From positions 51,828,745 to 51,892,744 of the forward strand of contig CM075102.1 in assembly GCA_037576195.1 (NCBI GenBank): 64,000 bases of DNA, in the 5' to 3' direction. This stretch comes from Phytoseiulus persimilis (taxonomy: Eukaryota; Arthropoda; Arachnida; Mesostigmata; Phytoseiidae). The first letter of the stretch is position 1. Every line of letters begins with the position of its first letter. The notes beneath the pieces are model-generated. The model searched no databases. It was not told the origin of the DNA and saw only the letters and a program-made list of their open reading frames with translations. Below, one piece after another: positions 1-64,000 of the stretch. A program made the translations under genes and the position numbers.

Positions 1-3000
1 TCCGAGACCAATCTGAGCATTACTTTCCAACTCTGGAGGGATGATTCCGGGGGTCAATCTGAGCATTACTTTCCCAACTTGGAGGGGTGATTCCGAGACA
101 AATCTGAGCATTTACTTCCCAACTCTGGAGGGGTGATTCCGGGGTCAATCTGAGCATTTCTTCCCAACTTTGGAGGGGTGATTCCGAGACCAATCTGAGC
201 ATTACTTTCCAACTCTGGAGGGGTGATTCCGGGACCAATCTGAGCATTACTTCCCAACTCTGGAGGGGTGATTCCGAGACCAATCTGAGCATTACTTCCA
301 ACTCTGGAGGGGTGATTCCGGGGTCAATCTGAGCATTTTTCCCAACTCTGGAGGGGTGATTCCGAGACAAATCTGAGCATTACTTCCCAACTCTGGAGGG
401 GTGATTCCGGGGACCAATCTGAGCATTACTTTCCAACTCTGGAGGGGTGATTCGAGACCAATCTGAGCATTACTTTCCAACTCTGGAGGGGTGATTCCGG
501 GGTCAATCTGAGCATTTCTTCCAACTCTGGAGGGGTGATTCCGAGACAATCTGAGCATTACTTTCCAACTCTGGAGGGGTGATTCCGAGACCAATCTGAG
601 CATTACTTTCCAACTCTGGAGGGGTGATTCCGAGACCAATCTGAGCATTACTTCCCAACTCTGGAGGGGTGATTCCGGGGACCAATCTGAGCATTACTTT
701 CCAACTCTGGAGGGGTGATTCCGGGGTCAATCTGAGCATTACTTCCCAACTCTGGAGGGGTGATTCCGAGACCAATCTGAGCATTACTTTCCAACTCTGG
801 AGGGGTGATTCGGGGGCCAATCTGAGCATTACTTCCCAACTCTGGAGGGGTGATTCCGAGACCAATCTGAGCATTACTTTCCAACTCTGGAGGGGTGATT
901 CCGGGGTCCAATCTGAGCATTACTTTCCAACTCTGGAGGGGTGATTCCGAGACCAATCTGAGCATTACTTTCCAAACTCTGGAGGGGTGATTCCGGGGAC
1001 AATCTGAGCATTACTTTCCAACTCTGGAGGGGTGATTCCGAGACCAATCTGAGCATTACTTTCCAACTCTGGAGGGGTGATTCCGGGACCAATCTGAGCA
1101 TTACTTTCCAACTCTGGAGGGGTGATTCCGAGACAAATCTGAGCATTACTTTCCAACTCTGGAGGGGTGATTCCGAGACCAATCTGAGCATTACTTTCCA
1201 ACTCTGGAGGGGTGATTCCGGGACAATCTGAGCATGGAGGGGTGATTCCGAGACCAATCTGAGCATTACTTTCCAACTCTGGAGGGGTGATTCGAGACCA
1301 ATCTGAGCATTACTTTCCAACTCTGGAGGGGTGATTCCGAGACCAATCTGAGCATTACTTTCCAACTCTGGAGGGGTGATTCCGAGACCAATCTGAGCAT
1401 TACTTCCAACTCTGGAGGGGTGATTCCGAGACCAATCTGAGCATTACTTTCCAACTCTGGAGGGGTGATTCCGAGACCAATCTGAGCATTACTTTCCAAC
1501 TCTGGAGGGGTGATTCCGGGAGACCAATCTGAGCATTACTTTCCAACTCTGGAGGGGTGATTCCGAGACCAATCTGAGCATTACTTCCCAACTCTGGAGG
1601 GGTGATTCCGAGACCAATCTGAGCATTACTTTCCAACTCTGGAGGGGTGATTCCGAGACCAATCTGAGCATTACTTTCCAACTCTGGAGGGGTGATTCCG
1701 AGACCAATCTGAGCATTACTTTCCAAACTCTGGAGGGGTGATTCCGAGACCAATCTGAGCATTACTTTCCAACTCTGGAGGGGTGATTCCGAGACCAATC
1801 TGAGCATTACTTTCCAACTCTGGAGGGGTGATTCCGGGGTCCATCTGAGCATTACTTTCCAACTCTGGAGGGGTGATTCCGGGGTCAATCTGAGCATTAC
1901 TTTCCAACTCTGGAGGGGTGATTCCGGGACCAATCTGAGCATTACTTTCCCAACTCTGGAGGGGTGATTCCGAGACAATCTGAGCATTACTTTCCAACTC
2001 TGGAGGGGTGATTCCGAGACCAATCTGAGCATTACTTTCCAAACTCTGGAGGGGTGATTCCGAGACCAATCTGAGCATTACTTTCCAACTCTGGAGGGGT
2101 GATTCCGGGGTCAATCTGAGCATTACTTCCAAACTCTGGAGGGGTGATTCCGAGACCAATCTCTGAGCATTACTTTCCAACTCTGGAGGGGTGATTCCGA
2201 GACCAATCTGAGCATTACTTTCCAACTGGAGGGGGGGATTCGGGGTCCAATCTGAGCATTACTTTTTCAACTCTGGAGGGGTGATTCCGAGACCAATCTG
2301 AGCAATCTGAGCATTACTTTCCAACTCTGGAGGGGTGATTCCGGGGTCCAATCTGAGCATTACTTCCAACTCTGAGGGGGGTGATTCCGAGACCAATCTG
2401 AGCATTACTTTCCAACTCTGGAGGGGTGATTCCGAGACCAATCTGAGCATTACTTTCCAACTCTGGAGGGGTGATTCCGAGACCAATCTGAGCATTACTT
2501 TCCAACTCTGGAGGGGTGATTCCGGGACCAATCTGAGCATTACTTTCCAACTCTGGAGGGGTGATTCCGAGACCAATCTGAGCATTACTTTCCAACTCTG
2601 GAGGGGTGATTCCGAGACCAATCTGAGCATTACTTCCCAACTCTGGAGGGGTGATTCCGGGACCAATCTGAGCATTACTTTCCAACTCTGGAGGGGTGAT
2701 TCCGAGACCAATCTGAGCATTACTTTCCAACTCTGGAGGGGTGATTCCGGGTCAATCTGAGCATTACTTCCCAACTCTGGAGGGGTGATTCCGAGACCAA
2801 TCTGAGCATTACTTTCCAACTCTGGAGGGGTGATTCCGAGACCAATCTGAGCATTACTTTCCAACTCTGGAGGGGTGATTCCGAGACCAATCTGAGCATT
2901 ACTTTCCCAACTCTGGAGGGGTGATTCCGAGGGTCAATCTGAGCATTACTTTCCAACTCTGGAGGGGTGATTCCGAGACCAATCTGAGCATTACTTTCCA

Positions 3001-6000
3001 ACTCTGGAGGGGTGATTCCGGACCAATCTGAGCATTACTTTCCAAACTCTGGAGGGGTGATTCCGGGACCAATCCGGAGCATCAATCTGAGCATTACTTC
3101 CCAACTCTGGAGGGGTGATTCCGAGACCAATCTGAGCATTACTTTCCAACTCTGGAGGGGTGATTCCGAGACCAATCTGAGCATTACTTTCCAACTCTGG
3201 AGGGGTGATTCCGGACCAATCTGAGCATTACTTTCCAACTCTGGAGGGGTGATTCCGAGACCAATCTGAGCATTACTTTCCAACTCTGGAGGGGTGATTC
3301 CCGGGGTCAATCTGAGCATTACTTCCCAACTCTGGAGGGGTGATTTCCGGAGACCAATCTGAGCATTACTTTCCAACTCTGGAGGGGTGATTCCGAGACC
3401 AATCTGAGCATTACTTTCCAACTCTGGAGGGGTGATTCCGAGACCAATCTGAGCATTACTTTCCAACTCTGGAGGGGTGATTCCGGGACCAATCTGAGCA
3501 TTACTTTCCAAACTCTGGAGGGGTGATTCCGGGGTCCAATCTGAGCATTACTTTCCAACTCTGGAGGGGTGATTCCGAGACCAATCTGAGCATTACTTCC
3601 CAACTCTGGAGGGGTGATTCCGAGACCAATCTGAGCATTACTTTCCAACTCTGGAGGGGTGATTCCGGGGACAATCTGAGCATTACTTTCCAACTCTGGA
3701 GGGGTGATTCCGAGACCAATCTGAGCATTACTTTCCAACTCTGGAGGGGTGATTCCGAGACCAATCTGAGCATTACTTCCCAACTCTGGAGGGGTGATTC
3801 CGAGACCAATCTGAGCATTACTTTCCAACTCTGGAGGGGTGATTCCGGGGTCAATCTGAGCATTACTTCCCAACTCTGGAGGGGTGATTCCGAGACCAAT
3901 CTGAGCATTACTTTCCAACTCTGGAGGGGTGATTCCGATTCCGGGGTCAATCTGAGCATTACTTTCCAACTCTGGAGGGGTGATTCCGAGACCAATCTGA
4001 GCATTACTTTCCAACTCTGGAGGGGTGATTCCGGGTCCAATCTGAGCATTACTTTCCAACTCTGGAGGGGTGATTCCGAGACCAATCTGAGCATTACTTC
4101 CCAACTCTGGAGGGGTGATTCCGAGGGTCAATCTGAGCATTACTTTCCAACTCTGGAGGGGTGATTCCGGGACCAATCTGAGCATTACTTTCCAACTCTG
4201 GAGGGGTGATTCCGAGACCAATCTGAGCATTACTTTTTCCAACTCTGGAGGGGTGATTCCGAGACCAATCTGAGCATTACTTTCCAAACTCTGGAGGGGT
4301 GATTCCGAGACCAATCTGAGCATTACTTTCACTCTGGAGGGGTGATTCCGAGACCAATCTGAGCATTACTTTCCAACTCTGGAGGGGTGATTCCGAGACC
4401 AATCTGAGCATTACTTTCCAACTCTGGAGGGGTGATTCCGGGACCAATCTGAGCATTACTTTCCAACTCTGGAGGGGGTGATTCCGAGACCAATCTGAGC
4501 ATTACTTTCCCAACTCTGGAGGGGTGATTCCGGACCAATCTGAGCATTACTTCCCAACTCTGGAGGGGTGATTCCGAGACCAATCTGAGCATTACTTTCC
4601 AACTCTGGAGGGGTGATTCCGGGACCAATCTGAGCATTACTTTCCAACTCTGGAGGGGTGATTCCGAGACCAATCTGAGCATTACTTTCCAACTCTGGAG
4701 GGGTGATTCCGGGGTCCAATCTGAGCATTACTTTCCAACTCTGGAGGGGTGATTCCGGGGTCCAATCTGAGCATTACTTTCCAACTCTGGAGGGGTGATT
4801 CCGAGACCAATCTGAGCATTACTTCCAAACTCTGGAGGGGTGATTCCGAGACCAATCTGAGCATTACTTTCCAACTCTGGAGGGGTGATTCCGGGACCAT
4901 CTGAGCATTACTTTCCCAACTCTGGAGGGGTGATTCCGGGACCAATCTGAGCATTACTTCCCAACTCTGGAGGGGTGATTCCGGGACCAATGAGCATTAC
5001 TTCCAACTCTGGAGGGGTGATTCCGGGACCAATCTGAGCATTACTTCCAACTCTGGAGGGGTGATTCCGGACCAATCTGAGCATTACTTTCCCAACTCTG
5101 GAGGGGTGATTCCGGGGACCAATCTGAGCATTACTTTCCAACTCTGGAGGGGTGATTCCGAGGGTCCAATCTGAGCATTACTTTCCCAACTCTGGAGGGG
5201 TGATTCCGGGGACCAATCTGAGCATTACTTTCCAACTCTGGAGGGGTGATTCCGGGGTCAATCTGAGCATTACTTCCCAACTCTGGAGGGGTGATTCCGG
5301 GGGACCAATCTGAGCATTACTTCCCAACTCTGGAGGGGTGATTCCGGGACCATCTGAGCATACTTTCCAACTCTGGAGGGGTGATTCCGGGACCAATCTG
5401 AGCATTACTTTCCAACTCTGGAGGGGTGATTCCGGGGGTCCAATCTGAGCATTACTTTCCAACTCTGGAGGGGTGATTCCGGGGTCAATCTGAGCATTAC
5501 TTTCCCAACTCTGGAGGGGTGATTCCGGGTCAATCTGAGCATTACTTTCCAACTCTGGAGGGGTGATTCCGAGGTCAATCTGAGCATTACTTTCCAACTC
5601 TGGAGGGGTGATTCCGGGACCAATCTGAGCATTACTTCCAACTCTGGAGGGGTGATTCCGGGAGACCAATCTGAGCATTACTTTCCAACTCTGGAGGGGT
5701 GATTCCGAGACCAATCTGAGCATTACTTTCCAACTCTGGAGGGGTGATTCCGGGACCAATCTGAGCATTACTTCCCAACTCTGGAGGGGTGATTCCGAGA
5801 CCAATCTGAGCATTACTTCCAAACTCTCTGGAGGGGTGATTCCGGGACAATCTGAGCATTACTTTCCAACTCTGGAGGGGTGATTCCGAGACCAATCTGA
5901 GCATTACTTCCCAACTCTGGAGGGGTGATTCCGAGACCAATCTGAGCATTACTTCCAACTCTGGAGGGGTGATTCCGAGACCAATCTGAGCATTACTTTC

Positions 6001-9000
6001 CAACTCTGGAGGGGTGATTCCGAGACCAATCTGAGCATTACTTTCCAACTCTGGAGGGGTGATTCCGAGACCAATCTGAGCATTACTTTCCAACTCTGGA
6101 GGGGTGATTCCGAGACCAATCTGAGCATTACTTCCAACTCTGGAGGGGTGATTCCGGGACCAATCTGAGCATTATTACTTCCAACTCTGGAGGGGTGATT
6201 CCGGACCAATCTGAGCATTACTTCCAACTCTGGAGGGGTGATTCCGGGACCAATCTGAGCATTTCTTCCCAACTGGAGGGGTGATTCCGAGACCAATCTG
6301 AGCATTACTTTCCAACTCTGGAGGGGTGATTCCGGGACCAATCTGAGCATTACTTTCCAACTCTGGAGGGGTGATTCCGAGACCAATCTGAGCATTACTT
6401 ACTTCCAACTCTGGAGGGGTGATTCCGGGACCAATCTGAGCATTACTTTCCAACTCTGGAGGGGTGATTCCGAGACCAATCTGAGCATTACTTTCCAACT
6501 CTGGAGGGGGGATTCCGAGACCAATCTGAGCATTACTTTCCAACTCTGGAGGGGTGATTCCGAGACCAATCTGAGCATTACTTTCCAACTCTGGAGGGAG
6601 GGGTGATTCCGGGGTCAATCTGAGCATTACTTCCCAACTCTGGAGGGGTGATTCCGGGGACCAATCTGAGCATTACTTCCCAACTCTGGAGGGGTGATTC
6701 CGAGGACCAATCTGAGCATTACTTTCCAACTCTGGAGGGGTGATTCCGGGGACCAATCTGAGCATTACTTCCCAAACTCTGGAGGGGTGATTCCGGGTCA
6801 ATCTGAGCATTACTTTCAACTCTGGAGGGGTGATTCCGAGGGTCCAATCTGAGCATTACTTCCAACTCTGGAGGGGTGATTCCGAGACCAATCTGAGCAT
6901 TACTTTCCAACTCTGGAGGGGTGATTCCGGGTCAATCTGAGCATTACTTTCCAACTCTGGAGGGGTGATTCCGAGACCAATCTGAGCATTACTTCCCAAC
7001 TCTGGAGGGGTGATTCCGAGACCAATCTGAGCATTACTTTCCAACTCTGGAGGGGTGATTCCGGGGTCCAATCTGAGCATTACTTTCCCAACTCTGGAGG
7101 GGTGATTCCGAGGGTCAATCTGAGCATTACTTCCAACTCTGGAGGGGTGATTCCGAGAGACCAATCTGAGCATTACTTTCCAACTCTGGAGGGGTGATTC
7201 CGGGACCAATCTGAGCATTACTTTCAACTCTGGAGGGGTGATTCCGGGGTCAATCTGAGCATTACTTTCCAACTCTGGAGGGGTGATTCCGGGGCAATCT
7301 GAGCATTACTTCCAACTCTGGAGGGGTGATGATTCCGAGACAATCTGAGCATTACTTTCCAACTCTGGAGGGGTGATTCCGGGACCAATCTGAGCATTAT
7401 TCCCAACTCTGGAGGGGTGATTCCGAGACCAATCTGAGCATTACTTTCCAACTCTGGAGGGGTGATTCCGAGACCAATCTGAGCATTACTTCCCAACTCT
7501 GGAGGGGTGATTCCGGGACCATCTGAGCATTACTTTCCAACTCTGGAGGGGTGATTCCGAGACCAATCTGAGCATTACTTTCCACTCTGGAGGGGGTGAT
7601 TCCGGGTCCAATCTGAGCATTACTTTCCAACTCTGGAGGGGTGATTCCGGGACCAATCTGAGCATTACTTCCCAACTCTGGAGGGGTGATTCCGAGACCA
7701 ATCTGAGCATTACTTCCCAACTCTGGAGGGGTGATTCCGGGGACAATCTGAGCATTACTTTCCAACTCTGGAGGGGTGATTCCGGGGGACCAATCTGAGC
7801 ATTACTTCCAACTCTGGAGGGGTGATTCCGAGACCAATCTGAGCATTACTTTCCAACTCTGGAGGGGTGATTCCGAGACCAATCTGAGCATTACTTTCCA
7901 ACTCTGGAGGGGTGATTCCGGGGTCAATCTGAGCATTACTTCCCAAAACTCTGGAGGGGTGATTCCGGGGTCACCAATCTGAGCATTACTTCCCAACTCT
8001 GGAGGGGGGTGATTCCGAGACCAATCTGAGCATTACTTTCCAAACTCTGGAGGGGTGATTCCGAGACCAATCTGAGCATTACTTCCCAACTCTGGAGGGG
8101 TGATTCCGGGGTCCAATCTGAGCATTACTTTCAAACTCTGGAGGGGTGATGATCCGAGGGTCCAATCTGAGCATTACTTTCCAACTCTGGAGGGGTGATG
8201 ATTCCGAGACCAATCTGAGCATTACTTCCCAACTTTCCAACTCTGGAGGGGTGATTCCGGGGCCAATCTGAGCATTACTTTTCCAACTCTGGAGGGGTGA
8301 TTCCGAGACCAATCTGAGCATTACTTTCCAACTCTGGAGGGGTGATTCCGGGGTCAATCTGAGCATTACTTCCCAACTCTGGAGGGTGATTCCGGGGTCA
8401 ATCTGAGCATTACTTCCCAACTCTGGAGGGGTGATTCCGAGACCAATCTGAGCATTACTTTCCAACTCTGGAGGGGGGGTGATTCCGAGACCAATCTGAG
8501 CATTACTTTCCAACTCTGGAGGGGTGATTCCGGACCAATCTGAGCATTACTTTCCAACTCTGGAGGGGTGATTCCGAGACCAATCTGAGCATTACTTTCC
8601 AACTCTGGAGGGTGATTCCGAGACCAATCTGAGCATTACTTCCAACTCTGGAGGGGTGATTCCGGGGACCAATCTGAGCATTACTTCCAACTCTGGAGGG
8701 GTGATTCCGGACCAATCTGAGCATTACTTCCCACTCTGGAGAGGGGTGATTCCGAGACCAATCTGAGCATTACTTTCCAACTCTGGAGGGGTGATTCCGA
8801 GACCAATCTGAGCATTACTTTCCAACTCTGGAGGGGTGATTCCGGGACCAATCTGAGCATTATTTCCAACTCTGGAGGGGTGATTCCGAGACAAATCTGA
8901 GCATTACTTTCCAACTCTGGAGGGGTGATTCCGGAGACCAATCTGAGCATTACTTTCCAACTCTGGAGGGGTGATTCCGAGACAATCTGAGCAACTTTCC

Positions 9001-12000
9001 AACTCTGGAGGGGTGATTCCGAGACCAATCTGAGCATTACTTCCAACTCTGGAGGGGTGATTCCGAGACCAATCTGAGCATTACTTCCCAACTCTGGAGG
9101 GGTGATTCCGGGGCCAATCTGAGCATTACTTTCCAACTCTGGAGGGGTGATTCCGAGACCAATCTGAGCATTACTTTCCAAACTCTGGAGGGGTGATTCC
9201 GAGACCAATCTGAGCATTACTTTCCAACTCTGGAGGGGTGATTCCGGGGTCAATCTGAGCATTACTTTCCAACTCTGGAGGGGTGATTCCGGGACCAATC
9301 TGAGCATTACTTTCCAACTCTGGAGGGGTGATTCCGAGACCAATCTGAGCATTACTTTCCAACTCTGGAGGGGTGATTCCGAGACCAATCTGAGCATTAC
9401 TTTCCAACTCTGGAGGGGTGATTCCGGGGTCAATCTGAGCATTACTTCCAACTCTGGAGGGGTGATTCCGGGACCAATCTGAGCATTACTTTCCAACCTG
9501 GAGGGGTGATTCCGAGACAATCTGAGCATTACTTTCCAACTCTGGAGGGGTGATTCCGAGACCAATCTGAGCATTATTACTTTCCAACTCTGGAGGGGTG
9601 ATTCCGAGACCAATCTGAGCATTACTTTCCAACTCTGGAGGGGTGATTCCGAGACCAATCTGAGCATTACTTCCAACTCTGGAGGGGTGATTCCGGGTCC
9701 AATCTGAGCATTACTTCCAACTCTGGAGGGGTGATTCCGAGACCAATCTGAGCATTACTTTCCAACTCTGGAGGGGTGATTCCGAGGGCCAATCTGAGCA
9801 TTACTTTCCAACTCTGGAGGGGTGATTCCGGGGACCAATCTGAGCATTACTTTCCAACTCTGGAGGGGTGATTCCGGGACCAATCTGAGCATTACTTTCC
9901 CAACTCTGGAGGGGTGATTCCGGGGTCAATCTGAGCATTACTTTCCAACTCTGGAGGGGTGATTCCGAGACCAATCTGAGCATTACTTTCCAACCTGGAG
10001 GGGTGATTCCGAGACCAATCTGAGCATTACTTTCCAACTCTGGAGGGGTGATTCCGGGACCAATCTGAGCATTACTTTCCAACTCTGGAGGGGTGATTCC
10101 GAGGGGTCCAATCTGAGCATTACTTTCCAACTCTGGAGGGGTGATTCCGGGACCAATCTGAGCATTACTTTCCCAACTCTGGAGGGGTGATTCCGGGACC
10201 AATCTGAGCATTACTTTCCAACTCTGGAGGGGTGATTCCGGACCAATCTGAGCATTACTTTCCAACTCTGGAGGGGTGATTCCGGGGTCAATCTGAGCAT
10301 TACTTTCCAACTCTGGAGGGGTGATTCCGAGGGACCAATCTGAGCATTACTTTCCAAACTCTGGAGGGGTGATTCCGGGACAATCTGAGCATTACTCCAA
10401 CTCTGGAGGGGTGATTCCGAGACCAATCTGAGCATTACTTCCCAACTCTGGAGGGGTGATTCCGAGACCAATCTGAGCATTACTTCCAACTCTGGGAGGG
10501 GGTGATTTCCGGGACCAATCTGAGCATTACTTTCCAACTCTGGAGGGGTGATTCCGGACCAATCTGAGCATTACTTCCCAACTCTGGAGGGGTGATTCCG
10601 AGACCAATCTGAGCATTACTTTCCAACTCTGGAGGGGTGATTCCGAGACCAATCTGAGCATTACTTTCCAACTCTGGAGGGGTGATTTCCGGGACCAATC
10701 TGAGCATTACTTTCCAACTCTGGAGGGGTGATTCCGGAGACAATCTGAGCATACTTCCAACTCTGGAGGGGTGATTCCGGGACCAATCTGAGCATTACTT
10801 CCCAACTCTGGAGGGGTGATTCCGAGACCAATCTGAGCATTACTTTCCAACTCTGGAGGGGTGATTCCGAGACCAATCTGAGCATTACTTTCCAACTCTG
10901 GAGGGGTGATGATTCGGGACCAATCTGAGCATTACTTTCCAACTCTGGAGGGGTGATTCCGGGGTCAATCTGAGCATTACTTCCAACTCTGGAGGGGTGA
11001 TTCCGAGACCAATCTGAGCATTACTTTCCAACTCTGGAGGGGTGATTCCGAGACCAATCTGAGCATTACTTTCCAACTCTGGAGGGGTGATTCCGGGGTC
11101 AATCTGAGCATTACTTTCCAACTCTGGAGGGGTGATTCCGGGACCAATCTGAGCATTACTTTTTCCCAACTCTGGAGGGGTGATTCCGAGACCAATCTGA
11201 GCATTACTTTCCAACTCTGGAGGGGTGATTCCGAGACCAATCTGAGCATTACTTTCCAACTCTGGAGGGGTGATTCCGGGGTCAATCTGAGCATTACTTT
11301 CCAACTCTGGAGGGGTGATTCCGAGACCAATCTGAGCATTACTTCCAACTCTGGAGGGGTGATTCCGGGACCAATCTGAGCATTACTTTCCAACTCTGGA
11401 GGGGTGATTCCGAGACCAATCTGAGCATTACTTTCCAACTCTGGAGGGGTGATTCCGAGACCAATCTGAGCATTACTTTCCAACTCTGGAGGGGTGATTC
11501 CGGGGTCAATCTGAGCATTACTTCCAACTCTGGAGGGGTGATTCCGGACCAATCTGAGCATTACTTTCCAACTCTGGAGGGGTGATTCCGAGACCAATCT
11601 GAGCATTACTTTCCAACTCTGGAGGGGTGATTCCGAGACCAATCTGAGCATTACTTTCCAACTCTGGAGGGGTGATTCCGGGACCAATCTGAGCATTACT
11701 TTCCAACTCTGGAGGGGTGATTCCGAGACCAATCTGAGCATTACTTTCCAACTCTGGAGGGGTGATTCCGGGGACAATCTGAGCATTACTTTCCCAACTC
11801 TGGAGGGGTGATTCCGAGACCAATCTGAGCATTACTTTCCAAACTCTGGAGGGGTGATTCCGGGGACCAATCTGAGCATTACTTTCCAACTCTGGAGGGG
11901 TGATTCCGGGGTCCAATCTGAGCATTACTTTCCAACTCTGGAGGGGTGATTCCGGGACCAATCTGAGCATTACTTCCCAACTCTGGAGGGGTGATTCCGG

Positions 12001-14212
12001 GACCAATCTGAGCATTACTTCCCAACTCTGGAGGGGTGATTCCGAGACCAATCTGAGCATTACTTCCCAACTCTGGAGGGGTGATTCCGGGACCAATCTG
12101 AGCATTACTTCCCAACTCTGGAGGGGTGATTCCGAGACCAATCTGAGCATTACTTTCCAACTCTGGAGGGGTGATTCCGAGACCAATCTGAGCATTACTT
12201 TCCAACTCTGGAGGGGTGATTCCGAGACCAATCTGAGCATTACTTCCCAACTCTGGAGGGGTGATTCCGGGACCAATCTGAGCATTACTTTCCAACTCTG
12301 GAGGGGTGATTCCGGGGTCCAATCTGAGCATTACTTCCCAACTCTGGAGGGGTGATTCCGAGGGTCCATCTGAGCATTACTTCCCAACTCTGGAGGGGTG
12401 ATTCCGGACCAATCTGAGCATTACTTTCCAACTCTGGAGGGGTGATTCCGGGACCAATCTGAGCATTACTTCCCAACTCTGGAGGGGTGATTCGAGACCA
12501 ATCTGAGCATTACTTTCCAACTCTGGAGGGGTGATTCCGAGACCAATCTGAGCATTACTTTCCAACTCTGGAGGGGTGATTCCGAGACCAATCTGAGCAT
12601 TACTTTCCAACTCTGGAGGGGTGATTCCGAGACCAATCTGAGCATTACTTCCCAACTCTGGAGGGGTGATTCCGAGACCAATCTGAGCATTACTTTCCAA
12701 CTCTGGAGGGGTGATTCCGAGACCAATCTGAGCATTACTTTCCAACTCTGGAGGGGTGATTCCGGGGACCAATCTGAGCATTACTTCCCAACTCTGGAGG
12801 GTGATTCCGAGACCAATCTGAGCATTACTTTCCAACTCTGGAGGGGTGATTCCGAGACCAATCTGAGCATTACTTCCCAACTCTGGAGGGGTGATTCCGG
12901 GACCAATCTGAGCATTACTTTCCAACTCTGGAGGGGTGATTCCGAGACCAATCTGAGCATTACTTTCCAACTCTGGAGGGGTGATTCCGGGACCAATCTG
13001 AGCATTACTTCCAACTCTGGAGGGGTGATTCCGGGGTCAATCTGAGCATTACTTTCCCAACTCTGGAGGGGTGATTCCGAGACCAATCTGAGCATTACTT
13101 TCCAACGCTGGAGGGGTGATTCCGAGACCAATCTGAGCATTACTTTCCAACTCTGGAGGGGTGATTCCGAGACCAATCTGAGCATTACTTTCCAACTCTG
13201 GAGGGGTGATTCCGGGACCAATCTGAGCATTACTTCCCAACTCTGGAGGGGTGATTCCGAGACCAATCTGAGCATTACTTTCCAACTCTGGAGGGGTGAT
13301 TCCGAGACCAATCTGAGCATTACTTTCCAACTCTGGAGGGGTGATTCCGAGACCAATCTGAGCATTACTTCCCAACTCTGGAGGGGTGATTCCGAGACCA
13401 ATCTGAGCATTACTTTCCAACTCTGGAGGGGTGATTCCGAGACCAATCTGAGCATTACTTTCCAACTCTGGAGGGGTGATTCCGGGGTCAATCTGAGCAT
13501 TTCTTCCCACTTTGGAGGGGTGATTCCCGAGACAAATCTGAGCATTACTTTCCAACTCTGGAGGGGTGATTCCGAGACCAATCTGAGCATTACTTTCCAA
13601 CTCTGGAGGGGTGATTCCGGGGTCAATCTGAGCATTTTTCCAACTTTGGAGGGGTGATTCCGAGACCAATCTGAGCATTACTTTCCAACTGGAGGGGTGA
13701 TTCCGAGACCAATCTGAGCATTACTTCCAAACTCTGGAGGGGTGATTCCGGACCAATCTGAGCATTACTTTCCAACTCTGGAGGGGTGATTCCGGGACCA
13801 ATCTGAGCATTTTCTTCCAACTCTGGAGGGGTGATTCCGGGGTCAATCTGAGCATTTACTTTCCAACTTGGAGGGGTGATTCCGGGGTCAATCTGAGCAT
13901 TTCTTCCCAACTCTGGAGGGGTGATTCCGGGGACCAATCTGAGCATTACTTCCCAACTCTGGAGGGGGATTCCGGGGTCAATCTGAGCATTTCTTCCCCA
14001 ACTCTGGAGGGGTGATTCCGAGACCAATCTGAGCATTACTTTCCAACTCTGGAGGGGTGATTCGAGACCAATCTGAGCATTACTTTCCCAACGCTGGAGG
14101 GGTGATTCCGAGACCAATCTGAGAATTACTTCCCAACTCTGGAGGGGTGATTCCGGGGCCAATCTGAGCATTACTTCCCAACTCTGGAGGGGTGATTTCG
14201 GGCTCAATCTGA
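1..14212 (+). repeat. 45-bp satellite array 1 (about 315 units)
   Basis: Head-to-tail tandem repeat of a 45-bp unit that begins GATTCCGAGACCAATCTGAG, continues with CATTACTTTCCAACTCTGGA and ends GGGGT. The left edge lies outside the window. Frequent variants are GAGACC versus GGGGTC or GGGACC near the start of the unit, and TTTCC versus TTCCC in the middle. Single-base insertions and deletions, mostly in short homopolymer runs, are scattered throughout and break the reading frames every few units. Units become irregular toward the right edge (about 13,500-14,212). Because 45 is a multiple of 3, the array yields many artificial open frames on both strands. None is a gene. Confidence 0.97.
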
Positions 14213-14345
14213 CCATATTTTCCGAAATCAGAATGCTGACCCAGTGAAGGGAGAGAAAAGTGCCTCGATGGCAGGGAGCGCCGTCCAACCGCGCGCAGCG
14301 CGGGCGACTCCAGTCGGCCAAAGGCCGGCTGGTTATAGATAGTAA
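1..14345 (+). mobile_element. Helitron-like satellite-bearing element, copy 1 (3' part)
   Basis: The array is followed at 14,200-14,345 by a module that recurs after other arrays in the window. It has a last degenerate unit ending in a GACCATA-type motif, then a stretch reading AGTGCCTCGAT, then a stem-loop at 14,312-14,330 (AGTCGGCC, loop AAA, GGCCGGCT) followed by GGTTATA. The 5' module lies outside the window. Assignment to the Helitron/Helentron group is inference from the layout. No transposase is present here. Confidence 0.6.
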
Positions 14346-15650
14346 GGATGCTCGCATCTTGGAGATTGTCCTCGAATATCGCCATCCGAAGAGTCTCAGC
14401 GCTCTACTAAGGGTTGGTGATGCTCTCAATTTCAGGCGAGCGACTACAGGATAGGCTGACCATTTTCGATAGGTGGGGAAAATCCTATGGTGGAAATCCC
14501 ATTCCACCTAGATGCTTCCCCAGAACGGAGCTTCGACCCGAATCCCTCCCTCTGAGCAACACTTTCGCGAAGCGTCTTAGGTCCCATGAGACAGAGTTCG
14601 ATCCTTTCTCCTATCGCGATGGGGCCAACATTTTCATGCATCAGGATAGGTCCCGGGTGCATCAGAAACGGATACTCAGGAAAGGGCCACGAGCCCATGA
14701 AAACGTTCTCCGAAATCCTTTGGAGCTATACCAATGGACGGCTAGGAGGCGGCAAGCTCCATATTTGAAGGCATTCGCGAAGAATGAAACGCCACCGCCC
14801 ACCCCGGGCCAAAGTCGATAAGACGCACTATTTGAGGCGGCTGTTCCCCGCCGACCTACTTTTCGACTTTTTTTCTCGGTTTTCTACCTCCTCCGAATCA
14901 CCGGAAGAGCAACGGCCAAAAAACGTCGCCGCAGCGGTCAAAGGACGTCAGTATCACCTCAGAATGACGAATGGTTGCTCAGTATAAAGAGTGCCGCCTG
15001 GTATGGAGTCTGATCGGGGGTTGGCTCAAACTTGAAGGAAAATCGCGACCTCTACTCGTTCGGAGGGCTCAACTGTAGGGTTCCTCCTAGATTGTAGAAT
15101 ATCTCGTATCTATCGACGAGCACAACTGATCGCTTTACTGAGCCGATAACGAATCTCCACATCAATGGTGGTTAATCTACACTGCAATCATACCTGTAGA
15201 GATCAGAGGTCTCAGCGATTGTATGTATGCGAAACAAGCGAGCGGCCAGCCGCGCTTCCTTCGACGTGTTGGAGAGAAAAGACTGATGGGGGAAGTCGTT
15301 TCATGCTTGGGGTATCGAAGTCGGTCGGTATCAAACAGGGGATACCCAGCGGTGCTAAGGGGATTTAGGGACGGGAACGGGGCTCTGGGAATTCTCGGCG
15401 GCGAATGTGGGGCTTGAGAAGATCTGGCTTGGCAACACTTTTCTAGATATGATTTCAACTTGCAGATGACATCTCTGAGCTCGGACGTCACGAATGCTGT
15501 CTGGCATGCGTATCATTATCACTACGAAATTCGCGAAGATAACGTCTCCCGAAATGGTTTGACGGTATGAGAAGGATGATGATATTTTGCTCTTGGATAC
15601 CCTATCGACTTGCATACGTGAATGCGATACGCCCACTCACCTTGTTTCAG
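14346..15650. other. no gene recognised
   Basis: Short open frames exist on both strands, the longest about 135 codons at 14,414-14,821 on the plus strand. None shows a recognisable domain or convincing splice context. The first coding exon of the PH-domain gene that follows should lie somewhere in this stretch, but I could not identify it. Confidence 0.4.
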
Positions 15651-18600
15651 AAATTGATTTCCCGAATCGGCCATGTGATCGGCGCTCCCCTGGTAGCTCA
15701 CACGCTCACATTCAAGCAGGCGCCCCCGAAGCATTTCGGTCAATTGATGTGTTTCCTAGAAAAAGAGCTGTTCGCACCGTTTCAAGCTACATGCACCATC
15801 AAATCAATGCAGCGGTGAGTAGCGTTGGGAACGGTCTTGCTCCTTCGGTCTATCGAGGGACACCAACGGAAAATATCCCATGAGAGAGTCTCCCGTTCGG
15901 GGAAACGATTAGCGCATTCTCAAACATGCAGGAGTCGTGATCTCATCGAAGAAGCCTGCTGGGACGAATTTTCTCCCTTCATCATGGAATCTCGGGAGAA
16001 CGGTCAAGTGCTCTCCGAACGCGCATTGTACCACTTTTTTCGAGTATTCTGCTTCCTCGCCGAACTCAAAACTGATTCCATCTCAGGGGCTGTGCACGTC
16101 ATCATTTCTCCAGAAGAGGTAGGATCCGAGATCTCAAGGGCTTATGCTATGGACTCCCTTCCTTGAATACTCTGATTATCTTCCTCGATCTGGGAGTCGA
16201 TCCTTCACGACTATCTGTTACGAGAACACCGTAATTGTAAACTTTATCACTAAACTCGGAGTCGAACCATCGAGAACGTAAGCCGCACCATGTGCTTAAC
16301 AGAAAACTCCCGGGTCACGGAAAGAGTTTTTGAGGCGAATTCTCTCATCGGAAGTCTCGTCTTGAGCGCGAGCGAAGACAGGCATCGATCCTTCATTTCA
16401 AGCGAAGATCCATCCCATCGGGCGCCCTCCGCGAGTTTCCCAAAGAGAAAGAGATATGCTGCGGTGACTGCTCGACAAGTGTCGCGTTTAACACGGCGCC
16501 CGAGCTCCTTGACAGAGGGAAACCGCGTGCGAAAGAACCGAACGCGCAGAACTTGGGAGAACTTCTCAGAAGTGGAGCGACATCGCGAGTCATCTTCCCC
16601 ATCTGACCCAACAGCTCCAGGAGAGGGATCGTGTTGCGGCCCCACTGTTTCTCTCTGAACAGTATCGGGTCGTCTCCGAGTGTTTTGAGCCTGGACCCAG
16701 AAAACTTACCTACATCGTCAGCTTCAGCGATCGAGGACATGTGGCGGCGAGTCGACGTCGTATGACCATATCTCTTTTCACAGGCTGAAGAATTCTGTCG
16801 ATCGTTCGTACAATCTCTCGGAGAACCGTGGGACGAGAGCATAGTCGACAGCGACCTCTTCTCCAAGTCAATGGATTTCGAGAGTCTTTTGAAGCTCGTG
16901 GAAACTTGTTTGGCAGCGGGTCGAGATCCGCGCGGTCTCACTGAGGCAGCAGCGGAGCTGTTCGACGTGTTCATCGGAGATGTCATCAAGAAGGGACCGG
17001 TCAAGCGCCGTGTGTTCGGTCTATGGTGGGATTACGTGATGGTGGTACGCCCGCATTTCTTGCAGTTCTACAACAACAGAGGCAAGAGAAAGGTGATTCT
17101 CTTGAATGGTGTCGATTGCGCGTCTCTGGGGTCGACCGCGATATCCTGTTTTTGGTTGGCGTGCTCATTTTCCGCTTCTCCCTTCCTTCAGGCAAGCGAA
17201 TTCCAACTTACTTCCAGCTCGTACGTTAGAAGCGCGTCGAGCTTATCGGGATCGACTTCAAACCTTTTCTCCTTGTCCGGTTTCGGTAATACGAGTGGTC
17301 GTGGTCATAAGCTCCTGATTCTGACCGAAGCAACGCAGGATGAGGTAACGGCTCAGATTCGGTTGAATTCGCGTGACCATACTCGGAATGATGAAACTTT
17401 GTTCCCGGAACAGGGCTCTCCACATGAAATGGGGCACTCCGTAGAATTGTCGCTGTTTTGCTGCGAGCGAGATAGACAGCTCGTTAGGTAGTAGAACCAC
17501 CGCAAACGCTAGGAGCGGCGACACAGAACCTGCTCCCCATGACGCCTTAGACTTGCAAAGCTTTGGAGCTAGATTGTTGATTCTCAACGGTTCGATTCTT
17601 CAGTTTTTTTTGTCACGCGCCCCGAGTCTCTGAGTTATGAGAATGGAATGCTTGCAATTATCGTGAGCAGTGTTCTCAAGGTAGGACCCCCTCTGGGGCT
17701 CTCTAGCTCTCACAGGCCTTTCGCAATACAAACTTCTGCGGAATCCACTTTTTGGACACCTGTTCCTGGGTCCTTGAAGTGCCTCAGGATCAAGTCTAGA
17801 ATTCCTGAAAACCTGAGCCAGGTATTACTTGGAATACTCAGCTCAGAATGAGACCCGATGAAGCTGGTCAGCTCACTCGCAGCATCTTCTGTGGTGTCCC
17901 AGATTCGATCGCCCAAGCGACAACGCCATTTCAACTTGAGCAATGAGAGCCTTCGTTATCGATTCTCCTATGATCCCTCCACTAGTATGATGGGAGACGA
18001 GTTGATGAAGGTTGGTTGTGTTTCCAGATAGGCGCGAAAATCATAGAGATAAGCGCGCCTTGCTATAAATCGAAGCTCCAGTGGATCAACGCAATCCAGT
18101 GTGCAATCGCTCACTCTCATTCCCAGCGGAGGTATCAGAGCTATCTCGCCAGCCAGAGAAGAATCCTCAGGTGATTGGAAATGAATACGACCCATGACCA
18201 GCATTCAGTTCCAGCATTTGAATGAGCACGTGTGAAAGGCGAGATCAGTGCTGGAATGAGAACTGTCCTGGTTTGACACATGAGCTGATTTTCACATTCT
18301 TCCACAAGGCACGAGCAGCGAGCGAGGGAACACACCAAGAAGCAAGAATTGGAACGATCCATTTGCGTACGAATCAAACAAGAGTTGTCTCCGCTCGAGA
18401 GAGAAATCGATTCACTGAAGCAAAAAGTAGACGAGGAGTCTAGAGCGAAGCGCGACGAAGAAATCGTCCGTGGGTAAGCTTCGTGATTTTCGTTGTGTAA
18501 CGCATCTCACTGAGGCTGGCCCCCTACGAGAATCTGTTTTCCAGTGCGCAATCACGTCTCTTGATGGAGGAATGGGAAAAAATGGAGAAGCTTCAGCGTG

Positions 18601-18728
18601 AGCTCGAGGCAACAAAACTGGAATTGAAGCAAGTCAGAAGTGGGACCGCGCTACAGAGACGGGCGCGGTCGCAACGATCGCCGCTCTACAGAGCTCAGTC
18701 TTGGTCTGATTTGAGCGGATCTCAATGA
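15651..18728 (+). CDS. SWAP70/DEF6-family PH-domain protein (incompletely resolved)
   Basis: Exons read in phase: 15,651-15,814, 15,932-16,118, 16,784 to about 17,147, 17,192-17,220, then 18,309-18,473 and 18,545-18,728 (stop TGA). The second exon carries an EF-hand-like helical stretch with LSERALYHFF and ending IISPEE, matching the family's LSNQDAFRLW...VPDEVE region. The third starts the PH domain, with FIGDVIKKG and MVVRPHFLQFYNN corresponding to the family's LILDVLKQG and FVLKPNIISYY. The C-terminal coiled coil has KRDEEIVRGAQSRLLMEE, very close to DEF6 RRDEESVRIAQTRLLEEE. Family members are Rac/Rho guanine-nucleotide exchange factors acting at membranes and actin. The N-terminal exon and the link between PH domain and final coiled coil (17,220-18,309, normally about 190 residues) were not found, so the gene is either divergent there or decayed. 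The donor near 17,147 (GTTTTT) is weak. Confidence 0.78.
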
Positions 18729-20283
18729 GCCGTGACCCGCGTGTCTCCTTTGGGCAACGTTCTTCGAATCAGATGATTTCGACATGACGAGCTACCAAAA
18801 CTACTGTTGAACAAACGACTAAGGAGCTCAGCTCCTAATCATTGCGACCGAAATCTCTTTTCTTCCGAGGCATCTTGGATCTTGGCGCAGATGGCGCAGG
18901 ACTAGACTCCGAAAAATTATTCTCATTTTCATTTCCCCGGTTCAATACAGGGTCCAAGTTCATCGATTTCTGCTTCCATAGAGTTTCTTCCCCTCGAGAA
19001 TGCCATGCTGACCTCGTGGATCCGGGCTTCTCGATCATAAGAACACAGGATCGCCTAGCAATCAACGGATGGAAAATGAAACGGCCTTTGTGACCGGGAT
19101 GGGCTTCTCCTCTCTGTTGTCGCTCCATGCAGTCGGAAATGGGAAAGCCGAATCTTCGCCAGCTAGACTGCATTGAGAACAGTAACGAAGGACTGTGTCG
19201 AGATCGGTCTGGAAGATTGAATGGAGTTATCAAGTCGAATCTGCTATCAGCTGCCACGAGGGCCCACCCGACTTTTCCAACTTCTACAACGAATTCTATC
19301 GACCGAGCTGTCAGGTTTGGGGTTGGGCCATGGAACTACGCGGCGGAGGGAGAGTCGGCGGAGATCGAGGAAGGAGGGAATAGGTTTCGGCAAGGAACCC
19401 CCTTGAGCGCTCCGGCTTGTAATTCGGCGGTCGCCTCGGGAAAGAGCCATTGCATGAGGAATGTTCCTGGAGAGCAGTTCCTAACGCACCGAGTGGATCT
19501 ATCGGGAGATTGGTGTAGATGTTTCCCCGGAGACAACCCGTGGAGTCCGGAGCTCTTTTGGAACGAAAGCCTCAAACTCAGACAGAATGCCGTTCTGCGC
19601 TTGGTAACTCGAGCAGACGTTAGCGAAATCCCATTGCTTGGATTTTCCCTGGGCACATGTGGCGCGTGCCTTATCCTTTAGGAACCGCATTGGCGGACTC
19701 ATGGACGAGATGGTCAGAACTAGAGGTGCCAATTAGGTGCCAATGTCACAATGACTCGAGTGAGGCATGCATGTCCATGCAACAAAAAGCCCATTCCGAA
19801 CTTGACCAAGCTTCTTCCCGATGTCACATATGACTCGAACAAGTCCTCGAGCAGACACATACGTGGCGAACAATCTCGAACTCCAGAACGTGCATTGACA
19901 AGCGTTAACCTATGTTAGTGAAATGGATGCGTCATGAATATGTCATGACCGTCCATGCGTCAAATCAGAGATGTATTCGCCGGGAAATCAGAATTTTCCC
20001 TTATTCCGCCATGGAAGTCTTTAGATGTCGAGCGCCTCCGTTGTTAAGCTCTGAAATACGCTGTGACGGACCGTGACGGCAGGTGACGGCTCTGTAGAAC
20101 GCCGTCGCGAGACTTTTATGTGAGAAGAAAACAGTGCCTTTTCAGTCTACGACTGGAGTTATCGGTTCGTAGGCTTACGCGATATGGATTGAGTTTTCTG
20201 CGTAAGATCTGTTTCTCTTATTCCTGCACGGACTCGAGTTCTTTGAGTCAGCTTCTGGAAATGTTCGTCGATTTTGGTCAAGT
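18729..20283. other. unassigned stretch with coding-like frames
   Basis: A minus-strand frame ending at 18,835 has an acidic then basic C-terminus (SSPAPSAPRSKMPRKKRD) that looks like a last exon, but upstream exons were not identified. A plus-strand open frame of 184 codons at 19,127-19,681 has no recognisable domain. From 19,700 to 20,283 nothing is recognisable. Confidence 0.25.
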
Positions 20284-20329
20284 TCACGGGGGACTATGAA
20301 CAACGGTCAGGGCTGGAGCAAAATCGCGG

Positions 20330-20700
20330 GATTCGCGATTTTCGGCCTCCTCAGCGATTTCTTTAGTTCCGGCACGGACTGCGATAACTGAGAACGTTCG
20401 AATCACTGCTGTAGCTAACTTAATCTTAGAGTATATTCCCCGGAGGATGACTTGGCGAAGGCACAGCTTAGAATGTTTTTGAGCTAGACCAAGAACTTCA
20501 ATAGCTTCAGTCACCCTGTAGACTTCTAGCTTACCTCAGACCAACGCTTGCCGAAATTTTCTCAGATAGCGTTGATTTCCGCAGCGTTCCATTCGCTAGT
20601 GTTGACGCGGAACGGTCTCCCAGCATGTACTCGGAACTATTGAGAGATTACCGCTTTAGCATCGCTGAGCCAAATTTTATCGCCTAAAACGTGGTTCATC
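20330..20700 (-). pseudogene. possible BEL/Pao retrotransposon remnant
   Basis: Reading the minus strand downward from about 20,680, a frame contains IWLSDAKAVISQ, one stop, then FRVHAGRPFRVNTSEW and an EI pair. This resembles the WTDSKAVL...FVANRVxEI pattern of the Pao-type RNase H region. A further frame at 20,330-20,500 contains YSKIKLATAVIRTF, resembling the following RLLRVTAYVLRF segment. Order and strand agree, but similarity is weak and stops interrupt it. It could be chance. Confidence 0.33.
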
Positions 20701-21084
20701 AGAACGCCGGTATGCCCCAGAGCTTAAATACAGATTAAGTCCAGCGCAAGCCTAAATCATCATATTTTGGGTAATTTCCGTCCTCATCGTCTAAGATGGA
20801 CGAATTTCCAGGCTGTGATAGGAACTCTCTAGCATTGCTCCTGCTGTGTTCAAATGAAGAGAACTGTGTGCTTCTGCATCATCACATCACGTGCTCATTT
20901 TTGATCCCATCTTCCTTCACGATTGACGAGCGATTTACTCAGTTTGCGCGATTTTCTGATCGGTCACAGCGACTCGCCCGCCACATTCGCGTTTTTCGTC
21001 GGCACGACAAATTTGCAGCCCCAGCAATGGCTATCACTTAACATTTGAATGAAAAATGGGTGGCGGATGGTAGAATAATCGATT

Positions 21085-21195
21085 CCACCCGATTTGACCG
21101 GGGGCCCGATTTCGAGCAGAGTCCCGATTTGAGCGGCGACCCGATTCGGGCGATGACCCGATTTAAGCGAAGGCCCTATTCGAGCGGGAGCTACC
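21085..21195 (-). repeat. degenerate ~17-bp tandem repeat
   Basis: Six imperfect units of about 17 bp, read on the minus strand as variants of CGCTCAAATCGGG followed by 3-5 variable bases. A further related stretch lies at 21,715-21,780 on the plus strand (CGCTCAAATCGGGCC, CGCTCAAATG), so the block exists in two orientations about 550 bp apart. Confidence 0.6.
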
Positions 21196-21199
21196 AGCA

Positions 21200-22079
21200 C
21201 TTGTGGTTTTCTGGCTCGCGCTAGAGTTGGGTCTCGGCACCTTTTGCTGGCGATCATGACTGAAGGAGAGCTGCAGCCCTCGTTTCTTGAGGCTCTTGTG
21301 GACGAAATCAATGATGAGAATGCGGTGCAATCGCGCAGATCTGTTCTTCGTTCGGATAAAGTGCTGCTCCCGGCATCGACGAAACCCTATATTCTCTTGG
21401 TACAATTGTTTAAGGGAGTTCGAAACACCGATCGCTACTCTGTGGGCTTGCGCCTCGCTGTGGAACTGGCTCGCGGAGCACTTCCATTCTCGCCAGTGTT
21501 CGGGGCCTAAATGGCGACGACGCAAAGAAGCAGAATTGTCAAAAATGAGCGAAGGCTGCTTGCTAGTCAAGTACACGAAGCTCAGCGGCATACTTGTTCC
21601 GCGCTCCGGAAAAACGCGCGCACGCGTACCTGCCTGACTCTACATGGAACCGATGCATTCGGAAGGAACGAAGCGAATTAAGCTCGAGCCACACCAGGGT
21701 CTCCCGCGCCGCTGATGACCGCTCAAATCGGGCCTTCGCTGGAATTGTGCATTCGCTCCAATGGGACTCCGCTCAAATGTAGCGGCATCAAAATCATCGA
21801 TGTAGCTCGATTGAAGCTCCTTGCTGGAGACAAACGGCGTCCTAGGAGCGGAGGTGTGATAATACATCAGGAAGTTCCAGGGTCACCATGGTCGCGGAGT
21901 CGTTCACAACCCAGCTAAGACATAAGACAGTGGTTGCGGCGATGCCTGCGTGACCGATGGACGCGAAACAATCGTTGCGGCCGTTTACATCAGGTCCGGT
22001 ACAGGAGTCGTGAGATCCACGGAATTCCTACACAAGCCTACGTTAAAGGCAGCATGTCTATCAAGCAGTGTTGGGCAAA
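21200..22079. other. no gene recognised
   Basis: Plus-strand frames of 88 and 116 codons overlap at 21,244-21,637 without recognisable domains. The stretch ends at the 5' module of the satellite-bearing element. Confidence 0.3.
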
Positions 22080-22217
22080 TATATAAAAATCCAGGGTCTG
22101 TTTGTTTATTTGTTTGTTTGTATGTTTGTTTGTCCTCAATAGGCTCCTCCGGTATTGATCGGATCGACTTGGAACAAACTGCATGATGTCGGGCGGCTCA
22201 CCGGCAAGGACATAGGC

Positions 22218-24960
22218 TTTCCAACTTTAGAGGGGTGATTCCGGGACCGTTCTGGCCATTACTTTCCAACTCTAGAGGGGTGATTCCGGGACCATTCTGG
22301 CCATTACTCTCCAACTCTAGAGGGGTGATTCCGGGACCATTCTGGCCATTACTCTCCAACTCTAGAGGGGTGATTCCGGGACCATTCTGGCCATTACTCT
22401 CCAACTCTAGAGGGGTGATTCCGGGACCATTCTGGCCATTACTCTCCAACTCTAGAGGGGTGATTCCGGGACCATTCTGGCCATTACTTTCCAACTCTAG
22501 AGGGGTGATTCCGGGACCATTCTGGCCATTACTCTCCAACTCTAGAGGGGTGATTCCGGGACCATTCTGGCCATTACTCTCCAACTCTAGAGGGGTGATT
22601 CCGGGACCGTTCTGGCCATTACTTTCCAACTCTAGAGGGGTGATTCCGGGACCATTCTGGCCATTACTCTCCAACTCTAGAGGGGTGTTTCCGGGACCAT
22701 TCTGGCCATTACTCTCCAACTCTAGAGGGGTGATTCCGGGACCATTCTGGCCATTACTCTCCAACTCTAGAGGGGTGTTTCCGGGACCATTCTGGCCATT
22801 ACTCTCCAACTCTAGAGGGGTGATTCCGGGACCATTCTGGCCATTACTCTCCAACTCTAGAGGGGTGTTTCCGGGACCATTCTGGCCATTACTCTCCAAC
22901 TCTAGAGGGGTGATTCCGGGACCATTCTGGCCATTACTTTCCAACTCTAGAGGGGTGATTCCGGGACCATTCTGGCCATTACTTTCCAACTCTAGAGGGG
23001 TGATTCCGGGACCATTCTGGCCATTACTCTCCAACTCTAGAGGGGTGATTCCGGGACCATTCTGGCCATTACTTTCCAACTCTAGAGGGGTGATTCCGGG
23101 ACCATTCTGGCCATTACTTTCCAACTCTAGAGGGGTGATTCCGGGACCATTCTGGCCATTACTCTCCAACTCTAGAGGGGTGATTCCGGGACCATTCTGG
23201 CCATTACTCTCCAACTCTAGAGGGGTGATTCCGGGACCATTCTGGCCATTACTCTCCAACTCTAGAGGGGTGATTCCGGGACCATTCTGGCCATTACTTT
23301 CCAACTCTAGAGGGGTGATTCCGGGACCATTCTGGCCATTACTCTCCAACTCTAGAGGGGTGTTTCCGGGACCATTCTGGCCATTACTTTCCAACTCTAG
23401 AGGGGTGATTCCGGGACCGTTCTGGCCATTACTTTCCAACTCTAGAGGGGTGATTCCGGGACCATTCTGGCCATTACTCTCCAACTCTAGAGGGGTGATT
23501 CCGGGACCGTTCTGGCCATTACTTTCCAACTCTAGAGGGGTGATTCCGGGACCGTTCTGGCCATTACTTTCCAACTCTAGAGGGGTGATTCCGGGACCAT
23601 TCTGGCCATTACTCTCCAACTCTAGAGGGGTGATTCCGGGACCGTTCTGGCCATTACTCTCCAACTCTAGAGGGGTGATTCCGGGACCATTCTGGCCATT
23701 ACTTTCCAACTCTAGAGGGGTGATTCCGGGACCGTTCTGGCCATTACTTTCCAACTCTAGAGGGGTGATTCCGGGACCATTCTGGCCATTACTCTCCAAC
23801 TCTAGAGGGGTGGTTCCGGGACCGTTCTGGCCATTACTTTCCAACCCTAGAGGGGTGATTCCGGGACCATTCTGGCCATTACTCTCCAACTCTAGAGGGG
23901 TGATTCCGGGACCATTCTGGCCATTACTTTCCAACTCTAGAGGGGTGATTCCGGGACCGTTCTGGCCATTACTTTCCAACTCTAGAGGGGTGATTCCGGG
24001 ACCATTCTGGCCATTACTCTCCAACTCTAGAGGGGTGATTCCGGGACCATTCTGGCCATTACTTTCCAACTCTGGAGGGGTGATTCCGAGACCAATCTGG
24101 CCAGTACTTTCCAACTCTAGAGGGGTGATTCCGGGACCATTCTGGCCATTACTTTCCAACTCTAGAGGGGTGATTCCGGGACCATTCTGGCCATTACTCT
24201 CCAACTCTAGAGGGGTGATTCCGGGACCGTTCTGGTCATTACTTTCCAACTCTAGAGGGGTGATTCCGGGACCATTCTGGCCATTACTCTCCAACTCTAG
24301 AGGGGTGATTCCGGGACCATTCTGGCCATTACTTTCCAACTCTAGAGGGGTGATTCCGGGACCGTTCTGGCCATTACTTTCCAACTCTAGAGGGGTGATT
24401 CCGGGACCGTTCTGGCCATTACTTTCCAACTCTAGAGGGGTGATTCCGGGACCATTCTGGCCATTACTTTCCAACTCTAGAGGGGTGATTCCGGGACCAT
24501 TCTGGCCATTTCTTTCCAACTCTAGAGGGGTGATTCCGGGACCATTCTGGCCATTACTTCCCAACTCTAGAGGGGTGATTCCGGGACCATTCTGGCCATT
24601 ACTTTCCAACTCTAGAGGGGTGATTCCGGGACCATTCTGGCCATTACTTTCCAACTCTAGAGAGGTGATTCCGGGACCATTCTGGCCATTACTTTCCAAC
24701 TCTAGAGGGGTGATTCCGGGACCAATCTGGCCATTACTTTCCAACTCTGGAGGGGTGATTCCGAGACCAATCTGGCCATTACTTTCCAACTCTAGAGGGG
24801 TGATTCCGGGACCATTCTGGCCATTACTTTCCAACTCTGGAGGGGTGATTCCGGGACCAATCTGACTATCACTTTCCAAGTCTGGAGGGGTGATCTCGAG
24901 ACATATCTACCCACACTTTTCAAAACCTGGAGGGGTGATTCCGGGACCAATCTGACCATA
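22218..24960 (+). repeat. 45-bp satellite array 2 (about 61 units)
   Basis: The unit differs from array 1 at fixed positions: it begins GATTCCGGGACCATTCTGGC, then CATTACTCTCCAACTCTAGA, ending GGGGT. Length is exactly 45 bp for nearly the whole array, so the frame never shifts. The 15-residue translation is stop-free on the plus strand (22,235-24,865) and on the minus strand (24,879-22,198). A few units carry array-1-like bases (24,070-24,115 and 24,745-24,785: CTGGAGGGGT, GAGACCAATCTGG). The last two or three units are degenerate and approach the ancestral form with TGACCATACTTCTC. Confidence 0.97.
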
Positions 24961-25132
24961 CTTCTCGAAACCATGATGCTGACCAAGTGAAGAAAGAGGA
25001 AAGTGCCTCGATTCCAGGTCAGAATCCTATCGGGAATCGGTGGCCACTCCCGGAGGTCTCATGACACTACATGTAAGGCAATGTGTGTCTGTCAGCAGTA
25101 GAATCCCGAAGCAAGGGACGGGTCGGCCAGTG

Positions 25133-25153
25133 TAGTCGGCCGAAGGCCGGCTA
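25133..25153 (+). other. terminal stem-loop of satellite-bearing element
   Basis: Arms TAGTCGGCC and GGCCGGCTA pair over 9 bp (one T-G) around a GAA loop. Equivalent hairpins stand at the 3' ends of the other forward copies: 14,312-14,330, 53,128-53,147, about 53,873-53,892 and 41,543-41,561. Position at the extreme 3' end and the AGT that often follows are what one expects of a Helitron-type terminator. Confidence 0.7.
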
Positions 25154-25160
25154 GTGTATC

Positions 25161-26392
25161 ATAAAAATCGGCGTGGGACAGTTAGTGCACACTCCCTGTA
25201 AGTTCATCCTCTTGCTCCGTAACCAGCAGACGCCTCCGTTGTGCTCACGGATCCAAGTGAGTGTTCTTGTGGTCAGCTGGCTACTCATCATGGCTGCGAA
25301 GGATTCATCTCCCCTAAGCGGAGTAACGCTGGCCGTACGACATGCATTGGAAAGTCCGTTTTTCGAGCCTCTGACGACGACTCATGCCGGTATCCGGAAA
25401 GAAGTCTCCAGGACAAGGAGTTTCAGCGCTGTTTGTTTGAAATGTCCACTGCCAAATACAGAGAGAGAGCTATGATCGTTTTTATTCGTGCTGCGGTAGT
25501 CCTTTTTGAGGCTCGGAATGACCTTCGTTGGATTCTTTCTTTCCTGTTACCGGCGCTTTTTCTCTTGGCAACCTGACTCATTGATACGTTATCATTATTT
25601 GCGTCGGTCTTCCTAGCCAACCGCGACAGATAGATAGAGTAACACTGACGCCCGTAACGTGCTCAGCGACCCCGAAAACCCCCCACTACGTTTTAACCAT
25701 CCCCAAAATCCTGTTTCTAAAAAAAATCCTATGACGACGGATCCGATTACGGCATGATTGTGATTATGATTACAATCATAATCATAGGACCTGGGGGTCG
25801 AAATCATAATAATAATCGTGATTATGATTCTGCCCAACAGTGCTATTTAGGAGCAAGCGGGAGACGGGTTTTGAGGTTCAAGCTCTCAATTTTTCGGCTG
25901 TGTTGGCGCCTAGGAACTAGGGTCGAGTGCCCCGGTATGACTGCTCCACACGGTGAGGGCCGAATCCATGAGCACCCGATCATCCGTATTGGGAGTTGCG
26001 AGCGAGAGCTCCAAAATCTACTATCCGAACTCGATCGACAGATCAATGAGATCTCACTCAACCTTATGAAATAAAGGTGAAAGTTAGCAGGCTCCGAGAA
26101 TCAGTCCGCGTGACCAATTTTTCCTTGCCTATGCTTTTTTAGAACCTGCTTGACGAAGGAAAAATTCGTTGATGTGTGAAGATTAGTCGGACTTACGTAA
26201 GGAGCTCATGGTTTCCATCATATTCTCTATTAGGGATTACAAATTTTCGCAGACATCATGGCACGGATGCCGACTGCCGTTAACGGAGATTTGTCCCCGT
26301 TAATTTGAGAAGAATATCATCTTTGCGCAGAATGATCGAATCCGAGACCCAGGGTTGGAAGAAATAATCCCGTTTCAAGCCTTTCTTGGAAC
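25161..26392. other. no gene recognised
   Basis: Two overlapping plus-strand frames (25,173-25,475 and 25,241-25,576, about 100 codons each) have no recognisable domain. The rest holds an AT-rich palindromic block (listed separately) and nothing else identifiable. Confidence 0.3.
25754..25830. repeat. AT-rich palindromic block (ATGATT motifs)
   Basis: An 11-bp perfect inverted repeat TGATTATGATT / AATCATAATCA with a 2-base spacer sits at 25,761-25,784. A second, AATCATAAT ... ATTATGATT, follows at about 25,802-25,829. Both are built from the same ATGATT/AATCAT hexamer. They could form small cruciforms. No function is evident. Confidence 0.6.
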
Positions 26393-27389
26393 TCAACCGT
26401 CGACTTCAGTTTCATAACGGCACAAGAATAAGTCGCCTTGTTGGACATCATCGATCCATTGTATGAATCCTGCCCTGGATCCGCTTGCATGCGACGCCCT
26501 CGGCTCCGCTTCGCACCGCGTCCGCGGAAACTCCTGTAAAATCCATGATCGCCGGTTGGTTCCGTAGATCCATCGGCGCGCCTTTCTCCAGACTTGAGAG
26601 CGCTCCAGGGAATAAATCCCACAAGTCTTGAATCCAGCCTTCGTATTCACCTTCATTCGTTTTCTACCATCCTGGAGAGCGGCGTCAAGCTTTCCTGGAA
26701 ACTCTGTTTTCGGCAACAGTCCTCGATGTCTGCGTTTCCACTGAGCCAGCACCATCCGCCAAGCTACATTCATGGGATCGAACCAGGCTACGTCTAGAGT
26801 TTGGCACAGATGCGAAGAATTCCGAAGCAGCGAAACGGAGCGGATGTTGACTTTTCGGCATTTCTTGATCACACACGATCATGGATGACTTGATAGATTG
26901 TCTCCGATCATAACTCCCGACCCATCAAGTTTTTCGAAAAAAGGCACTGCACGAATCAGTTCTTGAATGTTCAGCGAAAACCAGCCACGTTCATCCGCAT
27001 CGTAGCCAGTGTTGGAGTGATCCCTCACTCCACTGCTCAAACACACACTTCGCCCTGTAGACGACGTAGGTCAGCAGTTTTTCACCAGATGCCAAAGTGG
27101 CAAACATCACACTGGTGTGAGTTCTCGAATGATCAATTGCGAAACATTGCTTCACATCGCTGGAGACCCTTCCTTTCGACGAACAAGTGGACGACCTCCT
27201 TGGTTTCCGTCTTCGTGAGAGGGATGCTCTGATTCCCGCGGGCTGTGGAGCCATCAGCTGACTCTTTCTCCTCCCGGAGGCTCGAAGCTGTCGGAAACTT
27301 CCCTTTGGAATGCTCTTGAAGGGTCGTTCTGGGCACTTAGTTTCCGCCACCGGCCTTCCAGAGTGACGAAGCTGCATTCGAGATGTCAT
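26393..27389 (-). pseudogene. pogo-type DDE transposase fragment
   Basis: Minus-strand frames carry blocks of the DDE_1 superfamily in the right order. At 27,100-27,000 there is HTSVMFATLASGEKL followed by VVYRAKCVFEQWSEG (the pogo/Jerky/Tigger VMF...GxxLPP..VYKA...W.EG block). At 26,870-26,620 there is NSSHLCQTLDVAWFDPM (usual NSTHLxQPLDVxxFxPLK), LLPKTEFP and then FKTCGIYSLE. The two blocks are in different frames with stops between, and the N-terminal helix-turn-helix was not found. It is a dead copy of a cut-and-paste transposon. It is distinct from the Tigger copy at 45-47 kb. Confidence 0.8.
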
Positions 27390-27766
27390 TCAGAGCGGAC
27401 TCCGACTGAGACTCGGAATACTGGAGGTATCCGGCGGCTCCCGAGTTTGGGTCGCAGAATCGGACTCCGCCTGCATTCTCGTGAGGCGCCGTCAGATGAC
27501 GTTCGTCGAATGACGATCACGAGCGAGACGAATTCGAGGAGGGCGGAGGTCACAAGCCGGTCGTATTACTAGACTGAAATCGGGATTCTCACAGCTTTGT
27601 CGGCCAGAATGAGTCAGGAAAGAATGAGTCCGCAAAAGTCTATTCAAAGCGAGACACACCTGCTTCTAGAAGAGCATGGGAAGCGATCGAACCCAATCAC
27701 GGTCAGCCTCCGATCCTCGTCATCACTGGCCAGGATCACAGATTTTGGGATTCAAACCCGTATACG

Positions 27767-27840
27767 CAGTAGCGTAGCCAGGATTTTCTCCGGGGAGAGG
27801 CTGAAACTTTTTTCCGTCCGCCTGCCTCCCACGCGTTCTG
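27767..27840 (+). repeat. dispersed repeat starting CAGTAGCGTAGCCAGG
   Basis: Begins CAGTAGCGTAGCCAGG and runs on with CTGAAACTTTTTTCCGTCCG and CCTGCCTCCCACG. The reverse complement of 58,530-58,605 aligns along the whole length (CAGTGGCGTAGCCAGG ... CCGTCCGCCTACCTTCCACG). A partial third copy is at 29,510-29,564 (minus). The CAGTGGCGTAGC start resembles hAT-type terminal repeats, but no second end or target duplication was identified. Confidence 0.6.
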
Positions 27841-28163
27841 TAAAACCTGGAACTATCTTCGGCTTATCGGTGAATGTTGTAAACTTTCTGTGGAGCAGTT
27901 TGGTCTGTGCTGATCAAAAGTTGTGACTGAAATCGAGGAAGATTGTCGCCACTTGAAAAATTTCTTCGGCTGTGTCTCTCGTTGGTTTTGCTGCATGTCC
28001 ATTGATATGACATTGGAGCTCTTCATCGAGCTTGTAAGGAGCTCGGGTGGTGGTTTTCACTCCGGCTCCACGAAATTCACGTTGAATATTACCTTCGGAT
28101 GCTTCTGGAGCCCTTCTCGTGGACTGCGTATCATCTCCCCGAATCTGACTCTGAACGGGTGCC

Positions 28164-28221
28164 CGTCAACTGGGCTTCGCCGTCGACTGGGCCATGGCGT
28201 CAACCGGGCCACGGGGTCAAC
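28164..28221 (-). repeat. 17-bp minisatellite, inverted block
   Basis: Three full units and part of a fourth, each a variant of CGTCAACTGGGCTTCGC. This is the reverse complement of the unit in the array at 28,381-28,556, from which it is separated by about 160 bp of different sequence. Confidence 0.85.
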
Positions 28222-28380
28222 AGGGGCCTTAACCTGACCTCACCGGATTCCCCCGCACGATTCCGAGTGCGCTGGCTGTCGATCTGCTCGCATCGCTCCG
28301 CTCGCTCGCCCGAGCCCTAACCTAGCCTCACCAAATCTCCCAATCCGCTTCAGGTCCGCTGCCTGCCGGTCCGCTCGGAA

Positions 28381-28556
28381 GTTGACGCTGGGGCCCAGTT
28401 GACGGCGAAGCCCAGTTGACGCCGGGGCCCAGTTGACGGCGAAGCCCAGTTGACGCCGGGGCCCAGTTGACGGCGAAGCCCAGTTGACGCCGGGGCCCAG
28501 TTGACGCCGGGGCCCAGTTGACGGCGAAGCCCAGTTGACGCCGTGGCCCAGCTGAC
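28381..28556 (+). repeat. 17-bp minisatellite, main block
   Basis: About ten units of 17 bp alternating between GTTGACGCCGGGGCCCA and GTTGACGGCGAAGCCCA, so there is a 34-bp higher-order period over much of the block. An inverted block of the same unit lies at 28,164-28,221. Confidence 0.9.
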
Positions 28557-28591
28557 GCGCTCCCCTCTGAACTGCTTCGTGTCTAGTGTCT

Positions 28592-28864
28592 TTGTTTTCC
28601 GGCAGAACCTCTCAGCCAGCCCTCAGAAGTGTCCCGGAATCACCTCTCGGTATTGCTTCAGTGACACTCCCTATCGCCTCGCAAATCCCATTGCGGGCGG
28701 TGGGCTTGGGTCTCAAGATGGTTCAGATTTAATTCTGATATAAATTAAATCCTCTTTTTACTTTTTACCACATAAGAAATTTTTGTTGTCGACCGGGGAT
28801 CGAACCCGCGATTGCTAGCTTAGCATGGCACCAAAGGCGTTGGTTTATGCCACACTCGTGGCCA
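28592..28864 (-). mobile_element. tRNA-derived SINE, copy A
   Basis: A 273-bp element in reverse orientation bounded by a perfect 17-bp target duplication CTTCGTGTCTAGTGTCT at 28,575-28,591 and 28,865-28,881. On the minus strand the head carries a box A-like TGGCATAAACC (28,852-28,842) and a box B GGTTCGATCC (28,806-28,797) about 35 bp apart, as in RNA polymerase III promoters of tRNA genes. A non-tRNA body and a short A-rich tail follow. The copy at 59,088-59,356 is homologous along its full length. The partner LINE supplying reverse transcriptase is unknown. Confidence 0.9.
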
Positions 28865-28904
28865 CTTCGTGTCTAGTGTCTAGTGGACGGTTCCCTATGC
28901 GCTT

Positions 28905-29024
28905 GTAGACACTCGGAGACGGTCTTGTGGATTCTTGAAGACGGTCTTGTAGACACTCGGGGACGGGCTTGTGGATTCTTGAAGACGGTCTTGGGGATTC
29001 TTGAAGACGGTTACGTAGACAGAC
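28905..29024 (+). repeat. ~22-bp minisatellite
   Basis: About five units built from GACGGTCTTGTGGATTCTTG and GACGGTCTTGTAGACACTCG alternating, between the SINE and an old satellite-bearing element. Confidence 0.75.
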
Positions 29025-29450
29025 GTGTACGTCAAATCACCTCCTCAAACCCAGAAGAGTACAGTCAGATCGATCTTTGAATCACTCCCATAGACTCCGA
29101 GGAGCACTGTCAGATCGATCCCAAAATCAGCTCGCTAGACTCCAAAGAGAATGGTCGACGCCGGAATCACTTTCTCAGACCCAGGAAAGTTAGGTCAGAT
29201 CGAGCCCGGAATCAGCTCCCTAAAGTCCGAAAATAATGGTCAGATCGACTTCATATTCACCGCTATAGACTCCAAAAAGTATGATAATTTCGCACGATGT
29301 AGCAATGTTTCGTCGACGCCGGAATCACCTCTATACACCCTGGGAAATATGGACAGATCGACCCCGGAATCCTCTCCTCAGACTCTGAAAAGCATCGACA
29401 AATCGACGCCGGACAGTTTAACAAAGTGACAGGCGAAGCAGATAATATAT
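29025..29450 (-). mobile_element. degenerate satellite-bearing element, reverse copy
   Basis: Read on the minus strand this is about nine strongly diverged ~45-bp units with the shared core GGAGTCTATGGGAGTGATTC and ATCGATCTGACAGTGCTCC, preceded by a TATATATTAT stretch. The unit matches the older form also seen at 53,275-53,600 and 41,250-41,430 (GATCTGACCATACTTCT). The terminal hairpin is not recognisable in this copy. It is an old copy judged by divergence. Confidence 0.65.
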
Positions 29451-29509
29451 AGTAAGGAGATTACTCGGTTTCGAGCGGTGAGGGATCCGGAATGAGCTCG
29501 AAAGTTCTG

Positions 29510-29564
29510 CGGGGAGGGGGGGGGGGATTAAGCCTACTCACCACCCCCCTTTGCTACGCCACTG
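29510..29564 (-). repeat. dispersed repeat, partial third copy
   Basis: On the minus strand it starts ATACGCAGTGGCGTAGC, sharing 15 of 17 bases with TATACGCAGTAGCGTAGC at 27,761. It then runs into a G/C homopolymer stretch (poly-G at about 29,513-29,526 on the plus strand). Confidence 0.5.
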
Positions 29565-29569
29565 CGTAT

Positions 29570-30346
29570 CCGTGATTTCGCACCCTCGATTGGGCTCGTG
29601 GACTCGGACTCACGAGTCCAACACGTCCACGCTTGGACTCGCCAGTACGACGCGTCCGAGGAAAACGGACTCGTGTATTTTCGCCTCGTGCGGAAAACTC
29701 GCCGGTCTTGTAAAAATTGCCGCCCCTGAAAAAAAATGCCGCCCTCGATTATAGCCACACCTCGCCTAATGGTTGATGGTAAATCCGGTCCTGCCGACAG
29801 GCCCGCACCCGTTACTGCCTCGAAGGAGATCTCGCGGACCAGTCTCCAGCGAGTTCCTGAAATCTTCGACAGAACCAGCTGAAACTTGGAGCCGACAAAT
29901 AACGGGGCTTTCGTCCATATAGCTGAGCTGGACTAGAATATGCGGAGCAGATGTGAGTTTCGAAATATGGCGCGGTCGAACGTGTGATGCGATATATCGT
30001 CAAACTCACTCTTTCCCCTTTTTGAATCCGCTGAGCAGATCATGTTGGTGGTGGGCGGCAACAAATATGCTACACGGTTGACCAATCAAGTCTCCAGGGG
30101 GCTGGAGATGTTGGTTCCGGGCATCTGGTCTCCCCGGTTGAAGATAACGATTCTCAAAACTGCCGGCACTGGAGGAGACGCGCAGAAGTTGGCGCATCAG
30201 GGCTTCTGCTACAGCGGTGGAGAGGGTTGATCAGCTCGATCTCTGCTCGAGCCACTCGCACGTGGTATTTGTTTGGAGACTTCGTCGCTCGGTAAGTTTA
30301 TGGAACCTTTCACGAACTTCGCACGTCCGACGTCGGGGCGCAGCTC
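29570..30346. other. no assigned gene
   Basis: Minus-strand frames between 30,200 and 29,800 look partly coding (for example RIVIFNRGDQMPGTN and RVAYLLPPTTNMICSADS in one frame, separated by a stop), but I recognise no family and could not join them convincingly. They may belong with the minus-strand exon at 30,347-30,535. Confidence 0.25.
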
Positions 30347-30535
30347 TCACACGGTCAGGATCTGTAGGTTCGCTAGATCAGCGATTTCATAGCCCCCTGG
30401 GCTGACTGGGATCCACGCGACTCCATACGCTGGAAACACAAACCGCAACTGGACCCGATCCTCCTGATTTGCGATTCGCGAATAGTAGATGAGGCCACTC
30501 TTCGCAACTCGTTGATCATGCTTCCCGCTTATCAT
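30347..30535 (-). CDS. possible first exon of an unidentified divergent gene
   Basis: An open frame starts with ATG at 30,535, contains KSGLIYYSRIANQEDRVQL and YGVAWIPVSPGGYEIADL, and reaches a plausible donor (GTGAGA) near 30,350. Amino-acid composition looks coding rather than random. Its start is only about 70 bp from the NOP53 start on the other strand, which would make the gap a bidirectional promoter. No family recognised, and downstream exons are uncertain. Confidence 0.35.
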   Translation of the reverse strand: MISGKHDQRVAKSGLIYYSRIANQEDRVQLRFVFPAYGVAWIPVSPGGYEIADLANLQILTV

Positions 30536-30604
30536 TCATCACGCTGACCTCTTGCTCATTGACCAGAACTCACGAGGGGCCTCCTCGATTTCAGAAACAG
30601 CATC

Positions 30605-32522
30605 ATGGAGCTGAGGTCAGCTGCGCTCTCCGTCGACGGGGGACAGTTGCATTCGAGTTCGAAGAACAAGAAAATACGTGAATCGAAGAATCGCAAGAAA
30701 TACTGGAAGAAAGCCGACATAACCGACGTTGAGGAATTCCTCGAAGAGAAGAGATTCGACGAACGAGTTGGCGGAGACGTTTCTCTACGAGCTGACGATG
30801 AAATCTACCTTTTGGACAAAAGCACCGACGAAGCGTCGGAGAAGGTATTCCAGAAGAAGCGGTCGGACATCCTGAAAGAACCTCTGAAATGTACGGAAGT
30901 CCTGAGACAACGGTCGAAGGTCGCGGTGCCTTTGAAGACAGTTCGAGGGAAACCCGATGATGCGCGGAAGAGTCGACTGCAGCTCCAACGGGAGCAGGGT
31001 ATCACGAAGAAGCGAATCGAGCAATCCAGCGAAACTGTTCATAAACGGAATCTTGTCAGGACGGCGCAAGCCTCGAAAGTCCACTTTCGTACATTGAATT
31101 CGAAAACCGACATCTATGACATGTGGGATGACGCGAATGCAGCCAAACAGCTCAAAAAAACTGCCACGGGCAACCATATAGATGTGTTGGAAGAGCCGGC
31201 AGATGCAGCTCTGCTGACCGATGATCAGCTCGCGTACTATTCCAAGGTGACGCGAACGTCACGTCCCAAAATCCCTTCCCTGAGATTCAAGAAGCCTTCT
31301 TTGCTACCTGCCGTCGAAGTCGCCAAGCCAGGTGCAAGCTACAAGCCGACTTTCGAGGTTAGTCACTCGCAGGCGAATGTTCCCGCGTTCTCTTCCGATA
31401 TCCATTTTCGACGAGCCAATAAGCTGCTTCGTATGCAATTGAACTCGAACCCGAGATCTGATCGCCCCCGGGCTGAATCGGTCGCTTCCTTCCCTAGGAT
31501 CATCAAGCTTTATTGTCAGAGGCCCATAATGTTGAAGTCGGAAAAGTGAAGAAGGAAGAACATCTGGAACGTGTTCTGCTGGACCTCTTCCCAACTAAAG
31601 AAGAAGCGAGGGCGATACGTGTGAGGAATGAAGTAGACGAAGCAGCCGGGATCCTTTACTCAGATGAGGAATCCGAACACTCACTGGATGAGATGGGAAC
31701 GCTGATAACGGGTAATCATTTCCGCCAGATTGTTCGGACTCACATTTCAGATAATTACCTCTGCTCTCGATAGCATGGTGGCAGCTTAATATTTCTGGTG
31801 TGTCACGGAGTCTGATCGGGACAATGCATTCCAGGCAATCCCGCGGTTCGCGCTGAGAATCGTAAAACGCGCTTGCAGCGTAATAGGCAGAAGGCGCACA
31901 GAGAACGAGAAGCTCTCACCGCGCTCAGGAAGTCGGAGAAGAAGGTCGATTCACAATTCGGCCGTATAGGCGCACTGGAGAAGGAGATAAAGAAGGCCCA
32001 GAAAGTGACACGAGAAAGAATCCAGCGGAAGAAAATGAAACAAGAAGAGGCCTTGTTCCTACCTAAGAAGCTGGGTCCGCAGAAGTTCTCCGAGCCTGAT
32101 GTGAGTTGAGCGACGGGTTGCGCTAAGTTTCGAGCCGGCACTCGCCTATCCTTTTTAAGGCTTCTTGTCCCAGCCCGTGTTCGACGATGATTTATGTTTT
32201 CAGATCGAGATCAAGCTCACTGAAGAGCTGGCCCCGAGCTTGAGGCAGCTCAAACCCGAAGGATCCCTCATGATCGACAGGATGCGGTGAGCTTCCAGAG
32301 TTGGACACCACCACCGAAAATTCATTCCTGTGAGCGAAATTCATATTTCTGACTAACGAACATATAACCGTCATTCGCAGGTCCCTCGAAAAGCGTAATC
32401 TTATTGAGCCCCGGCGCAAGACGATTCGTAAGAAGAAGTGGACGAAGAAAGTGTACAAGAGGCATTACAAGAAGGGAAATGAGGATGCTTTGACAAATCC
32501 TAAAGCAGATCAGTCGTTGTAG
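30605..32522 (+). CDS. NOP53: NOP53 ribosome biogenesis factor (GLTSCR2 family)
   Basis: Five exons, all GT-AG and in phase: 30,605-31,357, 31,498-31,711, 31,835-32,100, 32,204-32,286 and 32,381-32,522, giving 485 codons, close to the human protein. NOP53 is a nucleolar protein that joins pre-60S particles and recruits the exosome helicase MTR4 for 5.8S/ITS2 processing. Diagnostic stretches are DITDVEEFLEEKRFDER near residue 40, a DIYDMWD motif (the family's FYDLW), PAVEVAKPGASYKPTFEDHQ across the first junction (family [20 protein letters not shown]), a long basic coiled coil from exon 3, and the C-terminal LRQLKPEGSLMIDRMRSLEK followed by RNLIEPR and a lysine-rich end. The ATG at 30,605 is chosen because it gives a family-like N-terminus. 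A poly(A) signal lies just after the stop. Confidence 0.96.
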
Positions 32523-32530
32523 CGTTCGGT

Positions 32531-32536
32531 AATAAA
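32531..32536 (+). promoter_or_regulatory. poly(A) signal of NOP53
   Basis: AATAAA nine bases after the NOP53 stop codon, giving a very short 3' UTR. Confidence 0.75.
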
Positions 32537-32539
32537 CTG

Positions 32540-33059
32540 GAAATGGTTCGCTCTGGGCGATGAGGATGTTGTCATTCGTGCCCAGGGAATGCGCGTCATT
32601 GTTTCAGGAGCTCGCCGTTCTCTGATTTCATGGGGTGGAAGGTTGGGGACGGGCCATCTCAACTACATCCTTCGAATCTTCGCTGTCTGTTGCCTCGCAG
32701 AATGAATTTGCAGCGGGGACAGGTTTGGTAGACTTTTCATGATACGATTAGCGCCGAGTACCAGATCATCTTCCGTCAACAATCCCGTTTCACCGTCTCT
32801 CGTGTTCCCCTCATGAAATCTCGCATTGTACACAGCCTCGTGAATCCGTCGTTCCCTTTTACAACGTTGTCGAATTCTCTCAGAACAGGCTTGAGCTTCG
32901 ACGGGATGTTCGCCAACTTTCGACTCCAATCGGTTTCCATTCGCCCGATAACCGGCTACGATTGTTAGGTCGACGAACTCTAGCAACGATTCGCTTCGAT
33001 TTATCCGTCGTCTCACCGAAGGAGATCCAAATCTACGACGTTCCAAGGCCTCGCGGATC
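32540..33059. other. unassigned, minus-strand frame open
   Basis: A minus-strand frame stays open across 32,663-33,403. Its right half is antisense to LINE reverse-transcriptase sequence and so is a shadow. Its left half (GYRANGNRLESKVGEHP, AVYNARFHEGNT) looks somewhat coding but matches nothing I know. Confidence 0.25.
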
Positions 33060-34483
33060 TTGCTCATGATGACGCTGGAAGAGCTTCTGGGCGCAGAGGA
33101 AGTCGATGACAAAGAGAGATCAAACAACGTGAGTAGAGTCACAGTACCTATCACGGAGTTCAAAATTAACGCTACGGATGTAAACATTGCATTACAGAAC
33201 GTAGCCAATGAGACAGCCGCAGGCCCAGACTTGATAGCAGGAGAAAAAATAAAAATAAAAAGCCTGGGGGAAGAAGGACGCATGGTCCTCGCGGAATTTT
33301 TCACAAGAATGCTTGTGGGGAAAGAAGAGATCCCCAGAAGGTGGTGTGAAGGCCGTGTGGTAACCCTAAAGAGAAAAGGCCGAATTTTTGCCCGAGTCAT
33401 CATCAGGTAAATACACGACTGGATAGAAGATCATAGAATCCTTGGCGAGATGCTCAATGGATATAGACGAGAAAGACGAGGGGATGACTGTATATTCATG
33501 GTCACCTCCATCATCGAAATGACGAGAAAAGAGGGCAGAGGGCTGAAAGCCACATTTCTCGACTGCTCGAAAGCATACGATAGAGTAGACAGAACAAAGC
33601 TCTGGCATATCCTAAGCGAATGCAGGATGCCCAGAAGTCTCATAGCGCTAATTGAGCTACTCAACAATAACAACAAAGTCGTTCTCAAGGTAGGGGAACG
33701 AGTATCGCAAAAAGTAAGACTGAACCATGGCCTGGGACAAGGATGCGCCCTGTCTCCCACGCTCTTTTCGAGGCTATAAAAAGGACTAGTAGAGTCAGGC
33801 AAAGGCGTCATCATCAGGATCTCTGAGAACATATTTGAGGAGTTAGAAAACAGAGCAAAAGTAATCCCGGGGATACTTTCTGCCGACGACCTAATCCTGA
33901 TGTCTCATACATGGACCCAGATGGAACAGCTGCTACAGATCACCACTGAAGTGAGTGATGAGCTGAACCTGGTATTCAACCCGAAAAAATCAGCAATCAT
34001 TGACTTCAACGAGCTTGGAAGCGGCGTGGACCCCGGGCTTAAAATTCAGCTGCGGAAGTTTAATAGGTTCGAGACGACTAAGATACAATGGAAGGCAATG
34101 TGCGTGACCGTGTTGACATACTGCAACTCAGTCCTGGTGGCGTCAGCCGTCACACGTAAAAGGATGGAAACATCCAAGCGAGAGGCAGGCAAATGGGCGC
34201 TAGGTCAGCCATCCTTCAATACAGCGAATAAGTTTGTTGAAGGAGAACTGGGGTGGGCTTCATACAAAAGCAGAGAAGCCAAAAGTAAAATATTGTACTT
34301 TGCCAAAGTCAAACAAATGTCCAGACATGGATGGCCAAAACTGATCTTCGAGGCAATGGGAACATGCAACATATTCAGCTCAGCATACAAGAGAACGCTA
34401 CACCCCAAGAGAATGTATGATTGTGAGAACTAGAAACTCCAAAATCATATACAAGGAAATTCAAGAAGCAACGCTAGATCATG
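33060..34483 (+). pseudogene. LINE reverse transcriptase, first part
   Basis: Three plus-strand frames in order give the pieces of a non-LTR reverse transcriptase. 33,060-33,410 has NETAAGPDLIAGEKIK and EIPRRWCEGRVVTLKRKG. 33,450-33,779 has motif A FLDCSKAYDRVDR and motif B LGQGCALSPTLF. 33,840-34,433 has motif C SADDLILM and LNLVFNPKKSAIIDF, then the thumb and linker. Stops and frameshifts separate the pieces, so it is dead. The catalytic motif reads S-A-D-D where most LINEs have Y/F-A-D-D. Clade is not certain (I/Jockey/CR1-like). The 5' end with endonuclease domain was not found. The copy is interrupted by the palindrome that starts at 34,484. Confidence 0.85.
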
Positions 34484-35464
34484 TACAGGGTGTGTCCTCT
34501 AAGCTGCAACACTTTCGTGGCCTTTCTGTTTTGGGCTGTATTTCGGTCAAATTTTATCCGATGTGGGAATTTTTTTTTTGATCGGAGGCTCTTGAAGAGA
34601 CGCATCTTTTCGCTTATTATTTTTGATCATCAGATCAGTGTTGAGTTTTCCAGAGCCTGTCGAAGTTTTCCTCAATTCAATCCATGGTCCCTGAAAGAAC
34701 TGACCGGGAAATCGCCGATTCTCAACCGATTTCGGAAATTAAAAAACGGAAAGATTCCCCTCCATCCCAGCTACAAAACGCTCGCAAGAACGCGCGGATC
34801 GGTTGCGAACCGGAGGAACGGTATTCAATACGAGATACCCCAAAATTGAGCCTCCCGGACCCCCTGCCGACCCCTCCCGTAAAGAACTGCCTGTAACTCC
34901 TCAGGGAAGCGAAGTCACCGAGTCAATCCGATAACTTTTTTTTTTAAAAAGTTATCGGATTGACTCGGTGACTTCGTTTCCGGGTAGTTTGGCTCAAAAT
35001 AAGAAACTTTTGCCATCAGTGAAATTTCCGAAATCGGCTCCCCTGAGGAGTTGTAGGCAGTTATTTACGGGAGGGGTCGGCAGGGGGTCCGGGAGGCTCA
35101 ATTTTGTGGTATCTCGTATTGGATACCGTTCCTCCGGTTCGCAACCGATCCGCGCGTTCTTGCGAGCGTTTTGTAGCTGGGATCGAGGGGAATCTTTCCG
35201 TTTTTTTAATTTCCGAAATCGGTTGAGAATCGGCGATTTCCTGGTTGGTTCTTTCAGGGACCATGGATTGAATTGAGGAAAACTTCGACAGGCTCTGGAA
35301 AACTCAACACTGATCTGATGATCAAAAATAATGAAGCGAAAAGATGCGTCTCTTCAAGAGCTTTCGATAAAAAAGAAAATCCCACATCGGATGAAATTTG
35401 ACCGAAATACAGCCCTGAACAGAAAGGCCACGGAAATGTTACAGCTTAGAGGACACACCCTGTA
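34484..35464. mobile_element. ~1-kb palindromic (foldback) element with TA target duplication
   Basis: Left arm 34,484-34,946 and right arm 34,947-35,464 are nearly exact reverse complements, from the ends CAGGGTGTGTCCTCTAAGCT to the centre (a T-run and A-run at about 34,940 beside AGTTATCGGATTGACTCGG). The right arm holds about 75-90 bp that the left arm lacks near the centre. Each end is bordered by TA, as for Tc1/mariner-type insertions, and CAGGGTGT is a common start of mariner-like terminal repeats. No intact transposase frame exists. It sits inside a LINE, whose coding sequence resumes on the other side. Confidence 0.88.
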
Positions 35465-35880
35465 TATGACAACTCCAGAGGGAGTACGCTTATTGCCAGT
35501 GGGAGAGCGGGTTTCCTTAACACCAACTCTTTCAGAACAAGACTCGAGGGAGGTGATGGTAAATGTGTGCTATGCGGCCATCACACAGGGTCCATAGAAC
35601 ACGTGATAATGGAGTGTAAGGAAGAACAGTGGAATGGAGCGGAGTTATGCGGAAGACTAGGCCTGCATGAAGACCCAACGAGAGGAAATGTATAGCACAC
35701 CAAACGGAGTCTTGAAAGATGTGAGAGAGCAACGAAAGAACACATCCCACGCTCCTGCAAGATCAACGACTAACAATCCTAGCCAGCGGAGTGTACTCGC
35801 CTCCGCGCACGGGGTTTCTGGCTTATAACGAAATGTATATACAAGAAATGGTTAATAAACCAATCAATCGACGTCATAAA
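35465..35880 (+). pseudogene. LINE, second part (C-terminal zinc knuckle and 3' end)
   Basis: After the palindrome the frame resumes with NTNSFRTRLEGGDGKC and the cysteine-histidine motif CVLCGHHTGSIEHVIMEC (35,564-35,617), typical of the C-terminus of LINE ORF2 proteins, then a stop at about 35,693. An AATAAACCAATCAATC stretch at about 35,850 may mark the 3' end. Placed with the 33-34.5 kb part because strand and order fit. Confidence 0.75.
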
Positions 35881-38157
35881 CAGAGGGCGCTCAACCTGAG
35901 CGCAGTGTCGATGGATCGGAGACTTCCATCGAGATTACCTTCTGAATGGAAGCCTGTAGGACGGGATGTGAAAGTTTGTGCAGCGGAATATCTGCGGCTG
36001 TGGAAGCCTCGCATGAATCTGAATTGAATCGATTATTTTAGGGGGGGTCAGCGACTGTGACTGGTAGCCGAGCATTACTAGCATTCCTTCAGGGAACGCA
36101 GGAGATGCTTGACCGCATCAAATTGAATGCAAAATAAGTGGATCGGTTGACACGTTTCACGGGCATCTTTTGAGAGTTTCTCAGAATCAAACAATTTTTC
36201 ACCCAGTTATGACTAAGAGGAGGGTGGGCAAGGGAATTCTCGACTCATGTTGACCACCCCGTATAGCCCCATACTGGGTACGCGAGTGGACGTATCGCAC
36301 CGGCCCTACCAAAAGGGTAATTAGCTGAAGGGCTTCTATGACTTTTTCCTTGAACTCAAAAACTCTCATCCGATATGGGAAGGGGGCGGAAATGCCGATA
36401 ACCAGCCGATTAACCCCAAATACATGTGGATTGGAATCTATCGGATCCTATGGACAGTGGGGCACGGAACGGGAAGATTGTGAACCACTAAGCTAGAGGA
36501 AGTATCCCGGGGTCGCAGTTGAACAAGTCACGGAAAGCTTCCCGCCGACGCGGACGGCTTGGTTGTTTGAAGCTATGTTCGTCCGCGGCTGTCGCTAGAG
36601 ATTCACAACGATATCTGATCTCGAAATCCAATAGTTCAAGTTCGAGCAATTCCAAACCCGATATGAAGAGCACGCCGGGAGTTCCATCGGACCGGTTTCG
36701 GCCGAAATCCCCTCACTCGTGTGCTGCTTTGCACGTTGAAAGACTCCTTGTCAACAGCCTCTTCGGCTTAGTCTGTGATAGCAGGCCTGTACACGTACCG
36801 CCACCGGAAATCGCCCTCCCAGCATCCCACAGCCCGTACGTTGGCTGGCATGTTCAGCAAGCTAGCAAGGAAGCAAGCGTCCAATCGCCCGCTGTCAGAC
36901 CTTTCCCCTGGATCCTTTTTGGGACGAACGAAAGCAGCAATACTGTCGGGATCCGCTGCTGCATTGACGCCGCTCTAAGAGCTGCTGTGCATGTGTGAGG
37001 GTGTCCAAAGACTTGCGTCTCGAAAACTGTAAGTTTGAACTATCGAATTCCTCTCCATTAACGTGCACGCGCAAGGGTCTCAGGAGATCGTGATCCAGCG
37101 GAGCACGGTTCTGGTTTCTGGGGGGATTATTCAACGGCATGGGAGCTGCTAGTTCTCGAATTTGAGATTGACTGAGACGAAATCAGGTACCTGCATCCGC
37201 TCACTCAGCAGCGATTGGATGAGAGCGGGGTTGGTAATGCGGAACGAGAAGAATGCCCAGCATCCCACATCGTCGAGTGGAGAATTCCGGAAAATTCGTC
37301 CGACTACAAAGTGGAAACAGTGTTCGGAACGTTGATAAAAACTGCATCCCGGAAATGCTTGATTTTGCTCCGATCTCAGTCGTTCTTGAGACAGAACTGT
37401 CGCCTGCTTCCAATCGCAACCCAGAGCCTATTGCTCGTAATCTCGTCGGAATTCTCGAGAATTCGTTCGCCTCATCTTTTGCATCAGATTCGAGAGGAGA
37501 AACACATGGAGCTCTGACTCCTCCGCGAATACTTGAGTTAACGCCGAGTACCGTGTCGGGCGGCGGGAATTCGTGTGCCATTCAAGAGGACTGTGAGGTT
37601 CGCTCTCGGTCGAATTGTCCGGCCTAGCCCGGAGCCTGGAACCGTTAAAATCATTTGGAGGTTTCGTCCTGGGTGCAACCAAATGACTTTCTGGGAGGCG
37701 ATTGCTCCATGTGCTCAGGATCATTTTTAGGATTATGTATTCCGAGGCATTTTCAATGTCCCCAGCTCATGGCGGAGAGCCCGTCTCGGAGCACGAGCAG
37801 CTCCATTCTACCTGAGAAGGGAGAGTGAACATCGCAAATGAATCTTGAGAAACTCTGTTTTCACAGTGACCCTATTCCGAACATCCCGATAGAAACGGGC
37901 CGGCTCACTTGGCGGAGGCGGAACCGGCGCCGAAAATCAACTTGTCGATCACGATTTCATGTTTTGCCGTCAACAGAGGCGTCGAAAACGGTGCCTTCTC
38001 CCATCCAAAACTCGTGAATTCAGATGTTGTTTGAAAGTCAGGCACACCCGAAAACACAGTCCGTTAACTTGAAGGTTTTTATAGAAACCAACTCTCAGAA
38101 TTTTCCGAAGGTTCTGGTCAGCCGAGCCCGCAGGTGCGTGTGATCATTCCTGCTCAG
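35881..38157. other. no assigned gene; some coding-like plus-strand frames
   Basis: A short frame ending at 36,027 (SMDRRLPSRLPSEWKPVG), a serine-rich frame at 36,519-36,730 (SKSNSSSSSNSKPDMKS) and a 124-codon frame at 37,253-37,627 look partly coding. They could be 5' exons of the disordered protein region that follows, but no junctions could be proved and no domain is visible. The rest is featureless. Confidence 0.25.
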
Positions 38158-39435
38158 TCCCAACGGGTTCTCCCTTGGATCCAGAGATTATCCGCCTCGG
38201 ATAATGTATCAACAGCGGAAAACAGAAACTACGACGACACGTCCATCATCCCGAGTGCCCGGTTCGAAAACAAACATGCTGAAGCAATCAAAAACCGAGA
38301 CGCAGCATGTTTCGAATTCGTCTCCCCCAAGGCCCTCGAAACATTCGGTAAGCTCTGCTATCTGCACGCTATTCACACGACTAACATCAGTACATTAACG
38401 CGGCGACAGGAATGTTGTCATTGTAGCAGCACTTGTTCGACGACCGAAGTCCGCTTCCAACAACAGTTCCACTCCATTTCGCAATGTCACCATTATGAAG
38501 AAACAGTCATGCACTCAACGCCAGTGACTATATCCAGTCGAATTGTCGCTTTGATGGACGATATGAGAATTTCCCTTCCGCCCAGCATGTTCCGACGCCG
38601 ATGACGGGAGCTTTCGAGGGAAAAGTGAGCTTCGCCACAGATGCCAGATCTTCGAAACTGAAGCCAGAGACTAGCAAGACCCCATCTGTGAGGACCGTGA
38701 GGACCACAGTCACCACGTTCACCAGTAGGCCGCGCATCAAGGTTAATATCCGTGATCCCCATCGAGAATATCGTGAGCGCTCGGAGTCGAGGTAAAATAA
38801 TTCCTAGAATGAAGAGAGACTCTCGAAATATCGAATTGGATGACCGGAATTTCAGCCTGAGAAGCCATCAGCTCCCCTGTTCAATGTTACAAACTACAAC
38901 ACAACTACCGGAACTGATAGAGGCACTGCAGTCAAGGTAATTATTCTCGAGGCGAGCGGCGATTCCAGAACTAAAGGCTGTCATCTCAATCAGTTGATCC
39001 ACGTGAGTGCCACGATTGACCCCAACTCGGACTTCCGAAACCCAACAGCCTGGTCCTCGACGAGAACGAGATGAGTACGAACCTCTGAGGGAGATGTCCC
39101 AGAGCGGAACACGCTAGCGAGCTTTGCGAGATCTCGATATCATTCTCAAACTCCCTGTTCCAGGCACAGAAAGACTCTGCCGCGCCGTCGCGTCCTTCGC
39201 GCGACGCAACTTCGTCGACCTCGTCCGTCGGACAACGATTGTCGACAAATCAGAAGCCGCCTCCCTACTCAAGAGCGAAAGCGATGAGCATTTCCTCGCC
39301 CCACAATGGAATGAGCCGGACTCCTCAGCCCAAACAACGTCAGATGACCCATGGGGAGATGCCTCTCCCTATATTGAAAAAAAAATCTTCGGCGTCTGGG
39401 AAAGATATTGGCGATCGACCTATACCACCTGAATG
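38158..39435 (+). other. coding-like disordered exons upstream of the ZC2HC1 gene
   Basis: Several stretches bounded by good splice sites read as Ser/Thr/Pro-rich, low-complexity protein. 38,158-38,347 holds KTETTTTRPSSRVPGSKT. 38,641-38,791 holds SKTPSVRTVRTTVTTFTSR. 38,856-38,937 is short. A block around 39,030-39,110 holds ETQQPGPRRERDEYEPL. About 39,165-39,435 holds SRPSRDATSSTSSVGQRL and LPILKKKSSASGKDIGDR. They are probably exons of one gene encoding a disordered protein, possibly a longer isoform of the zinc-finger gene downstream. Phases between neighbours do not all match, so exons are missing or misplaced. Confidence 0.35.
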
Positions 39436-39865
39436 TGTCAGGTGAGGTGTCAGAAAAGTTGCATGAATAGCTCATGACCAGAACCGGGCGTTCGCCGCGG
39501 CGCGAAGGCGGCGGTGCAGGCCCCGATTGCACTCTTCAAATCGGGGGTACCATGAATTCCCGCTTGTTTACTGAAATCATAGTTTTAGCCACCAACTCAC
39601 TCGCTTCCCGGGCGGAGAGCGGAGCTCATTGAACTGGATCAATATTGATTGGGCCATCATATACGTAATCTCATCAATCATGGCGATGGATGGAACGATT
39701 TCAGAGATTCAGCCAAGCTCTATTTATGGGATACATTCGGGCTGGTTGCGCTCCGGAGGCGAAGCATCCACTGCCACATACTATTATTTTTTTTCATCAC
39801 AGGGCGAGACCGCAGCGGCAGACGCCTAGCCCTGTTCAATAGTGTCGAAACCAACCTCAGCCAGA

Positions 39866-40476
39866 ATGAGTACACGACGGTCATATGAAAGTGGAGTCGA
39901 TGCTCTTTCCAGATGCGATGTTTGTATGCGGGGTTTCCTCCCAGAGAGACTCGAAAAACACCGCGAGGCGTGTCGTAAGATGGAGTCACGTCCAAAGAAA
40001 ATTTTCAACGCAACAGCCATGCGAACCGCAGGAACAGAACTAGAGTCATACATAAAACGAGGCGCGCATCAAAAAGATGTTCCGGTGAGTGGGGGAGTGG
40101 CCCAGAAAAGTAACTCTCACATGTATTGACAATGTGGATGAAGTTTGGCAACGGACCGAGTGATTCCCGCATTCCCTCGGAGTATCCTGAGAGGAGACTT
40201 TTTCCTTTCCAGGTGAAAAAATCCAACTGGCGCGCAAAACATGAGGAGTTCCTGAGTAACGTCAGAGAAGCTAAGAAGGTCCAGGATCATCTGGCTCGTG
40301 GCGGCAAATTATCGGATCTTCCCCCACCGCGGCGGTCTGAGAACCCCGACTATGTACCGTGTCCGCATTGCAATAGGAAATTCAATGAGAGCGCAGCCGA
40401 GCGTCACATCCCTAAGTGCGCCAACATAATCTCTAACAAGAAGAAACCCGTATCGAGTACGAGAAGCAGGCGGTGA
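39866..40476 (+). CDS. ZC2HC1: zinc finger C2HC domain-containing protein 1 (ZC2HC1/FAM164 family)
   Basis: Two exons, 39,866-40,084 and 40,213-40,476, joined in phase 0 with GTGAGT donor and CAG acceptor, giving 160 codons. Two C2HC fingers are visible: CDVCMRGFLPERLEKHREAC near residue 20 and CPHCNRKFNESAAERHIPKC near residue 130, both with the family's F and R/KH spacing. Between them are SNWRAKHEEFLSNVREAK and GGKLSDLPPP, which match the family's SNWRRKHEEFI...GGKLPPPPPP linker. Vertebrate ZC2HC1A continues for another ~170 residues, so this protein ends shortly after the second finger. The frame stays open upstream to about 39,842, so the ATG at 39,866 may be internal if upstream exons belong to it. 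Biochemical role of the family is not established. Confidence 0.9.
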
Positions 40477-40601
40477 TCTATGCTGCTGGCAACATCGAAG
40501 TCGCACGCCAATATGCACGCTCTCAAGAATTCGTGTACTCGCTCCTAACACTAGTCGAACCGCTTTACTCGCAACGTCGAAATTAACCCTCGAGTACAAA
40601 C

Positions 40602-40607
40602 AATAAA
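40602..40607 (+). promoter_or_regulatory. poly(A) signal of ZC2HC1
   Basis: AATAAA about 125 bases after the stop codon. Confidence 0.65.
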
Positions 40608-40989
40608 CTGGATGGCAAGATGCTACGACTGAGAGTCACGTATCCATGGGCCTCAAGCAAAGTCCCTCCGGAATCGGATGCTGAGGGAAGGGTCAGGTTA
40701 GGATTGGATTCCGGAAATCTGTCAACAATGTGACCCCCGGGAGAGATGCGTACTCCCCGGGGGCCGAGCTATAGCCCTGAAGACATCTGGGTATGAGTTG
40801 AACATTATCTGAGGCTCCCCTCGGGTTGGAAGAAATGAACTCCGTGTTGCTTCAAAAACTTCCAGATAACTGAAACTTTGGCAACCGGGCGAAGCGGTGT
40901 CAACCTGAAACATATCCCGACGGAACCGTCCTCAGCAGAGATGGGAATTGTCCCGATTCATTTCGGATTCCTGTATTCCCCCATGAAAT

Positions 40990-41160
40990 ACTCTAGTTGA
41001 ATCCGGATCAAAACCCGAGCGAGGCTCAGATTTGGGTTCGAGCCCGCATCTGAATATGTATCCGGGTTCGAACCAGTTGCTGACAGCGGATCCGGACCCT
41101 GGCTTGAGTCCGAATTCGAATCTGGGAAAGATTCGAATTCCAATTCAGATCCGAATCGTG
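40990..41160. repeat. degenerate GGTTCGAA/GGATCCGGA repeat patch
   Basis: Irregular recurrences of TTCGAA(T/C), GGATCCGG and CCGGGTTCGA at 12-25-base spacing, in both orientations. It is probably a decayed minisatellite and not a tRNA gene, because no cloverleaf or box A can be drawn. Confidence 0.4.
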
Positions 41161-41204
41161 GATTCCCTAATCTCCTCGTTCACTCCGACCACCCTCTATC
41201 CTCA

Positions 41205-41575
41205 CTATATATAATCCGCTCAGTCTGTGAGTTTGTCAGACTGCCCGCCCTCCTTCTGGACTATGGAGGTGGTTTCAGTATCAATCTGACCGTACTTTTC
41301 TGAGTCTGAAGAGGTGAGCCCGTGATAAATCTGACCATACTATCTTGACTCTATTGCGATTCCTCCGGGGTCACCCTGACCATACTTTTTGAGGTCTAAG
41401 GAGGTGATTGCAGAACGATCCGACCATAACAACATTTTTCAATCAACCGAACGAGAATATAGTCTTAGGAATGATGCTGACACAGTGAAGAGAGATAAAA
41501 ATGCCTCTATGTCAGATACAGCAGTCCAACTCCGCCGAGTTGAGTCGGCCCAAGATCGGCTGTTTTCTATATATT
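41205..41575 (+). mobile_element. degenerate satellite-bearing element, copy 5
   Basis: About four diverged units with TCTGACCATACT cores (41,285-41,440), then AATGATGCTGACACAGTGAA and ATGCCTC, then a decayed terminal stem-loop at 41,543-41,561 (AGTCGGCC, CAA, GATCGGCT) and a TATATA stretch. The order of parts equals that of the copies at 22 and 53 kb. Confidence 0.65.
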
Positions 41576-43867
41576 TCACTAACAACTTTCGTCACGGAAA
41601 AAATATCCGGAGAAATCTCTCCGAAGTGCTAGTTCGGGGTTCAGACGCATGTCTGGGTGAAGAAGGTTCCGATCTCCGTGCACAGCTGGCTGCGGTCAAG
41701 ATCCGCACGTGTGAATTCGGAGCGCGGAGGCTCCGCTATGTAGTTCCACAATCGAATAGATTCAGTCAGTGTTTCGTGATCACGAGTTGGGACTCGACCC
41801 GCCGGCATGCCCGACTCAAAGTCCCCGGCTGAACACGTTCGCTGAGAACGCGGCAATGATTCGAATGACCTCCGCGGATTTCGCGATACCTACAACACAT
41901 GGAGGAGGTGCTGGGGCTTTTCATTACTGAGCTCAAGCTCATCGGCTGTGGCGCAACAGGCATGACAACCGTCAGAGCGGTCCGATATGGGGAATTGCCA
42001 ATTGTTATCAAATGGACTCTTCCGATCGGGCTGATTTTTGCATGCATGATAGGTATGGCTCGAGAGCAACCCCGGAAACGAGCTATCAATCCTCGCTTCA
42101 TTTTCGGGAAAAGCTGTATGGCGCATCTGGAACCAAACTGCTCGTTTGGAGTACGATCAATCAGGCGGAGAAATCAGAGACAGATTCTTCTTCACAGTCT
42201 TCCATGTCCGTAGACGAGCTGAAGGTTCTTTTACCTGATCGAGAGTCCCGGGTGCACCAGCCATGACTACAGCATAACCCATTGGAGGGTCCGGAATGAA
42301 AATTTGCCAGTTGTTATCCTTTGAACTGTTCAGATCGGTGCTGACCTAGACAGATGGACCTCGGGCGCAACTGACATGAATAGTTTCACCCATCGTCATC
42401 ATCACATCCTTGACCCCCCAGAAAAAGAAAGCTGGGTACGCCCCTGCCTGCACGCCATTTTGTCCTACTCAATTTAACGCCGAACGCTTTTCGCAGCCGA
42501 ATTCCGTTCGAGTCAAAAGGTCGAGAGGGCAGGGCGAATGGGGTTCCAATGCTGATTGATTGAGTGATCCGTTCATCGCCCAGTCCCATGATTGCCGTGC
42601 TTCAGCGCTTCCGACGACTCCCTCACTATAGGCGTGTGTCATCGTGCAAGTTATCAAAGTTACGGGTCATGTCGACACCAAGGTCGAACGTTCACCTCGA
42701 TCCCTCGACGATGATCATCATACGTTCAATCTCTCGTTGAGAGAGCTGAATCCAAACGTCATCGTATCTTGATGTATTCATTTGAGATTCATCGCTCGAA
42801 CACGGCTGGATGGTCTAGTCCAGCAGCTCGTTGATTGCTTCCACACGATCACTCTTAGGACGGTGCAGCGATTGCAAACACAGTTGGTCGAGAATCGGAA
42901 GTGAACCATCCAATACTTACTGTGGGAGGAAGATGATCCCCTGGAATTTTCCCCCGGACAGCATAAAACCGGAAAGGGGAGTGATTCAGATAGATAGACC
43001 CCGCGACAAAAGCTCTTATATGGTGGAACTTTCTAGGTACCGTCGAGGATCCGCAGGAACTCCTGCGTTCTCTGAACCATGTTTACCCGGGAAGCGAGGC
43101 AGCCGTTCTTTGGAGTGAACGCGTTCCGTTCTCGGATACGCGTTGGTTTCCATGGAATGGATCACTTGAGACATGGCAGAATTTCGATTCATGATGCGTT
43201 TTGTGCGAGCGGAACAAGCACGCTTGGGAAGTGTCCTGGATTCTGCCCCGCACTTGGCCCGCCGAAATAGATTGCGAGTTCGTGATCATTCGTCAGCCCG
43301 GCAAGCCCACGGTATTCATCAACATGAGTGCAAGATAAACGGATGAATCCACTCTGATGAGTGTTTCGCATCGCCTATTCGGAGAAATCATGGATAATCC
43401 GTGGGGATGTGATGAGTAACTCTGCCAGCCGAAAAGCGAATGCTAGATTTCCCAGAGCGAAGGTCTGAAGAATATGATCACGGGGAAATGCACCAGATGC
43501 TTGTTTCCCCAGACAGTCGCAGGAATGATATCAGGCTCTTCCGTGTCTAGAGAGATTCCAAGGCGGCGAGGCGCGGGAAAATACCGAAGAATCGGTCAGC
43601 ACTTGGATGTGAGTCGAACGTTCAGTCCTTCCCCCAGATCTACCTCCGGGAAACGCCTCGAAAGTCAAGGATATTGGAGTTGACCCTGATCTCTGCGCAT
43701 GGCTCGCAAACTCCCTCCTATACATAACTGATCTCCAATATGAGATTGCAGAGGGAGTCTTCCACAGAACGTATGCAGACCATACAAAGATTTTCGCTCA
43801 CGTCGCCGAGCCTCCGTGTCAGGCTGCTCTTCAGCTCATATTCAGTATTATCGAAAAGTTTCCAGAT
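41576..43867. other. no gene recognised
   Basis: Short open frames on both strands (for example 41,899-42,213 plus, 104 codons) show no known domain. Two diverged direct copies of an ~80-bp segment lie at 41,958-42,040 and 42,263-42,345 (both contain a TTGCCA(A/G)TTGTTATC core followed by TTC(C/A)GATCGG). Probably old repeat DNA. Confidence 0.3.
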
Positions 43868-45245
43868 AAGATTCATCAAACGAGTTGCCCATGGCTTTAT
43901 CGAGGCCCTGGCCAAACGTGGCTGGCACTCTTTTCGGGGGGTTCAGTTCCACGACAACTTCCTGCCCCTTCGTGAAAGCCCTGCGCCGCACTCCATGGTT
44001 CCTGTCTCAAGTTTCCTCAAAGCTTCGTCCCGCTTCCGGGGGCTGATCCGAGACCTCGCGGAGGACTGCGAACGGAGTGCGGAGGCACCGTCCGAAAAAC
44101 ACCTCTGCCGGGGTCTTCCCGCTCAACGTCTCGTTCGGCGTATAATTGTAGACCGCCACGGCTTTGTCCAGAGCGGTCTGGCTTGGGGCCTCCAGAGATC
44201 GTTTGAGCTTGCCGACCATCTTCTCGGCTTGACCGTTGCTTTGCGGAGAGTGTGGCGCACAGCGGAGATGAACGACGTGTTCGTCCGCACAGAACTGCGC
44301 CAGATCCCCTGGAACGAACTGAGGACCATTATCCGAAACCAAGGTTTCTGGTCGCCCGAAGTGCCTTAACAAGGCTCTGAGGTACTAGACGAGAACTTCT
44401 CCCGAAGCTCGCTTCATGAAAACCGCTTTCGCATATTTCGAGTGGGCGTCAACAATTACAGGAGAAACGAGCCCCTTCTGCGGCTCCGCGAAATCGAGTT
44501 GGACTCGCACCTACGGGGCTGTCGGATTCGGCCACGGTGCGAGGGGAACCCTGATCGACTTCGGCGCTTGCTGTGCGCAGTGCGCGCACGCCTTAACTTC
44601 TCGCTCGACCTCCGAAGACATGCCTGACCAGTAGAAATGGGCCCGGGCCAACGCTTTCATCCTCACCACACCGGTCCTCTCAAGGAGACTGGAAACACGA
44701 CTCGCTCGTTGCATAGAAGAACTCCTTGGCGTCGCAAAGCGATTCTGCTTGTTGAGCGAAGGGACGCAAGGCCTGATCTTTAAAATCCCCCTTCTGCCAT
44801 CCAGACTTCAGCCGAAGTAACACTTTCTTCAGGGTGGCGTCATTCTCTGCAGTTCCCCAGACCTTGGCCCCGGTGGGCGTGAAAACTTTCCGGAGGGTCA
44901 CCAGGCTCTTGATTTCCGCCTCTTGACACTCGGGGTTTGCGATCCACTCGTCCATGTCGGGACACGCCGCGTCTATGCGCACTTCTTGGATCAGCCTCGA
45001 GAGAACATCGAACATTGACTGAACTCCGTGGTTCGAACATATTCGATTCCGAAATCGAATCCTACGAGTCGCAGAGCCCAACGCTTCAGTCTTGCCGCAG
45101 TGCGCTCACTCAGCCCTTTTGTATCTGTAGTCCGGAAAAAAGCCGAGAGAGGGCGATGATCAGTTTGCAACGTGAAGTGTCGCCCCCATACGAAGTTTCT
45201 CATGCGTTCCAGAGTCGGCGCCTCCTTCTCAATTTGACTTTATTG
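43868..45245 (-). pseudogene. Ty3/Gypsy polyprotein fragment (RNase H and integrase)
   Basis: Minus strand, downward from 45,245: RNase H (TDHRPLSAF, LKRWALRLVGFDFGIEY), a linker, the integrase zinc-binding part (RMKALARAHFYWSGM, ACAHCAQQ), and the integrase catalytic core (QLDFAEPQKG, RPETLVSDNGPQF, HSPQSNGQAEKMVGKLK with the closing Glu). After it comes a stretch with KGQEVVVELNPPKR. Two in-frame TAG codons interrupt the integrase (about 44,512 and 44,389) and another stop follows the core. The upstream reverse transcriptase, gag and both LTRs are missing. It is a truncated, inactive relic ending near the Tigger copy. Confidence 0.88.
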
Positions 45246-45371
45246 AGTTTCGTTTCCATTTTTTTTCACAAGTCATCCGTAATTGTCTTCTGTGTCACAA
45301 AATCGTTCCGACATCTCAACAAGTAGCTCCCAAGGCTTGAAATCTCATGGAAAATTTTATCTGGAGCGTTC

Positions 45372-47133
45372 TCAATGGAGGCAGTGAACGGCGTACGACC
45401 CGGAGGGCTTCGAAACCTGCTCCCACAGAGACCTTCTCTTCTTGCGTTCCTTCCGGTTGGTCGTCAGTGTCACTTCCCTCAGAGTCCGGGAGCGGATTCC
45501 CAGATACTTGAGCTGGGATGTCAGTTCTTCACAGATACGAATTCCGTCATCAGCCGCCACGTGATCATCTAGGGAGATATCGTCAGCCAAAGCTACCAAG
45601 TTCGCGTTCGATCGCAACAATTCGTCCAGATCACCCAGACTTCCGCTGTCTTCGTCGTCACTTTGAGACCGTGTTCCAATGAGGCCACTGTGTGCCCAGC
45701 ATCGAACAGTAGTCGATTGGGTCACACAGTCACATCATCCCGAGAGGACGCGATCAGCGATTTTGAGCTGAGTGTCGTCACTGATTGTCACCGATCATGC
45801 GGAGCAGACTTTTCCGATGAAGAGCTTTCAAAGCTCGTATTACGCCAAGATCGAGAGGTTGTAGTAATGAGCTGCATTTGGTGGGAATTACTCAACTCGC
45901 ACACTCGAAACGCCCGGAATGACAATATGGGCTGAACAGTTATCCACCAGAAGGAGAACCCGTCTGTCAGCTCGTTTCATCTCTCGATTGAATTCAACCA
46001 ACCATTCACTGAAAAGTTCGCGTGTCATCCAAGCTTTTTCATTTCCCCGATACTGACAGGGAAGCGATCGCACATTCTTACAGCACAGTCATGCTGTCAG
46101 TCGCATCTTGGACTTTTTTCCCCCGGCACAGGGATCCCCCTTGACTACCCTGGAACGCTCAGGTAGAAGCTGGGAGGACAAACCGGTCTCGTCCGCGTTG
46201 TACACATCATCATGGCTGTACTGCGCGATGATTTCTTTGATCCCGTTTTCTCTCCACTCTCTCGCTGTTGTTGCGGGAGCGTCGGCTGACTCACCGCAGA
46301 GCGCTCTGCTGCAGATGCCGTATCGATCTCGAAAGCGGGCGAGCCATCCTCCTCTGGCTTCTTCCACTGGCTGGGAATCTTCATGACTCAAAGCTTGGGA
46401 ATACTGCAACGCTTCCTCTTGAAGCATGGAACCGGAGATCGGAGGATCTCCGATTGAACATCCACTAGCCAAGCATGAACTGCTTCTTCAACGACTTCGT
46501 ACTGAGCTGTTCGCAAACGCTTTCGGTCTGGATTGAAAGCTGCGCCCGCGGCTCGGCTCACAATTCTACCGGGATCCTTGATGAAGGTGGAGAGCGTTCA
46601 CTTGCTTATCTGGTATTTTGCCGCGACATCACTCTTTCTCATACCTGCACTCACTTCTACAAGAACCTTCGACTTGAAGTCTAGCGAATATTGCTGTCTC
46701 TCTGGGCGGTTGCCATGGAATCCGAGGGAGTCAAATTCTCGCGCACGAAAACGCAACTGAGACAGAGTGATCGCAACAACGACAATAAGCACGAGTGCGT
46801 CCGGAAAACGGCGCCGAGTATGCGCTCCGGGAAACGTCCGAACGTTCCCTTACGCGGCTCTGGTCGGAGCGATGTTCCGAACATTCGTTCGCTTGGGTGC
46901 TCGTGATCGACCTCCTTATGACAGAGCGCAGGTCATCATGATTCGCTGTAACGAAAGTTTCGGCCCCCAAATGACCTTCTTTTGATTTGTTGTAGCGGAG
47001 AATCCGCTGTGACGGAGTTCGTTTCAACGCGCCATCTTTAACGTGCTTCCTACGGCGGGCCAAACAAAAAAAATTCGCGTTCGCTGTGCCGGAAATTCGC
47101 TGAAACCGCGTTCGTTGTACCGAGGTTTCACTG
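45372..47133 (-). mobile_element. Tigger/pogo DNA transposon, inactive
   Basis: The right end (5' in its own direction) is exact: TIR CAGTGAAACCTCGGTACAAC read downward from 47,133, with the target TA at 47,134-47,135. Transposase pieces follow on the minus strand. 46,792-46,598 is an N-terminal psq/CENP-B-type HTH (KVLVEVSAGMRKSDVAAKY). Then comes a TGA stop and STFIKDPGRIVS-like text. At 46,472-46,089 are PISGSMLQEEALQYS, GGWLARFRDRYGI and YNADETGLSSQLLP (second catalytic Asp). At 46,073-45,888 is WMTRELFSEWLVEFN and LLLVDNCSAH (third Asp). At about 45,850 is QPLDLGVIRALK in another frame. 45,725-45,372 is the acidic tail. At least one stop and three frameshifts. The left TIR was not found. 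Confidence 0.9.
47100..47133 (-). repeat. terminal inverted repeat of the Tigger element
   Basis: CAGTGAAACCTCGGTACAAC followed by GAACGCGGTTTCAG, the classical Tigger-type end, abutting TA. Confidence 0.85.
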
Positions 47134-47135
47134 TA

Positions 47136-47811
47136 TTTCATCTTCGTGGGCTCTGAAGAGATGGCTGGCTACCAAGAACCGAGAGTGAATAAGCGATGGT
47201 GTTTCCCTGGATGGACTGGCCCGTTTCTCCTGCACTGAATTCATATACGTATCACTTTTATTTCAACATTCAGACTGACATACCTTTAGGCCTACTTCTC
47301 AACGCTCTCTGTGTGAGCTGAGGCGCATACTGCGAGAATGAACAGAAGGAGGGAGTTTTGTTGGAAACCGGGATTCTGACTCCCTTAGTCGAACACGGAT
47401 TTCCTCCGCTATCTCTTGCTCAAACAGAGTGTCCGGCAGAAATCAAACAAAGCAGGGAACCAGTGCTGTGTATACATCTTTGAGAACAGTATATACAAAG
47501 TCAAAATTACAGAAGCCTTGCTAATGTTCTCTAGAAGCCGCAATTGACGTCCGATTCGGTTCGACGGTTAGGAATCGACCTAAGAACGGCGGGGATCTAG
47601 CTACACATTTGTTCAATCTTACGAGGACGACGGCGATATTTCGTCTTCACCGCCCGAGACTCACCCCCCTTGAGCCCACCCGAATCGAGCGCGGCGAGTC
47701 TTCGCTACTTGACTGCTCTCGAGCGATGTAGCCATCGCATCTTGCTCTAAAAATTTGAGGGGATTGGAAGTAGCCCGGGACGCTCTCGGTTGTCCGGTTT
47801 GAACCGCGGAA
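47136..47811. other. no gene; probable 3' flank of LGR2
   Basis: No coding frame of note. TTTATT at 47,257-47,262 is a minus-strand AATAAA about 550 bases downstream of the LGR2 stop and is the best visible poly(A) candidate. Confidence 0.4.
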
Positions 47812-50800
47812 CTATTCTATGAGAGGAGAGTGTTCGGCAAGATCGTCGGCTTCTTCATTATCTGCAAGCTGTGGTGACGTTTGGATCGCTATCGAAGGCG
47901 CTGCGACAAAGCGGATCTCAGATTGGTCGGACTCGGAATCAGAGCTGGTTTCTTGCTCGGTGTGAGGCTGCAAACAGCCTCCCCATTCGTCGTTCTGCGC
48001 GATTCCAGTATCGCTCTTCGACGAAGGCAGTCCACTTGGCGGTAGAGAAAGGTGTTGACCTGAAATCGGGAGGCTCGTTAGGTATCTCGTGAGAAGTCTC
48101 CTTGACGGATGAGGCTCGTCGAGAACTAAGTGCTCGAAATAGCGAAAGTTCCCTTGCTCTGCCAGAAACCCACCCGGCCCTGCGTTGCACAACGTGTTGG
48201 CGATTTTGTGGGTTGAGTTCCGAGGGCTCTGACTAGACAACTGTCTTAAGAACTGAGGTAAGCTTCGGAGGGAGAGTTTCTTGAGGGAGTTATCAGAGGC
48301 CGTTTTGCGATTAGCCTTCGTGCCCGCATGCTGGTGCAGTTCTTTGGCATTAATGTCATCAACGCTTATGTAGCGTTTTCGTTTTTTGTTGCTGATGCGG
48401 CTCGCAGAGCCTTGTTGTTCCTGCTGTTGGCGATCGCGCGACGAAACCCCTGAAGCCGTCCCTTCTCCGAGGTTGTCGTCGGAAGTCTCGAGAGGCTCTG
48501 GGAAGCTGTTGCCGTCGGACGACGTGACTCCGGTCGTTGCCGTGCTTGGAATTGAATGACCATGAGCATCTCCGTCCGAGTTTGAATTAGTGTTATCAAA
48601 GGTCGTATTCGTTGTGTCCATCATGGTCTTGCTCTTGGTGTGATGATGATGCGGAACGTCGCCGCCGCTCTGATCGGACGCGGTCATCTGTTGGTCGTCT
48701 TTCGAATTGGCGTCAGATGAGTCCTCGCGACTAGTCTCTGTTAATCGACTGTAGTAGCAGTTGAATTTATTATCATCCTTGCTCCTCGGCCTTGCTGACG
48801 CTGCACCCAAAGGACCGATGAGACCCAGCTCTTTTCGGGCACATGCGGAGCAGAGTTGTTCGCCTGGAGAATGAATTCCGCAGTGAATATCTTGGGACCG
48901 CGTGAAAACGCCATTGGGGATCGAGGGGGCCGCCCAGACGAGTCGTGCAACTCGCGTAACGTCGCTGAAGTGCGCGCGAGCCCAACCTTCGATTGAGAAG
49001 AGACAATGGCGGAGCTGACAGATCTCGAGGCGGATTAGTGAAAAATCAGTCCTTCGCTATTTCGTCGAAACATGCTCACCTTTGAATCGACGCAAGTCAG
49101 ACGGTGTCGATCTACTCGCTTGTTGTTGGCTGCTCGAGCTGCTCGGTAGAGTGCTTGGGAAATTGCGAAAGCCGTCGTCCATTGCCAACTGACGGCACAG
49201 TTGAGGTTTGTTGGTTTGCAGGGGTGCGCGATACAATCGCTGCAGTGTGGGATCGAGGGGTTTAGGAACCTGCGCGGCCATACTGCGCCCAAGTGGTCCA
49301 CCTTCAGTCCCCCCGCGGTGAGTCGGAGGCGCGCTCCCATGCGAATGGCCATGTCCGTGGCCGAAATGCAGATTTCGGAGGAGTTGGCTCGCTTCTGCGC
49401 TGCTCACAGAGGAACGCGATGTCACGCGTACGGTGGATGTCGAGGAATCCTGACGACTGCAACTGATGCTCGAATCCTTGAAAGAGAACTGCCGATCTTA
49501 CTCATCAATCGATGCCTGCAACCCTGTCTCGAAGGATGTTGAAGTGCACGCAAAAACCTCATCAGAATCAGCGTTCCAAACTCCACCTGAGATGCTTTGC
49601 GAGTCACCAGCCAGGAGCCCTTCCTTTGACCATTCACCCGATCCAACAGTCGCAAGGGTATACTGCCCTGTCGCCAGCTGTCAGATCTAGAGCTGAAATT
49701 CTCGGAGCTGATTGAAGATGTACGATTCGCTCCTCGCTCAAGGTTCCGTTGAATTCGGACCAATGCCATGTTGTAGGCATTGTATTCGGTTTCCTGTAGC
49801 AATCAACTCAAGATCATTTTCGTTCAAACCGGCATTCCACCGACTTTTTGTGTTGGTAACGGCAGCGGATCAACCAAACTCACGGATTCAATTTCCTGGC
49901 ACAGGAGATATTTGCGGGCAAATTGCTTCCATCGACCTTCCGAAGAAATGAGGTGGTCTCTGGTGATGCTCTTGATCATGCCGCACTGACATTGACAGTG
50001 ATGTTCGTTTGAGATACTTTTCCGCTCGCCAGCCGAATTAGTGTTCACTAACGTATGCCGATTAGAGAAGTTCGATGAGTGCCGACACCTTCCAATGCCT
50101 GGAATGCCAGATTCGAGGGTTGTGAACTGATTCGCTTGCCGAACACTCAACTCCACTCATATGACTTTTCGAACTTAGCACCGAGAAGCATCGAGTTCGT
50201 CGTTAACACCCCAAGTCACCGCACTCACCTCTAGTTACACGTGATTCTTCGATGCGTTTACAAATCAGAACACAGTCGCGTTTGAACTGTTTCGTGAAGA
50301 TTGCGTAGAGGAACGGGTTCGCGCAAGAGTTCAAAGGTAACACGAATATTGTAAAAACTTTAGCTTCTTCGAGGTTGATTAGATGCATCCCGAACACGGC
50401 GGTCAAGGAGAAAAACGCGATCGGAGCCCAGCAAAGGAAGTCGGTAAAAACTAACAAAGCCATCCGTTTCGCGATTCGAGAGTCATTGGAGTTCCACGCT
50501 TGGGATCCACGAATAGCACAATACATTTTGAGATAGCACCCCATCAGAATCAAGAAAGCGATGCCATTGACGGCGATGAGGGAAACGACATATGTCATTG
50601 AAGCTTGATTCCCAGTCTCGAATGGAAGACAAACAGCGAATTTGCGATAGTCACTTATACCGAACAATGGCATCAGTGCCATAATTAGAGCAAAACTCCA
50701 GCCGATCGACATAATATACGTCGCGTGTTTCAGGGATAAACGTTTGTTCAGGTGCATGGCATGAGTTATGGCGTAGTTGCGCTCCATTGTTATGACGGCC

Positions 50801-53800
50801 AACGTGTAGACGGATAGTTCCGACGATAAGACTCCCAAGAATCCGGCGAGTTGGCAGCCGAGTGACGTTTGCCACGCGACTCCATAAAACTGCAACGTCA
50901 ATCAAAAAGACTTCGTTGGCCGGGAAGACATTTGATGTTTGAAAAGCATCACCTCACCTCACTAACTCTGCTTCTGCAATTCGTATAGCCTCAGGCACAT
51001 GCTCAGGCCAACCGTACGGGATCGTACCGCGTGAGGGAGGCTATTCACGATAAAAGGAACTCAACCCACCTTGAATTCGTTCAGTGTGGAAGCGTCGACC
51101 ACCGCGAGGAACCCCAAGTATATTCCCATGAGGAGATCAGCCATCGCTAGATTGCACACTAGAAATCTTGGGACGTCGATTTTAGAACGCCCAAATGATA
51201 AAACGACTACGACAAGACCGTTTCCTAATAGAGCGAGCAGGAAAACTACCCAAACTCCGCATCGCAGGGCCCACCACCCGAACAGGTCTTCACAGGGCAT
51301 GAAGGGGGCTGCAAGGGAAAAGCCCCAGTTGAATCTTTGAACGGCAGTGCGACGATTGCAAACCATCTGCGACCACTGGCTCTCAGTCGAATATCATGTG
51401 TTGGTCGCGGTAGGATACTATTTCCCCCCACTCTGCAGCATGTTTTCGACTGCTCCGTCGTGAAATTGCGAAGTCATCGAGAGCATGCGAGCGCTCTCCA
51501 CTCACTTGGCGCGGGAAGACATGTGATGGGAATGCGATGCGACTCGGGAGATTCCACGGTGGTTTTGTAATCTTCCAAGTATTCCTCCGCGTACTGGGCC
51601 AAGTTGTCAGGAATGATGTAGTCGGGTCCGAAAACTTTGAAAAGTGCTCGAGCGAATTCAGGAAACTTATCTGATGAGTTCCCTGGAATGTTTCGCAATA
51701 CCGTCGCGTTCAGGGTACTCACGAGCGTTCTATTCAAATTATTTGTCTGAGCGAGGGGGAGTGAACATACCCTCGATGTACCCGATTTCGTGTGACCGGT
51801 TCCATTCTCCAAAGTCGACCTTTTCCCCGAATCCTTCTTTCAGCCACAATATAGTATCGGGCGTCGCAGATACATGCGTTTTTTTCTCTTCTTTGGGGCT
51901 ATTGAGACGAAAGCCGGCGCCAAGCATTGATTCCTCGTTGGGTTCTGTGTACGCGCAGCAGTGATACGAATATGATAGATAAAGACGCGTAATCCGAGGA
52001 AAAGATTCTGGCGGCGGGAAATCTCGGAGATTCGGATTGTTAGAAACAGCGATGCGTCGTAGATTCGCCAGACCTGCGTGCGGTAACTGGGGAAAACTGT
52101 TTTCGGCGAGATTCCTGTAAGGGAGACATTGAGCATGTACACGAGCCCCAAACAGGATAACGAGACTACTCGAAGAGCCTTCGTGGAATCTGGTCGTGGG
52201 ATTCAACCAGTATTCGGCTCCGTGATTCAGCAATTCCTCAACTTTTTGCGCTCTGTGGAACCTCCACCGGAGCTCATCTTTCACGCAAAATTCTTCCTCA
52301 AGCTCGTTGTGCTCGTAGAACCCCTTTGGGACCCCGTGGAGAGGATAATATTGCATTGGATTCGGATCGCAGCGCCCTTGAAATAACCCCGAACAGGAAG
52401 ATTTCCTTTCCCATGGATCCCATTCTGAGAGAAAATTCTTCTAGGAGGCCGAAAGGCCAAACACGGCTACTTCCGGGGACTCAAATCGCTGCGAGCCCGA
52501 CTCCTCTTTTGAAGTGTAGTTCTTCATTTGTGAGAGGAAACCTCGCCAGACTCTGGGCCATCTCTGACGTCATCGGATGTCTGGACACAGAGGGAATTCG
52601 ATTATATGAGCTCCATGTATCCCAGTTTTCCTTATGCTCTCTTTCCCTTTCTCCTGTATTCAGTGAGGGCCTGCTCCAGGATCATCTATATATATAAAGA
52701 TCCAGGCTCTATTTGTTTGTTTGTATGCTCAATAGGCTCCTCCGGTATTGATCGGATCGACTTGGAACAAACTGCATAATGTAGCGCGGCTCACCGGGAA
52801 GGATATAGGCCAAGTTAGTTTCCAACTCTGGGGGGGTGATTCCGAGACCAATCCGGCCATTAGTTTCGAACTCTGGAGGGGTGATTCCGGGACCAATCTG
52901 ACCATGCTTCTCCGAATCTGGAGGGGTGATTACGAGACCAATCTGACCATACTCCTCAAAACCATGATGCTGGCCCGGAGAAGAGAGAGAGAAAAGTGCC
53001 TCGATCCCAGGTCAGAATCCTATCGAGGATCGGTGGCCACTTCCGAAAGCGCCCGAAGACACTAGATGTAAGGCAATGTGTGTCTGTCAGCAGTAGACTC
53101 CCGAAACAAGGGATGGGTCAGCCAGCGTAGTCGGCCGAAGGCCGGCCAGTCTGTACATATAAAAAAAACAGGGTTTGTTCGTTTGTCCTCAATAGACTAC
53201 TCCAGTATTGATCGGATCAACGTGGAACAAACTGCGTAATGTTTGGCGACTCACCGGGAAGAACATGGGACCTTTTGGGCACAGTGAAGGTGCTTCCGGG
53301 ACAAATTTGACCATACTCTCAGAAATCTAGGGGGATGGAAGATTCTGAGGTCGATCTGACCATACTTCTGGGAGTCTAAAGCGGTCTTACCGGTAACTAT
53401 CTTAGCACACTTCTCGGAGTCTGGGGCGTTGATTAAGAGATCGATCTAACCTGACTTCTCGGAGTCTGGGAAGGTGATTCCGAGGTCGATCTTACCATAC
53501 TTTTGGGAGCCTAAACTGGTGGAACCGGGATCTATGTCAGCACGCCTCTCGGAGTCTGGAGAGGTGATTCCGGGGCGGGTCTGACCATGTTTTTGACTGA
53601 CAACATGCGCAGATTAGCCGAATAAGGAGATGCTCCACCAATGGTGCTAACCCATTCAAGAGGTAGAATCGTACCTCCTTGCCAGAAACTGCCAGATTGT
53701 GTTTGTTTACATGTATGACCAGGATACGAATCTCAACCATGAGGCGCACCGCCCCGATACTATGCTAACGAGAATCGGTGGCCACTCCCGAAGGTCTCAT

Positions 53801-56800
53801 GACACTACATGTGAGGCAATGTGTGTCTGTCAGCAGTAGACTCCCGAAGCAAGGGACGGGTCAGCCAGCGTAGTCGGCCGAAGACCGGCTAGTACGATAT
53901 AAGCAACCAGATAAGGAGCAGCTTCCCCGAGTACTCCCAGTTTGTGACCATACATAATAATCACGGCACCTGTCAACTTTTCCATTTCTTACGAGGTGTC
54001 CAGGCAACTGTCGATGATAGAAGCCGTGACTACTTATTATGGTCTGTTATTGAAAGCTGGGATTATATCAAACATTCCACAGGCGACTTGGATCATTTGG
54101 ACCGTTTCCGCCCGCTAGATTATGTGATCGATATTCTACTCTATCTCTCTTCCCAATCGCTCAATGACAATTCTTCAGAGGGCAAAACAGAGGCAGGATC
54201 CAGCCGAGAAACCATAGCTCTCGCGGGTTGCTGAAGCACGAAAATGGTTCGTGGAGCCCGAATGTGCCGTGCAACGTGCTCCGAGAAACTCTGCCGTGAC
54301 GAGAGGAGTATGTCGGTCGGGATCTTAGAGTATTAGGGAGAACGAATAGGAGACCGAGAGCTAGCAGCTAGAAGCTGTTGGGATTTGAGTGAGATATACG
54401 AATAGCCTAATTGTTATTGGAGGTCTGCGAGCTGGGATCGGACATGCGTCCTGGTGAACGCAATATATAGGATATGGTGGAGCGAGGGCGCTGATATGAT
54501 TCCCTATCAGGGCCAATACTCCGATACATGAATCTGGCTTCGAACTAATTGACAGAACAACGAGGGCTTTTCTGCGAACTCCGATACTTACAAGTCTTCT
54601 AGAGCTATCAAGGGTAGTAGAGCATCGCTGTGTATGTAACTGATCCTGTTCCTTTCCAGGGCTCTGTAATCGAGAAGGTGGAATCGGGGCACCGCTTCCA
54701 CAGCGAAAGAAATGTGACATGTACGGCACGAACACAAACCGCATGAGTCTTCCACTTACAGTACTTGCAATCTTCGGAGTCCAACGAACGTATCCTTGTT
54801 GATTTCGGCAATGAGATTGTTCCCAAGATTGAGATCGCGCAGGCTCCCGAGAGCGGCGAACGAGTTTGAGGGAATCGAGCTGATTTTATTGTAAGTCAGG
54901 TCACTGGAATATAATCAAGTACATCGATGTGGTATAAATATGCGTAATGAGAAGTCTCGGAGTTGTAGCGAATGGACCTATGATTTGTAAATTGTTTCCT
55001 ATATGAGTGTAACGAAACTACAAGCTATGGAAATTTTTGAAGTCTTATGCTGATATCGGAATATTCGTTTCGATTCGGCGGTGCCATGAAACGCCAGGAC
55101 TCAGTTCGCCGAATCTTGGTTTCAAACTGCCCGTCCAATTTTGACAGTTGTGAACCATTTGGACGAGAGCTTGAGGCACTCCGGCATATTGGAGTCATTG
55201 CGGAAAAGCAAGCAACATGTTGTAAAATCACTCGGGAACACCCAGGAAGCAACTCGTGGGAAGGACAGACTTCGCAAAGTACCAGAGGGAGGGCTGTTAC
55301 AAAGGTTCGTGCAGCCCGCGAACCAAGTTTGAATTTGCTCCACCTCGGGACGTAGATGCCCACGACCAGACCCTCCTCGAGTTACTACGTCCCGGTTCAT
55401 TCGCTCGAGGCTTTACTGCTTACTGAGTGGTAACATGATCGGTACTCACAGTATCAGCAGGTCACGACAATGCTCCAAATTCGGTAGGGTGCTCAGGTTG
55501 TTCGACATCAAGTAGCTGGATCGATAAAAGACGAGATTATTCTCAATCCCGTTGCCTCCCACTCATCAACAGATTTCGACAAGCCCCAACTATTTACTCA
55601 CAGAATTTTGAGTTTAGGTAGAGTCTCGCACAAGTGTGAAGGTAAAGAGCTTAGGCGCGCTCTGCTCAATCGAAGTTGTTCGAGGGAATCGGTGCCATTG
55701 AAGTTTGGGAAAAACTCGAGGTTTGGAATTTGTTTCAGCATTCTGTGAAGATCGTAACTCTGTCATTCTGTGACAGTCATCTCATTGCCACTCTCCTGCT
55801 TGCAGGAGTCCTGGGACAGGGAAGCCGGGCTCAAATCCGATAGCCTGGTGCGCGGAGGGCTGCCAGCCACTCTCCGGAAATAGCTCGATCTCAACTCCAA
55901 GCTCAAATGTATGTGGAATGCAGTAGTGAGTACTCACAACCGCTTCAACCTCGGGATAGCAGCGAACGCGTCTCGGTGGAAAGAATCCAACGGATTGTTT
56001 GCGAGCTCCAAAACGGTCAGATGTACGAAGGAGGAGAAAGCTCGCTCTCCAATGTAAGTTATTCGATTATCTGTGAGCAATCTGTAAAATATTCGACTCT
56101 TATATGTATCGCAACTCAGACTTCACTCAAGCTGCGACAACAGTCAGTCACAACGATGTTGGCACTGCATCGAACAGAACTTTCAGGGACTAGCGTACAG
56201 TTCTCGGAGCTGTTTCAGTGGCGCCAAGCAGTCGGGTATGGAGATCAACTTATTGTGACTTAGGTCTCTGCAACAACAAAGAGAGAATTTCTACATTCAG
56301 AGCAGTCCATGCTCATTGATTGAAAACATCTGCGTTGAGTAATCTGGAATACTCACAAAACCCTCAGCGAAGCCAAAGATTCAAATGCCCGACGATGGAT
56401 GCTCTCTATTCGATTCTTATTCAGAATCAACTTTTCCAATTTGTAGTGTCCATCGAACGCTAGCTCCGGAATCTGTTTCAGGTTATTGCCGGCTAAGGAG
56501 CTGGAAGGATCAAAAGGGCTGTTGGATCTCTCGCGAATCTACCGGCAAGAGCATACATTCCAAGCTCAATCAATTAGGAAAGCATCAAATCAGTCACTCA
56601 AATGAACCAGTTGTGCGGACCCAGTCGAGCAAAAAACCCAAAGCTGTGCGGGATCGCCATGACTCTCGTGACGCGAGTCAGTCTGTATCGCCACTGCAGC
56701 TACATATACAGCCTCAATGAAAACGCTGTTTGAGCTAGAATCTTCGGCAATATACGAAATGGCGTAGGACCGTAGCTTCCAGGAGCTATTCTCAAGAATA

Positions 56801-59800
56801 CTTGCTCCCGAGAAACGTCGGGAATTTCGAGTCGAGGGAGTACGGCTTCGGACATCAGTGACCCGAGCTCCTGTTGGCGTCCGGAGTCTGCCCCTTCGAA
56901 AGCGTCGAGAAGATCCATGTCGAGCAATAAATCGAATACTCTCCTCATGCAGGTCGTTTCGTCATTAAAATCATCCCAGAGCGGTAAGAGCGAACTTAGG
57001 AAGCCTGCCCCCCACTTCAGGAACGGACAGATTTGAGCCACTACCCTCAACAAGCAAGGTCGTTTCACAAACATGTGTGACATGCATGAAAAAGACACAC
57101 AAAAATCTCTCAAAGCTTGCATGTTTATGGGCTTCGTTCAAACCGGTCAGCGCATAGTCTCTGGCTCGACTCATCATACACGTTCCGCGGACCGACCCTT
57201 CTTGAAGCGAACCGAGAGTTGCAGGCTAAAAATCGCAGGTGGGGAGGTGTATGCGATAACTCTGGCTCGGAAGGTATTTTCCCTCCGGCGGTGCCGATTC
57301 AGGAGCATGCCCCGAAATTTTCTCGCGAAGGATTTTGCTCGATCCACTCAACCGACATGATTGCGTGAGGATACAATCCCCCTGGTGTACTAATTTCTAT
57401 GCGCAAAAAGCACCACTGTATGAGGTTTCGCACATTCGCTCAAAGAGGCTTGTAGAGAACCTTCGCAGTGAATTGACGTGTCTTTCTTCCATCTCTAATT
57501 TGTTAGGTCAGCTGCATGCTTCTGTTTCTCTGCTATAAGCTAGCATCTCGTCGCTTACAGAATAACAAGAGACGATGCGCTGTCACCCAAGGAAAGTGCT
57601 GAGGGCACTTCGTCCAGCGAGCAACGATACGCAAACCTGCGATGAATGTTGATGAACGAAAAACAGGAAATTCCGGTTTGGTGTCGGGAAGTTATCAGAA
57701 ATCCGTATCATTCGGACATCTGCGTCTTCTCCATGTTCTACTCCCTACTTATTCCTATGGTGGTCATTGTTCATGGCTTCGATGTAATGCATGGTCACAA
57801 TGCGGTCGCTCCTCTCTCAAATGTTCGAATGCTACTGATCTACTTACAGTTCAATCAGGTTGTTGAGCCCACGCAGTTCTGGGATTCGGGTCCAGCTGAG
57901 GTTGGCGAAAACCCTGAAAATTTGGCATGGAAATGTTTCTCGCACAGGCGGCGCAGTGTGAACTCTATTCTCAACATTTTCCCGGGAATTCACGACTCAC
58001 AAAACGTGGACTTGTGGGAGAATCGAGGAGAGCTGCAAATCTTGAGGTGAAATCGACACGGAGGATATAGCTCTGAAATACAAAACAAGACTTGATCAAG
58101 GGCGCTCAATTTTTAAGCCGACGAAGTCCTCAGAGCGTCAGCCTGTTTCATCGAAGCAGTTTCGCAACCCCTTGATTTAGGGTCATACCGCCGATACGGG
58201 AAATCACCGTATCCGCTGCGAAACAATCATGCGGCTAGATCCCGGATCGATTCCAGTGGTAGCTCTCTTCTGACGGAGAACGGAAGAATATAACTGTTCA
58301 ACCGAATGACCGGGTCACTCGATTCTCAACGTGAAAGAGCCTGATTCGTAACAATCAGCCATGTCCCGCGAGCGTACCCCAGTGGCTTCTGAGCTTCCGA
58401 GTCGAAAGTAAGCTCTCTCGTTGTTGTTGACAAGGCAAACCGTTCCCACTGGATTCCATGAATGGATAATTTTGATGGATTTTCTATGAATGGTTCGAGA
58501 GATAGAGGAAACGATTCTTCGGGGTGTCACTGACTCCGTGGAAGGTAGGCGGACGGGAAGAAAAATTTCAGTCCCCCCTCAAGGACAACCCTGGCTACGC
58601 CACTGGCGTACCTTCATGCGGGCCCGCTCGTGGTAGTGAAGTGACCGCCGACTGGAAAACGACGATTTTCGGATGAAGGGCGTTGTTTTGAAGCCGATCA
58701 CTCGAGGCTCCGAGTTGGGGCACCGATCACTTATCCCTATCCATTTGCCCACATGGGCGTTTGATGCCTGAGTTCGAAGATTTTCGTGTTCACGAGTCAT
58801 TTGCTCGAATCATCTCTCCATTCACGCTGGTAGCTATGGGTTGATGGGTGGAGATCGATAGAGCATGCCTGGAATACCAGACTCTAGTCATCACCTTCCT
58901 AGAAGCTCCCGCTCGTTGAACCATTCGAACGCGTGGACGCGTGGTGGCTCCTACCAACTGTCTAGCTGAGAGGAAGAGCGGGCTCCTGGGGCTCGAGAAT
59001 TTTCTCAGGGAGAGGATGTTTGCGATCCATTGAGAGTAGAAGATGAGCTGTCGATCATTCATCTATGCTCATAGGTTGATGCATGGTCGGCTCGTTGGCC
59101 GTGTGGCATAAACCAACGCCTTGGGTGCCACGCTAAGCTAGCAATCGCGGGTTCGATCCCCGGCCGGGACAACAAATTTCTTATGTGGTAAAAAGAGGAT
59201 TTAATTTATATCAGAGTTAAATCTGAACCATCTTAAGACCCAAGCCCACCGCCCGCAATGGGATTTGCGAGGCGATAGGGAGTGTTACTGAAGCAATACC
59301 GAAAGGTGAATCCGGGACACTCCTGAGGGCTGGCTGAGAGGTTCAGCCGAAAACAGAGGTTGATGCATGGTGTGGGAGAAGTTTCTGCGTCGGATTCGCC
59401 CAAGGTCTACGAAAACCGTCCTTCGGAGATGGGAGGATTTGGAATCCTGCTCCAGTCAATCGTGAAATTTCCCATATTAACGCGAGAGAAAACCATGTCC
59501 GACGTGGTATATCGCTTTCATATAAAATAGTATTTCGCTCTCTTCGCTCCTGAGGATGGACGATTCGGCTCACTCGGAGTTCGTTGCGCCTTTGAAACAC
59601 TGTCTTGACATGCTTATCAATATCACTCTTTGCGGCAGCCATGCTTCGCTTCCGTTCTGCTCCTCAACACGTGCATGAGGTAGAATTCTCTCTCAGCGGT
59701 ACTTATCCATCAGGAGAAAGGATCAGGTGGTCGACGCATGACGAAATTTGTTCCAAGCCATCTGGTCTCGACAAAACCTTGCGAGGAGCTCCACGCAGGA

Positions 59801-62111
59801 CTCTTTAGAGGTGCAGGATTGATTGAGCCCAAACATCCGGGACCATTGAGCCGCTGCTCCGAAGGGACGCACGCTCTGAGGAGAGTCGAGCTCGGAGCTG
59901 TCTTCTGTATACATTACGCCCGCCTTTGACACCGCTGTGTGCTGGAGCCGGAGTCGAAATGGCTCCTTGGAAAGCTTTCAGATTCGCATGGACGAGCGAT
60001 GCCTTCAGCTCAGCCCCCCCCCCCCCCCCCCCCCCAGTGGACGCCTTCCTCATACCTTTCCGGGTTTTAGGATGATGAGGAACAAGGTCTATCGGGCATC
60101 TTCAGCACCCGCAGATTAGCTTTCAATGAGGAGAAAATAGTCCGGATGGAAGTCGATCATTGCGCGAACTCCGATTGCACCCGAGCGAGGTCGCTGAGCG
60201 AGCCGAATTGGAAGATTCTCCCCACTGACTCGGTGGGAGGCGTATCACGAGGAACTCATCAATCGCAGAAGCGAGCGAACGAGTTTCCATGTGATCCGCG
60301 GCCAACTATCGGGCAACTCATTGATGTGAGTGAGAAGACGAGGAGAGATCGGGGCAGAATGAAGAGAGGGATCGGGACGGGCTCTTTACACAAGATGAGG
60401 TTTTGTCGGAAAAGCCACAAACTTCGCCATGGGTGGCCAGCCTGAATAGAGGACGTAAACCACTATCCGTCGTTTTCCAGGTGAAGCGAGTGATCTCACA
60501 ATGACGTCGAAACTATATTAACGAGAAAACTTTTGATGTGGCCGAACAAAGGCGACTCTCAATTTCGTTCAGCACCGGATAAATCCGCGCTCTCTGTTGG
60601 TTAGGCCGGCGTTTGGTGGTCAGCTCTGTTGCGCAATGTGTAAGCTATGATCCAGCTCAGTAGCTCACAATTGTCGACAGCCTCTGAGGCTTACATGGAG
60701 CCTCTAGGAAGAATCGATATTTTCTCTGTTTTGGTGAAAAAACTACCGGAATTCAGGGTGAAACGCGCTCGAGTTTCCTTCGCCCTCTCAAACCTCCAGT
60801 TTCAATCATCCACCCCGCTGTTCGTTGATGAATTAAGCTACATCGAATGCCGTGGGATGATAGGCCAGTTCTCTCGAATCCGTTCTGTTCCCGTCCGAGC
60901 CTCATCTACGTTTACTTCTGAATCTGATTGCGAGCGCAGATGGCTCGGAATGAATCCAGTGCGCAGCTTCCGTACAGAGATTTCCATCATTCTGTTCGTG
61001 CAACGGTAGCTGAAGGCGTCCTCATGCATGAGGCCCCCGTCTCTTCTCAGAAGTCAGATTCGCTCTCGCCGTTGATAACCCTTTCCCTCTAGGCTCTCTT
61101 GACTTCTCCTAGGACAATGACCTCCCAGGGAGAGCACTGAGGCTGTTACCCCCAGCAGTTCCGCGCGCTACCACCGTAAGCAGTTCCCGACTTTGCCGCC
61201 TAGCTTTCTGTCTAAATAGTCCAGGGTAAATGAGATAGCCGTCTTTCCGAATTGACAGTTCCGCCGTTACGCTGAATAATTCACTCTGGATAGAACTACA
61301 TAACTAGAATATTGTCTGGCAGTTGGTTTCATGGATCACACTCAATAAACTACCGCAAACTGATCTGGTATTTTCTACAGAGCTGGAGTCGATTTCGGAA
61401 AATATCTCAGCGAGCGGTGACTCTTGCTGCGCTCTGGAAACCCCTCCGCAACGGAGCAATGCGTGTGAAAAAAACAGCTTTGAATGCACACAGTCTGGGG
61501 AGCGTTGATAGCTGAGGGGTCATTGTCAAGTCACAAGGTCTACGAATTTCCCCAGACCTGTTCCTCAGCAGAAGCGCGCCGACGAGAACGAGCGCCTACG
61601 CGAACTCAGCCGGTTTATGATTGATTCTTCCCAGTCCGATGAAGATCGTTTGCTGCGTGATCAGCTGCTGTATCTCAAAAATTCGACGTGAAGCTAATTC
61701 AGTCAACTAGATCGAGCAAATCAGAAGATCGGCCAGAGATTCGAATACTCACAGTGATGAGATGTTGCTTTTTCGGGCTCGTTTGATTGCTCCGATGAGT
61801 GAATCTGGATTGTCTGATTGAGAGCCGCACTCCATGGAAACTCCCCTCGTCGTATTCCAACAGGAACACGGAGCACAACTTTTACTTGCAGCGCTTGTCT
61901 TCGCTGTCCTGATCGCCTTCACCGCTGGCGTAGTTGTCGCGAGAGTTGATGAAGATGACGGCGTTGAAAATTCAGATCCGCCGCTGTTGCGAACTCCTCC
62001 GGCGGCGGCACCAGCGGCATCCAGTACATTCGAGACCAGACACATAGTGAAAATGACGGCAGCTGTTGACAGTCGGCCACCACGGCCGATCATTTTGTTC
62101 CCGGCTGACAT
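47812..62111 (-). CDS. rk: LGR2/rickets-type leucine-rich-repeat GPCR (bursicon receptor)
   Basis: Seventeen exons, minus strand, all phases compatible: 62,111-61,753; 57,913-57,848; 56,500-56,357; 56,267-56,199; 56,081-55,938; 55,742-55,602; 55,515-55,450; 54,903-54,760; 54,663-54,592; 52,114-51,771; 51,670-51,506; 51,308-51,070; 50,889-50,229; 50,098-49,884; 49,793 to about 49,558; 49,456-49,080; 48,863-47,812 (about 1,497 codons). Exon 1 encodes a signal peptide and an LRR N-cap (CAPCSCW). Exons 2-10 encode about 14 LRRs. Exon 10 has the hinge YSYHCCAY, and exons 12-13 hold seven membrane segments with PCEDLFGWW, ERN in place of DRY, HLNKRLSLKHATYIM, NDSRIAKRMALLVFTDF and NPFLYAI. ESRVTRGIGRCRHSSNFSN crosses the next junction and matches the insect bursicon receptor tail. 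Bursicon acts through Gs/cAMP in cuticle tanning. The long cytoplasmic tail is Ser/His-rich. The exon 15 donor is uncertain. Introns 1, 2 and 9 are enlarged, and introns 1 and 9 hold recognisable repeats. Confidence 0.95.
52688..53154 (+). mobile_element. Helitron-like satellite-bearing element, copy 3
   Basis: Complete small copy inside intron 9 of LGR2. The 5' module 52,688-52,812 is nearly identical to that at 22,080 (CAATAGGCTCCTCCGGTATT, GATCGGATCGACTTGGAACA). Only about three to four satellite units follow (52,813-52,965). The 3' module ends in the stem-loop at 53,128-53,147. It is the clearest case of the same mobile frame carrying very few units. Confidence 0.72.
53155..53900 (+). mobile_element. 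Helitron-like satellite-bearing element, copy 4
   Basis: Abuts copy 3 head to tail. It begins ATATAAAAAAAACAGGG with CAATAGACTACTCCAGTATT and GATCGGATCAACGTGGAACA, then seven diverged units (53,275-53,600; GGAGTCTGGAGAGGTGATTC, GATCTGACCATACTT), about 145 bp of unrelated sequence, then a 3' module with GTGTGTCTGTCAGCAGTAGA and a terminal hairpin at about 53,873-53,892. It is more diverged than copy 3 and so probably older. Confidence 0.68.
56700..57122 (-). other. unassigned 140-codon frame inside LGR2 intron 2
   Basis: The frame reads like protein over much of its length (LLPLWDDFNDETTCMRRVF, LPRLEIPDVSREQVFLRIAP). It has no recognised domain and is not part of the receptor, because exon 2 joins exon 3 perfectly without it. 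It may be a captured exon, an old transposon piece or chance. Confidence 0.3.
58530..58605 (-). repeat. dispersed repeat starting CAGTGGCGTAGCCAGG
   Basis: Reverse-orientation relative of the segment at 27,767-27,840, alignable along its full length. Lies in LGR2 intron 1. Confidence 0.6.
59088..59356 (+). mobile_element. tRNA-derived SINE, copy B
   Basis: A 269-bp forward copy in LGR2 intron 1 (antisense to the gene), bounded by a perfect 15-bp target duplication AGGTTGATGCATGGT at 59,073-59,087 and 59,357-59,371. Box A-like TGGCATAAACC is at 59,104-59,114 and box B GGTTCGATCC at 59,150-59,159. The body matches copy A (28,592-28,864), including GCAATGGGATTTGCGAGGCG, and the tail is GAAAACAG. 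Confidence 0.92.
59372..61752. other. remainder of LGR2 intron 1
   Basis: Holds short open frames without recognisable domains (for example 60,146-60,445 and 60,647-61,009, plus strand), and a run of 22 C at 60,014-60,035. No further LRR exon was seen here, and none is needed because exon 1 joins exon 2 in phase through a leucine codon. Confidence 0.4.
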
Positions 62112-62984
62112 CTGATACGGAGGAACAGATCGGAATCACTACATGATTTTGCTCATCCTGTTCGCCACTCTGCGAGCTGTTCTCGTGGATCCGTCAGTCA
62201 GTCAGTCGGTCGGTCGGTCGGTTAGTCGAATTTCACTAAGGCGGACCGCACGCTTCAGGGGAGTGGGTCTCCCACTTCAAGATGAGTCTTCTTCACCTAG
62301 CTGTGCTTGGCCGGCTGACTGTCGGTTAGTCAGACAGTCATTCAGGCCCGCGGCGAGTAGTCAGGCAAAGCTTGGCACAGTGACGACAACAACGAGCCAG
62401 GACCCGAGGCAATGACCCGATGATGCCGGCCGGCCGACCGACCGACAGTACAAGCATCCAGCCAGGCAGCTAGCCAACCAACCAACCAGTCGAGCCTTCG
62501 GGGAAGCAACCGCGCGCTGAGGAAGGGAATGTCTGATCTGAAAGGGAGGGTGCTACGAGGGAAAGAGCCAACACCGAGAGGGAAAACGTCATTTCTACCA
62601 CGGCTGGCAACTGTGCTAATGCCGCCATTTTTCTCGATTCCAAGCCGTGGAGCGAACTCCTCCAGAGCAGCATCGAGGGGAGTGTTGCGAGCGAAGATGT
62701 CGGGAAGGGAAAAAATCGAATCGACCTACAAGAGAGAAGCGAACAACACATGTTATCAACTCACGGTACAGCACACCGCACTACACTAACTATATGAGTG
62801 GACGATTTGGAAAATCAACTGCGCATCAACTGCGAAACGCGATGTTCCGATTATCACGAATGAAACCGCACGCTTCCTGCGCGGCCACCAAAAATCAGAT
62901 TCTCCCCCCCCCCCCCCCTCTAATTATCTGATACGCATATGATTTTTAGGGAAACGTAATATCTGATGAGCATACTGGGGAGGA
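62112..62984. other. LGR2 upstream region
   Basis: Immediately upstream of the receptor start. Contains GTCG/GGTC simple repeats at 62,193-62,228 and their complement at 62,427-62,447, a CCAAC run at about 62,475-62,490, and a run of 15 C at 62,904-62,918. A plus-strand 86-codon frame (62,529-62,789) is not recognisable. Confidence 0.4.
62193..62447. repeat. inverted simple repeats (GGTC/GACC)
   Basis: CAGTCGGTCGGTCGGTCGG at about 62,203-62,221 and CCGGCCGACCGACCGACAG at about 62,431-62,449 are complementary over about 13 bp and separated by about 210 bp, 90-340 bp upstream of the LGR2 start codon. Confidence 0.55.
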
Positions 62985-64000
62985 CTGAGGTATCGATATC
63001 GCGAAGATGAGAGGACAAGGGTCAACGGTTGCAGTACCATGAGTGGAGAGTTCAAGGGAGTTCAGACTCAGATAAAATCTAGAATTCCTCAGGCTCTTTA
63101 CTTCCATTGCGCGAGCCTTTGCTTGAACCTCGCCATGGTACACTCATCACAACATGGAACAATAAGGAATACTGTGGGCACGGTCGCCAGCGTTTACTCC
63201 TTCACTTCGAACTCTTCCCCTCGCATCGCCAGTCTCGAGAATCAAGTCAAGCTACATTTCAACGATGAGGTGGCGCGTCGGCTCAAGCCGTTGTGTGCGA
63301 CCAGATGGATGGAAAGTCACAAGGCTTTCATTAACTTCAGGGAGATGTTCGTGCCGATCGTTGACGCGCTCGAAGACATCAGCACAAACAGGAGAGACGC
63401 GAGTCATCGCGCTCATGAGCTCCTAACCTCGATTTGCTCGTGCGGATTTGTGGCAGCCCCTCTCGTCATAGAGAGCTTTTCGTCACTCAAACTCCCCCTG
63501 TCAGTGAATCTTCAGTCCGAACCTCGCCGCCGCCGCCGAACTCGATATATTTAGTGCACTCGATACCGTCGACAGTATGACGTCTGCTTTGCAGCAGCGA
63601 AGAAAAAACGCTGGAGCACTGTTTGCCGGAATTTTCAGCCAGGTCGAATCGATTTGTTCTCAACTGGAAATCGACGTCAAACTCCCTAGATTGTGCCACA
63701 TTCAGAGAAACAGAGAGAACCATACCTCGCAAACAGTTGAAGAGTTCTTCAGAGTCTCACTGTACATACCATACTTGGATGAACTCATCAACGAGATGGC
63801 TAGCCTCTTCGAGGATTGTAGAAAAGAAGCTCTGAAGATTCAATATATTGTGCCGAGATTTATGGGGGATAGCGAATTCGGTGATCTCAAATATGTGACG
63901 GAATTCTATCAGAACGACCTGGGTTGTAGCTTGAGTACAATTGGGGGCGAATACGAACGTTGGAAACTGAAACGGACGAAGATCCTGAAGGAGGAGCGAC
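62985..64000 (+). pseudogene. hAT-superfamily transposase (ZMYM1-like), continues past the window
   Basis: Plus-strand pieces in order: RGQGSTVAV (usual RGQGYDGAA) at about 62,998, then a frameshift into MSGEFKGVQTQI (63,039) with PQALYFHCASLCLNL, SPRIASLENQVKL, and LKPLCATRWMESHKAF. A second frameshift at the CGCCGCCGCC run (about 63,525) precedes ELDIFSALDTVDSM, LPRLCHIQRNRENHTSQTVE and SLYIPYLDELINEMASLFED. This is the layout of hAT transposases related to ZMYM1. The 5' end appears truncated and the 3' end lies outside. Confidence 0.87.

Follow-up and report, generated by a model that had tools for sequence, protein, structure and literature searches.

The question of how satellites come from transposons and move with them is still open, and the closest described systems, as given in the excerpts of the cited papers on which this comparison draws, are of several kinds. 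The oyster Cg_HINE/pearl elements are dispersed genome-wide and are built, like the mite elements reported here, of a flank, a microsatellite, a satellite-like array and a palindrome flank, but they belong to the Helentron class, with oligo-T targets and units of 140-180 bp; most of them have no more than 5 monomers and the highest count is 29, and the authors were unable to link an autonomous partner to them (PMC7492417). DINE-1/HINE elements and Helentrons likewise have internal tandem repeats in some copies and an autonomous partner with shared ends, but are set apart by an endonuclease, T-rich insertion and subterminal inverted repeats (PMC4067079). Mothra, a rice Helitron of the canonical, non-autonomous kind that contains blocs of tandem repeats, agrees with our family in TC/CTAG ends, insertion between A and T, internal repeats, and related mother and autonomous families; its repeats were proposed to have been acquired by the non-autonomous element, whereas here gene-bearing copies also have the array, and the arrays here have tens to hundreds of units (PMC4683698). 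Helibat1/Helraiser shares TC/CTAG ends, the A^T target, a Rep-helicase of similar size, a hairpin, a target with AT richness that peaks on its 3' side and a head-to-tail circle junction, but its hairpin lies 11 nt from the end and the excerpt describes neither a satellite nor a positioned ATAAA (PMC4778049). Plant centromeric Helitron arrays (Xiong et al. 2016, via the review PMC12628747) have several 5' ends but only one 3' end, as do some copies here. Our literature search, at the level of titles and abstract beginnings, found neither a satellite-carrying autonomous Helitron nor an ATAAA target at +7 described.

The window, which is the whole stretch of 64,000 nucleotides of Phytoseiulus persimilis that was analysed, contains several copies of a family that we consider, with high confidence in this explanation as a whole, to be a canonical Helitron (5'-TC...CTAG-3', inserted between A and T, target not duplicated) that carries an array of 45-bp units inside it.

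Satellite elements in the window and in the genome

The features of the window are as follows.

1 to 14,216 (TRF 1-14,223), plus strand: second-subtype element, 45-bp satellite array, about 316 units in the window (TRF, BLAST)
14,223 to 14,332, plus strand: second-subtype 3' module, terminal hairpin, CTGG end followed by T
22,080 to 22,217, plus strand: 5' module (m5), TC end incomplete, its first bases being absent here (BLAST)
22,217 to 24,963, plus strand: 45-bp array, 61 units (TRF 61.1), mostly private variants
24,960 to 25,154, plus strand: 3' module (m3), terminal hairpin, CTAG end followed by T
25,155 to 25,206, plus strand: right flank, about 52 bp common to the L059 target repeat (TGTATCATAAAAATCGG...)
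29,025 to 29,450, minus strand: decayed 45-bp units without module match (TRF 1.9 copies, BLAST 1.2 units)
41,205 to 41,575, plus strand: decayed second-subtype copy, weak match (BLAST)
52,685 to 53,149, plus strand: short complete element with TC 5' module, 3 units, 3' module and CCAG end
53,150 to 53,892, plus strand: diverged element, head-to-tail junction CCAG|TC, CTAG end

The first-pass annotation had described the order of 5' module, 45-bp units and 3' module at two loci, and both TRF (61.1 units at the first locus; 3.0, at 52,815-52,950, at the second) and BLAST recovered it; BLAST places the 3' module of the first locus at 24,960-25,160, and the second locus has a 5' module at 52,691-52,810 (82%) and a 3' module at 52,951-53,150 (86%). 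The copy at 22,080 starts with GGGCAAATATATAAAAATCC where A|TCTATATATATAAAAATCC is expected, the first bases of its 5' end being gone. The left-edge array does end in a closing module, as had been stated, but this module is of a second subtype, with 83% identity to the module at 24,960 over 53 bp only, and a truncated second-subtype 5' module, read by eye, also precedes the array, whose true start is C2:51,828,377, 368 bp left of the window, so that it has about 324 units in total. Three stretches had been listed as older copies: that at 53,155-53,900 corresponds to the diverged element, which is joined head to tail to the short one; that at 41,205-41,575 is a decayed copy, but apparently of the second subtype, with 82% identity to the 3' module over 40 bp only; and that at 29,025-29,450 holds decayed minus-strand units but no module.

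A search of the 181-Mb genome with the 21-base 3' end gave 290 occurrences, against none for the reversed control, which rules out chance. The pairing of modules and arrays, which had been named as a check, is borne out from both sides in the copies examined. An array follows the 5' module in 29 of the 30 examined (27 elements plus the copy in the window and a pair in L031), the exception being the second 5' module of L031, where a captured Tc-like gene stands in place of the array. Among the 27 elements, the 3' module was reached within the stretch in 18, the array ran past the end of the stretch in six, and no 3' module was found in three. At least 3.6 units lie directly 5' of 16 of the 19 fetched 3' ends, and a clear array is absent at the other three. 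Multi-headed copies, with several 5' heads and one 3' end, are also present in the family. Judging from these sequences, the 5' module, the array and the 3' module are a single mobile unit in the copies read.

Ends, target site and class

The elements begin with TC and end with CTAG or CTGG (CCAG in one old window copy), as the TC and CTRR ends of canonical Helitrons require. The base after CTAG is T 290 times and another base once genome-wide; the base before the 5' 22-mer is A in 183, G in 43, T in 15 and C in seven of 248 cases, and the T or C before 22 of these ends counts against our explanation. Paralogous empty sites were found for two insertions: the target of L059, split at CCCATGTA^TGTATCATAAAAATCGG, is unbroken in L095, L098 and L100, and that of L035, split at CCTATACA^TCTATCATAAAAATCG, is unbroken in L052. 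Flanking bases and empty sites thus agree in showing A^T insertion without target duplication, as the first-pass annotation had anticipated, and, together with the ends and the pairing of modules and arrays, they uphold its view that a rolling-circle element carries the satellite.

Its assignment to the Helentron, DINE-1 or HINE class did not hold. The plan of the elements is indeed that of a Helentron/HINE (DINE-1-like) element, having a 4-bp microsatellite in a conserved 5' part, tandem repeats in the centre and a palindrome at the 3' end. Against such a class, for which we used endonuclease, T-rich insertion and the form of Rep motif 2 as criteria (PMC4067079), stand the TC/CTAG ends, the A^T target in place of a T-T or T-rich one, the Rep motif 2 GLPHAH (VEWQKRGLPHAH in the frame), which lacks the Helentron S between G and P, and the finding of no endonuclease domain in the 1,682-codon frame described below (Pfam, E 0.001). 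We therefore reject this filing, and regard a Helentron/HINE origin as very improbable. No subterminal inverted repeats were obvious by eye. Rep and PIF1-type helicase are in one protein, as in canonical Helitrons. In canonical Helitrons a palindrome stands some 11 nt before the 3' end; here the hairpin exists but is terminal, its stem taking in the CTA of CTAG. Because ends, target and protein agree and only the hairpin position differs, we file the family as a variant of the canonical Helitron.

The Rep/helicase gene and the array upstream

A search for a Rep/helicase partner with shared ends, also suggested by the first-pass annotation, gave a candidate, namely an intact frame of 1,682 codons with Helitron_like_N, PIF1 and Pif1 2B domains (Pfam), and the 45-bp array lies upstream of the gene in all six same-family copies whose upstream was read, a seventh copy of the gene family being L025. 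The terminal hairpin is common to gene-bearing and satellite copies, only about 27 bp of the 3' module end being shared by the former, and a 97-bp homologous 5' end, scoring 56 where the best of 1,000 shuffles reached 35, supports the autonomous partner. The gene-bearing copy on C4 has the left flank ...CACGAATGGA|TC and the right end CTAG|TTA.

In four of the six copies with the gene there is an internal CTGG|TC junction, so that the gene part might simply neighbour satellite elements. In that case there would be two Helitrons, of which one is non-autonomous and bears the satellite, while the other has the Rep/helicase gene, starts at TCATAAAA and often has the first in front of it, with the array outside the autonomous element. 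The junction does resemble a complete 3' end beside a 5' end, and landing next to other Helitron 5' ends is a tendency of these elements. This account has gained weight, at the cost of our best explanation, because C3 and C4 have different nested satellite elements before the gene, with four common units of 33 and 50. On the same count we reject one composite ancestor with the same nested element for the two copies, which therefore do not prove copying of the composite; their nested elements have the look of independent insertions into one internal site. As to the outer arrays, C3 and C4 have only the last six units in common, but these, directly before the junction, are identical. Furthermore, the exact 28-base start occurs four times with CTGG ahead each time; the copy at C3:24.16 Mb, whose gene-part start is only 88% identical, keeps the junction and a duplicated ATGCTGA word; in the two remaining gene-bearing copies the array is fused directly to the gene part, the junction being deleted; and the C4 unit begins at TC after unique flank. 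We consequently hold the two-element account to be quite unlikely, and the array is most likely a part of the autonomous element as well, with gene and array, as we infer, moving together. That the enzyme gene lies behind this satellite in every one of the six copies read contrasts with the oyster, where no partner could be linked to the elements, and with Mothra, where the gain is ascribed to the non-autonomous form.

Another Rep element, L017 (C2:45.17 Mb), was rejected as the partner; it belongs to a different Rep family (about 65% DNA identity to L012), gave no units between its likely 5' end and the gene, and merely abuts a satellite-family element.

The sequences show the ends and the target, the empty sites and the pairing, the common unit order and the gene beside the array; the enzymatic steps and a possible present activity are our inference, as follows. 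The autonomous form would most likely consist of 5' module, array, Rep/helicase gene, terminal 3' hairpin and CTAG, and the non-autonomous form of 5' module, array, 3' module and CTAG. The Rep domain would nick at the 5' TC, the strand would be displaced through the array, which would be copied along with the element, the terminal hairpin would serve as the end signal, and the copied strand would be joined between A and T, often with ATAA seven bases downstream.

Array history, target preference and stacked copies

Unit-by-unit array histories and exact empty sites make copying with the element separable from later growth. L058 and the nested C4 copy have 49 of 50 units in common, and the inner L035 and L059 have 38 of 44, with 99.6% of bases. 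Because these 44- and 50-unit arrays keep their unit order at different sites, long arrays transpose, moving between sites nearly unchanged, and the simple history of a few units that later become hundreds in place, proposed in the first-pass annotation, is rejected. Homogenisation in place is clear in 4 of 47 compared arrays, including the 61-unit array of the window. In 17 of these 47 the majority of units have their closest match in another copy. After transposition, blocks of units would be gained or lost and a few arrays would homogenise in place, an expansion process from which large arrays, e.g., that of 324 units, may come.

The ~324-unit array lies 0.17-0.18 Mb from the C2 end and unit cores occur at 26 to 31 kb of C1, as might be expected of a centromeric or subtelomeric satellite that was spread by recombination and has the modules as chance flanks. 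Such an origin is extremely improbable in view of the pairing, the exact ends, the dispersed insertions and the empty sites, though recombination of this kind may account for part of the largest arrays. On our preferred reading, the same Helitron moves satellite blocks and disperses them around the genome.

ATAA stands at exactly +7 of the target in 122 of 290 cases and at +12 in none, and this target resembles the element's own 5' region, a likeness that could cause copies to land again and again in one internal place and to stack head to tail. The positioned ATAAA makes target choice by a Helitron Rep directly testable. As to the multi-headed copies, the nested L035 suggests another route than in the plant arrays, namely termination at an inner hairpin.

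The stacks, and only these, could instead be rolling-circle concatemers of one event, not successive insertions at the 5' end of another copy, which would be compatible with our best explanation. CTAG|TC is the Helraiser circle junction (PMC4778049) and 5' cores are identical in one of six tandem pairs, but partners are not unusually alike in the other five and can belong to different families, and we consider concatemers unlikely. A wider proposal, possible though somewhat doubtful, is that of an autonomous Helitron in which the array is a working 5' part and targets mimic its own 5' region (A^T, ATAAA at +7); copies would land on each other's 5' ends or internal 5'-like site, giving stacking and nesting, a stop at the first hairpin would yield multi-headed copies, and one enzyme would build both the dispersed arrays and the long chromosome-end satellite.

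A (TTAGG)n-like run adjoins one copy of the family (L049).

Satellite arrays and the modules around them

The window (C2:51,828,745-51,892,744) holds three arrays of the 45-bp satellite.

Satellite arrays in the window
Left edge to 14,216: 45-bp array, about 324 units in all, starting 368 bp before the window
22,217-24,963: 45-bp array, 61 units, between the shared 5' module and the shared 3' module
52,808-52,950: 45-bp array, 3 units, between the same pair of modules as the 61-unit array

The first-pass annotation had placed the 61-unit and the short array between the same two modules, which proved correct, and had given the left-edge array a 3' module alone. That 3' module is present and belongs to a second subtype (3' end CTGG), but it is apparently not alone: sequence that looks like a truncated 5' module of this subtype is also found; the 322 units extracted from this array comprise 101 different sequences, with repeated runs that are short only. 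The 61-unit array is open on both strands for nearly 900 codons (22198-24879) because 45 is a multiple of three and the unit has no stops in those frames, and these frames gave no evidence of a gene. Open frames with a Nop53 match (30605-31549, plus strand) and a rhodopsin-type receptor match (50203-50901, minus strand) indicate ordinary genes between the satellite elements.

The predicted pairing of the modules around arrays was supported from both sides. In the 5'-module search 40 of 529 candidates were scored, and we read 30 of the best 41 matches, namely 27 fetched stretches extending about 3 to 4.5 kb downstream of the module, the window copy, and two in stretch L031; 29 of the 30 lead into a 45-bp array. 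Among the 27 stretches, the 3' module was reached after the array in 18 (6 to 63 units from module to module), the array ran past the stretch end in six, and no 3' module was seen within the stretch in three. When 19 of the 290 exact 3' ends were fetched, at least 3.6 units stood directly upstream in 16, 0.8 unit in one, and none in two. The exception on the 5' side (L031, 6222-7483, minus strand) has a 5' module and a short 3' end without an array, and carries fragments of a Tc-like transposase gene, one with two weak Pfam HTH matches (one of them just over the cut-off) and the other with no Pfam match; these look as if they had been captured by the element.

Ends, target motif and stacked copies

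The element starts with TCTATATATATAAAAATCCAGG and ends with GTCGGCCGAAGGCCGGCTAG. The base after the 3' end was T 290 times and another base once, and the base before the 22-base 5' end was A in 183, G in 43, T in 15 and C in 7 cases (G, T and C counted manually, 65 places). Two sets of paralogous empty sites, L059 compared with L095, L098 and L100, and the inner copy of L035 compared with L052, agree with the anticipated A/T insertion in that nothing is duplicated. Such ends and such insertion without duplication characterize canonical Helitrons. The hairpin, however, lies at the extreme 3' end, with the CTA of CTAG in its stem, whereas that of canonical Helitrons is usually described about 11 nt upstream of the end (PMC4067079). 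The target of L059 is a dispersed repeat with TATCATAAAAATCGGCGTGGGACAG (L094-L100; 11 exact places), which also borders the window copy.

Of 64 3' ends 47 were unique, and 36 independent right flanks were left after family-internal and near-identical ones were dropped; at positions +7 to +11 they have A (72%), T (69%), A (69%), A (67%) and A (58%). ATAAA occurs within +5 to +16 in 15 of the 36, and in none within four equal windows further out. Genome-wide, 122 of the 290 exact 3' ends have ATAA exactly at +7 and none at +12, the single control offset; some of the 122 share a context (nested CTATC sites and an ATCTC run on contig C2), and the 100 sites listed show 56 different five-base contexts. 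That run, at least 12 3' ends at C2:6.2-6.6 Mb with decayed Rep copies in the same stretch, is perhaps a local amplification. Helraiser targets are likewise AT-rich on the 3' side, but the available part of that account mentions no positioned motif (PMC4778049).

Although not identical to the 5' end of the element, the motif is similar to it; it also matches the internal site TCTATCATAAAAATC, which carries nested copies on C3, on C4 and in L035. Landing at the A|TC junction of another copy would produce a CTAG|TC stack. Seven of 17 G-preceded 5' ends, in the range listed for both ends, adjoin an exact 3' end in this way, and, of eight G-preceded ends whose flank was read, seven come directly after a 3' end. 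Judging from the copies themselves, successive landing fits the stacks better than concatemers, because in five of six tandem pairs the similarity between partners is unremarkable; the partners in the remaining pair are identical. Two or three 5' modules precede the array in 11 of the 27 stretches (a score of four hits in one stretch came from a split module), and L035 holds a full nested structure. Such multi-headed copies would result if transposition began at the outer TC and terminated at the inner hairpin; alternatively, by analogy with plants, they could arise by rolling-circle amplification of truncated templates (PMC12628747).

Inheritance, turnover and abundance of arrays

The arrays of L058 (on C2) and of a nested copy on C4 have 49 of 50 units in common, in order, and the inner copy of L035 and L059 have 38 of 44 (99.6% of bases) between different flanks. 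This common order at different sites indicates that long arrays are copied along with the element. Compared with L058, block differences lie toward the 3' side in L043 (16 units vs 2) and in the incomplete stretch L050 (17 vs 6). A pair on C1 (36 vs 51 units) was rejected as a case of growth and attributed to truncation by a second copy. Mean unit identity over 47 arrays was 0.870 within and 0.849 between arrays; the majority of units were nearest their own array in four, the window's included, and nearest another copy in 17, the remainder being tied or mixed. For the 61-unit array the values were 0.947 and 0.845, with 90% of units nearest their own array. Array inheritance dominates, with local turnover clear in some arrays only, and the in-place expansion proposed earlier is not supported as a general rule.

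The 26-base unit core occurs 18,699 times in the 181-Mb genome and, in exact form, in 665 of 2,071 extracted units, which gives roughly 58,000 units or about 2.6 Mb, an order of magnitude only, the extracted units being drawn from the best-matching copies. Among the matches listed, cores are dense near the start of C1 (25,825-31,565 and 428,949-438,147), and the left-edge array of the window likewise lies close to the C2 terminus; chromosome ends may be enriched in this satellite. In L027, two fragments of a decayed Rep frame of another family flank an array of about 21 units.

Copies bearing a Rep/helicase gene

Helitron_like_N has 101 matches in the genome, the best 20 of which were compared. 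An intact stop-to-stop frame on C3 (1,682 codons; 1,671 from the first methionine) has Pfam matches to Helitron_like_N, PIF1 helicase and Pif1 2B, with STPR repeats on the N-terminal side and a weak match to REP_ORF2-G2P; no endonuclease domain was found in it by Pfam. Its family shares the terminal hairpin and the CTAG of the satellite elements, and is a candidate for the Rep/helicase element with shared ends that had been sought. At the frame start (C3, about 250.6-249.9 kb), 69-bp tandem repeats encode STPR-type repeats of 23 residues each; the N-terminus of a second Rep family (L010) is also repetitive, but different.

Upstream sequence was read for six of the seven copies of this family (all but L025: two in tandem on C3, C3:24.16 Mb, C3:38.53 Mb and two on C4). 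In each of the six a 45-bp array stands before the gene, and the 5' module precedes it in four, the other two stretches starting inside the array. Among known systems, as far as the published parts at hand describe them, rice Mothra (PMC4683698) is nearest in class and oyster Cg_HINE (PMC7492417) in satellite behaviour; here, in distinction from both, the array stands before the enzyme gene. In four gene-bearing copies a 3' end of the second subtype persists internally and is joined to TCATAAAA; exact matches to the 28-base start of the gene part stand at four places in the genome, always preceded by CTGG. The other two copies have the array fused straight to the gene part, the junction being deleted. 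A satellite element and a Rep/helicase element, fused in tandem long ago, would have become a single mobile unit, possibly because a 3' end was read through, a process described for Helraiser (PMC4778049). From these structures, array and gene likely move together. This reading as one unit is weakened because the C3 and C4 arrays before the junction have only the last 6 units in common and the nested elements in the two copies differ. In one C4 copy, TC comes first after the flank ...CACGAATGGA and CTAG|TTA stands at the other end; its hairpin end is a little longer and its frame is split.
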